From Erodium maritimum (Eukaryota; Streptophyta; Magnoliopsida; Geraniales; Geraniaceae): a stretch of DNA of 64,000 nt. This document shows, one piece after another, positions 1-64,000 of the stretch; within the stretch, counting starts at the first letter, position 1, and each line of letters begins with the position of its first letter. The notes beneath the pieces were generated by a model, which was not told the origin of the DNA, ran no database searches, and worked only from the letters and a program-made list of their open reading frames with translations. The stretch lies in NCBI GenBank assembly GCA_963921825.1, contig OY997591.1, positions 18,533,515 to 18,597,514 of the forward strand. The letters run 5' to 3'. The translations under genes were made by a program, and so were the position numbers.

Positions 1-1189
1 TTGACCTTACTTTTTCCCAAAATGGTGAGATAAGGAGAAATGAGCTTTTGGACCTTTCCTCTTTAGGTTAAAGGCCACATGTGACACCAAAATTCAGCAT
101 TCTTCTTCACTTGGCTGAATTTTAGAGAGAGAAAAGAGAGTGAGCCTCCATTGTTGAAGAAGATAGAGAAGAAGAAGAAGATTATTTCTCTTTGATTCCA
201 CCATCAAAACTCCTCAATTTTTTTTCATATTCCTCTTCATCTCTTCATTTCCTACGGTAAGAATCCATTTCTTTTCACTTTTGAAGAACTTAAGATTGTG
301 GGTCTTGTTTGATTTAGATGAAATTGGATTGGGTCTTGTTGGAAATGATCAAACCTTGGTAGAATCAAGTAGTAATGGAAGAAGATGGGTGAAAGTAGAA
401 GAATTCGGTGAAAACCTAACTTTTGGAATAGGGGGAAATGTTAAATTGGAGGAAATTGGTGATGTTTTTGGTTAGAACTTGATGGATTGAGGACCTAGAA
501 CTCGTTTAGAACGTTTTGGGAGGAAGTTGGAAATTTTCCGGCGACCGGAGGCTCGCCGGAGGACCGGCCACGGTTGTGAGTGGTCTGTGGCTCGGGATCC
601 GTGTCGAGACCGGCCCTTGGTGGGTCCGGTCCGGCACACCCACGGCCAAGTGGGGCCCACTTGGCTGGGTGCCATTGTACGTATCGCCCGGTTAATTTAC
701 TATTTCTTCCAAATCATCGTTCCGTAACCGTTTTAATTAGTTAGGCGTCTTGTCGGGGGCTAATTTGGGCGTTGTCCGTTTTAATCGACGTTGGACTTGT
801 ATTAAGTATTGTGTTACTTGTTATCCTAGACCGTGGGTTTGATCGTGAAGAAGGAGGTCTTTGACGGTTCGTGCTTGGTGGAGTTGGATCGCGGTTGAGG
901 TAGGGAAAAGTAGCGAATACTGGTTAAAATGCGGAAAGTTACTAGAATTGCATATAGGATATGAGTAACCGGAATAATCGTAGAATTGCATGTAGGATGT
1001 GAATAACTAGCGTAGTCGTTTAAAATGTGGAATCACTTGTGGGTCATGTCGTTCCCGTAGGTTTGGGACCTGCCGTGCTGTAGAATTGCATGAGGGCCAT
1101 GTCGTGCCCGTAGGATTGTGTGATGATTGTGCTTTACAAGTGTGTATGTATTTGCTGAACTATTGCCTTGTGACATGTTTGAGGTGTTG
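1..1189 (+). mobile_element. Long LTR-like element, copy A, first segment
   Basis: This is the left part of a long terminal-repeat-like sequence that starts before the window. It resumes at 4753, after a nested relative, and ends with GGGGCGTGACA at 6200. It has a pyrimidine-rich leader-like stretch ending in CCTACG|GTAAG (junction 256/257), a GTGGGGCCCACTTGG block near 650, a GAGGTAGGGAAA motif near 897, and short repeats with CATGTCGTGCCCGTAGG. The same blocks occur in the same order in copies B-E. I see no protein-coding capacity; the short open frames have no family resemblance. Ty3/gypsy origin is a guess because no internal region is present. Confidence 0.7.
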
Positions 1190-2013
1190 TGTGAAGACCG
1201 CCTTGTTAAAAAGTTTTGTTTTATTTAATTTCGTTCGATAGGAACGTCGAGGTTGAAAATCGGATCGAATTTTGTTAAGTTTTGCAAAAAAAAAGGAAAA
1301 TCAAAAAAAAGAAAAATAGAAAAGAACCAAGTCGGGCGGACCAGACCCGACCAGGAGACCCGCCCTGGCCAGGCCACCCGATTCAGTTGGTTTCCTCCAA
1401 GTGGGCCGTGAAGCCCCACTGCATCTGAGGCCCATTTGTGGCTCAAGCCCATTTGTGGCTTAGGCTTTATAAGCCAAACTTTTAGTGTTTCAGCTCAAAC
1501 CCTTGTTCCTTCGCGCAGCCGAGCCTGTCTCCCCTCATCTCTCTCAGTGTCCGCCCCAAGCTCCCTCACTGACCGTTGTCCACGCGAAACCCCCTTCTCC
1601 TACGCGTCTCCGTTCACACAAGCGCACCGTACCCGACCTCCCTCTCTCGTTCCAGATCTCCCCATCTTCGCCGCACCTCTCTCACCGTCCCTCTCCCCTC
1701 TCGCCTCTCGTCCTTCTCGCTGAACCCCTAGCTCTACGGCAAGATCGTCAATAGGGCCTGCGTGTCGTCTTCGGTACGTCGTCCTCTCCGCTCGAGCTCG
1801 TCGGCGTCTCGTCCCGACCCTCTCTCCCTCGTATCGCCGGCGCCGCCCTCTTCCCTCCCGAGTTCCCCCCCCCCCCCTCACCCAAATCCGGTGCTAGGGT
1901 TTCTCAGCTGGCTCGCCGGTACAAGACCCACGTCGTCCGAGCTTCCAACCAACGATATCACGCTCGCCGGATCTGAGAAGGGAGCGCCGTCCAGATCTGA
2001 GTCGAGGTGATTC

Positions 2014-2171
2014 GTCGCGCTCCGCTGTCTCCCACCGTCGTTTCTCCCTACGGTGAGGCCTCGGCCGGCGACGCTCTTATCGGTGGTCGGCTGTCGCGCT
2101 CCGCTGTCTCCCACCGTCGTTTCTCCCTACGGTGAGGCCTCGGCCGGCGACGCTCTTATCGGTGGTCGGCT
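2014..2171 (+). repeat. Exact 79-bp tandem duplication (2 copies)
   Basis: Two head-to-tail copies (2014-2092 and 2093-2171) appear identical by eye. The unit includes the donor-like CCCTACG|GTGAG, so copy B has two potential donor sites, at 2053 and 2132. Identity between the copies suggests a recent event. Confidence 0.9.
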
Positions 2172-3559
2172 GGTTTCGAAAACCGAGTTTCTTCTTCCCT
2201 TTTTTATTTCTGTCCTGAGCTTCATTTTGGATCTGGACTTGAATCTTTGAGATGTAAAATGAAAAGAAAATTAATTTGAAACATAAATGTTTTTGATTTA
2301 AAAAGAGTTTAAAAATCAGTTTTTAATTAAAAAGGACTGTTAATCGGAACTGTGAACGAATCTGGAACGTTAGGACGTTAGGGATCTGGACGTTTAATCG
2401 GACTTAGAACATGATTAAAAACGGAACCGCTGATTTAGGTACATCGGAAACCGTGCCTCGTAACCCATACCTCGAAAACCGTACCTCGGAATCCATGCAT
2501 TGGGAACAGTACCTCAGTAAACGTGCACCGGGTTCCGTGCTCGGGGTTCGGATGATCGAACCTGATTCGTCGTTTAATCCCGCTTTTGACCCGTTCGAGT
2601 TTAAAACGCAACGTGTTGATTTTACTTTGGACTGTACCGGATCTGATTGTAAGTTTTAACCTGTTAAAATCAAACTGGGACTCTGCCCGAGAAGACCAGA
2701 GTCGAACCCAGACTTGGACTTCGTGGACTTCGCCCTAGAAGACGGAGTAGGCCCGGTCGTCAACAGCTAGGAGACGCAGCTGTCGTTATCGTCTTGAGGT
2801 AGGGAAAGTAGCGGATACCGCTTTAATTACGGAAAGTTACTAGTATGCATGCTAGGAAATAATAAAACTGGAAATATCATAGTTTGGCATGTAGGATGCG
2901 AACAACTAGCGTAGACGTATAAACTGTGAACATTTACGATTTTCGTTTTGAGAATTGTCGTGCTGGTAGAATCGGGCCATGTCGTGCCCGTAGGGTTGTT
3001 TGCTGTGTGTATCTGTTGTTGCTTGTGTTTCTTGAGCGGATAATAAATAACGAACATGGAAACAGATAGGATTGAACTAGTGATACTTGTTGACGAGTTG
3101 AGTGGTTATTTCCTGTTATCTGATATGTTGAACGGTGGGAAGGTTGGGAATTGGATACCGGTAAAGCCGGTGGGTTTACCTCGTTGAGCGTGGTGTCGGT
3201 AAGTGATGATAAGTGCGTGATGGTTATGAGTGTGTTTAAGAGTCTAATAAGATTATACTCGGTATTGCATGATTGTGACTGTGTGTGGGCAAGTGTGCAG
3301 TGTTTGTTGTAATGTGAACTCTTGGTCGTGATATGACCGGGTGAGTGATAGACCGGCTGTGTGCTATGTTGAGATGGTCCGGTTGGGATACCGAGGCCAT
3401 CAGTGGTTTGTGTTGTGTGTTATATCCTGTTTGGGTGTTCCAAGAGACGGCGTAGCCGGAGTGGACTTACACCGAAGGATAGTTCCGGTGAAGTGTATCG
3501 AGGCCAAGGATGGCGTGATCAGTATCCCGATGACTCGTAGTCCGGGACGAGGTTCGACC

Positions 3560-4085
3560 GAGGCGCGTGCCGGTCATGTACGTGTTGTGAGAGATGCCCC
3601 GAATCTATGTGACGGGATGCCCCACGTCTGTGTGCGTGGAAGACGTCCGATTGATGTTATTGCCGGTTCGGTACGTATGGTGAGTTGTGCCCTCGTCTGT
3701 GTGCGGGGAAGACATCGGACTGAGGGATTTCCGGTCGAGGATGTTACCCTTCGTCTGTGTGCGGAGGAAGATATCGGGACTAATGATGCGTGATCCAGTA
3801 CGATATAAGTGGTTGTGTGCATCCAGTGGTATGGCTTATGCCGTTAGACGACATCTGTGTGTGTCTCGCCCGTGCCTTATTCTGGCTGATTGGTTGTGTG
3901 CTGTCCTACGACATTTGTGTGTGTCTTGTTGTGTGCATCCGGTGGTGTTGGCTTATGCTGTTTTGCGAAATCTATGTATGTCTTGCTTGTGCCTTATACT
4001 GGCTGTTTGGTTGTGTGCTGTCCTACGACATCTGTGTGTGTCTTATTGTGTGCTTATTTCTCACTGGTTGGCTTTGTGCATTGTC
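3560..4085 (+). repeat. Degenerate GT-rich tandem repeats in copy B
   Basis: Two related arrays are present. About 3 units of 60-70 bp carry a CGTCTGTGTGCG..GAAGAC core (about 3595-3790). After that come about two 117-bp dimers with the core TACGACATCTGTGTGTGTCTTG (about 3830-4060). They occupy the zone between the donor-like and acceptor-like sites, as the arrays of the other copies do. Confidence 0.7.
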
Positions 4086-4747
4086 TGCTGTGTGTGCCGT
4101 GCGGACTGTCTGGCTTTGTGCCTTAGGTTAAGTATGACTTTGGTCTTGTGAGAGTGTTTGGTGACTCGAGATGGTTGTACCTGATTCCTGTGTGGCAGTG
4201 CGAGTTCGCACATGTGGTCGGTTGTGAGATAACCGTAAGTGTTGTTCATTGAGAATTGTTAGGTGATGGGTGTCAAGAGATAGTTGTGGAAAGTGGTATG
4301 AGTTCGGTTCATTGTGAGTTTGTGTTACGGGTTGTGCCTGATGGAAGGCTAAGTGTTGCCTTGGGGTAATTGTTTTAATTTGGCTTTTAATAGTTGCGCT
4401 TTACTAGTATGCCCTAATTGGACGGTTACTCGTGGTTCAAAACTGTGGTTCAGAACCTTAACTACTTTTCCTACTGAGCGTAAGCTCACCCCCTTACTTT
4501 GTTGTGTTTCAGGTGTTGATTGGGATCTGTACTGGCAGGATTCTCGGAGCTTGGGAGCTATCGAGGGTTTAACTAGTGTCTAGCGGCGTACCTTTATTTG
4601 TTTAAGTTTTTTTTCCGTTGTTTTTATCGAGCTGCGACTCGCGAGGTTGTTTAAAGTTTTAAAAGGATGAATTGAGACTGTTGGCTTTATTTTCGATTGA
4701 AATTAGTATTGTTTTAGTCCGGTCAAAACCGCATTTGGGGCGTGACA

Positions 4748-6200
4748 TGTTGTATGTGTGTGTTCCGGGACGATATCTAGGCCGATGTTGTGTGTTCCGG
4801 TACGATATGTTGAGCATTGCCTCTTGACGAGTGCTTTGATTGGAATGATCGTTTGTTGTCATGCTTGAGGCATTGATTGTGCTAGTTATTGAGTAATTTA
4901 GGATTTGATGGATATAATTGATTGAGTGCTGAATTAATGTGGGGACATTGATTAAGTGACTTATGAATTGATGCGATTGGTGGTCGGGGAGTAAGTATTG
5001 GCGGTAAGTGCGGTATTATTGGTTGAACGATATTTTGATGATCAGTCATGATTGTGTGTTACCTCTTATTGAGTGTTGTTATGGTAATGTCTGACTTGTT
5101 GTATGTTCAAGGTGCGCCAGCCTTCCGACTAGGTGTCGGTAAAATGTGTCATTGTTCCGTGATTAGGTACGCCTGCCTTCCGACTAGGTGTCGGTAAAAT
5201 GTGTCATTGTTCCGTGATTAGGTGCGCCTGCCTTCCGACTAGGTGTCGGTAAAATGTGCTATTGTTCCGTGATTAGGTGCGCATGCCTTCCGACCAGGTG
5301 TCGGTAAAATGTGCTATTGCCCATGATAAGGTGCGCCTGCCTTCCGACTAGGTGTCGGTAAAATGTGCTATGGTTCAGTGATAAGGTGCGCCTGCCTTCC
5401 GACTAGGTGTCGGTAAAATGTGTTATGGTTCTGTGATAAGGTGCGCCTGCCTTCCGACTAGGTGTCGGTAAAATGTGTTATGACTCCGTGATAAGGTGCG
5501 CCTGCCTTCCGACTAAGTGTCGGTAAAATGTGCTATAGCTGTGTGCTCCTTATAGTTGTGTGATCCCTATAGCGCGGTGTGATCCGGCGTATTATTGGAT
5601 ACTTACTGTGTGCGTGGTTGCTATTGTTTTACTGTGTGTATTTACTCGGTGATTCTTTTGAGATATGGTTTGTGTGTGAATATTGAACAATCGATAATTG
5701 TTGGGCAGAGTTGATTTCATATGTTAAGTGTGGTGATTGGGTAAGGGGTGTGATCAAATGATGTTGTGGTTATGTGAGGTTGGTTATGATTGTGATTGTG
5801 ATTACGTGTTCTCCTGTTGATTTTGTTAGTAGTTATTGCTTACTAGTATGCCATATTTGGACGGGTATCCCTGGTGGTGAGCGAAATGCTCATCCCCTTT
5901 ACTACTTTTTCCTACTGAGCGAAACGCTCATCCCCTTCACTACTGTTTTTACAGTTTTTGATCGCGAGTTGGTTTAAAGGATGTCTCGGAGCTTGGGAGC
6001 TTAGCGAGAGTCCTAGGTCTAGAGACGTACTCCCCTTCGCACCAAACTTTTTATGTTGGGATTTCGAGCATTTGACTCTTGTTATCAGAATTGCGATTTT
6101 GAACCATTTTTAGAGTTTCATTTAGTTTAAAATTGCCTTCTTTATTGTTATTTTCGGTTCACGTCTCGAGTCCGGTCAAAACCGGATTTGGGGCGTGACA
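4748..6200 (+). mobile_element. Long LTR-like element, copy A, second segment
   Basis: Copy A continues here after the nested insertion; 4748-4752 is the duplicated TGTTG target. It holds the 55-bp minisatellite (5111-5549), an ACTAGTATGCC block, two GAGCG/CGCTC-type hairpins (5877-5892 and 5915-5934), an acceptor-like TTTTTACAG ending at 5954, and the terminus GGGGCGTGACA at 6190-6200. The sequence immediately after 6200 is Harbinger ORF1 coding sequence, so the element inserted into that gene. The left target duplication lies outside the window. Confidence 0.75.
5111..5549 (+). repeat. 55-bp minisatellite, 8 units
   Basis: Eight units start at 5111, 5166, 5221, 5276, 5330, 5385, 5440 and 5495. 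Each contains CCTTCCGAC-N-GTCGGTAAAATG, a short hairpin followed by TAAAATG. Units differ at only a few positions. The core recurs as single or dimeric units in copies C, D and E. Confidence 0.95.
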
Positions 6201-6889
6201 ACTTCGGTCGCTCCCTCACGATATTCCAAACATGCTTGAGGTGAACTCGTGGTCTCCCTCTATCTTGTATGCCCTTTCAGCCGCTGCAATGACGTCAGCC
6301 AAGCTCCTCCCGCTTCTGAGATCTTTCTCAAAGTTGGTATACTTCTCCTGAAAATTTATGACTCTTCTGTTGCACTGATGCCAATGGTCCTTGCAAGCAG
6401 TCCACTCCCGAGGTGGGTCGTCTAGCTGGTGCGTCGACAGGAACTCGGCATGTACTTTTTCCAATACATGTCATTCCTCTGGTTCTTCTAAGTTATAGGG
6501 TCTAGCGGATTGTTGAGCCACAAACTCGCCAATCTTTCCTCCTCCACGATGGACAACTTCAGCCGCGGAGGTGCTTTCGTCGATGTAGATGCAACCATCT
6601 TCCCCTTCCCCTTCCTCCTCGCTTGCGTGGTCGGAACGGATTGAGAAGGTTGTGTGGACGGAACAGATTGGGAAGGTTGTGAAGATTGCACGTTAGGGAA
6701 TTGCGACTCGGGCCATTGGGAGTAGTGGGTGGTCGGGGTGTATGGAGGAAGCGAAGATGATTGGCTCAAGTTGAGGAGGTTGGTATATGATGCAATATTG
6801 TCCACGACTTCTTCTTCAGTGTGGTGAGAGTCGGCGTTGTTGTCGTTCAATGACTCGGATACGAATTGGAGGCAACGATTTTCGTCCAT
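6201..6889 (-). pseudogene. Harbinger ORF1, Myb/SANT-like protein, disrupted
   Basis: The reading starts with MDENR at 6889, runs through a Ser/Pro/Gln-rich segment with two near-identical SQPSQSVP-type repeats, a basic ARRKGKGK patch and KLSIVEEERLASLW. After a frame change it continues into EWTACKDHWHQCNRRV and FEKDLRSGRSLADVI (6216-6464). This is the trihelix/Myb-like layout of plant Harbinger ORF1 proteins, often mis-annotated as glutathione S-transferase T3-like. The frame breaks near 6470. The protein is then cut by LTR copy A after KHVWNIVRE. In intact elements this protein cooperates with the DDE transposase in DNA binding. Confidence 0.75.
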
Positions 6890-7207
6890 TGCGAATCAAG
6901 GAAAAAAAACGAGAGAATTTGGAGAAGAACAAAATGAGGAAGGGATCTTGAAACAAGTGAGGGAGTGAATTTTTGGGTTGGGGTGGATATGTAATTTTAA
7001 CAAAATTTAGTTTTTTTTTAATCGGCGCCGACACGTGTCGGATTCTCATTGGCTCGCCGACTAGCCGTTGAGGCTGCCACGACGTGACGTGTCGTTGCAG
7101 GATGCTGCAACGACCCATTGACATGCTGCCCCTGCCACAACACCTTGACACGACCAGTCGTGGCAGCCTCTGCAACGACCCGGCTGGCACGATCGTTGGA
7201 GATGCTC
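6201..7207 (-). mobile_element. PIF/Harbinger DNA transposon, 5' end
   Basis: Reading on the minus strand, the element starts at 7207 with GAGCATCTCCAACGATC, a terminal sequence typical of plant PIF/Harbinger elements, next to a TTA (7208-7210) that fits the 3-bp target. A GC-rich leader with GTCGTGGCAG/CTGCCACGAC inverted repeats follows, then the Myb-like ORF1. The rest is cut off by long LTR copy A at 6200 and would lie before the window. Confidence 0.65.
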
Positions 7208-7269
7208 TTAACAAATCGACCTTTGCTCGGCCGTCCTCTCCGATGTCCAATAGTTGGGTAATTTTCTGA

Positions 7270-7849
7270 TGATATATCCGAGCTTCTTTTTGAGGAGGGA
7301 TACATGAAATACCAAACGAATCTTGGCCTTTTCTGATAGCCTCAGTTTGTAAGACACTCCTAACTTTCTCTACAACCTCAAAGGGTCTGAAATATCTACT
7401 ATTAGATTTAAATTGTTCATTGGAGCCATCCGTCTGGGGTGATACGTGTTAGACATTTTAAGCTTAGTTCCTAAGAAGTTGACGAACTCCTTCAAGAAAA
7501 GTCACAAATATTTTGCCCTTGTTCGAGACGGTTAAATCTGGTGACCCATGGAGCTTGACTATGTGGTTTGTGACTTTTCGGCTATCGTTGAGGTCGAATA
7601 AGGATGTTGAATGAGAATAAAGTGCATGTATTTGGAGTACCGAGTAACTATCATCAGTATGCATTCGTAGCCTTCATAATTTGGAAATCCTTTAACGAAA
7701 TCTATCCCGACATCTTTCTAACGACACGTGGAATATTGTGATGGTTTTAGTATCCTTGGGTATGCTATATTCTCTCCCTCACATTGTTGGTAGATTTCAC
7801 ATTTCTTCACAAATTCCTTGACCTTTTCCTATCTTAAGGGAAAAGAATT
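7270..7849 (-). pseudogene. Ty3/gypsy integrase relic
   Basis: Translated fragments on the minus strand read KFVKECEIYQQC, DVGIDFVKGFPNYEGY, VKLHGSPDLTVSNKGKIF and LGTKLKMSNTYHPQTDGS. These match the zinc-binding and core domains of Ty3/gypsy integrase (usually ...CQ.C..., VSDRG..F, STAYHPQTDGQ). Several frameshifts and stops are present. It is truncated on both sides: by Harbinger-derived sequence near 7270 and by the copia LTR at 7850. No reverse transcriptase remains. Confidence 0.75.
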
Positions 7850-8044
7850 TGTTAGAAAATATGTAGCTATACAGCTTTCTTTGACATGGTGAATCAGTAG
7901 CTCATATATGGTTAACAATAGCTCACATATAGCCCCCAAAACCATCCGACTTCTTTGACTTATTGGATCATGTAATGTGTATAAATATCCATCATTTGTA
8001 ATCAATATTATCATATCAATATACAATTTGATTGTACGTTTTCA
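7850..8044 (+). mobile_element. 5' LTR of Ty1/copia element A
   Basis: The 195-bp LTR starts TGTTAGAAAATATG and ends GTTTTCA. It has a TATA-like TATAAATA near 7980. The primer-binding site TGGTATTAAAGCC (8045-8057) follows directly and is close to the TGGTATCAGAGC complement of initiator tRNA-Met. No matching 3' LTR is visible in the window. Confidence 0.7.
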
Positions 8045-8677
8045 TGGTATTAAAGCCTTACTCTTCAGTTCTCATCTGATTTTTCAGAAGTTGCTCCATT
8101 TCGATAAGTGAACTTCCCACTCCAGGACTACCCATTCTCTCCGGCCACGTCTGAAGCTGCTCCGCTCCGACTGGAGAGCAAATCTATTCCGCTGCCCCGT
8201 CCGGTCAACTTGGAAGTACTGCTCCGTTCCAACCGGAGAACCCCACGTTGCAAGATCGTCGTGCTCCTCTGTTCTGAACAGAGTCACTGAATCCTCAAGG
8301 CCAAACATCGGTAGACTTTTGATCGCCGACCACCGGAGGACCTTCTCATCGGCCTCCTTGTTGCAGCTGCTAGACCAAACATTATTGTTGGTCGCTGCTC
8401 TTTGTTTCCAACTTTTACATAAAGAGAAAAATTTGGTCGTTGTTCTTTATTTCCAACTCTTGTAGAAAGAGAAGAGTAAAGTAATACCTTCTCTCCAAAA
8501 ATTTATGCAGCTTAGAAGGTTGCATTAAATATAAAAGCAAATAACTGTTCTCAAATAATTATGGAAGTTTCAGCCTTGCCAGCAACACGTGTAACACATG
8601 CGCCTACAAGTCACACTCGCTCGTGACCTACACGCGCCGTCAGCCAATTTTTGAAAAAAAAAATCATTTCCCTCGCA

Positions 8678-9610
8678 ATGGAAAAGATCGAGATCTCTAA
8701 GCCCATTTCTACTATGTTTGACGGGTTTAATTATATGTTGCGGGCACACGAGATGTCTAGCTCTCTTGATGGAAAGCTACTTTAGCGTAATGTGACTGGA
8801 GAGTTCATCCAACCAGTCCGAGCAGACGATGAAGATGAAGAAAAGTTTAATTACCGCTTTGAAATATGGGATAACAAGAACCATCAGATTCTTACGTGGT
8901 TCCGAAACACTTGTACTGTTTATGTGAAAGCTCATTTTGACCGCTTCAACACTGCAAAAGAAGTTTGGGGTTTTCTTGCGAAACTCTACTCCACCACTGA
9001 TGTTGCTCATCAATATCAATTATTGTGTCGTCTTCACCAACTGAGAAGGAGGCAGGATAGTCCATTTTTGACTTTCTCTGTAACATGTAAGCTATTTGGG
9101 ATCAACTTATTGCCTTTGAGCCGAAATGGGAGAATCTCAAGGATTCTGTCCTTTTTGCCCAATCTCAGGATCGCCTAAGGGTCATGTAGTTCCTGATGGC
9201 TCCCCGGTTTAAGTTCGAACCGATTTCAAGTTCTTTACTACATCGAGATCCATTTCCCACTTTTGAAACAGTGATCGTTGATCTACTTTCCGAGGAAACT
9301 CGCTTTGTTGGCATGACATCTCATCGCCCTCCTGTTGCTGTTCTGGCCACGGTTGGTAAAAATTCTTCACAGGAAAGACCAATCTGTAGGCATTGTCTTG
9401 AGGAGGGTCACATTGTCTTGAGGAGGGTCAAATCTTCAAGGAATGCCCTACTCGACCTAAGATGCCAGTTTATTCACAAGGGTTTTATAAGCCTAGGTCT
9501 CATGGTTCTTACCAGCGTGACCCTCAAAATTTCAGGCCTCCGCCCAGATCCAATGTCGCTGCTGTTGTCTCTTCAGACTCCTCTAATGCATATGCTGATT
9601 CCCTAAACAT
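8678..9610 (+). pseudogene. Ty1/copia gag, broken
   Basis: The frame opens with MEKIEISKPIS at 8678 and has an in-frame TAG about 34 codons later. It continues through DEEKFNYRFEIWDNKNHQIL and AKEVWGFLAKLYS, which is the retrotransposon gag (UBN2-type) region. A frameshift near 9180 precedes a CRHCLEEGHI zinc-knuckle remnant (9380-9430) that is disrupted by a short local duplication of GAGGGTCACATTGTCTTGAG-type sequence. It lies 630 bp after the primer-binding site of the same element and is non-functional. Confidence 0.8.
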
Positions 9611-9689
9611 GACAGCTCTCCTCAACAAAATTGAACAGACCATCAAACAAGCATTGACTAAGACTCACTCTAGTACTACCTCTATTTCC

Positions 9690-11330
9690 CCTATAAAGGT
9701 AGGTATGTCATCCCCATGGTACTTCGACTCTACTTGTTTTAATCACATGAGTCCACAGTCATCGTTATTTTCTCACACTACACCAATAAAAAACTCACCT
9801 ATCATTCATACCGCCGATAACTCTACACTGTCTGCCACACACTAGGGTACTGTATCTACTCCACGGTTATTGTTGCCACAGACCCTCATTGTTCCCAAGT
9901 TGTCTCTCAATCTCATCTCAATAGGACAGTTGTGTGATTTAGGCCTTGATGTTAACTTTTCTGGTTGTTCTGCTTTTGTTTTCGTGCAGGATCCAATGAC
10001 GGGAAGGATCTATGAGACGAGCCGTAAGTCAGGCCGCATGTTTGAGCTCACTTCTTTACAACTTCCCTCATCGTCATCCTCAAACAAATGTGGTGTTGTG
10101 GTCTCCGCTGATCTCTGGCATTCACGTCTTGGTCATGTCTCTTCCCAGCGTTTAAATTATCTAATTTCTAGTGGCTTGCTAGATTCTGTTTCTAGTAAAT
10201 TTGGTGAATGTGTGTCTTGTAAGCTTGGCAAACATCATGCACTTCCATTTTCTAATAATGACTCTATTTCAACTGAACCATTTGATCTCATTCATTTTGA
10301 TTTATGGGGACCATCTCCTACTCCTATAATGGGTGGTGCACGTTATTTCGTCATTTTCGTTGATGACCATACTCGGTCACTTGGATTTATTTAATGAATC
10401 ATAATCTGATCTAACCAGTGTCTATTCCAAATTTTCCAGTATGGTTCAAACTCAGTTCTCGAAAGTTATTAAAAAAAATTGTATTGTTAATGGCACGGAG
10501 TACAAAGAAACTTCTTTTCTTGATCTCCTCGTCGCGAATGGCACTATTATGCAAAGATTTTCTCCAGGTACATCTCAACAAAATGTTCGAGCTGAGCGTA
10601 AACATCGTCACATCCTTGACACCGTTCGGACATTGTTGATCTCTTCAAATTGTCTTGAGCGTTTTTGGGGTGAAGCTACCCTCATAACTGTCTATACTAT
10701 CAACAGAGTCCCATTTTCGGTCATAGGTAACAAAACTCCTTATGATCGTCTTTATGGTCGCTCACCTTCCTACAGTCTTCTTTGAGTATTTGGATGTGTC
10801 TGTTTTGTTCACTTACAACCACACGAACGTACCAAACTTGAGCCACGATCTCGTTATGTTTCTTCATTGGGTATGTGATTGAGCACAAAAGGTATAGATG
10901 TTGGGATCCTATATCCAAAAGTCTTTGCATTTCTCGACATGTTACCTTTTGGGAACACAAGATGTTCTCATCAATGTCTCCTTTCCATGTATCTGCCTCC
11001 GTTCCATTCTTTTCAAATCCCGACATTGATTTATTTCCGGATGATACTGAGGGATCCTCCTCTGAGCTGACTCTTATAGGTGACTCCACTTCTTCGGACC
11101 TGAACTACTCCGGTTGAGCCTCTTCGTCATGTTCCTCTTCCGGCCAAACGACCAGATCTGCTCCCACCTATCGCTGGAGCTCCGCAGTCCGAGCCGACAT
11201 GCTCCTTCTTTACCATGCTCACCCGACCAATCCTGTGCCCTTGCCCCAAGCGGATCAGATCTGCGCCGTTGGTGCCGTCCACCTCCCCCCTCGCTCTGAT
11301 CTCATCCCAACCATCGGAGGTCGACCTCGA
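9690..11330 (+). pseudogene. Ty1/copia pol: protease, integrase, linker; no RT
   Basis: In order: protease (SPWYFDSTCFNHMS, where the catalytic DSG/DSGA motif is altered to DSTC); a GAG-pre-integrase domain with WHSRLGH and CVSCKLGKH; integrase (FDLIHFDLWGPSP, VIFVDDHTRS); then a deletion or frameshift at about 10395-10440; then integrase C-terminal parts (RFSPGTSQQNVRAERKHRH, FWGEATLITVYTINRVP, NKTPYDRLYGRSPSY). A Ser/Pro-rich linker follows to about 11330. Reverse transcriptase and RNase H are absent, so the element is truncated about 510 bp before the DHQ-SDH start codon. Several stops and frameshifts confirm it is dead. Confidence 0.85.
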
Positions 11331-11840
11331 GTTTTTTTAGTTTCGTTGTTGCTTTTATTTTTGCCTTTTTTTATAAGTCCCCTCACCGATTCTCGCCGTC
11401 AAAGACATGTGTTTGATCGACGGATCTCCGGTAGGTGTGGTCGGGTCTCTCTATCGGTGGATGTTTTCGGATCGTTGATAAAAAAGAACGACATCGTACT
11501 TGGTTGTCTAGGCGCTTCGTCACCCTGTTCGAACTATCATCTCACCGATCGTCCTTCAAATTTTCAAACGATCGGTGAATTCAACGCTTGTATTATCCTG
11601 TATGCAAAATTTATCAATTATCGAGGGCCAATGGTGTAATTAACAAGGACACCGGGGTGATTACTCCAATTACAAGAAAAAAGACGTGAAGTAAAAAAGA
11701 TGACCCGACAATCGCAAGAGAACCACACACATGCTCCGCCATTTGGACCCAACTCTCCCAAACCAAACCAAACCAGCAGGTTTTGGATTTGTCCTCACCA
11801 ACTCCTACTCTTTGCTCTCTCCTAACTCGCTCAAGCAGAA
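11331..11840 (+). promoter_or_regulatory. Presumed DHQ-SDH promoter and 5'UTR
   Basis: This 510-bp stretch between the truncated copia element and the DHQ-SDH start codon has no coding signal. The last 150 bp are C/T- and CA-rich (AAACCAAACCAAACC near 11760), like a plant 5'UTR. I see no convincing TATA box. Assignment rests on position only. Confidence 0.4.
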
Positions 11841-14800
11841 ATGGAGTCTCTCAAGGTCTCGGTAAGATAAACTCAGCAGCGACTAAACACAAATTTGATA
11901 GAATCGGGTGTTGTTAATAGTAATGTGAATTTCATTCGATTGTTGTTGGATGAATGCTACTTTAGGTTCCAAGTTGTAGTGATGAACAAGCTCAAGTGAA
12001 GAAGAACTGCACCTTAATTTGTGCTCCGGTAATGGCGGATTCGGTGGGTGAGATGGTGCTCCAAATGGGGAAAGCGAAAGCTGGCGGCGCTGACCTTGTC
12101 GAGATCCGATTGGATAGTTTAGAGAGCTTTAGTCCATTCGATGACCTCCACACCCTTATTAAGACGTGCCCTTTGCCAACTCTCTTCACTTACAGGTTCT
12201 TCACTTCTTGGTCAACGCTGTTTTTATTTGGATATTAGTTTCCTTGCCTGTTTCTACTTCATGTCAATTGATGTTTGGATTTGTTTTGCTTATGAAATGA
12301 AAAATGTGATAACATGATGGTATGTGTATGAGCATGAGCACATAAATGAGTATTTCTAATTTACAATTACACACATAGGGAGATTCACATTCCCTATCCT
12401 TGTTCCCGTTCCTACACAAAAATAACCCAAATGCAACCTTCATTTTTGTTTCTATGAAGCGTTGCTTGTCGTTCTTACATCTTTTTCATTTATGATTTAA
12501 GCTAATATTTCAGGCCTTGTTTCTATATTGTTGCAAAACCTCAATCTAAATCAACAGTTATATTGATATTCGTTTTTTTACTCGTGGGAGCTCTCTAATT
12601 TTCACTTCTTGTGAGGAAACGAACAAGTCTTCCTTGCTCTGGTCACTTGCCATCTTTACATTATCGTTATGTGGAACCCTTTTAACGATTTATTACCGTT
12701 TGACTCGTTTTATTTTTTTTAGGCCAAAATGGGAAGGTGGTCAGTATGATGGTGATGAAAACAAGCGACTGGATGCACTGCGGTTAGCCATGGAGCTGGG
12801 AGCAGATTACATTGACGTTGAACTTCAGGTTGATTTCTCACTGATAGGTGGCTCCAATTAAATGTGTACAAGATGAGCATTCTTTTGTTATAGAGTATAG
12901 TGACAAATTAAAGCTTTGAGTCCTGAATAATATTTGCTCTTAAGAACAAAACTAGCTGTCTTCCTTGTATTTTAAATGCTGAAGTGATTCAACACTCAAA
13001 GATAATTAAGAACATCAGTAACAGGAAACGAATCCTACTTTTTCTTAACTTCATATGGTGGGTTCTGAAAGCCAGTAACCTAATTTCTATAGCAAACTCT
13101 TTATAACATGTAGTAGGAATTTAGCTGCGGAGTCGTTACCTTATACCGTTCATGAAATGGTCAAAGAACCTGATTCTGCTGACAAAAGCAAGGGTTCAAT
13201 ATCAGAATTTACTTGCATACAAGATGTCTCCCTAGGAGCCATGAGTTATTTTTTTATGTGCCATCCCATCTATTTTTACTTTTATTGTTGGTGAAAAAGG
13301 AAGCTAGGACTGTCCTGTATGAATAGTTTATAAGCTGTTCAATATGGTCTGCTGTCTTGGACATTTTAATCTGGCCCTAACCAGTCATGACAGAATCCAT
13401 TTTCTACTTTCAATTATTTTCACAATTATAAGGATTTACTGTAGCAACATTTGCTTTCTAAGGACTTTAAAATTTACTAATCATTGGCAAGCAAACCTCT
13501 GAATATTGCATAACTCAATATTTTACTTTTGGATTTATGACATCTGTAACTACATTTTGATCTGCCACTGGTATAAACTGTGTTCACCATATGGATTTCA
13601 AAGAGGCCATATACTTGGTCTCTTGTTTTGTATTTTTGCAATGGAGTTTGATACTAAATGACATATTGTGATTGCTTTTGCTTCTCTGTGAAGGTTGCCC
13701 GTGAGTTCATTGACTCAATAGATGAAAAGAAGCCTGAAAAGTTCAAAGTCATTGTCTCTTCTCACAACTATGAGAACACTCCCTCTGTTGAGGATCTTGG
13801 TAATCTTGTAGCTAAAATACAGGCAGCTGGTGCTGACATTGTGAAGATTGCAACCACTGCCTTAGAAATCACTGATGTGGCACGCATTTTCCAGATCACT
13901 GTGCATTCTCAAGTAAGCGTAAGACTCTTGGACACATGCTTTTGTTTTAATGATTTTAAGGAACTAGATTGTGGCTGAAGTGCTGAATGAGATATATGAA
14001 AGCCTTAAATGAATAACCTTTTATTTTAATGATTTTAAGGAACTAGACTGAGGCTGAAAGGATGAATGAGATATATAAAATCCTTTGGTAGATATAATTA
14101 TTACTATATAATACATCTTAAAGGTGGCATATTGTAGAAGTCGTATTTGAACATTCTCTCAAATCCAGGAAAGAAAATCACTAAACTCAGAAACTGGGAA
14201 AGTCATTATTTGATGTGCGTGATCTGTTCCGTAGGTCCTCTGATTAGGTGACAGGGGCTGACCGTGGAAAACCATTCGTGCCTCCATTCTGGTACGGTGA
14301 CGAGCTTTGAGCAAGAACCGGTTTCGGATTCCATCGTTCTGGAGGGAACTGATAAGATTGGTGCTGTGACAGTCCCAGTGAGATAGGTGGCACTCTCCGT
14401 GACCCACCCCTCCTACTCTGCAGACTCGTAACTTATGGTGAGGTTGCTTAGCAGTCTCGCTTGATAAATAGGGACGCCCCCCACATAGCAGAGCTCGTCG
14501 ATCTCCCCGATCGTATCCCGTTCTTCATAAATACTGCCAGCACTGCACAAGCATCAAAGCAGTCCCCTGTATTGTGGGAAGAGTAATGAGTGCAGCCTTG
14601 ATTCTAGCTCCTCTCCACCTCCGAAGCAGTCCTTGCTTGGTAAATAAGGTCGCCGCCCATAAAGCATAGCAGAGCCCGTCGATTCTCTGACAATCTCTCT
14701 GATCGCTTCCCATTCTCCATAAAAGCCATCAGCACCGCAAATACCACATCGCAAGCTCCTATATCGTAGGAAGAATATCGAGTGCTGCCTTGGTTCCTGC

Positions 14801-17800
14801 TCTTTCTCTATCTCTGAAGCCTCCCTAGCTAGCCCACAGCCAGCAGTAAACAAGCGCTCGCAGGCGGTAGAAAAGTCCCTAGGTCACCAAAGCCCTAGGG
14901 TTTAGAGAGAGCAGGGCATTACATGCATCAAGTTGGGATCCACAACTAAAATTTAACTTTAATAGACCATTTATGTGTCCCTCTCTTTTTTTTTGTATGT
15001 GGGACTATCTACTTCAACATCCCTTTGCAAAGACCACTTGCGGAGGGTACAAACTGGCTTCATAGCAAATAATTGTTAAGCCCAAACTAACCAGATTTAC
15101 CATGTATATTCTAGCTCTTTCCCTTTATACACACCTCTTTTTTTTTTCTTTCTTTCTAGTTTTGTTCAATGTTGGACTTTACCTTTCATCAGATTCTAAG
15201 TTGGGTGAGTAAGTTTTGGACAAAAATTTGATGCCCAGATATAGCTTCAGCTAGAAGAAACAATTTTCTAGATAATGCATTATATGGTGTAAGTTCTTCA
15301 ATATTTTTTATAATTTTATTTGAGTGGAAAAGTGCTACTTGAATCTGTGATTATTGGGAAAATGGGAGTCCTTATAATTTCGAGTGCAGTCTAGATTATA
15401 TGTGTCTTAAGGTATTTTAAGAGTACATAATAGGTTGTCTTTCCCATGAAACTATTCACATGGATGTGTCGGGGTAGCCCACCACCAATGGTGTTATTCC
15501 AAAGCATAGTGGGCTGTTGCTTGTTATTTTGTTTGATAAGAGTAATTACTAATTAGCATTTGACTTTATTGATTTCCTATGATGACTAGAATGCTTATGT
15601 TAATTGGTGTTTTAGGTTCCTATAATAGGACTTGTTATGGGTGAAAAGGGTGTTATTTCACGAGTACTCTGCCCAAAATTTGGTGGCTTTCTCACTTTTG
15701 GCACGCTTGAGGCGGGGATTGTTTCAGCTCCTGGTCAACCAACAATCAATGATTTGCTGAATATATATAACTTCAGGCAGATAGGGCCTGATACAAAAGT
15801 ATATGGCATTATTGGGAAGCCTGTTGGTCACAGCAAGTCACCTATTTTATACAATGAGGCATTCAAATCAGTTGGTTTCAATGGAGTTTATCTGCATTTG
15901 TTAGTTGATGATGTTGCAAATTTTCTCCGTACTTACTCATCAAAAGATTTTGCTGGATTCAGGTTTAATCTCTTGTCGGCCTTGTCAGAATTTAAAATTT
16001 ATACTACATGAAACGTATAATCAATTACTTTCGCTTTGATTCAGATTCCGTTAATTTTGCTTAAAAGAGTTGAATTGTAAAATGAATATGTTTATGCAAG
16101 ATAGAGCCTACCATGATTGTATAGTTGAATGATGTGACAATGTAACGTTATTGCATACAGCTGTACGATCCCTCACAAGGAAGCTGCAGTTAAATGTTGT
16201 GATGAGGTTGATCCAACCGCCATGGTAATTGGTGTTCCATTCAAATTGCATTTCTACATTACTATGGTCACAATTTTAGTTGCTTGGTGTGGGTCATATA
16301 TTTGTAAAACCTTACTTTGTTGAGCATTGACGTGACTTGTTTCTTGCTCATGTCTCACAGTCGATTGGTGCTGTTAATTGTCTTATTAGAAGGCCAAATG
16401 ATGGAAAATTATTTGGTTACAATACAGACTACGTTGGCGCTATTTCTGCCATTGAGGATGGACTGCGAGGTCTCTACCCTTTCATTGCAAGCTAAACATA
16501 TTTCTGATTATTTAGTTAAACCATTTATTTTTTTTCTACGGGCTCAGGCAACAATGGCAGTACAAATGATTCCCCTTTGGCTGGTAAGTTGTTTGTAGTC
16601 ATCGGTGCTGGTGGTGCTGGAAAGGCACTTGCTTATGGTGCAAAAGAAAAAGGAGCAAGAGTGGTGATTGCCAATCGTACCTATGGTAAGTAAGGTTTCA
16701 ATTCGTGTTTGCTTTTGGTGTAAACTATTGGATCAAACATCATATTAAGAAGACTGGCCATAAACTATATGCATCAGTCGTCACAATACGTGCTCTTGAA
16801 AAATACAATGTCTGATTTCATTATTAAATTTACTGATTAGGAAATAATAGTCTTAAAATATGTTTCATGAAGTATAGCTAAATTATACCTGTTATTAGAA
16901 TTCTATAGCATAATAATGGTATTTTAAGATCTTGTGTGGGACCTCAAGTTCATGTAAGTTACATGGCTTCTTTGGAGGTAGATATCAGCAGAATTTTGTG
17001 GCCCTTTGACTGATTATTTGTTATATTTCTGCTTATTTGAAGAACGAGCCAGAGAACTTGCAGACATAATTGGAGGAGACGCTTTGTCTATTGCTGATTT
17101 AAATAACTTCCATCCTGAGGATGGTATGGTTCTTGCTAACACAACATCTATTGGAATGCAACCAAAAGTTGACGAGACACCAATTTCTAAGGTTTGCTTC
17201 CCCACACTCACCTTTTGCCCATGTCCATTGAATGCAACTTTGTTTCTTTAAACTGAAAAATACAGCGAAACAATTGTCAGATTATTTTATGGGTTAATTC
17301 GTAAAAACTACCTTATGAATTGTCCACTTGCAAAAACTACCTTATGTATTGTCCATGTTTTTAAACTACCCCGTCTTTTGACCACGGTCGTCTACTGACA
17401 AATTTTGGAATATTCCGTTAAAAGTAACATAGGCAATACATAAGGGTAGTTTTCGCACGTGGACTATAGGTAAGGGTAGTAATTTGTTGAAAAAACTAAC
17501 AGACACCCGTGGTTAAAAGATACGGTAGTTAAAAAGTGTGGACAATACATAAGGTAGTTTTTTGCACGTGAACAATTCATAAGGTAGTTTTTAGCAATTA
17601 ACCCTTCTATTTAACAATTTCTAGAAGGATAATTATTTTTTTCGATTGTCCAATATTTTTTTCATTTGTTTGGCACCGAGTCTCTTTACAAATATACGAT
17701 GTGAATTCTTATGAAGTATATAAGAACGGAAATTGGAGAAACAAATCAAATCTTGTTTACTAGTCAACCCATACTTTCACTCTTGTTTTAGTGATTAACT

Positions 17801-18145
17801 TGTCCGGTCATAACATCCAAAAAAAGAGCAAATAAATTGGCTTTCATTTCTTGCAGCATGCTCTGAGACATTACTCTCTGGTCTTCGATGCTGTTTACAC
17901 CCCCAAAATTACTAGACTGTTGAGGGAAGCCGAGGAATGTGGAGCCAAAACCGTTACAGGCTTGGAGATGTTCATTAGACAGGCATATGGACAGTTTGAG
18001 AGGTTCACCGGATTGCCTGGTATGTTGCATCTACAAAGCTAATAGAATTTCATCACTTCTGAACATGCTCATTTCATTTTTTTTCTTTCTTTCTCCAATT
18101 GCAGTACCTAAGGAATTATTTGGGAAGATAATGTCCCGTTACTAA
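11841..18145 (+). CDS. DHQ-SDH: Bifunctional 3-dehydroquinate dehydratase / shikimate (or quinate) dehydrogenase
   Basis: The enzyme carries two steps of the shikimate pathway: 3-dehydroquinate to 3-dehydroshikimate, then NADPH reduction to shikimate. Eleven exons: 11841-11861, 11966-12195, 12723-12828, 13694-13912, 15616-15962, 16161-16224, 16361-16469, 16548-16685, 17043-17191, 17857-18019, 18105-18145. All introns are GT-AG and the phases agree, giving 528 aa. The type I dehydratase domain (about 20-235) has His143 in SSHNYENTP and Schiff-base Lys170 in ADIVKIATT. The dehydrogenase domain (about 250-528) has GKPVGHSKSP (259-268), TIPHKE with Lys314, NTDYVG with Asp352, the nucleotide motif GAGGAGKA, and Gln503. 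Exon 1 encodes only seven residues and no transit peptide is evident, so a cytosolic isoform or an unseen upstream start is possible. The first Ser of the usual SxS motif is Gly263, which may shift preference towards quinate or 3-dehydroshikimate oxidation. Confidence 0.95.
13941..14100 (+). repeat. 80-bp tandem duplication in DHQ-SDH intron 4
   Basis: TTTTAATGATTTTAAGGAAC and the sequence after it occur at about 13944 and again 80 bp later with a few differences. It starts just after the exon 4 donor (13913) and does not alter coding sequence. Confidence 0.7.
14160..14930 (-). mobile_element. Unclassified GC-rich insertion in DHQ-SDH intron 4
   Basis: A block of about 770 bp is clearly more GC-rich than the surrounding intron. 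It contains two diverged head-to-tail copies of about 210 bp (about 14440-14640 and 14635-14850), each with a TAAATA..G.CGCC start, a CATAGCAGAG motif and a CTCC.TAAA motif. On the minus strand it would begin TGTAATGCCCTGCTC, LTR-like, but I found no matching target duplication. Insertion is inferred from composition and internal duplication; the class is unknown. Confidence 0.4.
17291..17604 (+). mobile_element. Mutator-type MITE in DHQ-SDH intron 9
   Basis: A 314-bp element with long inverted ends: GGGTTAATTCGTAAAAACTA at the left, and the reverse complement of its start (GCAATTAACCC) at the right, with ACTACCTTATG(A/T)ATTGTCCA repeated in the arms. Flanks TTATTTTAT and TTCTATTTA match at most positions and could be a decayed 9-bp target duplication. 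No coding capacity. Its termini resemble those of the MITE at 49558-49860. Confidence 0.75.
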
Positions 18146-19728
18146 CAAGGTTAGTTTGGCAAGACAACTTTGTGAAAAGCAATTTGTTATATGTGAGAAA
18201 CATCTTGCTTTGCTTCTGGGTTTAGGTGTAAGGGGTTTGTCTCTCAGCAACCACTAGTTACTGGTTGACCTCCATTTCTGAAATACAGAAACCCATATTG
18301 CCTCCTCTAGACTAATTGGATATGCATTTTATGTACGCAAGCAATAACGCTGCTCATTTAGTTAGATATATATAGTTTATGGACCCTCCAACTTGTTGAT
18401 TGTTTATTTGCTGCATCTCAACTCAAGTGTATCAGTAAGATTCATAATATCTCCACAAAACTTATAGATTGCCTGCAACGTAAACTTCTGTATAGTATTT
18501 TTGAGCTGAGTATCTGGTATGCAAAGCGAAATTGATAATTCATGCTGAGGTTACTTGAAGTTGCTTGTTCAATTGTTTGAATCCTAATGAGTCATGTTTT
18601 GCGCTCATATGTGAAATTATCTGACTATTTAGGTTGATAAATTGTTGAATAACATCTTTCCTAAACTTATTTTATCATAGCTTTAGTATTTAACGGTTTA
18701 CATACGAATATCTAAGGGCGAAACTATTTTGGCCAAAATTGGATTAGGAATGCAGAAATTGACAATTGCAGGGCAATCTAAGACAGTGTATTGTCCTCTA
18801 CATTAAAGACAAGACTATTTTGATCAAAAATTGAATCAGGAACCGACAATTGCACTACAATCTAAGATCAAGCATATGTCCTCTGGACAAACTAATAGCC
18901 GTTATGCTACTAGTTACTACTTACTAGTAAGCATAACATTTCAAGAATGGTGAATCGACAAAAACAGAACATTCTGTCATTCCCGAAGTTGAGTGGACAC
19001 ATAAGTAGCTATTGGCTTAAATCATGTTGTAATCTTGAAATTCAAAACGCATCATGTTACAATCGAAAATATTTTTGTGTATCAACATCAATAGTATTGT
19101 TATTTTCTCGTATGAAATGTTAAAGGTACATTTGCTACAATAACACAAAAAACAGAAATCAAATTCCCTGTGGTTTTGTGTGATTTCTGTAGCTAGAAAT
19201 TTGTTTATTGTCTGTCTAATTCATTCTTTAAACAGGTGAGTTTTATTATATTGCTTTGCCGGAGAAAAAAAAATGAAGCTTTATGAATTTCAGGGTTGTA
19301 ATATGCATGTGATGTATGTTTGGACGAATTCCATTTATTTTAATGACTTAATGGAAATAAAAAAAAAGGTCTGTGAATGCGGTTTGTAGTTTAGAATTAC
19401 AACATGATTTGATGCAGGCGCAACTTCTTTTTTTTTTTTACTCAACCAATATGTGTAAAATTAGTAGGAAGAATCTAATAATGATATTATCTTTATTTCG
19501 CTCGGTTATTGGCTGTCCTCCTCAATCGATAGAGATTAAGAAGGATATTATAAAAATTGAGGAAGTTTACCTTTTCGCTCATTGATCAATTTGATTGGAC
19601 ATTTATACGAACAAAAAAAGAAATAAAGACTTTCCTAATATTTGAAGTATTAGCTAATAAGGAAATAATCTCTAATTGATTGGAATATTGTGATTGTTTG
19701 ATCCTCAACGCAAAACAAACTTGTCAAT
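18146..19728. other. Intergenic, DHQ-SDH 3' flank
   Basis: AT-rich, non-coding. The first few hundred bases are probably DHQ-SDH 3'UTR. The part next to 19729 probably includes the 3' LTR of the minus-strand copia element, but I cannot define its far end because no second LTR copy is recognisable. Confidence 0.5.
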
Positions 19729-19889
19729 ACTCTCCTTCAAGATGGAGCATGAAAGTTGCAGATACCCAACTTGCTAAGAAGCTCGTAAAAACGATCATGT
19801 CCCAAACCCTTGGTGAGAATGTTTGTAAGTTGGTGGCAGTTGGAAACTCGTTGGGGCGGACCACTCCAGCCTATAATTATTGACGAACC

Positions 19890-21194
19890 AAGTGGAAGTC
19901 AATCTCTATGTGTTTCATGCACTCATGAAAAACTAGATTAGAGGCAATATGTATGGTTGCATAGTTGTCACAAAGAAGTGGAATTGTCGTACTCTTATGA
20001 ACTTGGAGATCAACGAGGAGTTGCTCTAATAAGACTATCTCTTAACTGGCTGCCGTCATAGCCTTATATTCGGCCTCTGTTGTGGAACAAGATACTATGG
20101 TGTGTTTCTTAGATCACCAAGTGATTGGGGATGAGCCAAGAAAAATGATGTAACCAATGGTAGATCTCTGGTTGTCAGGACATCCAGCTCAATCAACATA
20201 ACAATATGCTCTTGGTGTGAGGGTATTGTTAGCTTGGAAAAATAACCCCTGTCTTGAGCTGCTCTTGAGATAACGAAGAACATGAAAGACATCGTCCAAA
20301 TGTGTCTCACGGGGGTTTATAGAAATTGACTTAGAATGTACACAACATAGCTAATGCCTGGTCGAGTAATGGTCAAATACAACAAACGTCGTACCAGTCG
20401 ACGATATTGACCATTATCTTGGCAAATAGGTTTGTTATCTACCGAAAGCTGGTGTTGTTGAGCGATGGGAATGGTTCTGGTTTCACTATCGGCCAAGATG
20501 CCAAGGGTATACTTCCTCTGGGAGAGGGAGATCTCTGAAGGTGAGCGAGCCACCTCGAGCCAATGAAGTACTTCAAAGCCCCTAAATCCTTGATCTTGAA
20601 CAACTTGTCTAAATGCTTCTTGAGTTTTTGAATACAATGTGAATCTATTCTTGTAATAACTACATCATCCATATAGATTAGAACTGCAACGAATGATCTG
20701 GGAACAACAAATGTGAAAAGGGGTGGTCTACAGCTGAGGGATTGTAACCAAGACTAATAATGGACTTTGTGAACGTTTGGTACTAGTTACGACATGCTTG
20801 CTTAAATCCGTAAAAATATTTGTGTAAACGACAGACCCACTGCTCCTCTTGTCTTGAAAAACCTTATGGGACTTTCATATAAACCTCCTCCTATAAGTTG
20901 ACATGCAGAAATGTATTGTTGACATCAAGTTGGTATAGCGGTCAACCACGATTAGCTGTAATGACAAGGAGACATCTAACAGTGACTATTTTGACAATTG
21001 GGGCAAATATATCAGTATAGTCAACTCCTTCCACTTGGGTGCAACCTTTAGCAATGCTTGATACTTTCATTCGGACGATACTTCACTTTGTACATCCACT
21101 TGGATTCGATGGAATGTTTTTTCGAGGGAAGCTCTGTTAAGGTTCAAGTGTGATTCCCTTCGAGAGCTGAAATTTCTTATGTCACAGCGTCACG
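19890..21194 (-). pseudogene. Copia B reverse transcriptase and RNase H
   Basis: Fragments in order on the minus strand: WRDAVT..EISALEGN at the hAT junction, SKKHSIESKWMYKVK, then YMDDVVITR (catalytic YVDD-type motif, with YMDD here), KIKDLGALKYFIG, QRKYTLGILADS, QYRRLVRRLLYLTITRPGISY. RNase H parts follow (DDVFHVLRYLKSSS, AYCYVDWAGCPDNQRST, FLGSSPITW). The Ty1/copia assignment is firm. Numerous frameshifts and in-frame stops interrupt it. Confidence 0.85.
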
Positions 21195-21202
21195 CCAATG
21201 CC
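21195..21202 (+). repeat. Left 8-bp target duplication of the hAT element
   Basis: CCAATGCC at 21195-21202 is repeated exactly at 24056-24063. Eight bp is the hAT hallmark. Confidence 0.95.
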
Positions 21203-21335
21203 CAGGGCCGGCTCTAGGCTTAAGCCACTTAAGCCTTTGCTTAAGGCCCCCAATAAAAGAAGGCCCCTCAAAAAAAATTCTTCAATAAATAAACGTAAAG
21301 CCCAATTACAAATCTATTTAAAACTCAATATAAAT

Positions 21336-22463
21336 GAGAAATTTGAAAAAATATGCTTCATAACAGCATGTATTTTATTTCTATGCTAGCATAATCTAAA
21401 ATTGGAAAAATATACCTTTCAAAAGTTTTAAGACAAAAATAACCTTCTTTTAATTGATACAAATTTCATAATTTCACATTCTCTATTTTTCATCTTCCAT
21501 TCACATCTATTTTGAAAATATATTCAGGTTTAATTAACTTATTCAAATATATTTTCGAAATATATATTAAAATTTTATATAAAAACAATTTATTCAATTT
21601 TATTAATTATTAAAATCAGATTTTAATTTATTTTATCGAAAAATCAGATTATTTTTATAACTATTTTTAAAGAAAAATAAATTAACAAATAAATTTAATA
21701 ATGAATAAAATTGAATCAAATATATATTTTATAAAATCTAAAATATTTTTGAAAAAAATAATATTGTAAATTAAAATCAATGATATATATATATATATAT
21801 ATATATCAAAATTATTATTTTTATTAAAATTATATTTTAATTTATGTTTTTGAAAAAAATCTGATTATTTTGATAAATATTTTTAGGATATAATTCTAAC
21901 TTATAATGTTAATTTTAAAAAAATTACACTTCATGAAAAAATATTTAATCGAATTTTATTAATTATTAAATTCAAAATTTTAATTTATAAAGTATTTATT
22001 CAATTTTTTTAATTTTTTAAAACCAGATTATTTATTTTGATATATATATATATATATATATAATTTAAATTAAAAAAATATTATTTTTTCAAAAAAACTT
22101 AGATGTTATAAACAATATATTTTATTCAGTTATACTAGTTATTAAATTCAAATTTTATTTTAAATTTATCAAAATATCGTATTTTTTGAATTTTTTATAA
22201 TTTAAAATCAGATTTTAATATTTAATATATTGAATAAAATATTTTTTTATGTAAAATATTAATATGTATTTCGAAAATATTTAATTAAACATCAATTTAT
22301 TTTTAAAGGATTGATGAAGAAGATGAGAAATAGGGAGGGTAAGATAAATTAGAAGGTTATTTTTGTCTTAAAATGTTTAAAAGGCATAGTTTTCCAATTT
22401 TGATTTATGCTAGCATAAAAATAAAATAGATGCTATTATGAAGCATATTTTTTCAAATTTCCC
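21336..22463. mobile_element. AT-rich inverted-repeat element nested in the hAT
   Basis: An 1128-bp element with ends starting G(A/G)GAAATTTGAAAAAATATG. The arms are inverted for about 120 bp (21336-21465 against 22335-22463) and include TATGCTAGCATAA and AAGACAAAAATAACCTTCT. ATATAAAT flanks it on both sides (21328-21335 and 22464-22471), an 8-bp or imperfect 9-bp target duplication. The centre is extremely AT-rich with repeats of AAAATCAGATT and two (TA)n runs near 21783 and 22040. It is probably a Mutator-like foldback element with no coding capacity. Confidence 0.7.
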
Positions 22464-23646
22464 ATATAAATTAGTATAAAGGCCCACAAATCTGATTTTT
22501 TAAAACCATATTACAAATTAGTCCCAATATAAATGTGTAGAGGCCCAAAAAAATCTGATTTACCCTAACAACTTCTCTAATTGTTGACCAAATCGTAAAA
22601 TAAGCCAAATTGTCGACCAAATCAGAAGCCAAATCGCAAATTCGCAATCCTTGATTCTTTCCATCTTCTCCACGACATGTTATGGCGATTTTTTTGCAGG
22701 TAATTTCGTTAATTTTAACTTTTATACCCTTTGCTACACATCCGTTGCTTCAGTTGTTGTTTTTCAATTCCATTCATCTTCAATTTCCATTTTTTTTCCA
22801 CCTATAAATGCCGAAACTTTGAGTTTTTTTCATCACTTCCTTCTCTTTATCAACTCTCTGATCGAATTTCTCCCTAAAATCCTCAATCTCTCAACTTCTC
22901 TTGAAACCCCCAAATTCTGAATTGTGTTTTTTTTTGTTGAAGCTCTAAATTCTTCTCAGGTATGTGTGTTGAATGTTCTATTTTTTTTAATTATGTTAAG
23001 AACTCTTAATCCTAGTTTAATATTCACTGTAAAAAAATATGAATTTTTTGTGTGGATGTGTTCAATTTTCAGTGTAAAAAGTGAATTAGTTTTTGTGTAT
23101 CTTAGCAACGGATGGTAAGAGTTTGTGTAAAAATATGAGTTGATGTTTGGTATCTAATTAGAGTTTGTGTTATACTGTTATTTCATAGCTCTAAACCTTC
23201 ATATTTGTGATACAAGTTATGTTAATTACAAATCAGTTTTTTTTTCTTTTCTAATTGGATAGATACAGAATGTAACTTCAATAGTTCCTAATTTGTGTCT
23301 ATTGTCAAAGTAATTGAAGCCTAGTTAGCTGTTCCTGCTAACTTTCATGTTAGAAGCTAGCACACAATAGACTTTGAACTATAGGCTTCAACGTGTAGGA
23401 ATTTAGAATAGATACATTTGAGTAGAAAGGGGTGTTATTTGATTTTCTAGTAATTCTCAACATTTGTTCTTACTTGTTATGTGATTTTCCTAACTTAATT
23501 TCTAACATTGATTTTTATATAAATTCTACGGGGAGAAGAAACAAGATACGAACTGTGAAAGTTTGAGTGCTATTAAAACACTTCAAGTTGCTTATACATC
23601 AGGTTCTATTTTAAAATTTTAATTTTTTGTATAATTTATATTATCA

Positions 23647-23877
23647 ATGTCTTGTAGAAAGTATGAATCGGGTTACACAAAATTAATGAAAAAGAGAAAA
23701 GTAGAAGCTTTAATAGAATCACAAAAAGGTGCTTTAGATAAATTTATAACATCAAAAAAGGATAAATTGTCAATAGATGAACAAACTAATATTACCAATG
23801 CAGATGATCATGAATCCATAGATGATGTATTAGACAACCAAATAATTCATAATGAAAATGGATATTTTTTTATTTAG
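23647..23877 (+). pseudogene. hAT N-terminal (zf-TTF-type) fragment
   Basis: 76 codons with SCRKYESGYTKLMKKRK, EALIESQKGALDKFI and an acidic Asn-rich tail. The RKY.SG..K.KKR...LI.SQKGA.DKF pattern is typical of the N-terminus of plant hAT transposases of the TTF-zinc-finger/ZMYM type. The frame stops at 23877 and the right terminus follows 178 bp later, so the catalytic domain has been deleted. It could still make a short peptide, but I see no reason to expect function. Confidence 0.7.
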
Positions 23878-24063
23878 TTGTATTGATGTACTTAGATTTG
23901 ATTTATGAGGTAAGGTTTATTATGTCCCCCTCATTTAGGTGTATTTTGACTATTATATTAATAAAATAACAAGAGTATCGACTCTTTTTTTTTAAGTAAA
24001 AAAAGCCTTGTATAAATGTTCGCTTAAGGCCCCCAAATCTGTTGGGCCGGCCCTGCCAATGCC

Positions 24064-26245
24064 CATATTTGATTGTCTACTGAAAAGTGCATGGTTCATC
24101 CACAAAAGAGATGAAAGCTAGAAAAGAAAAGTGAGCCGGTGATAGTTTATCATGTGAAAGAGGATGTACCATCGAGTTTCCTGAAGGGTGGAACCTAAGG
24201 GAAAGATAGAAGGTGGTATGGTGTAATCATAATTACTTAAGCGTGTAGAGATCTTGTGGGAACGCTTGGCGAGAAAAGATGGCATTTCCACAATCTCATG
24301 GGCTGCATCCTCAATTGGGATGGAAGATAAAGAAGATGTTTCTGGTGGCGGAGTATGAATCTCATGCAAAAGTGTAGCATCAATTAGAATCAAGGGTGGA
24401 TCATGAGAATCATCAAAAGTGGTCCGGTGTCTGCACATTGGTCTCCTAGGAAAATGTTCTCCAAAAAATGCACATCATGTGATACGATGACCGTTTGTGC
24501 TTCAAGGTCATAAATGCGATAACCTTTATGTCTCCTTGGATATCCCACAAATAAGTGGGGGCGCGATCTTGGGGAAAATTTGTCGCACGTCTGTCGGTGA
24601 ACATTGCAAAAACGACCAAAACTTCGGAGGTGATCATATAATCTGGTTTCTTCCCATAAAGCATGTCAAAAAGAGTTTTATTCCCAATTATTGCGAGTGG
24701 CATATGATTTATCAAATAGGTTGTTGTAAGTGCGCATTCTCCCAAAAAAACACAACAAAATTATAGTTCGAAAACACAAGGCACATTCAACCTCAAGAAG
24801 ATGTCAGTGTTCCATCTCTACGACACCATTTTTTGGGGATTGCCTACACAACTGGTTTGAAATTCCATACCGGTGTTATGGTAGTAAGCTACTAGTTCGT
24901 GGTGTTGGAATTCCTTGCCTCCATCAGTGTGAAGGTACTTTACCCGAACATCAAAATGACCTATTACCTAATTAAAGAAATGGAAAATGTGCGTTTTCAC
25001 TTCTAACTTCTGCTTCATTAAGTACACCCAGGTAGCCCTGTTATAATCATCAACAATAAAGAGGAAGAAATGACACCTTGAGAGTGGGTGTGTGTAACAA
25101 GATCTCCAAAATATCTCAATGGATTAATTCAAATATCCGAGTAGTCTTATGTGTGTGGAATGGGAAGGCCAATCATGTCTGTTTATCCCTACAACAAGTG
25201 TCACATACACTCAATCCATGCTTAGAAAGGTTCGAAGGTAAACCCAAAATTAAAGATGATTGAGAAGCCGACATACGCCCCAAATACAGATGTCATAACT
25301 GAGTGTCATCGTTCCTATAAGTTAATAACGCTCTGCCTACCACCGCTGGTTACCAATGGTAGGACCAGTTTTGTACCTTACCTGTTTCAATCAGCTTTGT
25401 TAAGGGTAAGTCGTGTATCGCATAATAGTCCAAGTGAAATATTAGCACACAATTGAGATCACGAGTAATCAGACCTATTGATAGTAAATTGAAACTAACG
25501 GTACTACAAGTACTCAATCAAGGGTCAATATGAGATCAAGGACCACTTGTCCTACGACGGTCACTTAGGCACTTTCCTCGTTAGGCATTTCTACAAGCAA
25601 ATATTGATTTCTATCCCAAACATTTGATAAAAGGGAGACATTACATAAAATATGATTAGTGGCCCTAGAGTCAATAATCCATGTGCGAAAGATATTACCA
25701 GATATTTGACAGGTAGTCGAGGTACCAAAAAATAATTCGTAGGTCGAGATATGCTGAAAATATCTAGAAAATGAGCCTTTTGGGCATTAGAAAGTTGGCC
25801 CAAAAAGCCTCAAAAGAGGAGTTCGCGGGTTGGCCTGATCCGGCCAAAGGATCCACGTCCAATATTTGGCTCGCTTCAAGAACCGAGACCTGTCTTGGAC
25901 CCGCATGGAGATCCGCGTGTCCTTATGTCGTTTGAATTTTGGAGGGACGACCCGTTTGATTTGTGGCTCTATGGCCAATACAGGTAGGCTCGTAAGGGCT
26001 TGTGGTGTCTTCTTCCCTAGATGAGCATCACACAGAAAATGAATAGAGCATGATAGGGTGTGTTGTCGTAGAAAACGTGGAGGGAATGACGCTAGTGGCA
26101 GCCAACGCCAACGGATAGTGCTTTCTGAGAGTTTGCCGCCATCTCTCCTTGGTTCGCCACCACACACGAATTTTGCTTCGGTGGACGTGGAGTGGTGAGT
26201 CGTTGGAGCAATATGTTCAGGTGAAAATTGTTCTTCGTCTCTCAA
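24064..26245 (-). pseudogene. Copia B gag/protease/integrase part
   Basis: On the minus strand: an unclear gag-like segment (25800-26245), a protease remnant (about 25570-25760), a GAG-pre-integrase remnant with HGLSVCDTCCRDKQ and FELIH.DI (about 25130-25260), then the integrase C-terminal part WGECALTTTYLINHMPLAI and NKTLFDMLYGKKPDY (24600-24750), then a Ser/Pro-rich linker (24118-24438) leading into ISFVDEP..FQ directly at the hAT junction. The coding sense continues across the hAT insertion once one CCAATGCC copy is removed. Confidence 0.75.
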
Positions 26246-26270
26246 TGCTTTGATTCTCGTATTAATACCA

Positions 26271-28490
26271 CAAATGTACCGTCCACAGATGCCATGTTTG
26301 GCTGAATTACAAATAGTTATTTCGCCCCGACCATTTATAGTCGGCCATATGACCTTTTTTCAAATATTAATAAATCATATATTGATCATCCTCAATTTCA
26401 GCACAAATATCTCACACCCTCAACCTAAAAACTAGAAACCACTGATTCTCCTCTCGTAACTCCAAAACCTTTTCTCGCTATATATTTCACTCCAAACTTT
26501 TTCTCAACTTATTTTTCCAAATAGATCCGCCAACCAAAGAAGAAATAGAAAAAAACTCATCGACGATCAAATTGAAGCTAAATACCAGTTATATGAGTCA
26601 TTGTATAGAAGTCTCACTCATCCTCAATAGTGTTGACTTGAGTTGATCGAGGGAAAAGTTTGGCACATAGGCGCAATACCCGAACTTGTATCAACAAAGG
26701 TCGCGAGGAAGGATATGCATGTCTTATGATCGATGATGCGATGCATTTTGATATACTATTTATCCATCTTCTCTCACATTTTAAATACATTTATTTCCCT
26801 TAACTGTGCATAAATGTTATCCTTTGGTTTATTTGTTTAGAACAAGATATTACTGTGTTTGGGTCTATTTTTCAGATTATTGAAACCATCTAGGAAGTAG
26901 GATCAAAGAGGATCGACGCCGTCTAACATTCATTTGACGCCATCGAGATAGTAGTTGACTCCCTCCAAAACTATCTGGTATTTTCAAAGCCAAAGCCAAT
27001 GAACCGTTAACCTTGTCCTCCTCACCGTCAACGGGTCTGTAAACTTTGGACTTAACATATCGAGAGTACACAAATTCATTATAAGTCTAGATCTGAAAGC
27101 AAGGGAAAGGTTCCTAGGGTGATTTCCACTCGTTCTCTATAATGGAGAGGATAGAATAAAGCGTGAAGGAAGTTCTTCTCAAAAGACTTCTCCAATTTTG
27201 GTTTTAACAACTTAAGAGATTGACTGATTGACTTGAGCTCCTTGATTATTGGCCAAACCCACAATCATTAGTGTTAATATTTATATTCAAATTCATGTAC
27301 TATATTAGATTTTGGATAATGAATGAGTAGTGTGTATTTAATCAATTTTGTGGATTATATACTATTTTTTATTCTCCTAATTGAGTATAAGAGATTTCCT
27401 AATTGAGTATAAGAGATTATTAGAATTTAAATGATTTCATTGATTTTTGGTTATATATGATTCGATTATCTAGCTAGAATTTAATGGTGTGGATTAAATT
27501 CAAGAATTTTTAGAGATTGTATGAAGTTAAATCATGATCAATATGTTGGGTTTTAGGGTTCATACAAATACTGGAAAACAAAAATTTAATTCTAAAAACA
27601 CGAACTTCAAATACATGTGATTCGGTTAACCGATAGTAGATTGAATAGAAATCATACCTCATATAGATTCAAGTTTGATTCAAGACGAGGACCTTTAATT
27701 ACGTTCTTCTGTATACACCTTCTAAATAAGACGACTTGGATGAGACACTATATGGTTACAATAACGTTAATAAAGAGATAGTTATGAAATGGTTGGCAGT
27801 AATACATTGCAGTGTCTATTTGAAGACATGAATGCATACAAAGATGGTCTTCGACAATGTCGTCTCCAATTTAAGTCAATGTTGCACCTCGACATGCATG
27901 ATAATTTGGAGGTAGATCAATTTGTCCAATCGATCTGATGCTGATCACTAGAACCCCAAAGTCACGACCATAATTTTCCCTAGTAGTGAGTATGGTATTT
28001 GTTGCATTTTATGCTGAAACTTCTTAAATCGTTTATGATGTTTATTTGTTTGGAATGGTTTGTCAACTTATTCAAATTATTTTGAAATTATCTACATATT
28101 CAACTTGTTTTGGGTTTTGTTTGAAATTTTTGTTGTGTCATTCGTTGTACTTGATATAGTTGTATATGATTTTTTTTATAAATTGCTTTCTATCCTATAG
28201 AATTTTTGTCGCTGAATGATTGACAGATTAACGAATGTCAAACATGCAGTGTAGTCATTGATTAGGTTTGGTAGGATGACTCTTGAGAAAATGCTCTTTT
28301 TCACATTTATCCCGTAAGTAATGTTGTTTGGGTATTAGTTAGCGTATGAAAAGTATTGAACATTTCATGTGAATATAATGACATTTGTATCACTACGTAA
28401 TTGAACATGATCATGGTTATTGGGTAAGCTATATTGAGTTGTATTGTTTGAATGCGCATCGTTACAAATAACGCATTGTACATTAGTCTA
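26271..28490. other. Intergenic, no gene recognised
   Basis: AT-rich sequence without a coding signal I trust. Short open frames at 26877-27071 and 27079-27264 on the minus strand have no recognisable domain. A local duplication of CCTAATTGAGTATAAGAGATT is seen at about 27378-27420. Part of it may be the unrecognised 5' LTR of copia element B. Confidence 0.5.
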
Positions 28491-30610
28491 GTTTTTTTTT
28501 TGCATAGAAGTCGAAATTTATTGATACTAAAGATAACGTGGAACAAGATGATACTAGAAATGATAAGAATTAAAAGGGCGAGACAAAGTCTCAAACGACA
28601 CGTTTAAGACGCGAGCCCTATTCCCGACTAATCCAGGTAAAAACTGAGGGGGTAGATCCTCTGGACGATGTGCACGTGGTCGTAGCTCACTTAGCTCTTT
28701 TCTTGACTCAACCTAGAAATGCTCATGGTGTCTGATAACATACTAGTCTCACGGAGGAGGCCTTCTCAGGACATTTAGGGGAATACCGAGTATCTAGGGA
28801 GAACACTAAGAAAAGGGAGAGGCTTGGGGTTGAGATGGATCTGACCCTGACAGAGCGAGGCGTGCACCCCCATACACACTCTGTTGCTCGATCTCACACT
28901 CGTTGTCCCTAGAAAGGTTGCTTCGTAGATCTCGCCTTTGTATCCTCCAAGAGAGCCATCATCATCGCCGGAGGGAGGGGGTAGCGTCCAAGTTCCACTT
29001 CTTCGAACTCGGGGTAGGGGGAGTGTGGCCATCCTTGCTTTATGGAGTCGGAACTTATTCGTACTCCCGCGAGACGACCCGATGCCCAGGGTAGGGACTT
29101 GAGTCGCCAAGACATGCAAGCTCTTGGAGCGAAACAGGAGCACCTCCTGGCTAGGTAGGAGGTATTGTGTTTCCTCAGCCTCGAGTGTCCACACACCCTT
29201 GGAGGGTGGGAGTGGTGGATCGGACTAAGAGGGGCACGTGCTTCCAGATCCAAATTACTAGGCATGAAGTCTTGTGTTGGAGCGGTATATGGCACTCCTA
29301 GTGGTGTAAAACCCAGTGCAACTTTAGGCTGAGGTGGGCGCAAGCAAGCCTCTATGACCTAAAACTTGACGGGGAGGGGGTACGGTGGGTTGGGAGCTGG
29401 GCCCTGATAGGACCTGATCAGTCTCTACGAATCTCTTTCTGCATGTTAGAGAGCTCCTCTATCATTAGGACAGATCAAAGCGAGGGACCCGAGATCAGCA
29501 GATGAGTCGAGCGACTAAGTGGTGTGGAAAGGTTCTTCTAGAAGCGCACCTTCAAGGTTCCTCTCCAAGCTAGACCCATAGTGTCCGTCCTAGAATCCAC
29601 GAAACCTACAAGTGCCTCACCTAGATGGAATCCCGTTTCGACTGTGAGGATGTACAGGGAAGGTCAGAGATTTGGGCCCATATTTAGATGCGGAAGAATA
29701 AGAGGGTAGCCAGATTGATGTGCAGCTCCAGAACAAGGGTTTCCTGCTTATAAAACCAAGACTCGACTCTATGGAATCGGTCCTTCTCCACCTAAGAAGT
29801 GAATTAAAAGTCGGAGATCCCCCCATAAAGGTCCTAGATGATGAGTCAATTATGGTGCCAGACCTTCATCATCAGGCCCTCCATGGATGGCCGATCATTC
29901 TGTAGAGACGGGAATAGTCGGCCTGCCAGACCAAACGTCGTGTGGGCCCAATCATGGTCCGCTCTCGGGTGACGTTAGATGGAGATGACCTTGTCCTCCT
30001 CCGCGTTCATGGTGAGTGCGTCAAAAACCTCATGGATGGAAAGTATGTCCTCCATAAGAGTTATATATGGTACCATCGGGATGGCCCCGTGGGATGGGCT
30101 GACCATTGTGGGGGATCCAGTGACATGGGGTTTGGGCCTGAGCAGATACGTTATCAGGGTGGTCAACGAGGTGGTTAAGACACAGGAAATCCTCACAGGA
30201 CGGGAGGTCGAGACAACATCTTCAGAAACCCTAGCCATTGACATCGCCATGAGGCAGAAGATTGAGACATGGATGACCGAGGCTATCCTTAGATGAGGAG
30301 AGCAGGAGATCAACCGAAAATATCACTAGTCGAGGGGAAACCACATGTGCAACCGATACTGCCATAGGGAGTGGGCGGAGAGGCATAAGAGAAGGCTGAG
30401 ATTCCCTATTTCTTGGTCGTGGTAGCTTAATAAAGCCCGCCGATGGGGCTAGAGGCAAGACCTGACGCGCCTTGGGCATTGGATCAACGTGGGGACAAGA
30501 TGTGAACGAGGGCAGGTGAGTACGTGGCTGATTGTAGAGGTGTCAATAGGTTCGGGAGTAATGTGGATAGACATAGAGAGAGGAGACAGAAAGGAACCTT
30601 AATTCGGGAG
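28491..30610 (-). mobile_element. LINE (L1-type) relic with ORF1 DUF4283 part
   Basis: On the minus strand it ends in an A9 tail (28491-28499 as T's on the plus strand). Upstream lie fragments of the ORF1 DUF4283 region: GLAGRLFPSLQNDRPSMEGL, then KDRFHRVESWFYKQETLVLE, then IWAQISDLP (29617-29900). These match the usual L.GKLL...P....AL, the W.F....LVL, and the VWVQ..GLP blocks of plant LINE ORF1 proteins. ORF2 endonuclease and reverse transcriptase are missing. Frame breaks are frequent. I did not find a target duplication. Confidence 0.6.
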
Positions 30611-30738
30611 ATTACATAAACCTAATTAACATAAAAAATATATGTGAATTGATCATATTTATAACAATTATTCGAGGTAAATGGAAATTAAGTAAATCTA
30701 TATATAATACATGCAAGTAAAAAAGGAGGTTGATAGAA

Positions 30739-31227
30739 GGGGTTACTCCATGTCCTAACACCCAACTTTCAGAAATTGTTAAATCCAAACCCTGTACAAT
30801 TGAAATTGCCATGTAGTAACGGTCAATTAACTGAAATTGCCAATTGTTTCTAATTTTAAACGGACGTTAACTTGGACAAGTGAAAAGTCGAGTTTACCCT
30901 CAAATATGTTCTTCATACGGATGTTAAATTGGCCTAACTTCATCTCTTTGTGACCTAATCTCTTCATCTCAGCTCTTCGAACTTCATCTCTTTGTGTCCA
31001 ACCTTCGAATTTCATCTCTTCGTGACCTCTGCTCGCGTAAGCTCCATTATAAAATGAGTCACGTGGGCAGCACGTGATTCACTGTTCACGGAAAAGTCAA
31101 TTTAAACAGTACTTTTTGATTTTTAATAATTCAGTTTTGAAATTCGTTACTATTTGATAATTTTCCAAATCTTGGGTTTGGATTTGACAATTAAGTGTAG
31201 TACGAGGTTAGGACATGGAGTAAACCC
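30739..31227 (+). mobile_element. Mutator-type MITE, copy 1
   Basis: 489 bp with terminal inverted repeats GGGGTTACTCCATGTCCTAAC and GTTAGGACATGGAGTAAACCC. Exact 9-bp flanks TTGATAGAA (30730-30738 and 31228-31236) are a Mutator-superfamily signature. It is a near-identical sister of the copy at 43495-43984. Non-coding. Confidence 0.95.
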
Positions 31228-31454
31228 TTGATAGAATAAGAAAATAAAAAATATGTTTCTCTCTCCTCTTCCAACCAGGCTGAAAGAATTTTATTTTATG
31301 TCCATGTTTTTACTGTTGGTTGATAGGGTATGCTGATAGCATAAACAAGTATTATAAAAGAAAATTTAAATGCACACAAATTAAATGTAAATGACATTTC
31401 ATTGAAAATAACTAAAATGCTAATATAATAATCGAAATAAACTAGAATGAAAGA

Positions 31455-32003
31455 TAATTATGCGTCATCACCAAACTTGTTCCAAATGTTTTCGATGAGG
31501 TCATAAGCATGATGAGCACGTTGATCATGCATCATTTGGGTGTTTGATAACATTGGTCAAGACGAAGCTTCCTTGCATGAATGTTGGTTCATTTGACCCA
31601 CCCTCATCTATATGTTAAGTGTAGCCGTCATGCGTATGATGTTCTACCTCGACAATCATATTGTGCATGATAACACATGCATTTATGACTAAGATGAGAG
31701 AAGATGGTTTCCACATTCGACTCAGCCGAGGGATAATGTGAAACCGAGATTGGAAGACCCCAAATGCTCGTTCCACATCCTTCTTGCATGCTTCTTGGAC
31801 TTCAGCAAAATTCTTGAGCTTCAGAAGCCGAGCTAATGAGATTGTTTTCACAAAAACCAGCCAAAAGGGTAAATATCATCAATAAGATAATAAGGAAGGT
31901 TGTATTGGTGACCATTTACCGTGTATTAGACCGGTGGTTTCCAACCATTGACGACGCCCGAGAATAACCTGGAAAGGTTAAGCACAATTAAGTTTTTATT
32001 GGA
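31455..32003 (-). pseudogene. Harbinger transposase, C-terminal segment
   Basis: On the minus strand: VNGHQYNLPYYLIDDIYPFW, VKTISLARL, EACKKDVERAFGVFQSRFHI, MWKPSSLILVINACVIMHNM, VEVEHH, then HHAYDLIENIWNKFG near the end. This is the DDE_Tnp_4 (ALP1-like) pattern, with the catalytic Asp in YLIDDIYP and Glu in DVERAFG. Stops interrupt it. It is separated from its upstream part by LTR copy C at 32009. Confidence 0.85.
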
Positions 32004-33440
32004 ACCCGTGTAAGAACCGCTCCCGGTCAACGCCAATCAAATCGGCGGAAAAACAGAAAAATTTAAAATTTTGGGACAGACACTTAAATGAACCTAAATT
32101 TGACCCCGAGGGTCATATCGGACTTAAGTTGACCCCGATATCGACCAAAGTGAGTTCTGGGGGACTCAGGGCAACTTTTTGACCAATTTGGGAAAGGTTG
32201 ACTTTTTGCCGGAAAAGTCAACCGAGCGACGTTTTGGTACGTTCGAGGCCCGTTTTGGATCCAAAAAGCTTAGCCGTCGTTACAGCGGTCTTATTTGGGC
32301 CGTTTCCTTGTAGCACGTGAAATTTCGTAATTTCTTGGAAAATGGGCCCGTTAGGGGCCCGAGACGGCCGAATTTCGCGAATCGGACTGAAAAATATCTA
32401 TCAAGATATTTTTCTAAGGTGTGGGACCCACTTGACACTTGTCACACATTTGGTGGTTGGTTTTGAAAATAAAGAAAAAGAAATGAAGTGGTAGTTTTGT
32501 AAATAAGGGGTGGTTGGTGAATTTTTGAACAAAACAAAAGGAAATGCAGAGAGTGGTTCGGCCAAAGAGAAACAAAAGGGAAAAGGGAGAGAGAAAGAAG
32601 AGAGAAGGAGGAAAGGAAAAAAGGAAAAGAAAGTGAAGGCTTTTTTCGATTGCCCGACGATCCGACCGACCGATCGACTCAACGACTGCGGATCCGAACT
32701 CCCCTCGTCATTCCGTACGGTGAGAACCGTTCTTTTCTCGTTTTGGTACGTTTGAAAATTAGGGTTTGAGTTTAAACGAGTCAAATATGGTTGGGTTTTG
32801 GTTAGAATTGGTTTAAAGACGAATAGTTGAGGTTTGGGGTTCGTTAGGAACGTTTTGGGGCGAAAAGGAAAATTTTCCATTGTGGCCGTGTGGGGCCCAC
32901 TTGCCCGGGCCTCGTGTTTTTCGTGTTCAGGTGCTTTTGGACGATCCCCGAATCGATAATTCACACCCGGAACGAATTATGGAATTAAATTGTGAAAATT
33001 GGAATTACCGTGTTTAGAAACTTTAAACGCGAATTAAATCGCTCGGAAGTCGGAAATTGATTCCGTCGATTGCATTGGAACCCTTAAATTATTCTAAGAT
33101 CGTAGAAACGAAAACGGGAATTTTCGGAGCCCCGGAAGGGCGTTTTCCAATCCCGGGCAGATTCGCCGAGCCGGGCGAATCGGGCCTTTCCGGGCCCATT
33201 GTTGAAAATGTCGAGTAATTGGGAAGTTTGGGAGTGATCGGCATTATCGGGTTTGCGTTTGGGCATCTAATTCTTTAAAATTCAGCTTCGCCTGCGAACT
33301 TAAAAAGTGATTTAATTTGTGTTCATGTTAGATCGTGCCACCGACCGCGGAAATGGGAGGCTAGGCGAGTGATCGCGAGCGCGCCGGAGCTTGGGCATGG
33401 ACTTTTGGGAAAGTGTTACGAGGTAGGGAAAGTTAACAGT

Positions 33441-33640
33441 AGAAATGCATGTGACACTTAGTGGTGTCGTAGGATAAGTAAATTTATCGAACAATAGAAA
33501 TGCAGGTGACACTTAGTGGTGTCGTAGGATACGTGAACGTATCGAACAATAGAAATGCATGTGACACTTAGTAGTGTCGTAGGGTAAGTGAACGTATCGA
33601 ACATTAGAAATACTTGTGGCATTTGGTTGTGCTCGTAGGT
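33441..33640 (+). repeat. Tandem repeat in copy C, about 55 bp x 3
   Basis: Units start with AGAAATGCATGTGACACTTA at 33441, 33497 and 33551, with a partial fourth at 33606. Each contains GTGTCGTAGG and TATCGAACA(A/T)T. Confidence 0.9.
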
Positions 33641-33815
33641 TGATTGAATTGTTTGTGTTTGTGGGTGGCCATGAGTGCCCGTGGGGAGTTGAACCCGTAT
33701 TGGTTGACTGACTTGCCGAGTGGTAGTTAGTCGTGTTGTCGTATTTTCTTCCTATTTGCGGGGTATTGTGTGTTATTTGGTTGTGACTGTGATTGTTCTG
33801 GTGATGACTGTTGAG

Positions 33816-34170
33816 CTATGCCCGATGGGTGTATCGTACCCTCCGGTGCGCGGTCGGTAAAGTGCTGAGGGTTGTGGTTCCCGTCAGGTGCGTCGTACCT
33901 GACGGCGCATGATCGGTAAAGTGCTGAGGTTAGAGCTGTGCCTGAGGGGTGTATCGTACCCTCCAATGCGTGGTCGGTAAAGAGCAGAGGGTTGTGGTCC
34001 CCGTAGGTGTGTTGCACCTTCCGGCGCGTGATTGGTAAAGTGGTGAGGCTGGATTTATGCCCGAGGGGTGTGTCGTACCCTCCGGTGCGCGGTCGGTAAA
34101 GAGCAGAGGGTTGTGGTCCCCGTCAGGTGTGTGGCACCTTCCGGCGCATGATCGGTAAAGTACTGAGGCT
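33816..34170 (+). repeat. Tandem repeat in copy C, about 120-bp dimers x 3
   Basis: Dimers start at about 33816, 33936 and 34055. Each half carries a CCTCCGG.GCG.GGTCGGTAAAG-like core, the same hairpin-plus-TAAA module as the 55-bp repeat of copy A. Confidence 0.85.
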
Positions 34171-34702
34171 TGTGGTTATGGTTTGCGTGACTTTGATCAC
34201 TTCTGTGTTGTTGTGTGCTTTGAGGTCGTCTTTACGGTGTAGGGTCTACATTACGGGTACGAGCGTTTAGATTGGTTGGGGAAAGTAAGAATTTTCGTGT
34301 GACAGACAGGTTATTTGAGTTTGGGGATAGTAGTCCCCGGTGTTTTGTTTGTTGTTGGTTTTCCGGCATTTCTGCTAGTATGCCGTAGTCAGTCTGGTAT
34401 CCATGGTGGTGAACGAACGCTCACCCCTATCGGCTTTTCCTACAGGTACTGGTCGCGAGGCGGACTAGGGGAACTCTCGAAGCTTGAAGAGCTGGGAGCG
34501 GGAGTCTGGGTTTTGGGAGTTTAGCGACGTACGCTTTGGTTTTTGTCCGCTTGTTTTGGACGCTTTTCAGTTGTAAAACATTGTTTTGATTAACGTAAGT
34601 GGCAATTTTAAAAAGGTTTATTAAAATATTTGAAAATCGTTTTACTGTTTCACCGTTCGCGTTCCGGGTTCGGTCATGCCGAATTCGGGGCGTGACAACC
34701 CG

Positions 34703-35144
34703 CCATATCAAAAAACGCGCTCCAAATCCACAAGTCCCGCATGTCAACGACCTCGAGAACCATAGTTGGTATGTTATCATGATCCCTCCTCGGTTAAGAG
34801 CCTTTCAATGTCGTCAGAAAATTCTTATACTTCTAGTGCATGAAGTCAAGACTACCCAACATCCAGAGAAATCCACGCGCTTTATTCACTGCTAAAATGT
34901 AATTCATATCAACCTATGTTGGTTTACGTAGATAAGTTGAGCCAAATATAGTAATAACTACCCTGCAATTTTATCAACCACTCCAGAGTTGTTTTTTCGC
35001 CAATTCTCATATACTCCTCCATAACATCGGCTACAATTCCATAACACAATTGTCTAATGGTCGTAATACATTTTTCATACGGAGATAATGATATCTAAAC
35101 CAAACCGTCCATGCGTTGCCTGAAGTATGCATCTTTATCCTCCA
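34703..35144 (-). pseudogene. Harbinger transposase, middle segment
   Basis: On the minus strand it reads MEDKDAYFRQRMDGLV, LSPYEKCITTIRQLCYGI, ADVMEEYMRIGEKTTLEWLI, an LGSLD.MH..KYK block, NIPTMVLEVVDMRDLWIWSA. It joins the C-terminal segment (31455-32003) and the N-terminal one (38274 onward) when the two LTR-like insertions are removed. It contains the first part of the DDE domain. Internal stops and small frameshifts show decay beyond the insertions. Confidence 0.85.
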
Positions 35145-36925
35145 TGTAATAACCACTCCCGGTCAACGCCAGTCAAATCTGCGAAAAACAGGAAAATTTA
35201 AAAAAATTCAGTTGACACTTGATTGAACCTAAATTTGACCCCGAGGGTCATACCGGACTTAATTTGACCCAGATATCGACCAAAGTGAGTTCCGGGGGCC
35301 TCAGGGCAACTTTCTGATCAATTTGGGAAATGTTGACTTTTCGCTGGAAAAGTCAAACGAGCGACGTTTTGGTCCATTCGAGGACCGTTTTGGATCCAAA
35401 AAGCTTAGCCGTCATCGCAGCGGTCTTAGTTGAGCCGTTTCCTTGTAGCCCGTGAAGTTTCGTAATTTCTTGGAAAAAGTGCCCGTTCGGGGCCCGAGAC
35501 GGCCGAATTTCGCGAATCTGACTAAAAAACATCTAGGAGATATATTCCAAAAGGTGTGGGACCCATCTTGCCACATGTCACCAATGTGGTGGTGTTAGAT
35601 AACATTGAACAAAACAAAATATGGAAGGGTGGTGTTAGTTGTGTAAATATGATAAATGTGGTGTTTTTGAAAAAAATACAAAAGATGAGCCAAGGGTGAT
35701 GTTCGGCCATATTGGGAAAAAGTGGGTTTTTGGAGAGAGAAAATAGAGAGAGAAGGAGAAGGAGAAGAAGAGAGAAAAGAGAAGAGGGTGTTTGGAGTTT
35801 TGGCTTTTCCCGTCGATCAAGTCGTTGGATCGTCTCAACGATAGAAGAATCGAGTTCACACCGTCATTCTCTACGTGAGCACCTAACCGATTTTCGTTTT
35901 GTTAAGTTCGAATTTTAGGGTTTGAGTTTAAACGATTCAAATATGGTTGGGTTTTGGTTAGAATTGGTTAAAAGATGAAGGGTTGAGGTTTGGGGTTCGT
36001 TAGGAACGCTTTGGGGCAAAAAGGGAATTTTGCCATTGTGGCCGTGTGGGGCCCACATGCCCGGGTATCGGGTTTTCGTGTTCGGGTGGTTTAGAACGTT
36101 CCCCAAGTAATTAATCTTCAACTGGATCGAAATTTGGAATTAAATTGTGAAAGTTGTAATTGACGGGTTTAGAAACTTTAAACGCTAATTAATTGACTCG
36201 GAAGTCGGAATTCGATTCCGTCGAGTGCCTAGGAACCCTTGATTTATTCTAAGACCGTAGAAACGAAAACGGGAATTTTCGGAGCCCCGGGAGGGCGTTT
36301 TCAAAACCCGGGCAGATTCGCCATGTCGGGCGAATCGGGCCTTTCCGGGTCCAATATCGACAATGTCGAGTAATTGGGAAGTTTGGGAGTGATCGACATT
36401 GTCGGGGTTACTTTTGGGCGTTAGGTTTATTAAAATTCAGCATTATGCCTGCAAGCTTAAAAGCGTTTAAAATTGTGTTCTTTTAGATCGTGCTGCAGAC
36501 CGAGGGAAGGGAAAGCTAGGCGAGTGACTAAGATCACGCCGAAGCTTGTTGGTTGGCTTTTGGAGAACACGCACGAGGTAGGGAAAAGTAGCCAGATCTC
36601 GGCCCTGACTAGGGAAAGTTAAGAGTAGAATTGCATGTGACACCGGGGTGTCCTGGGTTAAGTAAGTTATCGGATATTAGAAAGGCATGATACGGGAACA
36701 TAGCGAATATTGGAAATGCATGTGACACTTAGTAGTGTCGTAGGAGCAGAGAACTTAGCGTTATTAGAATTACTGGAGGCATATGACCATGCCCTGAGGT
36801 TGATTGCGAACTTATCGAGATTAGGAGTACTAGAGGCATATGACCATGCCCGGAGGTTGATTATGAAACTGTTGATATTAGAACTGTTGGAGGCATCGGT
36901 TATGCCGGAGGTTGATTGTGTATTT

Positions 36926-37280
36926 TGTGTCTTGGGTGGCCATGAGAGCCTGTGTTTTACTGTTGTGTCTTGGGTGGCCATGAGAGCCCGTACTTTACTA
37001 TTGTGTCTTGGGTGGCCATGAGTGCCCGTGGGGTTGTTAAACCCGTGTCTTTACTGTTGGTGTGTCTTGGAAGGGCGTGAGTGCCCGTGGGGTTGTTGAG
37101 CCCGTGAGTTACTGTTGGTGTGTCTTGGGTGGCCATGAGTGCCCGTGGGGTTGTTGAGCCCGTGAGTTATGGTTGGTGTGTCTTGGGAGGCCGTGAGTGC
37201 CTGTGGGGTTGTTGAGTCCGTGTTTTACTGTTGGTGTCTTGGGTGGCCATGAGTGCATGTGGAGTGTTGAACCTGTCTTG
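36926..37280 (+). repeat. Tandem repeat in copy D, about 38-58 bp x 7
   Basis: Units begin GTGTCTTGGG(T/A)GGCC(A/G)TGAG(T/A)GCC. The first two are about 38 bp and the later ones about 56-58 bp, with an added GGGGTTGTTGAGCCCGTG block. Confidence 0.85.
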
Positions 37281-37397
37281 TTGCTGTTTGTTGAATTTTG
37301 CTTGTGATTGTGATTGGGTTTCCCCGAGGTTAATGACCCGACTTCGTGTCGGGAAGTGGTGTGGAATTTGGCTGGCTTACCTGACAGGGATCGGTAA

Positions 37398-37553
37398 GTT
37401 GCGAGCGTTCTTTGGCTGGCCTGACCGAGTTCGAGTCTCGGGAGGTTGCGAGCGTTCTTTGGCTCGCTTGACCGAGTTCGAGTCTCGGGAAGTTGCGAGC
37501 GTTCTTTGGCTAGCCTGACCGAATTCGAGTCTCGGGAGGTTGTGAGCGTTTTT
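37398..37553 (+). repeat. Tandem repeat in copy D, 47 bp x 3
   Basis: Units start GTTGCGAGCGTTCTTTGGCT at 37398, 37445 and 37492, with a partial at 37539. Each ends CGAGTTCGAGTCTCGGGA, itself a short inverted repeat. Confidence 0.9.
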
Positions 37554-38273
37554 AGGCGATGAGAGGGCAGCTCCCCTTCCGACTAGCTATCGGAAAAGCA
37601 GCGCTGTATATATCGCCAACAGGTCGACCACCTGGATCCTGACAGGGATCGGCAAAGCGCGTGGGGCAGGCTCGAGCCCAGTCGGTTAGCAACCGGCACT
37701 GAGCAGCTGACAAGAGTGCGATCCTTTGTGATCTTGTTTGGTGTGCGATCCTTTGTGATCTTGGGTGTTGCGTGGTGGTCTGTCGTGTCTTTGGAGGAGG
37801 TCGTCGATCGTTGTGTCGGGTCTACCTTACGTGTCCGAGTGTTGAGTCGGCTGAGGGAAGTATCAGTGTGTGGGTGTCGGTCGGGTTACTTGACTTTGGG
37901 GATGGTGTTCCCCGTGTTGAATTGGTTGTTGGTGTTACCGGCATTGTCTGCTAATTATGCCGTAGTCAGTATTTTATCCGTGGTGGTGAGCGAACGCTCA
38001 CCCCTAGCTGCTTTTCCTACAGGTACCAGTCGCAGGTTGGACTAGGTGAGCTTCCGAAGCTTGAAGAGCTGGGAGCGAGATTCTGGGTTTATTTTGAGTC
38101 TAGCGACGGATACCATACTTTTGTCCACTTGTTGGGACGTGTTTTAAGTTGTAAATATTATTTTGTTGAACAAATGGTGATTTTAAAGTATTTTAATGAA
38201 AAAGGGTTCAAAGTGTTTTATTGTTTTAAAAGTTCACGTCCTGAGTTCGGTTTACTGAAATTGGGGCGTGACA

Positions 38274-38580
38274 CTCCAACTCACAGACAATACACGTGAA
38301 CACATCCTTCGACATTCGGAAACGACGAAGAAATCGTGTTTCAGTGTACACGAGGTGATTATTGAAATAGTCACGCAGTAAACGTTCATTGGCAGCAACC
38401 TAGTCTCGCTTGATGTAGTTTTTCTTCTTTCATGGTTGTGTTGCGATCATGACTTCGCCTAACAAATTTTTAACCTCTTCAGATGGATTGGTGATGCTTT
38501 CTTCGATTGCACATTCCAAAATTCACTCGAGCCTCCGCTAATTGGCCAGGAGCTCTCTTCTTGCATCGGAATTTCTCACC
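38274..38580 (-). pseudogene. Harbinger transposase, N-terminal segment
   Basis: The minus strand reads RNSDARRELLAN..RRLE, SEEVKNLLGEVMIATQP, KKNYIKRD..AANERLLRDY, HLVYTETRFLRRFRMSKDVF, TCIVCELE, the usual N-terminus of plant Harbinger ALP1-like transposases (R.Y..RDR..AHERL..DYF....Y....FRRRFRM). No start methionine is evident; a splice site may precede 38580. The gene is cut by LTR copy D at 38274. Confidence 0.8.
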
Positions 38581-39649
38581 TTTTTGTATAAAAATATAGT
38601 TAATACAAGATTTTGGGGTCGGAAGAGTTGAGAATAAAAAGTATGATTTTTTTATGCTACACAGCTGATTTTATATAAAATTTGGGCCAATTTTAGCAAT
38701 AAATTTTGATTTCTTCAAATAAAAATTTATCAAAACCATAGTCAACTAGTGATCAATGGAGATATAGTTGTTTGCGTTAGCGGATAGAACCGTCGATTAG
38801 CTTACCGATGCTAACTACATACGTAACAATAACATACATATCTCTGTTTCTCGCTGAACTCTCCCAAAACCTAAACCTAAACTTTCCTCTTCTCCTCCTA
38901 TAAACGTCGTCGACGATATTCGTCGCCTCGACCATTGATATTGCTGGTGGTCTCTTCTGTTTTCTGGCCTTGGTCTCTGGCTCCTTCTCTTCGACCTACG
39001 CGTGCTCCTCCCTCCCGTTCTCGACACCTTATTCAAATATGGAGTTTCCCTTTTCATATTTGGACTTTGTGTTATGGTTTGGTGCTTCGAGATCTCCTCA
39101 CTTCAAAATCAGGTACCATAACTTCTTCTCCCCTTCATGCTCCGATTTCTCTCAGATCCTGGGTTTCTCCGATATATCCCGGTGTTGGCCGATAGAGAAT
39201 TCAACCTTTTTTTTCATGGAAAAGGTGGTTTGGGGTCTCTGATTTTGTTGCCTGGTTTGAGTCTTTCGGGCTCCTATCCCCTCTTTGGGATCGTCGGCTC
39301 ATGTGGTGCTGGCCTCCGACGATCGGACACACCTTCTGGACATGCGATTTGCTCTCTCTCTCTCTCTCTCTTCTTGTTGCAGGGGATGGTTTGGTGGATC
39401 GTTGGTTTTGAAGGTGCTTGCGGTGTGGACGTTCTTTGATTCAGCGGTCTTGGCACTCCAGTGGTCTCTGATGAGGGTGGGAGGCGCGTGGGGTCGTGTT
39501 GGGTTCATTAGTTTCGACGTTAATGCGTGGTCCTGAGGAGTCTTTTCCCGTTGTGTGGCCTTTGGGTTACTTCGGGTCATTGAGGAGTTAATCTATAGGT
39601 GTTGCAATATTTTAATTGATTTTTAATTTCTGTTTTTACAGATCTCATT
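38581..39649. other. Intergenic, no gene recognised
   Basis: AT-rich to about 38800, then pyrimidine-rich, transcript-leader-like sequence (38850-39600) with a (CT)n run at about 39351-39371. The second half resembles in style the LINE-tailed retroposons at 52.7-56 kb, but I see no poly(A) tail or terminal duplication. Confidence 0.4.
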
Positions 39650-42490
39650 TGTCACGCCCCAAATTCGGTATTGACCAGATCCGAGATGTGACTTAGTGAA
39701 ATTAAATAAAAACAAATCTAGAAGGGATTTAAGTCTGAAAATGAGAGAATAATATAAATCAACAGAGTTCAAATCTCGAGTCCCAAGCTCAGTCAATATA
39801 AAATGAACAACACAATACGTCTCTAATAACAACAAGTAAAACAACGTGCATCCGCCAGCTTCCCAGCTCTGCGTGACCCTCTAGTCCAAGGCATAGCTAT
39901 CACCTGTAGAAAACAGAGTAAAGGGGTGAGCTTGACGCTCAGTAGGGAGAACCACAAAAGGCTCCTCAATTCGGATTGACCAGAACACCTTTCCATAATT
40001 TGAAATATTTTAAGAGAGACGATATAACAATACAACACTTAAGCCAATTAACAGTCAACACTCCCTTTAATCTGACACTCCTAGGCCAACCATACCAACT
40101 TAACTCAACACCAACCATTTGACTAAGGGACACACCGAAGGGAACAATCCAAATAAGACACCCAAATACGTTTCCAAACTAACTTTTGACAATCAAAAGG
40201 AGTGGGCGACAACGAGAACATGTAACTCAAATTAAATAACTTTCACTTTACTCGACCACAAACTATCCCGAAAATCCTCGTCCAAAGCCCCTTCACGACC
40301 GACTCACGGATAAACACAAAGACGACGCTTTAACTTGCACGGAAGCCACACACATGAACTTCATCATCAAACAATCAAAATCAAGTCATTCACGGTCACA
40401 CACAACTCATAACAAGGAAAATACCCATAGCCACAACATAACAATACTCATTCAATTCAAAGCAATCTCAAACAAACAACTCGTAACCATCGCACGGTCT
40501 CGAGAGAAACCTGCTCGGCCCGGCGCAGCCGCACACAACTTCCCAACCACAAAGTCGGGATAGGCGGTCGACCGCATCGTAGAACACAGCGTTTTACCAA
40601 TCGAGGGAAGACAGGGAAATCGCCTCTTCGCGGCCTCATCTCTCGCGGTGCTCAACACAGCGTTTTACCGAGTGCTAGTCGGAAGGTAGGGAAACCACCT
40701 CTTCGCGGGACACAACGTTTTACCGACTCACGGTCGGAAGGTAGGGAAACCACCTTTCTTATGTAACCACAATACCACGAACACAACACTTTACCGATTG
40801 CGCGCCGGAAGGTACGATACACCTGACGGAAGTACATCTCTCACACTTTACCGGCCGCGCATCAAAACAATCACAATCACACTCACAAACATGATCACAA
40901 TCACGTTCTCAATTTACTCCCGTAACCATCACACACTTACCATCACTTACAGACACCACATTCGACGTGGTAACCCCATCGGCTTAACCGGTATCCGTTC
41001 CCCAACATCCCCAATTCAACATAACCGAGAAACAGGAAATAACCACTCAATCACTAACATGCAATACCAAGTTCAACTCTACTCGTTTTCATGTTCGTTA
41101 ATTAATAATCGTTCAAACAACATAGAGTACAAAATCCACACAATCAGCAAACAATCCTACAGGCACGACATGGCCTGATTCTACCAGCACAACATACCAA
41201 CACCTACGGCACGACATGGCTCGTAGGTCGTTCACATGTTATAAGACTACCCTAGTCAATTCCATCCTATATGCATACTAGTTATGTATCTGGTTATTAG
41301 GTTTCCTTATATGCATTCTAGTACATCCGTAATAAAGCGGGTTTCGAGGTAAACCCTACCTCTCAAATCTCTATCTGGGTCGCCTAGCTACTTACGTCCT
41401 GGCCAACTCCGGTCTTCTCCGTGCTCAGGGTAAATGCCTGGTTTTAACACAAAAGGAACAGTCATCTGTCCCGGTCCAGTCCGTAACGGTCCTCAAATTA
41501 ATAAATTAGTGCAGTAGTTTGTCCAAACGTCCTTTAAAAGTCCGATAAGTCCTTGTATTTATATGATTTTAATCCAATTAAATTAATTACATTAATGTCC
41601 TGACCCGGATCCGACCCGAGCCCGAAACCCGGACCCGAATCCGACCCGGATCCGACCCAATCCAACCTCAGACCCGGACTTAACCCGAGCCCGACCCAGA
41701 CCCGGATCCAGACCCGGATCAGGACCCGGACCTCAGATCCAGTCCAGGCCCGAGGCTCGAACCAAGTTCAGGCCTGAGGCCCAAACCAAGTCCGGCCCAA
41801 AGGCCCAGACCAGAGTTGAAGCCCAAGGCCCGAGTCCGAGGCCCGAGTATCGTTCTTGGCCCGAGCCCAAGCTCGCTCAGGTCTGAGATGAGGCGGCTAG
41901 GGTTCCGGCAACGGCGGCGACGAGACGGAACCAGGGTTTCACGACGGTGGTAGAGTCGTCAGGAGCTCGGGATGACGGGGAGAAGGTTGCTAGGGCGAGC
42001 CTGGAGTTCCTCCGCTTCAGATCTGACGGCGAGGAGTAGATATGGAGCTCGGGCTCCGGCGAGCTTCTTCATCCAAGCTCGGCCACCAACCGAGCTCGTA
42101 CGAGCACGATTCCCAGAAGAGGAAGGGAGGGAAGGATGGGTCAGGCCCGAATGACGGCTCACCTGAACTGGATTTCGCGTCGCCGGTACGGCGTAGCTCG
42201 GAAATGAGCGGGCGACGACGGAGGTGAAAGGGTTTGGGGCGGCGGTGCTGATTTGGTTCGAAACGAAGAGGAAGAAGAAGAGAGGAGATGGGTTCTCTGG
42301 CACGGTCGTGACGATGGAAGGTCGAGGGAGAAGAAGCAGAAGCTGGAGAAGCTAGGAGACGGAGCTCCGGCGTGGTTCGAGGGTGAGAGACGGCGAGGGA
42401 GTTCAAGAGCTCGGGGGAGAAGGAGAGAGCGAGTCTCGGGTTCTGTGCGCAGAAGTGAGAGATGAAGCGGCGCGAGAGGGTTTTGATCGC
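39650..42490 (-). mobile_element. Long LTR-like element, copy E (minus strand)
   Basis: On the plus strand it begins TGTCACGCCCCAAATTCGG, the reverse complement of the common terminus. Reading the minus strand backwards from there: acceptor-like TTTTCTACAG (intron end 39904), hairpin GAGCG..CTC at 39925-39943, TTTTACCG/CGGAAGG repeats (40570-40860), CATGTCGTGCC motifs near 41200, GACCCGGATCC-rich simple sequence (41600-41850), a C/T-rich leader, donor-like TTCAG|GTGAG at 42161/42160, and a TATATAAAA box near 42500. The end at high coordinate is not defined: no TGTAA..ACC start or matching TCATT duplication was found, so it is probably truncated. Confidence 0.7.
40570..40860 (-). repeat. Tandem hairpin repeat in copy E, 60-80 bp x 4
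   Basis: Four units with ACA(G/A)CGTTTTACCG, a spacer, then CGGAAGGTAGGGAAACCACC. On the minus strand this is CCTTCCG..CGGTAAAACG, the module of copies A, C and D. Confidence 0.75.
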
Positions 42491-43280
42491 TATAGTTTTT
42501 ATATATTTTAAAAATCGAATTTTTATATAATTCAAAAAATCAAATTTATACATTTGAACAAAAATCAGATTTTTTTTATAATTAATATTTTATATACTTC
42601 ACATATTTATGAATAATAATTTTTTAGAATTAATTCTTAAACATAATTATTTTACACATTTACAGATGAACAAAAAAATCGACAACTTTTTAAATTAGTA
42701 TTATTTTCTTTTCTTTTTTTATTTAATTTATTCTAGAATTTTCATAAAAATACCCTAATCTTTTTCAGATGTCAAAAGTTGAAGGGTGTTTTTTGTGTTT
42801 TTTAAAAAAACAAGGTCATGTGCAAAACACATGACCATTTTCCATCCATTTTGGATGAAAAATTAACGATTGGATATGAAACTAAAATAATAGTTTGTCA
42901 GAGTATTAAAATGCAAAATAAACAAACTAAGATATTAAACTACAAATAAAAATTTACCAGGGTATTAAAATAAAGTTTTCCCTTAAATTAATTTTAATTT
43001 TGAAATTGGGTGGAAAAAAACAAGCATTAATCATGGTAATTTTGGCTTGGTGGTTCAGTAGTGTATAAACCAGCGCCAACAGTCAGATCATTCGACAGTG
43101 GAGTTTTAAATTTAAAAAAGAAGGCTGAGAAAAGGACCAAGACTAGGCTAGGGTACTCCTTCTCTCCCACTGCAACGATACTTCCAATTTTCCCTCCATA
43201 TTTACAATTTCTCCTCCCTTCACAACCCTAACTCTCTCTCTATCCGTTAACAATCGAGGATCATCTTATCGTATAGTAGA
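42491..43280. promoter_or_regulatory. Upstream region of the BRCT gene
   Basis: Very AT-rich sequence (42490-43000), partly U3-like sequence of copy E, then about 280 bp before the BRCT start codon. The last part has CTTCTCTCCCACTGC and TCTCTCTCTATCC pyrimidine tracts like a plant 5'UTR. A GTCATGTG..CACATGAC palindrome lies near 42815-42835. No confident TATA box. Confidence 0.4.
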
Positions 43281-46200
43281 ATGGGCTCTCTTGGCATCGA
43301 TGGTGGTGATACCAAACCCAACGCCAATGTCGATTTCGCCGACACCCAGCTCCTCGACAACGCAAATGTCGATTTCGCTGACACACAGGTCCTCGACACC
43401 CAGTTCTCGCCTCCTCCGTCTTCTGGTAATGCTTTTTTTTTTCACGCTCCACATTTTTGTTTCCTGTTTGTTATGGATTAATTTATTTTCTAAAGGGGTT
43501 ACTCCATGTACTAACACCTAACTTTCAGAAATTGTTAAATCCAAACCCTGTACAATTGAAATTGTCATGTAGTAACGGTCAATTAACTGAAATTGCCAAT
43601 TGTTTCTAATTTTAAACGGACGTTAACTTGGACAAGTGAAAAGTCGAGTTTACCCTCAAATATGTTCTTCCTACGGATGTTAACTTGGCCTAACTTCATC
43701 CCTTTGTGACCTAATCTCTTCATCTCAGCTCTTCGAACTTCATCTCTTTATGTCCAACCTTCGAATTTCATCTCTTCGTGACCTCAGCTCGCGCAAGCTC
43801 TATTATAAAATGAGTCACGTGGGCAGCATGTGATTCACTGTTCACGGAAAAAATCAATTTAAACAGTACTTTTTGATTTTTAATAATTCAGCTTTGAAAT
43901 TCGTTACTATTTGACAATTTTCCAAAGCTTGGGTGCGGATTTGACAATTAAGTGTAGTACGAGGTTAGGATATGGAGTAAACCCTTTTCTAAATTTATAC
44001 TTTTATGTAATTTAGAGATAATACTTTTATTACACTTTGTATCCTCTTGAGACTATAGTTCTTGATGATGCCCCATACGTTAAATTTGAAACATTTAGTA
44101 CTGTGAGCCCTTGAGTGTGCTCTGTTCTAAATAATTCTGCCACTTGGGTATGCCATATATCTTCATGGTCTGAGGATTCAAATCTAAAGTAACTTAAAAA
44201 ATGTGAGGTTGGAAATGTATATTTGTATGATTTCAGTCATGAAAGCCATTTGAAGCCTGCACGAACAATTATATCAATAGTGAACCTTGCTAGTTGCTAT
44301 GAGATCCTTTCATTGTTTTCCAATCAATGTTATATATGAAATATTGAATTACTACTTGTTTTGACATTAAATATACAGGTGAGGGGGACAGGGATATGGA
44401 CGAGTTATGTTATTTCGAAGATACCGAGCCATTTGATCATACTATTCCCAATGATGACACTTTTGAAACCCAACTCGTGAATTTTTGTGGAAAAACCCAA
44501 CCCCTGAATCTCTGTAGCGAAACTCAGGATATGAGTCTTTATGGTGAACCCCAAACATCGGAGTATCCTGACTGCATTGGGAATATGGACACACAATTAT
44601 TAGAAGAGTTCGATAATGAAGTAGCCCTTGATAGTGATGACGAAGGTACAGATAAAACTGAAGTTTTGAGTTATAATGACGAGCTATCTGATGATAGCAT
44701 CGCAAGATGGAACAATGGGCAGTCAGACTACCAGGAGAGAATGCAGGATTCTCGTCTTCTTAAGCACAACGAGGAAGATGCAATTGAGCAAGCTGGTGTT
44801 TTAATTGATAAACAGCACAATTCAGGTGATTCAAATTCTTATTCATTTGAGATCGAATATAGTTTTTAGTTCTAGTAATACCTGATTTCCTTATTTTGCT
44901 GTGAACAAGTAAGTTACACTGGGTTCAAAAAAGGAGAGGAAGAACATTAAAGTTCACAGCCTCATTCCAACACTCAACGATACTTATTAAAGAGGAGATT
45001 TAATTTCTTAGTTGTGTGCATCCGTATCTATTTGTTGATGAATAAAAAACACAAGTATGTCTGTACTTATTTTGTATTTTACTATCAGTTGATCTATTTA
45101 AACCTTGGAGGTCTGCTGAAAATTTCATGCCCTACTTTTAGCTTCCAATATCAATTATAACATACTTTCTCCATCCGAATTTAAGTGTCTATTTTCCCTT
45201 TTGGTGGGTGAATTATGCTTAGTTTGTCAATAATATCTCTCAATATGTATGTTACAACAAACGCACATGGGGGAAGTGAACCAGTATAAATATTAATCAT
45301 TCATTTTGCAAAGATGTCAAATGGAAAACTAATTTTAGGATGCAGCCGGTGGTACCATTTGATTTTCTCACTTTCATTCGCAGCTTTATGTTTATTTTAC
45401 AATACCATTTGATTGGACCTGTAAAGACCAAAACTTGGTATTATTGATCTGCCCCTGTATAATTAGACTGAGATCTTTATCTGATGCATATGAAGAAGGC
45501 TATCAACTGTAGGTCTTAGGCTGATTAGATTTCAGGCTCTGATATTCAATCAATATCATCACTATGAAAACAACAAAAAAAGGCCTTTTGTTTTCATTTA
45601 AAATGAAGAAGACTCATTGCTAATGTTTGCATTACTGTATTAGCTGCTAAATTAAAGTGGTGAGTAGAAAGCTTCTTTTTTTTGTTTTAGTTTCTTGTGT
45701 CTTATGTTATCTTTCTTAAGACATCTGTGGTTAGGCTTTAAAGTCTTAGGGAAATTGATTTAATCCTCTCTAGGATTACTAAGGCTTAGCTTCTATTTCC
45801 TTCTAAGAGTTAGTATTTGGTATGTAAAATGTTTGCTAGCCATCCAGTTTGGTCTTCCAATGGTGAAAATTACAAACTAATCATCTATATGGTTAAGGTT
45901 CTCAATACTGTACTGGTACTATGATGTTTTGTTCTTTTATTGTTGTTAAAGTATTAATCCCATATCAGAAGAATATAAAAAAAGAGCTATATATAGAGGC
46001 TAAGGCCACACCCCCCTAACAAGGTTGACCTTTTAGTTGTGGAGCCTGATCCGGTATAAGTGCCTCGTTTACACCTATTATTTGGCCTGTTGTGGGTGCC
46101 AACACCAATTTCAATTATCTTACTGCAGAATTGTTGGTCAAATGCTGCAGCTCTTCTCCAACATTACCTGAATTCTGGGTTTTTGCTTGTTTAGTTGAAT

Positions 46201-49200
46201 ACATTCACTTCTTCTTAAGCTATTGTCTCAATATATATCGCATATTAACATTGCATTCTAATTGTCCTTCACTTCATTAGGATCTCTGACAATGACTTTC
46301 ACTTCACTTCGTGCTGAATCTTTGAGAGCTTCTGGTCTTGCGGCTCATAATAAGGATTTGAAGCTTGCCAACAACGAGTTTCACTCAGAAAATCATGCTA
46401 CCGGAAGTAATGGGTTGCCATGTTTAAGGGGTTCAGCAGCAGTTGGAACGGAAGTGATTCAGGAACATGGCAAGGGGAGTTACAATGAGAATGGGAAGGG
46501 ATTTAGTAGTGAAGGTAAGAGCAGGATTGCTAGCTCAGCTGTGAGGAAACTTTTTATTGATGAAGAGGACAAAGAATTTCCTGACAATTGTAACATTGCT
46601 GATGAAGGAGAAGAGTTTATTCACCGGCCTGCTTGGAATGGTGATATGTCAGGGCTAAGCTATGTTGATTCACAAGAACCTGAAGATTTTTCACAGATAA
46701 AAGCACTTGATTTTGTGGATAAGTTTGTCAAAGCTAGTACTTCTGAGTTTGATCAAGACGTTGACCTTGGAAAGTCTGCAAGGGGAAACTTAAAATCCCT
46801 TTCAAGTGCAAAAGGTCCACAAAGTTTGGCCAAGTTAGCCAAAGAGAAACTGAAAGTCAGAGAAAAAGGGGTGTTTGACTGGGATGATAATTGTGAGGAC
46901 GAAGGAGGAGGAGACGTGTTCTGCAGAAAAAAGGAAAACTTCTATGGTAGTAGAAGCCATAGAAAATCTTTTTTAAGTACTCAGAAGCCCAAGAGTAGCA
47001 CAGTAAATAAGCAAAGAGATCGTTTGGTTCATTCTGATTCAAGATTGATGATGCATGGTGCAAATGAAACTAAGAAGGGAGCACAAATAGCACAACTGAA
47101 TATTAAAAGGGATCTTGCCAATGAGTTTGATGAGCATTTAAGTGTAAATGATTTGGAAGGGCAGTTGAAAACTGTTGTTACTGATACTAATGTGCCAGAA
47201 ATCCCAAACATAGGTTTTGATACTCAAATGGCTGCTGAAGCCATGGAGGCCTTGTGTCACGGAGAGGATCTTGCTAATGGTGCATGCCAAGGTACTGAAA
47301 ACAATTTGAAGGTTTCCCCTGATGGTGACTGTAGAGGAAATATTGAAAATAGTGTTTGTTTAAAGCAGCTCTCTTCCAGAACAAGGGGACGCCCTTCTAA
47401 CATAGGGGTGGCTACAAGGCAATCAAAGAAGAGGATTGGTGCTGAATTGTGTGAAGAGGCTTTAATTTCATCTGAGAAATGTTCTAAGAATATCAGGAAG
47501 CAGGCTGATATAGTCCGGGTGACAAAAAGATCAGTGCAGGCTCAGTCAAATAGGAGAGGGAACTTGAAGAAAGTTTCATCCAAGGATAGTGAGCTACGAA
47601 ATTCAAGGGTTTTGGAAAGAAGCTGCAGTGGTGATGGTGGTGTTGATGGTTCTGTATTGCCAGGTGGAGTTGGCTTGATTAAAAAGCGGGGTTTACGAGG
47701 GAAAGACATTATAATGCCTGTTGCCAAGCGAACCAGGCATTCCTTGGTTAGGGATCTGAGTATATCCAGTAGTTCCGGGGAAGAAAAGGATTTGTCCAAG
47801 ATTGAGGCCTATAAACAAAAATATTTGAACTTGTCAAAAGCTAAACAAAAATATTCACTGTCAGGAGCCAATCAGTCTGGAGAATGTGAAAATGTCAGAC
47901 CAACTGAGCATGAGCAATCAGATCCAAAGTTGTCTATTTTGGCAAATGGTATTAGCTTAGTTGCATTGAGCTATCCTAAAAGAAGGAGATCTCGTCGGAG
48001 CATTACAGGGCAGGGAGACACTGGACGATCTATCAATGGGTGGACAAAATCTGATTGCAATAGTAGGTTTTCTATAGATTTTGGTACCAAGAGGAAAACT
48101 CGATCATCTTCATATCCAAACATGTCCATAGATCAGAGTTTGGTTGATACTATGGCAGTTAAGAAAGTTGATGCTTATACCCTGACACCTCAAGGAAATA
48201 CAGAAGCAACTACCAGGTTATACGAATCTCCAGGAGAGAAATATGGGCCACCTATCTCAGCATCTATGACACCGACTAGTTGTAAGACACCAGTGCATGA
48301 CGCATCTCCTGTTTGTATGGGTAATGAATACTATACGCAGTTGTGTAAAAAAACTCCATCAAGATCATGTCTTACAAGAGAAATTAGAAGTTTAAGTTCC
48401 ATAGGCTCTGAATGCACACCTGTATTGAAAGATTTAAGGAAGAGGAGGGACATGGCTGATGTTAGAATCTTATATAGTCATCACTTGGATGATGATATCA
48501 TTAAGCAGCAGAAAAAGGTAATATTTTCTCATCAGTGTAATATTTTTTTGAATAAAACAGGTTTTAAATCGTCTCTTCTATCTTCATCTTGTCTTAGTTA
48601 GATACTGGCTCGATTTGGAGTTTCCTTAGCATCTTCAGTTTCAGACGCAACTCACTTCATAGCAGATAAGTTTGTTCGTACAAGGAATATGTTGGAAGCT
48701 ATTGCTTCTGGCAAACCAGTGGTAACACATTTATGGATTGAGAGTTGTGGACAAGCCAACTGTTTCATTGATGAAAAAAGTTACATACTAAGAGACGCCA
48801 AAAAGGAAAAAGAGTTTGGGTTTAGCATGCCAGTTTCATTGGCACGTGCAAACCAGTGCCCACTTCTACAGGTAAAACTGCCATGCATATTGCTTTTAGG
48901 ATATTCATTTCCTTTGTTCCTTTATGCCCATTCACATCTTTGCAGGGTCGAAGAGTATTCATCACCCCAAATACAAAACCTGGTAAAGAAATAATCTCGA
49001 ATCTGGTTAGGGCAGTTAACGGCCAGGTATGCACACTCTCCCACACCTTTCTCTTGAACTCTTAATATTAAGATTTTGAAAACCCTCATTTGTTTGGATA
49101 CTCGTTAGGCCATGGAGAGAATTGGCAGAACTATTTTGAAGGATGATAAAGTTCAGGATGGTCTGTTGATTCTATCTTGTGAAGAAGACGCAGCCCTCTG

Positions 49201-50567
49201 TGTGCCTTTCCTTGAAAAAGGTTGATAATGCTTCCCTTAATATCTTGTTTGTTATCCAGGCAAGGCTGCAATTATAACTCAACAATAATACCTTATATGC
49301 ATTGTAGGGGTGGCAGTTTATAGCTCAGAGTTGCTGCTAAATGGTATAGTTACGCAGAAGCTTGACTATGAAAGGTTAGTTCTTCTACATAACACCGTTG
49401 TATGAAAATCTTAATCCTAAACTATCATGATTTTCAGAATAAATTGCTAGTAAAAGCTACTGTCATGAGTCCAATAGATTCACTAATGACATTATTAGTT
49501 TCATATTAGGATTATTATTTACTTGTAGTGATTATGGGTAGTTATTTATTAGTTATAGGCTTAACTACCTTTAGTACCCCTATGTATTGGTAACACACCT
49601 TTAGTACCCCCTATGTATTGGTAATGCACTGGACAAAATTTTGGTCAAGTTTACGCCATTTTGATGATATGTGACCAATTCATAAGGGGTACTAAACATG
49701 TGTTACCTATACATAAGGGGTATTAAATGATCTGTGATCAATTCATAAGGGGTACAAAAGGTGTGTTACCTAAACGTAAGGACTCTTATTGAACGTTATA
49801 AAACTTTGGGGTACTAAAGGTGTGTTACCAATCAAAAGGGGTATAAAAGGTAATTAACCCTTAGTTATAATAGTTACTTAGTTTTTGTCATCAGGAATAG
49901 TTATTTATCAGTTATTTAGGTGTTGTGATCATGGAAAGCTACATGATCTTTGTGTTTGTTTGGAAGTTCAGCCTATTTATAAGCTGGTCATTTGATGAAG
50001 AGAACATCAAGAATTATAAACAAAAACCAAAGACGAAAAGTTTCTATCGAGATCATGCGTTCTCTCTAACGAATGCTACAACGCCTATCCCATAACTCGA
50101 TCCAAGTTCGGGACTACAACAGATACCCATTTGTGTTGTGTTCTGTTAGAAGTTGAGTATGTGATTTATGGAATGACAACACGTCATATGATGGAAATTT
50201 CACCTGTTTAACTTGCAGAGGAAAAAAATATGTCACAGCAACAATATCAAGTTTAACATATAATGCATAGAAATGTTATATTTCGTGAACACGTGGGTTG
50301 AGCTGTGGTGCTGCACAAGCTGTTTAATTGACTTGTGAAATGTCTTTTAGTATGAACACAACACAATAATTAAGCGTGTTGGGGTGTTTACTCTTAATAC
50401 AACACTTTCGTTGAAGAAGGTTGCCTTGTGGGGCTAAGCTAACAATCGCATTCTGCAATGGCAGGCATAGGCTCTTTGCAGACCATGTGAAGAAAACTCG
50501 ATCAACAATCTGGATGAGAAAGGATGGCAATGCATTTAGACCTGTGGGGAATCAAAAACGTAAATAA
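43281..50567 (+). CDS. Tandem-BRCT, TQ-rich nuclear protein (MDC1/PTIP-like)
   Basis: A probable DNA-damage-response mediator. Eight exons: 43281-43425, 44379-44825, 46281-48517, 48602-48871, 48946-49026, 49109-49220, 49308-49374, 50465-50567. All introns are GT-AG in consistent phase, giving 1153 aa. The N-terminal 200 residues repeat NVDFADTQ and carry eight TQ sites (DTQLL, DTQVL, DTQF, ETQL, KTQP, ETQD, DTQLLEEF and, near residue 320, DTQMAAEAM), an ATM/ATR-type SQ/TQ cluster. The long middle is low-complexity and basic, with an AT-hook-like TRGRPSN and several KKR/KRRR patches suggesting nuclear import. BRCT1 (about 925-1010) has VSDATHFIAD and VTHLWIESC with the structural Trp; BRCT2 (about 1033-1130) starts GRRVFITP. 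By family knowledge tandem BRCTs bind phosphopeptides. Relatives are annotated BRCT-domain DNA-repair proteins. MITEs lie in introns 1 and 7. Confidence 0.9.
43495..43984 (+). mobile_element. Mutator-type MITE, copy 2, in intron 1 of the BRCT gene
   Basis: 490 bp, GGGGTTACTCCATG...CATGGAGTAAACCC, with exact 9-bp flanks TTTTCTAAA (43486-43494 and 43985-43993). It differs from copy 1 at 30739-31227 at only about a dozen positions by eye. It starts 69 bp after the exon 1 donor. Confidence 0.95.
44826..46280 (+). other. Intron 2 of the BRCT gene
   Basis: 1455-bp intron, AT-rich. It contains a single Stowaway-like end, TACTTTCTCCATCCGAATTT near 45169, followed by AAGTGTC, without an obvious partner end. 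No coding sequence. Confidence 0.7.
49558..49860 (+). mobile_element. Mutator-type MITE in intron 7 of the BRCT gene
   Basis: 303 bp with inverted ends GGCTTAACTACCTTTAGTAC and the reverse complement of GGGTTAATTACCTTTTATAC. Exact 9-bp flanks TTAGTTATA (49549-49557 and 49861-49869). The arms contain repeated ACCTTTAGTACCCC and TATGTATTGGTAAC. Similar in design to the element at 17291-17604. Confidence 0.92.
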
Positions 50568-52719
50568 TCATTTTCTCCATTCAACAATGGATGTTGGTTG
50601 TGCAGTGCTTGTGTATATATATTTTTGTCCAATTTGTGTTTTTGGTGTCCAGTGCATTGTCTTTGCATTTTCACATTTTCATTTCACTACCGGCAAAATC
50701 GTAATTTATTTGAACCCACATACGAGATTAATTAATAAATTAGATTGAATTTATGCAAAATGAGTACACTTGTTCCGACCAAACTCCACACAAGTTCGAT
50801 CAAACTCTCGGAATTCCCATAATACTTTATATATATTTATGGATTAATCCAGATGACTATGATGATGAAAAACCCAGACACATGGTGGCATATAGATTTT
50901 TTTATATCTATAAAAGATAGATGAATACTTGTATAGATAAAACCTGACACATGACCAAAATAAAAAATTTACCCTTCAATTGGGAATTGGGAAGAAGGAA
51001 CAAATTCCTTCCGTCCTTAGATGATATTTCTTCATTTAGTGTGCTTATCATAGGCTCCCAGGCCTATGATATAAAGTGATCGGACGAGACATCACACTGT
51101 ATGTCTCGATCGACCAAACAAACACTACTGAGCAAGACATGTCTAGACCCCTATCTAAGGGGCTTGGTCGATTTCCTAAATTGTCAAGACGTATTTTTTC
51201 AACAATCAATTCTTAATCTGGGTCGACCAAACATTCCATTAGATCAAGACTAACAGTGGAACCAATCCAAGGGACTTGATAATAGGTCTTAATCTCAAAA
51301 ACCAATGCATACCACATATTAAAAACAATAAAAAGTCATAACATATTTAAAACAATAAAGAGTCATAATAATCATAATTATAATTCAATCAAATAAAAAG
51401 TCATGATAACAACTAAAGAAAGAAATAACATTCTGATAAAGAAAAGTCGGACATTGTTCATTTCTTCTTTGATAATCTTGAAGCACGTTCCACGCGGAAT
51501 TGGAACGATTCATGTTCAAACTCCTTGTATAATTCGGCTATCAACGCCTCCTATTGTAGTTATTTCTCTCTTTCTCGCCTTTTTGTTCATCTATTCGCTC
51601 AGTAAGGGATGAAGGTTGAGGTAGAATAGGTTCACCGTGAGCATCTTGATCTCTAATACTTTCAGCTGGAGCAAGTTCACTTGAAGAACCCTCATCCTCA
51701 TTGTCAAGAACTATGGTGGGTGGACACTTGTTAGGACACGGGGTGGTGATCTTTATCGGGACATGACCTAATCCTATTTTACGCACCCAATGGCTCTCTA
51801 TCCTGGCGTTATACACGAGTGACTTGTCGATCATTATGCCGTATCTGGCTTTAACAAAAGATTTGATTGGTATAAGGTACTCATTGTCACATGATCACAT
51901 CTTTGAACTAATTATAATCATTAATCATAATCTAAGTTGATAAAAAAACACATTATAATCATTATTTCATTAAGCTTAGGCCCGATCGAGACTAACATAG
52001 GAAAATTTACCCGACTCCATCCTGTGAAGTCTCGATGGACAAAAATATCACATATCTCGATCGAGATCCGATACTACTAGTTATCGAAAATCAATTTATC
52101 TACATTAGTGTTACCTCTAAACCTAACCCTTATAAATGTTTCTATATCGACCATCCAACTCCAACAAGTCTCGATCAGCGGGAATACGAGTAGCAACGTA
52201 CCTCATATAAGAATTGGGGTTGCGTGATGAACTGAAGACGACAACAACGACGATTACAGATGAGATAGAGAGGTCGATCGGTTGATGGATTAAGAGAACT
52301 TAAAGAGTAAAAATTGGGATAAGACGAAGATAAGAGGGTGATGGTGGAAATGAGGGGTGGGAGTGTTTTGAGTAATGGGCAAAATAGAATTTTTATAGGT
52401 TTTGTTCTAAAGAACAAAAAAAATAGAGGATAAGAAATGGAGCTCAAGGTGTAAATAAATGAACGGTTAAAGGTTATTTCACTAATTCACCCTTGTTTAG
52501 ATGTGTAATCCTAAATTGTCATTTAAAACTCATCTATAAAAGCTTGGTGATACATGTTGGCGTCACTTTTCTCCTTGTAATCTAAAATACCATTAAAATC
52601 TCCAAATGATATATACGATTATTCATTATGTAATATAAAAAATAGGATCATGTTCCATGTTCGCCTTCTCTTTATGCAATCCAACTCTTCGTATACATCT
52701 GAATGCTACCTATTCAAAA
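50568..52719. other. Intergenic, no gene recognised
   Basis: AT-rich sequence after the BRCT gene. A 97-codon minus-strand frame at 51834-51541 (MIDKSLVYNARIESHW..., with NEDEGSSSEL) has no recognisable domain and could be a transposon relic or chance. Several TCTCGATCGA-type motifs recur (51110, 52040, 52070) without forming an array. Confidence 0.5.
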
Positions 52720-54311
52720 TGGACCTCTCTCTAAAATCCTTTGCTCTTCCTTCTCTCTAGCTTTCCCCTTCTAATCCGTCTTCTCTGGCGGTGGTGACGG
52801 TGGCTTCGGCCACCAAAGCCATCGCCGGACCTTCTTCTTCTCTACCCTGTTTTCCTCCGCTTCCTTTCTTTGCTTCCCTCCTCTTCCCGCTCCTTCCTTT
52901 GCTCACCCTCACCCGACAGATCTGAGTTTCTTTCAGATCTAAGCTTTTTGGCTTCGGTTCCTTATAGATCTGACATTCCCTGGTTAGATCTACATCTTCT
53001 GGTGGTCTTAGAGTTGAGGGGTGAGGGTTGGGTTCGACGCTCCTCTCCGTTTCGTCTCAAGCTGGTCAGTTTTGGGGTTTTTGCGGGTTTTTCTGAAGGT
53101 TCGGGTGTGGGTCGCTGCTTCTGGTGCTCAGATCGGCGCGGATCTTCGAAGATTTCAGGCTCCCTCAACTCGCACCTCTCGTCCCCATCGCCTTCAGCCA
53201 GTCCGGTGCTGATCCCTTCTCTTCATTGGGGGTTTTTGAAGTTCTGGGTGTGGGAAGCTTTTCTGGTGATTCAGATCAGCGCGGCCTTCATCGTCCCTCG
53301 GGTGACTTCCTCCCGGTTAGCTCGCCGGCGTTGCTGAGTTCAGCTCCATCTCTTTCAAGATCTGAAGAGGTTTGGGTAGGGTTTCACTGTGCGGGTGTGG
53401 GCTGGCTTCGGGTTCGGGTAGATGGACGGTTCGCGCTTGGGACTCGGGCTTTGAGTTCAAGTTGGGCTCCTGTTCTGGGATGAGGAGAGGTTAGTGGGCC
53501 TTTCGTTCCTTTGGGCCAGCCTTGTGCTTTGTGGGACGGCCTCGTTCTTCCTTCTGGGTCACTGCCGTCTGTTGGCCCAGTTTCTTCAAGCTGCTCCTCT
53601 GTTTCTTCGATCTTTCTTCGAGGTACTCCCAACGTCGCGCTGGTTCGTCGCGGTTTCTGTTGGACGTTGGTGCTGCTTATGTTTGAGGTTTGATCTTCTA
53701 CTCTTCTCTAATCGAATTTTGTCTTTCCTTCCCTTCCCTGTCCTTCTACTTGTTATCTGTGCTGCTCGTTTTCCCTTCCACGGTGTGGATCGGGCTCACC
53801 GACCTTGGTGTTGGCCGCCGGTGAGTTTTCAGGCTTTAAAGCCATCGAAAGCCCTTCAATTTATGTAGATAGGATTAGTGGGTTCCGGTGATTATTCACC
53901 GGAAAGTCTCTGCCATTCCTTGGTGCTGGCCGGAGGCATTATAAAGACATTGGTTTCCGATTCTGGAAACTATGCTTCTTTAAGCTGGGATTGGATTTCC
54001 CACTTTTGATTAGGTTTGAGGGGTGTGGATTTCTCTGTTGTTTGGTGGTTCTGGTTTTTTCTCCCTTGTGCGGGTTGTGGTTTGTTGTTCTTGTTGCCTT
54101 TGTTGTTGTTGTTCCTGTGTGAACGTTTCTTGTTGCTTGTTGAGGTGTTGCTGTGGAATCCTTGTTGTAAGTTTCTTGTTGTACTCTCTGTTGATAGAGA
54201 AGTGTGGTTTGAGGATCCATTCGTGGATTGCTCGGGTGTTGTAACTCGTACTCTGTTCTTCCTTCCAAAGAACGGTTTAAATTTAAATTTGCTTTGCCGA
54301 TCAAAAAAAAT
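52720..54311 (+). mobile_element. LINE-tailed retroposon 1
   Basis: A pyrimidine- and GT-rich transcript-like stretch ends in GGTTTAAATTTAAATTTGC, TTTGCCGATC and then an A8 tail at about 54304-54311, a typical 3' end for plant L1 retrotransposons. The short open frames show no ORF1 or ORF2 motifs. Its tail is related to that of the insertion ending at 56145. The left boundary is a guess and no target duplication was found. Confidence 0.45.
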
Positions 54312-54445
54312 ATTAACCCCTGCCAGTTTTAGTAATAATCACATCAATATGAAATAGAAAAATCACACCGTCAAATTCCATGGTGTGTGTACATCTCTTA
54401 AACACTTCTCTCCTATATTTTTTTCTCGTTTGAAAGTATCCAAGT

Positions 54446-56145
54446 CTCCTCTCTGGTCAAATCTGTTGCTAGTTTGTGAGGGCTCCCGATCGTCCTCTAT
54501 GGATGGTGTTCTTGGAGCTTAGGGTGCTCAGTTGGTGTTGCTGGAGCTTGAAGTGTGATGTTCGTCCTCTTCTTCCGTTTAGTTCATGTTGGTTGTGGTG
54601 GGTTTCTAGATCTCGTCGCCGAAATTTTCAGATATATCCGTTCTCTTTGGTGGAGAGTGGGTCGTCAGAATTCTCCCCTTGGCTCGCCAATTTTGTGATT
54701 CCGTCATTCTTTGTGTTTCCCGTGGATGTGGAGTGTTGTCGTTGTCGTCACTAGAGCCGTGTCGCCTTTTCTCCTCTTGGCTTATCCCGGTTCTCGTCTC
54801 TCATCCGCGGCATCTTCAGATCTGGTCTTCATGGCTCGAATTCTGGTTTTTGCTGCTTCTTCTTCAGGCTTGGTGGTTGTGGTTGTGGTTTTCTCAAGGA
54901 GTTTGGTCCGGTTTAGTTGTTGGCCTCCGGAATTCCCGACTCTGTTGTAATTCTTCTCCCCGCGGTGATGCAGGTGGAGCCTTTTTCGTGTCATCAGAAG
55001 TGTCTAGTCTCAGTTTCGGTCGTGAGACGCGTTTCCTCCCCCTCACGGGTGTTGATCGTTGTGGAACTATTCTAACCGGGTTTGGTGGCCGATTGTTGGC
55101 CTGACATTTCGTTTCAGATCCGATCGTAGGACGCGTATCTTCATCTCCCGAGTGTTGATCGTCGTGGAACTCGGGATTCGTCGTGCTGACGATACTGGTA
55201 TTCTGATTCTTTTGTTTAAGATTTGTATCGGCTCATTGTCCTTTACCGTTATCTGGTTGGTATTCAATTACATCCTCTCACACTCGTGGTTATGACTCTT
55301 CGGTTATAGGTGTTGGTTGTCAATGAGTTATTATGTCTTTGTGCCTTTTAGTTGTTTACCCTCATATTCACATTTTGGGTATAGTTTGTTCGGATGGGTA
55401 CTACCTGTTGGAAAAATGTGGTTAAAATGTGATTTTATTGTTTTAAATGTGATTTATGGTATTAAATTGATTTTATGGTTTTAAATATGATTTATGTAGT
55501 TGGTTGGCCATGACCTCTTAATGAGAGGCTTTTATGGGATTAGCTACCCCATAAAATTACCTTCTTATCCCTATTAGAGAGCCTATAAATATCAACATCC
55601 TAAATCATATTCTACACACTTTAAACACATCACAAATACCAAAAACACTTCACATATCGTTTTTCATTCTTCCTTAGTCCTGGTGATTTCTCTACACGGA
55701 GTTGAGTTCGCTGACGTTAATCGTTGTATCTTGGGAGACCGCTGCCCATACGGGGCAGTCAAATGTCTTAAGGAGACAGGGGTACCTGGACTCGACTAAA
55801 CCCGAATTTCCTAATCCGCAATCAGTAAGCTAGCTGATTCGGTGAAAGTTATTTCTTATTTGTTATTTCAATTTGTTATTTCGTTTATCTGAATTTGTTT
55901 ATCGTCAATATACTAACCTATATTCCCTACACTACCGACCGAAACTGTCTTTGTCGCTTGCGGTGTTGGTCGTCGACGTGTTAGTGTCCATCTCTCAGGT
56001 TGTGTGTCAGTTGATGGTCCTGATAAGATGAGGTGTATACATTCTTAGGTAGTCGATTCGGTTTATATCTGTAACTAGACCATCATGTATTCTTCTTTTA
56101 TCTCATAAGAAGTTTTAATTTAAATTTGTATTACGGATAAAAAAA
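54446..56145 (+). mobile_element. LINE-tailed retroposon 2 with target duplication
   Basis: A poly(A)-ended insertion flanked by exact TATCCAAGT (54437-54445 and 56146-56154). The 3' end reads TTTTAATTTAAATTTG..ACGGATAAAAAAA, related to retroposon 1. Without the solo LTR nested at 55406-55931 it is about 1.17 kb. It lacks any ORF2 motif, so it is a non-autonomous or deleted LINE copy mobilised by target-primed reverse transcription. Confidence 0.7.
55406..55931 (+). mobile_element. Solo LTR (copia-like) nested in retroposon 2
   Basis: 526 bp, TGTTGGAAAAATGTG...TATTCCCTACA, with exact 5-bp flanks CTACC (55401-55405 and 55932-55936). It has a TATA box CCTATAAATA near 55583 and a downstream GGGAGACCGC/GGGGCAG region. 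The TGTTGGA start is common in Ty1/copia LTRs. No internal region remains, so it arose by LTR-LTR recombination. Confidence 0.9.
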
Positions 56146-56154
56146 TATCCAAGT

Positions 56155-56757
56155 GGGTCTCTTTTAGGAAACTAGCTCATGAAAGAACGGATCCCAACCT
56201 TGAGGTAATTCCAAGCTAAAGTACTTCTACGGAATGACAGGTCTTCACTCTTCAGAATTGCCACCCAGAATGACGAACAAGATTTTTTTGTTTTTTTTTT
56301 TGGTTTAGAAAGCACCTACACTTGTAGTTGATGGTGTAAAGAATTAGAGAAAAGATAAACAAGAGGAGCAAGGGGTGTGAGTTTGAAAGAGAAATGAGGT
56401 ATTAATAAATTGAAAGGTAAGTTGGTCATTTTAAAAAATAATTGGGTCATGTACATTACATTAGACCATTTTTCTTTCAAAAATAAACGGAAGGGAGTAA
56501 AATGAAGATTTTCAAATTTTAGGGTATCTGGTTAAGTGTAATTAAGTGAAAAAACGAATATAATTAAATAGAGCTAGATGAAAATTTTCCTGTATATAAT
56601 TCAGCAAAACAGTAAGCAACATTTGAGTCCATCAAATATTTCCTGAGCTCGGGCTGAACTTCCAAGCAGTGACAACAAAAACTACCATGGCACAACCTTG
56701 AACTAATATCACATTTCTATTCCAAAGTCTCCTAATGTATGTACATTGCTGATGGAC
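56155..56757. other. DXS 3' flank
   Basis: AT-rich, non-coding. A Stowaway-like end AACGGAAGGGAGTA is seen near 56487 without a clear partner. The stretch next to 56757 should be the DXS 3'UTR. Confidence 0.5.
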
Positions 56758-59700
56758 TCACGCCATTATCTCCAAAGCTTCCCTTGTTTGGCCTAGTATA
56801 CTCAACACCGTTGCAGCAATATGCGAGGGTGTAAGCCCCGCTTCTGCCAACTGGTCAGCGGGTGACCCATGCTCAATGTACCGGTCAGGTAGCACCACAG
56901 GTCTCCACTGCACAAATGTTTTTCAGCAAACACAATCAATATGATGGATACAGAATAGCTAATAATTGAAGTATAGTTTGTTCAGACCTTTACTGTGCCA
57001 TCAAGAAGGCCGCTTAGAGACAGATACTGAGCAACATGAGATCCAAAGCCCCCAATCGATCCTTCTTCCACTGTAATCAGAAACTCGTGTGATTTTGCCA
57101 GCCTGCGAATCAGAGTGTGATCTAATGGTTTGCAAAACCGCGCATCTGCAACAGTAAGACTTAAGCCATGGCGTTGCACTAGAGAGGCAGCAGCTAAACA
57201 GCTCTGCACTGCACTCCCGTAACCCAGCAATGCCACTCTATCCCCTTCCTTTAATATTCTGCCTTTTCCAACCTGTTGTAGGGAACACAAACCATTTATA
57301 TATCAAAATTAAGTTGCTCTTAAAAGCTGTTTAGAGAACATACCTCAAGAGGAATGCCTTTGTTCCCTGGAGGCAACTCAACACCAGTCCCATTTCCCCT
57401 TGGGTAGCGGAAACAACTGGGCCTGTCATCAATGGCTGCTGCTGTGGCCACCATGTGAAACAGCTCTGCCTCGTCTGAAGGAGCCATCACTACCATGTTT
57501 GGGAGACATGCCATGAAAGTCACGTCAAAAGCACCGCAATGGGTGGGTCCATCAGCACCTACAAGTCCAGCTCTGTCCATTGCAAATCTCACTGGCAGTT
57601 TCTGCAAATCAACATCGTGCACTACCTGCCGTACAACATTCTTAGTAATAATGACTTGCACAGTACAAGAAATTGTTAGGAAATGGGGTTTGGCTTGCCT
57701 GGTCATAAGCTCTCTGCATAAACGATGAATAGATGGCACAAAATGGTTTAAGACCTTCACAAGCTAGCCCAGCAGCAAAAGTTACAGCATGCTGTTCTGC
57801 TATACCAACATCAAAGCACCTTGTGGGATAACGGCGAAGGAAGAGGTTCAATCCTGTTCCACCGCCCATTGCTGCATGGATTGCCACGATATCTTTGTCA
57901 GCCTCCGCTTCTGCAATCAGAGCCTCTGCAAAGTATGTCGTGTAAGACTGTGTAAGAGCATTGGACTTGAATTGCTTCCCCGTGGCCATATCAAACTTGG
58001 TCACTCCTGCAAAGCAAAGTCAGTTGCTACTTATCTAAATATAAGATGATAAGTTTCATGGTCAGCAGCGCTAATCTTGAATACTAGAGTTACAGTTTAC
58101 CATGATACTTGTCTGCAGCTTTCTCTGCATACGGGTATCCTCGGCCTTTCTCTGTAACAACATGAATGAGTACAGGACCTGTTGTTTGGGTACTTTTAAC
58201 CTCTTTGAGAATGGAAACAAGATCATCTATGCTATGACCATCAACTGGACCGATATAATAGAGTCCTAGTTCTTCAAACAGAGTTGATCCAGACCCACTG
58301 ATCATCCCACGTGCATACTCATCAACTTTGGCAGCTAGCTCATGCATCGGTCCACCAATCTGCTTGGTTACTCCCTGCAATGAACCACAGAAAACCAACT
58401 TCAGCTTCACTTGGTTTTGGGATAATAGCTACTACATTGTTCTTCCTATTCGAGAAAAGCAAAAAGCTTATCCTTTTGTTCTTAAAGAAGCAAACCATGG
58501 GTTACCTTGGCAACTTCTCTTAATTCTCGGAGAGGCCTATTGGATTGCAACCTGCTAAGAGCACTGCTTAAAGCTCCTACAGGTGGTATTGGGCCATCGA
58601 GATTAGCAGTGGGTAGAGAAACTTGTTTGTTGTCGTTAAGGATAACAATCATATCAGAATCTAGATAGCCCGCATTATTCATGGCTTCATAGGCTTGTCC
58701 TGCTGTCATGGCACCATCACCAATAATAGCCACTACATTGTTCTTCCTACCCTTCAGATCCCGCCCAACAGCCATCCCTGTGCACAAAAAATATTCCAAA
58801 TAGTTTGATTAATAATTTCCTTTCCGGTCAATTAGGAATCTGATTTCTATCAACACCCATTAATTGATATTAGCATTACTCAGTAGTCAGTAATGAAGTT
58901 CATTCCAAATCAATCTCTATTTCGATTCCATGGACAGTTTATGTTGAATTTAAGGAAATAAATAGTTGGAATTTTGATACATTCCACCTAAACATAACAC
59001 GTGCTCTCATCCATTAGAAAGACAGTCTAAAGACATTACAAACACAATCACTAAACACATAAAGGGTGTATAGGTGAGGAGAGACAACTGACATTCAGTG
59101 ATGGCTCATGGTCGTCACAAATCTGACTTGAGAAACACATATAGTAATAATAGTATAGTCCAAAGCAAACAGGTAAAGAAGTCACGTTTTGACTAATATC
59201 AGTTGTAGACCAAAGATGTATACAAGTGTTGAGTGAAGTGGAGAAAGAGCATACAGTTTACCCACCCAAGCCAGCTGAAATAGTGGTAGAACTATGACCG
59301 GTGCCAAAACTATCATGCTCACTCTCGGAGCGTTTAGTAAATCCAGACAAGCCGTTAGTCTGCCTCATAGTGTGCATCTTATCCCTTCGGCCGGTCAGAA
59401 TTTTATGTGGGTAGGACTGTCAAAATTGAAACAAGAAACATGACTCATGAGTATGAAGAGGAGAATATATGTATGTATAAATAAGGATGGCCAAGCGGAA
59501 TGTACCTGATGACCAACATCCCAGAGAAGCTTGTCTTGAGGGGTATTGAAGACATAGTGAAGAGCCACAGTGAGCTCCACAACCCCAAGGCTGGAGCCAA
59601 GGTGACCCCCAGTTTTTGAAACATTGAAGATGACATCGGAACGCAATTCGTCTGCAAGTTGCTTCAACTCCTGTGGTTTGTAGGATACAGAAACAACAAT

Positions 59701-60118
59701 GAATAAATACATGATATATAGACAAGGCACAAAGCAGTGATAGAGTAGGTACCTGGATAGAGAGATTCTTCATGTGAATAGGATAGTTAATGGTGTCAAG
59801 AAGAGGAGTAGATGGTTTCTGAGATTGAAACTCTCCTCTTTCTGACAGTGATGCACAAACTCCCATCTTCTTCTTCTTCCTGGCCTGTAACTGCCTTATT
59901 CATTCATCTATTAACATTTACAAACACAAAAAAAAAACAGACAGATCCAAATATAAAAACCCAGATTGAGCAATTCAAACCTGATTGAGCTGTTGAAGAA
60001 GTAGTTTGGAATGAGAATGGGAAGGGGAGAGCAAAGTGGGTCTCTGGGAATCGTGGGTAGGCAGCAATGAAGTCCTGTTGTTGATGTAGGCAGGAAATGA
60101 GAGTGTAGAAACCGCCAT
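56758..60118 (-). CDS. DXS: 1-deoxy-D-xylulose-5-phosphate synthase, plastid
   Basis: The enzyme condenses pyruvate and glyceraldehyde 3-phosphate, using thiamine diphosphate, in the first step of the plastid MEP pathway. Ten exons on the minus strand: 60118-59981, 59884-59753, 59670-59506, 59416-59266, 58777-58506, 58374-58101, 58006-57699, 57625-57344, 57272-56988, 56907-56758. Phases agree, giving 718 aa, normal for plants. Intron 7 has a GC donor (CAG|GCAAG at 57699/57698); the others are GT-AG. The N-terminus [13 protein letters not shown] is Ser/Thr-rich and acts as a transit peptide (about 50-60 residues). Key motifs: [26 protein letters not shown], the TPP signature GDGAMTAG (215-222) to NDN (243-245), catalytic Glu in [23 protein letters not shown]. 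It resembles the housekeeping DXS1 type more than DXS2, by memory of the family only. Confidence 0.96.
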
Positions 60119-60529
60119 TGATATGAAGCTCGGAGAGGAGAGGAGAGGGGCTCAATTCAAATGAAGGAACACAACACAGACACAGAGATTGATAGTTGAG
60201 AAACAATAGAAGAATTGAATGCTATTATTAGTAGTAGGGAAGGGGAAGGGGAAGGGGAAGCTGAAATTGAATGGCAATTGCCAAGTTGTTGGGGGTTTCT
60301 CATTGGGCCACGTCCACTGTAATCACAGCCGGATAAAGTCAGGGACTGGGACTGGAAGGAGTCTTTTTTTCTTTTCTTTCCAAAATACACAGGAAAATGG
60401 CGTCGTGTCAGTTTGGGGCCTTCTCCTGAATAGATGTAATGTAATAATGTACAGTGGCTTCCTACACGGTCATGTTCACTCGTTTCATTTGATATAAAAT
60501 CGGGTAAATCACATTGAATTATTCTTCTT
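60119..60529 (-). promoter_or_regulatory. DXS 5'UTR and promoter
   Basis: Upstream of the DXS start codon on the minus strand: a CCCCTTCC-repeat tract (60238-60260, seen as GGGGAA units on the plus strand) and CT-rich sequence, typical of plant leaders. No clear TATA box. Only about 410 bp separate the start codon from the neighbouring LINE tail, so the promoter is short or overlaps it. Confidence 0.4.
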
Positions 60530-61960
60530 TTTTTTGAAACGGGTATAGAAGTATTGTTTTACTGTAGAACAGCAACTTTACATGGTAGGGCATAACTATC
60601 CAGTATTTCAGATATTTGTTCCGGTCGACCGTAGTCCACCAGACGCTCATGGATCCATAAAAATAGTCTGCTTTCAATCGCATATCCGAACTTAGGACTT
60701 CCCTTTACCGACATTTCAAAAATAATAAGACCCAAAGTCCTAAACCTATCTAACCAAGAGTTTATTCAACCTAAGGCGAAATAAAATGAAGACCTAATAG
60801 AAGCTGAATGTAATGTCTTGGTTGCGGATTTCCCGAGACTCCTCGACAATGGTAGTCCCGGGTCTGTGGATATAGGTCCCATACTGACTTTTCCACCCCG
60901 CCGGGTCCTATCATTCTTTCCGCGGAGGGTCATGTCCCTCTAGCTGCATCTTTTGATTTTGTTCCAGCTTGGGCTCATCAAGGCTCTCCTATAACCCAGT
61001 GGCTCCTTCAGGTACCCCTGTCCCTTTTGCTTGGACTGTAACCTCTGTCTGTACCAAAGGGTCCCCCTGCTCCCCGTCCAGAGGGGACGATATAGTGATC
61101 ATCCCCGGGGAGTTCTGCCTTTCCGGACTCAGTCCCTTCATTCCCAGTCTAGTGGTCCGGTGTCGGGGACCGATTGTTGGGTTATATTTTAGTAGGCCTA
61201 GTAGATTCACCGGAATAGTCTCTTGGGTGTACGACGGATCGGAGGCCTAAGAGCTGCCGGTTGGCGACGCAATTGTCCCTGTGATCGCAGTTCTGCTCCC
61301 CCTTCTCCGTCCGGGTTGAACTTTGCCGGTGGCGTGGTGTCTGTCACCAGAATGATTACCGTTACCGTCTTTGATCTTGGAGATCTCAGAGCACTGCGCT
61401 TGAACGTTGACGGTATGTGGCTAGGAACCCTAATGGGGCTCCATTGTTCAAAAGGGACCCGGATCATGGACGACGATGGCCCTGAGAGCCTCCGATCACA
61501 CGCCCACACATCAAACTGGAATCCGAAAGTTCCCGGAAGGTTAAACCGGGCGACTCTGTTACTTTCGGTCAGGGACGGAGAGAAGAACGACCCATTACAA
61601 TGTCGATACGGTTCGATCATGTGCCAACCTGACACCGGGTAAGGATGCCATGGCGGCCCTCGTAGGTGGTCGGACGAGGGGCGCTGTAGGCGAGGATGGT
61701 GGGTTGCGATCTGCTACGGCTGCTAGTGACCAGGTCGGGTGACGGCATGGCGACGGTGAAGCGGGCCGGGCGGACGTACCAGAAGGTATGGGATCCACGG
61801 ACTCTCAGGCTGCATTGTGAGGCCGAAAGGAGGAGTCGGAGTGCTGTGTGGAGGCGTCAGAGCCGATGAGAACCACCCCTGTAGGGGTTGAGGACAAAAC
61901 CCTAACGGGTTTATGGGTGAACCCTAGACAGGGTTTGGGAGAGCGCTTTGCTTCTAAGTT
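60530..61960 (-). mobile_element. LINE fragment, minus strand
   Basis: On the minus strand the sequence ends with CAATACTTCTATACCCGTTT followed by C and an A8 tail (T's at about 60527-60536 on the plus strand), the form of a LINE 3' end. The body is more GC-rich than its surroundings and full of broken frames; I cannot identify ORF1 or ORF2 motifs with confidence. The class rests on the tail and the company it keeps. Confidence 0.4.
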
Positions 61961-62225
61961 TTAGATAATACATTGAATTATTCTTAAGTTTATTATTCGA
62001 TTATGATATATATTTTGAAAAAATGATTATCTAAACGTATCATATTTTAATGACTTCCAATTTTCCACCCATATTTGTTAGTCTTTTTTATAAGATGATA
62101 AAAAAAAACTTTTGTCAACATTAAAAATTATACAAATCTAATCTAATTCTCTACAAATCTTGAACAACATCATTAACACTCTCTCGTTTAGCGAGTCTTT
62201 CATCTAGCCCTAGCTGACTGCTACT

Positions 62226-64000
62226 ATGGAGCTTCCCTCTATATCTACCGCCGCTCTCTCATGTGTCGTGCCGCCTTCTGATGCTCCTCACGCTGTCACG
62301 TGTAGCCCCACCGCTCTTGTATGTCCTAATCCTGAACGGGCTTTTCCCTCGACACCGGGGGGGTGATAAGCCCTGACGGAGGAGGAAATTGAAGCCCCCT
62401 GTTTCAACCGTCTTCCTCCATTATTGTCCCAGTACAACCGACCCCCTCTACCAGGATCTCGACGGCGGTGTTCCCGTTCTCTATGGGCTCTCATTCCCCT
62501 CTACCGATGGCTCAGAGACCAAGGAGGGGAAGACCTAGGCGAGTTGCTTCCTCCCCAAGAAACCCTCGTTCGCCGCCAGTAGTGCCGCCCTTGGCTCTAC
62601 CGTCTCCCCAAGAATCACTTGGGGCCCCGCCGCCTAGGGTTCCGACTATTCCGGATCTTGATCCGTCCGTAAGGGCAGTCACTCTGACTCTTCCTTCTGC
62701 GTCCCTTTCGGATGGAGGGAACCTAGTGCCCATGGTTATGGTCCCGCTTACGCCTTCTGTACTCCCACCGCCCCTGGTTTGTTATCCAGCTAAGGGGAAG
62801 GCTCCAATGGAGGAACTTATGAGAACTATGGCAGAAGCCCTAAGGCTAGGACGGTGTCTTCCCAACCGACGGGGATCCCGATTATACTTGCTTGTCTGAT
62901 GACGCCACATGGCATGTATCGGGGCCGATCAGGAGTCCTAGACTCGGAGAAGGCTCCACATCTCCCGCCGGCCAGGACTTCAGATATGGGGGCCTCTCTC
63001 GCCCCCCTATAGGACGGACTGTCTACGTGCTCGATTGAGGACGAGGATGAGGTCTTGGTCCCCTTCTCGCCTGCCATCACTCGACAGTAGTGGGGTATGG
63101 TCGGTAAGCTTTGGTCATCGGCCCCGCCTTGGAAGGAGACTCTCCTTAGGATCATCACCACGGTTTAGGGACATGCGTCAATGGGTTTGGTTGTCAAGGA
63201 GCTGGGACCGGGGTTGTTCGGATTCTATTTTCGCTTGACGGAAGCTAAGGCGTGGGTTCGGGACCATGAGCCCTGGTGTTTTGATGGTAAGGCATTGTTG
63301 TTAGGGGATTTGGACCCATGTGCTAGGAACTTGCCGGAGTTGGATCGCATGCAACTGTGGGCGCATGTTTGAGGCTTTCCACCACTACTTTGTACGAAGG
63401 GGACGATGGAGGATGCATTGGGGAGCGCGGTAGTTGTACCAAGCAAAAAATGGGGAATGTGTTGGGGAGGAACGGTGCGGGTTCGCTTCTGGCATGCCCA
63501 CTCCGTTGAGGCATGACACTTCGTTTCAAGGAATTTCCGGAACCTGTTAAGGTGGAACTGACCTACACCAAGCTACCTCACTTATGCTATAACTGTGGGC
63601 GTTTAGGTCACGTTCTCAAGGAGTGCTCATGGGACATTCACGACACACTCAGGTATGACTCGTCCCTGCTAGAGTATCACAAGGATAAACAGGTGAAAAC
63701 CTATGCTCCAGACTGGGAGGTGAACCCAGAGTCGACTCCTCCACACAGCACTGGAATGATCCCCCTGAGAGCTGACCCTCTAGGCTCCTTCTCTTAGGGA
63801 AGGGCCCACGGATCTCCCCCGGGTACGACTTCTAGCCAACAGCTGGCTCGGGGTACCACTGGGCGGGTGATTGGTCCACCCCTAGGTGCATCTACGCTGG
63901 ACTCCCCAGCGCCCGTTACTAAGGGGGCGGTGGATGCTGCTGCGTCGGGGTCCTCCCTAACGCCCGTTATTAAGGGGGCGGTGGATGCTACTGCATTGGG
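62226..64000 (+). pseudogene. LINE ORF1 (DUF4283 and CCHC zinc knuckle), frameshifted
   Basis: A start MELPSISTAALS lies at 62226 and a Pro-rich, basic segment (PRRGRPRRVASSPRNPRSPP) at 62510-62570. The DUF4283 domain is at 63181-63375 with GLFGFYFRLTEAKAWVRDHE, PWCFDGKALLLGDLDP and LPELDRMQLWAHV. The zinc knuckle is at 63585-63626, CYNCGRLGHVLKEC, with spacing CX2CX4HX4C. The pieces lie in different frames, so it is broken. The strand and order fit a plant L1 ORF1 with ORF2 beyond the window. In intact elements this protein binds the LINE RNA. Confidence 0.75.
63911..64000 (+). repeat. 51-bp tandem repeat, at least 2 units
   Basis: GCCCGTTA(C/T)TAAGGGGGCGG followed by TGGATGCT starts at 63911 and again at 63962; the second unit runs off the window. 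It lies in the C-terminal part of the LINE ORF1 relic. Confidence 0.85.

Follow-up and report, generated by a model that had tools for sequence, protein, structure and literature searches.

Conserved splice-like sites within retrotransposon LTRs of Erodium maritimum suggest an LTR-confined intron

Introduction

According to a 2025 review, plant LTR retrotransposons generally have no introns, and Ogre and EVADE stand out as exceptions (PMC12786077). In the literature searched, no description of an intron inside a plant LTR was found, and the plant retrotransposon introns found there are coding-region introns. An LTR-confined intron would pose a problem, in that a single cycle of reverse transcription from the spliced RNA would remove it from both LTRs. 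This question is raised by a 64,000-nucleotide stretch of the Erodium maritimum genome (the window), in which an initial annotation had described five repeat copies, A to E, with a splice-donor-like site and, downstream, an acceptor-like CAG, and had proposed an intron lying wholly within the LTR. Here we ask whether these sites are likely to be those of an intron.

Results

Copies A to E are LTRs (Table 1). The TSDs of A, B, C and D are exact and 5 bp long, and copy B is nested within the supposed intron of copy A; the 5' boundary of copy E was looked for in the window and not found. Elsewhere in the genome, C-type relatives adjoin a primer site, a purine tract and gag/protease/RT. Among C-type loci whose LTR end was located, 4 of 15 have the PBS, TGGTATCAGAGC, directly behind the LTR, as does one B-type locus (0/13 A-type loci), and an exact TSD with TG was found at 6/13 A-type and 7/15 C-type loci. 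A purine tract precedes the LTR start in loci L056 and L060, locus L054 has a Retrotrans_gag domain, L057 has RVP_2, RVT_1 and RT_RNaseH_2 in that order, and in L056 the integrase C-terminal SH3_Tf2-1 lies ahead of the LTR. The Chromo match at the integrase end is weak (E=0.057, 13.8 bits vs a cutoff of 25.1), and the integrase-tail sequence is one that we take, by eye, to be Tekay-like. Copies A to E are probably LTRs of Ty3/gypsy retrotransposons, likely of the Tekay lineage, that are abundant in this 763-Mb plant genome. Because TSDs, primer site, purine tract and gag-pol domains confirm LTR identity, the alternative that these are complete, small non-autonomous elements is not supported. 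When IMG/VR was searched for relatives with three patterns, 0, 0 and 6 matches were returned; none of the six has an LTR-like terminus within 500 nt, and they are therefore regarded as chance matches.

Table 1. Positions of the LTR copies and of their splice-like landmarks in the window (a slash within a motif marks the cut)
Feature	Position	Strand	Remarks
Copy A, solo LTR	1..6200	+	starts 455 bases before window; interrupted by copy B; TSD ACTTC both sides
Copy B, solo LTR nested in A	1190..4747	+	TSD TGTTG at 1185-1189 and 4748-4752
Copy C, solo LTR	32009..34697	+	TSD ACCCG; in PIF/Harbinger-like remnant
Copy D, solo LTR	35145..38273	+	TSD CTCCA; in same PIF/Harbinger-like remnant as C
Copy E, LTR	39650..42510	-	3' tip 39650; TATA-like site near 42.5 kb
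A donor block TTCATTTCCTACG/GTAAGAATCC	244..266	+	cut 256/257
B donor TCTCCCTACG then GTGAGG	2043..2058	+	cut 2052/2053
B donor, second copy in 79-bp duplication	2122..2137	+	cut 2131/2132
C donor block	32707..32729	+	cut 32719/32720
D donor-like site TAC/GTGAG	35863..35883	+	cut 35874/35875; degraded
E donor-like site CAG/GTGAG	42158..42172	-	cut 42163/42162; unaligned with other donors
GAGGTAGGG in A, rival donor GAG/GTAGGG	897..905	+	word in 5/5 copies
A hairpin TGAGCG-AAA-CGCTCA, pyrimidine tract, acceptor	5916..5956	+	intron end 5954
B hairpin, tract, acceptor TTTCAG/GT	4475..4514	+	intron end 4512
C hairpin, tract, acceptor CTACAG/GT	34408..34447	+	intron end 34445; one stem mismatch
D hairpin, tract, acceptor CTACAG/GT	37985..38024	+	intron end 38022
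E hairpin, tract, acceptor CTACAG/GT	39902..39941	-	intron end 39904
Proposed intron of A	257..5954	+	2135 nt without nested B; 53 ATG
Proposed intron of B	2053..4512	+	2460 nt; 44 ATG
Proposed intron of C	32720..34445	+	1726 nt; 22 ATG
Proposed intron of D	35875..38022	+	2148 nt; 27 ATG
Proposed intron of E	39904..42162	-	2259 nt; 38 ATG; least certain

The 9-base words common to all five copies are GAGGTAGGG and three overlapping words in the terminus GGGGCGTGACA, and 50 block shuffles gave a mean of 0.02 such words with a maximum of 1. The ordered layout described by the initial annotation is real: the donor-like sites of A to D and the five CAG ends lie where it placed them, and GAGGTAGGG occurs in every copy. 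Corrections are needed for leader composition, for the copy E donor, which had been put at 42161/42160, and for the hairpin-to-CAG distance, given as 18-21 nt and found by hand count from the end of GCTC to CAG to be 22, 22, 20, 20 and 21 nt (A-E). An Rfam scan of the window at gathering thresholds returned 0 matches.

Copy B carries its donor twice through a 79-bp tandem duplication, and the copy D donor lacks one G. When the GT sites of each copy were ranked with a plant splice-site matrix, the proposed donor came 2/258 in A, 23/345 in B, 15/250 in C, 102/291 in D and 2/239 in E. The copy E donor was rejected as a general site, since it does not align with the other donors and the E leader is rare (40 first-look candidates). 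Genome-wide, the donor pattern YYCCTACGGTRAGRNC has 2,391 exact matches vs 18 for the reversed control, and two other donor patterns have 2,266 vs 12 and 706 vs 2; the putative donor is not a product of chance. At 23 of the 26 positions flanking the cut, A-type and C-type copies (12 of 20 used from each family) have the same commonest letter; shifted registers reach at most 12, with a mean of 6.2. In cross-family alignments of 13 A-type with 14 C-type copies (E<=0.01), the donor is covered in 158 of 182 pairs, vs a coverage of 0.00 over the intervals -400 to -50 and +50 to +200. The putative donor is a conserved island between families A and C, which are otherwise poorly alignable, and with B-type copies added the shared core is about YYCCTACG/GTRAG, the size of a 5' splice site. 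The donor GT is intact in 21/21 A rows and 21/21 C rows, all picked by similarity, and within one family the splice-like sites are kept no better than their immediate neighbours.

Ranked in the same way among the AG sites, the proposed acceptor came 1/137, 1/175, 8/152, 3/208 and 1/145 in A to E, being the best-ranked AG in A, B and E. A hairpin plus acceptor pattern matches the window exactly at 3 places, in B, D and E, and 0 in 100 shuffles. Across the genome, the hairpin with TNCAG/GT, a pattern that misses A-type hairpins with ATCC, has 16,476 exact matches vs 0 for the control; the matches listed include no fewer than three distinct tract sequences. This number is sevenfold above that of the exact donor matches, and many acceptor-bearing LTRs therefore have other or untested 5' parts. 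In the A x C pairs, coverage of the hairpin zone upstream of the acceptor is 0.6-0.9, and the acceptor itself is covered in 48 of 182; the hairpin zone is strongly conserved and the putative acceptor less so. The outcome that the annotation named as refuting its proposal, sites mutating as fast as their surroundings, was looked for between families and not seen for the donor. GT...AG sites are conserved across families in the A, B and C types, with the D donor degraded and the E donor unaligned. A covarying hairpin was considered and rejected, the stem letters being identical save for one mismatch in C, and only 1 of 6 stretches folds better than every one of its shuffles.

Both the donor and the hairpin/acceptor zone are kept between families, and their order and orientation are those expected of an intron. 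Of 14 donor matches between 5.5 and 20 Mb of C1, 8 have an acceptor match on their own strand at 1.8-4.0 kb downstream, compared with a mean of 0.16 and a maximum of 3 in 2,000 random controls and 0 with the strand flipped. A genome search for copies with a spliced junction found none with fewer than 3 mismatches; the A-type junction gave 9 matches vs 5 for the control, all nine with 3 mismatches. The supposed intron is present in 27/27 copies in which the donor and the LTR acceptor end were both located (13 A-type, 14 C-type). Locus L057, a C-type with a short LTR, was rejected as a spliced copy: donor and intron start are kept, and its deletion starts within the intron and reaches into exon 2 rather than joining the two splice-like sites. 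That intronless copies are missing is also expected without splicing.

The leader had been described as pyrimidine-rich, which holds for B and E (C+T 0.68 and 0.69), slightly for A (0.55), and not for C and D, which are purine-rich (A+G 0.67 and 0.64). The five 150-nt leaders contain 0 ATGs against an expectation of 3.85 (p about 0.01, or 0.03 if D is left out). Per 170 nt, ATG occurs 0.25 times before and 3.90 times after the donor in 20 A copies, and 0.55 and 2.30 times in 20 C copies; the reverse-strand word CAT occurs before the donor 6.70 times in A copies and 1.15 times in C copies. Post-LTR stretches of 670-1768 nt at 4 loci, decayed copies with an undefined gag start, retain 11-26 ATGs, so that the leader would still contain ATGs after splicing. 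The T fraction goes up at the donor in B, C, D and E, not in A. A drop in T fraction at the acceptor was looked for in the copies and not found, the intron being no more T-rich than exon 2; a plant-type U-rich intron, richer than both flanking exons, was likewise not seen.

Discussion

We consider it probable, judging from the sequence evidence, that the LTR leader holds a 1.7-3.2 kb spliceosomal intron wholly inside the LTR and that the unspliced RNA serves as the genome. The start of transcription would lie ahead of an ATG-poor exon 1, followed by the donor YCCTACG/GTRAG, the minisatellite-rich intron of 1.7-3.2 kb and, about 250 nt before the LTR end, an acceptor made up of hairpin, pyrimidine tract and YAG/GT. 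If donor and acceptor are used, the spliced RNA may act as mRNA, shedding 22-53 ATGs. Reverse transcription takes the R-U5 of each new LTR from the template's 5' end. A spliced template would therefore yield an intronless LTR, and the genome would have to be the unspliced RNA. The intron is now better supported by sequence than when it was proposed; the E donor, and pyrimidine richness of the leaders in C and D, drop out of the case.

A rather unlikely alternative, drawn by analogy, is that U1 snRNP binds the donor and thereby prevents premature polyadenylation in the 5' LTR, with splicing to the LTR acceptor rare or absent. In foamy viruses, the major splice donor lies in the LTR and precedes the poly(A) signal, and U1 binding suppresses the 5' site (PMC3694450). 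The copies studied here differ from foamy viruses in having donor and acceptor both in the same LTR. HTLV-1 and BLV, similar to foamy viruses, have a splice donor in the LTR, and the acceptors of all three lie outside it. A U1 site would fit both the donor island and the lack of intronless copies, but would leave the conserved hairpin and TNCAG/GT at 16,476 places downstream unexplained.

It is unlikely that the conserved blocks only look like splice sites and are DNA or RNA motifs of another kind, such as those of promoters or transcription starts. LTRs do retain short regulatory motifs, the block shared by A and C exceeds a 5' splice site (42-nt alignment, 83%, one pair), and the hairpin and GAGGTAGGG are kept with no obvious splicing role. 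However, B-type copies shrink the shared core to the size given above, an ordered same-strand acceptor exists, and ATG avoidance stops at the donor.

It is quite improbable that the intron is real with GAG/GTAGGG as its main 5' splice site, which would give a 1.0-1.7 kb intron of the minisatellite zone. This site, whose word is in all five copies, ranks 4, 6, 9, 4 and 7 among the GT sites of A to E and stands higher than the proposed donor in B (6 vs 23), C (9 vs 15) and D (4 vs 102), yet the added exon stretch would carry 3-7 ATGs, and the A-B similarity begins at this word and extends about 230 nt downstream and is not centred on the junction. That the sites are neutral, functionless leftovers of common ancestry in dead solo LTRs is very improbable: A to D are solo LTRs, and the sites and their immediate neighbours are about equally conserved within a family, but neutrality predicts smooth decay between families rather than a donor island in unalignable flanks.

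The probable LTR intron resembles known systems in part. Ogre (Ty3/gypsy) is likewise an LTR retrotransposon of plants, and its intron is functional (PMC12786077, PMC3735527), but it is described as splicing between ORFs (PMC3735527), whereas the intron proposed here lies wholly within the LTR. In EVADE and BARE1 (Ty1/copia), splicing yields a translated short-Gag RNA beside the full-length RNA (PMC12786077, PMC3735527), but their intron, 104 nt long in BARE1, is a coding-region one, and a 2-kb LTR intron is proposed here. CRR and Bagy2 are further Ty3/gypsy elements with splicing, which removes rt in CRR and gives an env subgenomic RNA in Bagy2 (PMC3735527). With Tekay/Del chromoviruses, to which we assign the present elements by eye, these have in common the PBS, RVP_2/RT/RH and SH3_Tf2-1 in the integrase tail, and tentatively a chromodomain-like end; the main text of a Beta vulgaris chromovirus survey has no mention of splicing, and its one 'intron' is that of a host gene (PMC3605345).

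If the sites are used, these LTRs would show how a plant retrotransposon separates its translation and replication RNAs, and would be a large genome-wide supply of splice sites. The hairpin, inside the putative intron, could mark genomic RNA, the sole RNA that would keep it. It is possible, as a tentative extension of the sequence argument, that an intron in the repeated R region acts as a switch, by which spliced RNA is translated and kept from replication and unspliced RNA, with the hairpin, is packaged. Each solo LTR would then be a self-contained promoter-exon-intron-exon-terminator unit, and solo LTRs could emit spliced noncoding RNA or give exons to host genes.

LTR identity and copy boundaries

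The window carries five LTR-like repeats (copies A to E, with solo LTR B nested in solo LTR A), and its gene content includes dehydroquinase/shikimate dehydrogenase, BRCT and DXP-synthase domain matches. The 5' end of copy E was looked for in the window and not found. Open stretches of one remnant, which we take to be PIF/Harbinger-like, run on across the joined flanks of C and D, indicating that both inserted in the same remnant.

Repeat copies and neighbouring features (positions in the window)
Feature	Strand	Position	Remark
Copy A	+	start 455 bases upstream of the window	TSD ACTTC
Copy B	+		TG...CA ends, exact 5-bp duplication
Copy C	+		TG...CA ends, exact 5-bp duplication
Copy D	+		TG...CA ends, exact 5-bp duplication
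Copy E	-	3' tip 39650	
Tandem duplication in B		2014-2172	perfect, 79 bp; donor site present twice
Ty1/copia-like pieces		9402-10394	degenerate; Pol_BBD and gag_pre-integrs matches
MITE-like element, two copies		30737-31229; 43493-43986	inverted ends; ~12.76 kb apart; 97% and 95% in compared parts; flank C, D and E
Transposase remnant, presumably PIF/Harbinger-like		31400-38620	interrupted by solo LTRs C and D
Poorly matching leader		C 32458-32738; D 35594-35894	between sides mostly 78-94% identical

The genome searched, a plant's to judge by its genes, was a 763 Mb assembly of 40 contigs, from which 20 relatives of copy A (A-type) and 20 of copy C (C-type) were fetched. The LTR end was located in 13 A-type and 15 C-type loci, and 14 of the latter 15 have the acceptor. 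An exact TSD with TG was present in 6/13 A-type and 7/15 C-type loci. The TGGTATCAGAGC primer site directly follows the LTR in 4/15 C-type loci and one B-type locus, and in none of the 13 A-type loci with a located LTR end. A purine tract lies just before the LTR start in loci L056 and L060. Adjoining internal DNA matches Retrotrans_gag in L054, RVP_2, RVT_1 and RT_RNaseH_2 in L057, and SH3_Tf2-1 in L056, where a Chromo match fell below threshold. The copies are LTRs, the Ty3/gypsy class is well supported, and the lineage is likely Tekay. Acceptor matches at 7108202, 7116717 and 7125232 (+) of contig C1 are spaced by exactly 8,515 bases twice running, and others are paired at about 8.45-8.5 kb (e.g. 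C1 5178903 and 5187393); this regularity suggests tandem full-length elements with shared LTRs.

Conservation of the predicted donor and acceptor

Across the five window copies the predicted donors have only GTRAG in common. Scored on a plant splice-site matrix, the sites of A and E are strong, that of D is weak, and those of B and C fall in between. With relatives and window copy combined, the donor is mostly TTCATTTCCTACG/GTAAGAACCCATT in A-type and GTCATTCCCTACG/GTGAGAACCCATT in C-type (slash, predicted splice point). Its GT is intact in 21/21 A and 21/21 C rows and GTRAG in 19/21 and 20/21, window copy counted; the rows were chosen by similarity, which makes these counts weak alone. The A and C families are poorly alignable outside a few blocks. 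Among 182 pairs (13 A x 14 C copies, BLAST pieces at E<=0.01), the donor was covered in 158, with coverage of 0.00 from 400 to 50 nt upstream and from 50 to 200 nt past it, and <=5% out to ~600 nt. The pieces also reach parts of the U3 start and of the GAGGTAGGG/minisatellite side. Coverage is good over the hairpin zone, and the acceptor itself is included in 48/182 pairs. B-type shares mainly the donor core with other types, and CCCTACG/GTGAGG occurs in 4/5 small B-type loci, chosen by search string, with differing leaders.

Genome-wide donor counts covered three patterns: A-type (<=3 mismatches), 2,266 vs 12 for the reversed pattern; B-type (<=3 mismatches), 706 vs 2; and YYCCTACGGTRAGRNC (exact), 2,391 vs 18. 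No mismatch fell at GT in 40 single-mismatch A-type sites among the matches listed, a small, list-biased sample. GAG/GTAGGG, found in all five window copies, could serve as the principal donor or as a second choice.

The hairpin and acceptor pattern, GAGC-loop-GCTCACCCC then TNCAGGT within 6-14 nt, gave 16,476 genome matches and none in the control. At least three tract types occur among those listed, so tract composition and spacing are conserved rather than letters. The acceptor AG is intact in 13/14 A and 14/15 C rows (window copies counted), a count that leaves out loci without a located acceptor (7/20 A, 6/20 C), and CAG/GT in 7/8 B-type loci taken by search string, one being the window copy. 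Among the matches listed, in the C1 stretch common to both listings, an acceptor follows 1.8-4.0 kb downstream on the same strand for 8/14 donors; the mean was 0.16 at random, and the count was 0 once strands were flipped. Acceptor matches outnumber donor matches sevenfold, which shows that many LTRs carry other 5' parts, or 5' parts outside those tested. Four C-type loci (L060, L061, L065 and, with one mismatch, L062) have an extra hairpin with GAGGTAGGG ~350 nt before the acceptor hairpin.

A U1-only site blocking early polyadenylation, a U1 role known in foamy viruses from the part of PMC3694450 consulted, would account for the donor but leave the acceptor unexplained, and we consider it unlikely. 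That the conserved blocks are promoter motifs is improbable.

Search for spliced copies

Splicing was judged from the genome by searching the assembly for the sequence of the spliced junction. Genome-wide, the A-type junction gave 9 matches vs 5 in the control and the C-type 2 vs 3, all 9 and both 2 at the 3-mismatch limit; a degenerate three-type junction, searched exactly, gave 0 in genome and control. A 22-mer diverged by 8-10% would pass the limit in 83-91% of cases. Since junction matches stay near control while a donor pattern of equal length and mismatch limit returns 2,266, spliced-junction copies appear to be absent or very rare. R-U5 of a new LTR is copied from the template's 5' end, so either there is no splicing or unspliced RNA is near-strictly used as genome. 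The conservation pattern favours the second, we infer: the predicted LTR intron would be spliced from some RNA, with the genome role left almost strictly to unspliced RNA.

In the sections consulted of a 2025 review (PMC12786077), plant LTR retrotransposons are mostly without introns, Ogre and EVADE being named exceptions; the BARE paper (PMC3735527, in part) adds CRR, Bagy2 and BARE1, and two expressed sunflower elements are alternatively spliced to short Gag isoforms (PMC7730604, in part). As described there, splicing in all of these lies in coding regions, whereas the intron predicted here is LTR-confined, for which no description in plants was found in the parts of the literature searched.

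Composition of the leader and of the proposed intron and exon 2

No ATG occurs in the 150 nt preceding the donor in any of the five window copies, against 3.85 expected (p about 0.01; 0.03 when D is left out), and the proposed intron holds 22-53. For the 20 A and 20 C relatives, mean counts are 0.25 (A) and 0.55 (C) ATG and 6.70 and 1.15 CAT in the 170 nt preceding the donor, and 3.90 and 2.30 ATG in the 170 nt that follow it. Three results count against a tidy intron story: exon 2 is not less T-rich than the proposed intron, exon 2 of three 5' LTRs has one to three ATGs, and post-LTR stretches of 670-1768 nt at four loci have 11-26. Between C and D, identity is 78-92% in U3 windows, 68-94% over the first 600 nt past the donor and 52-64% in the leader; exon 1 may be fast-evolving or, alternatively, may have been swapped.
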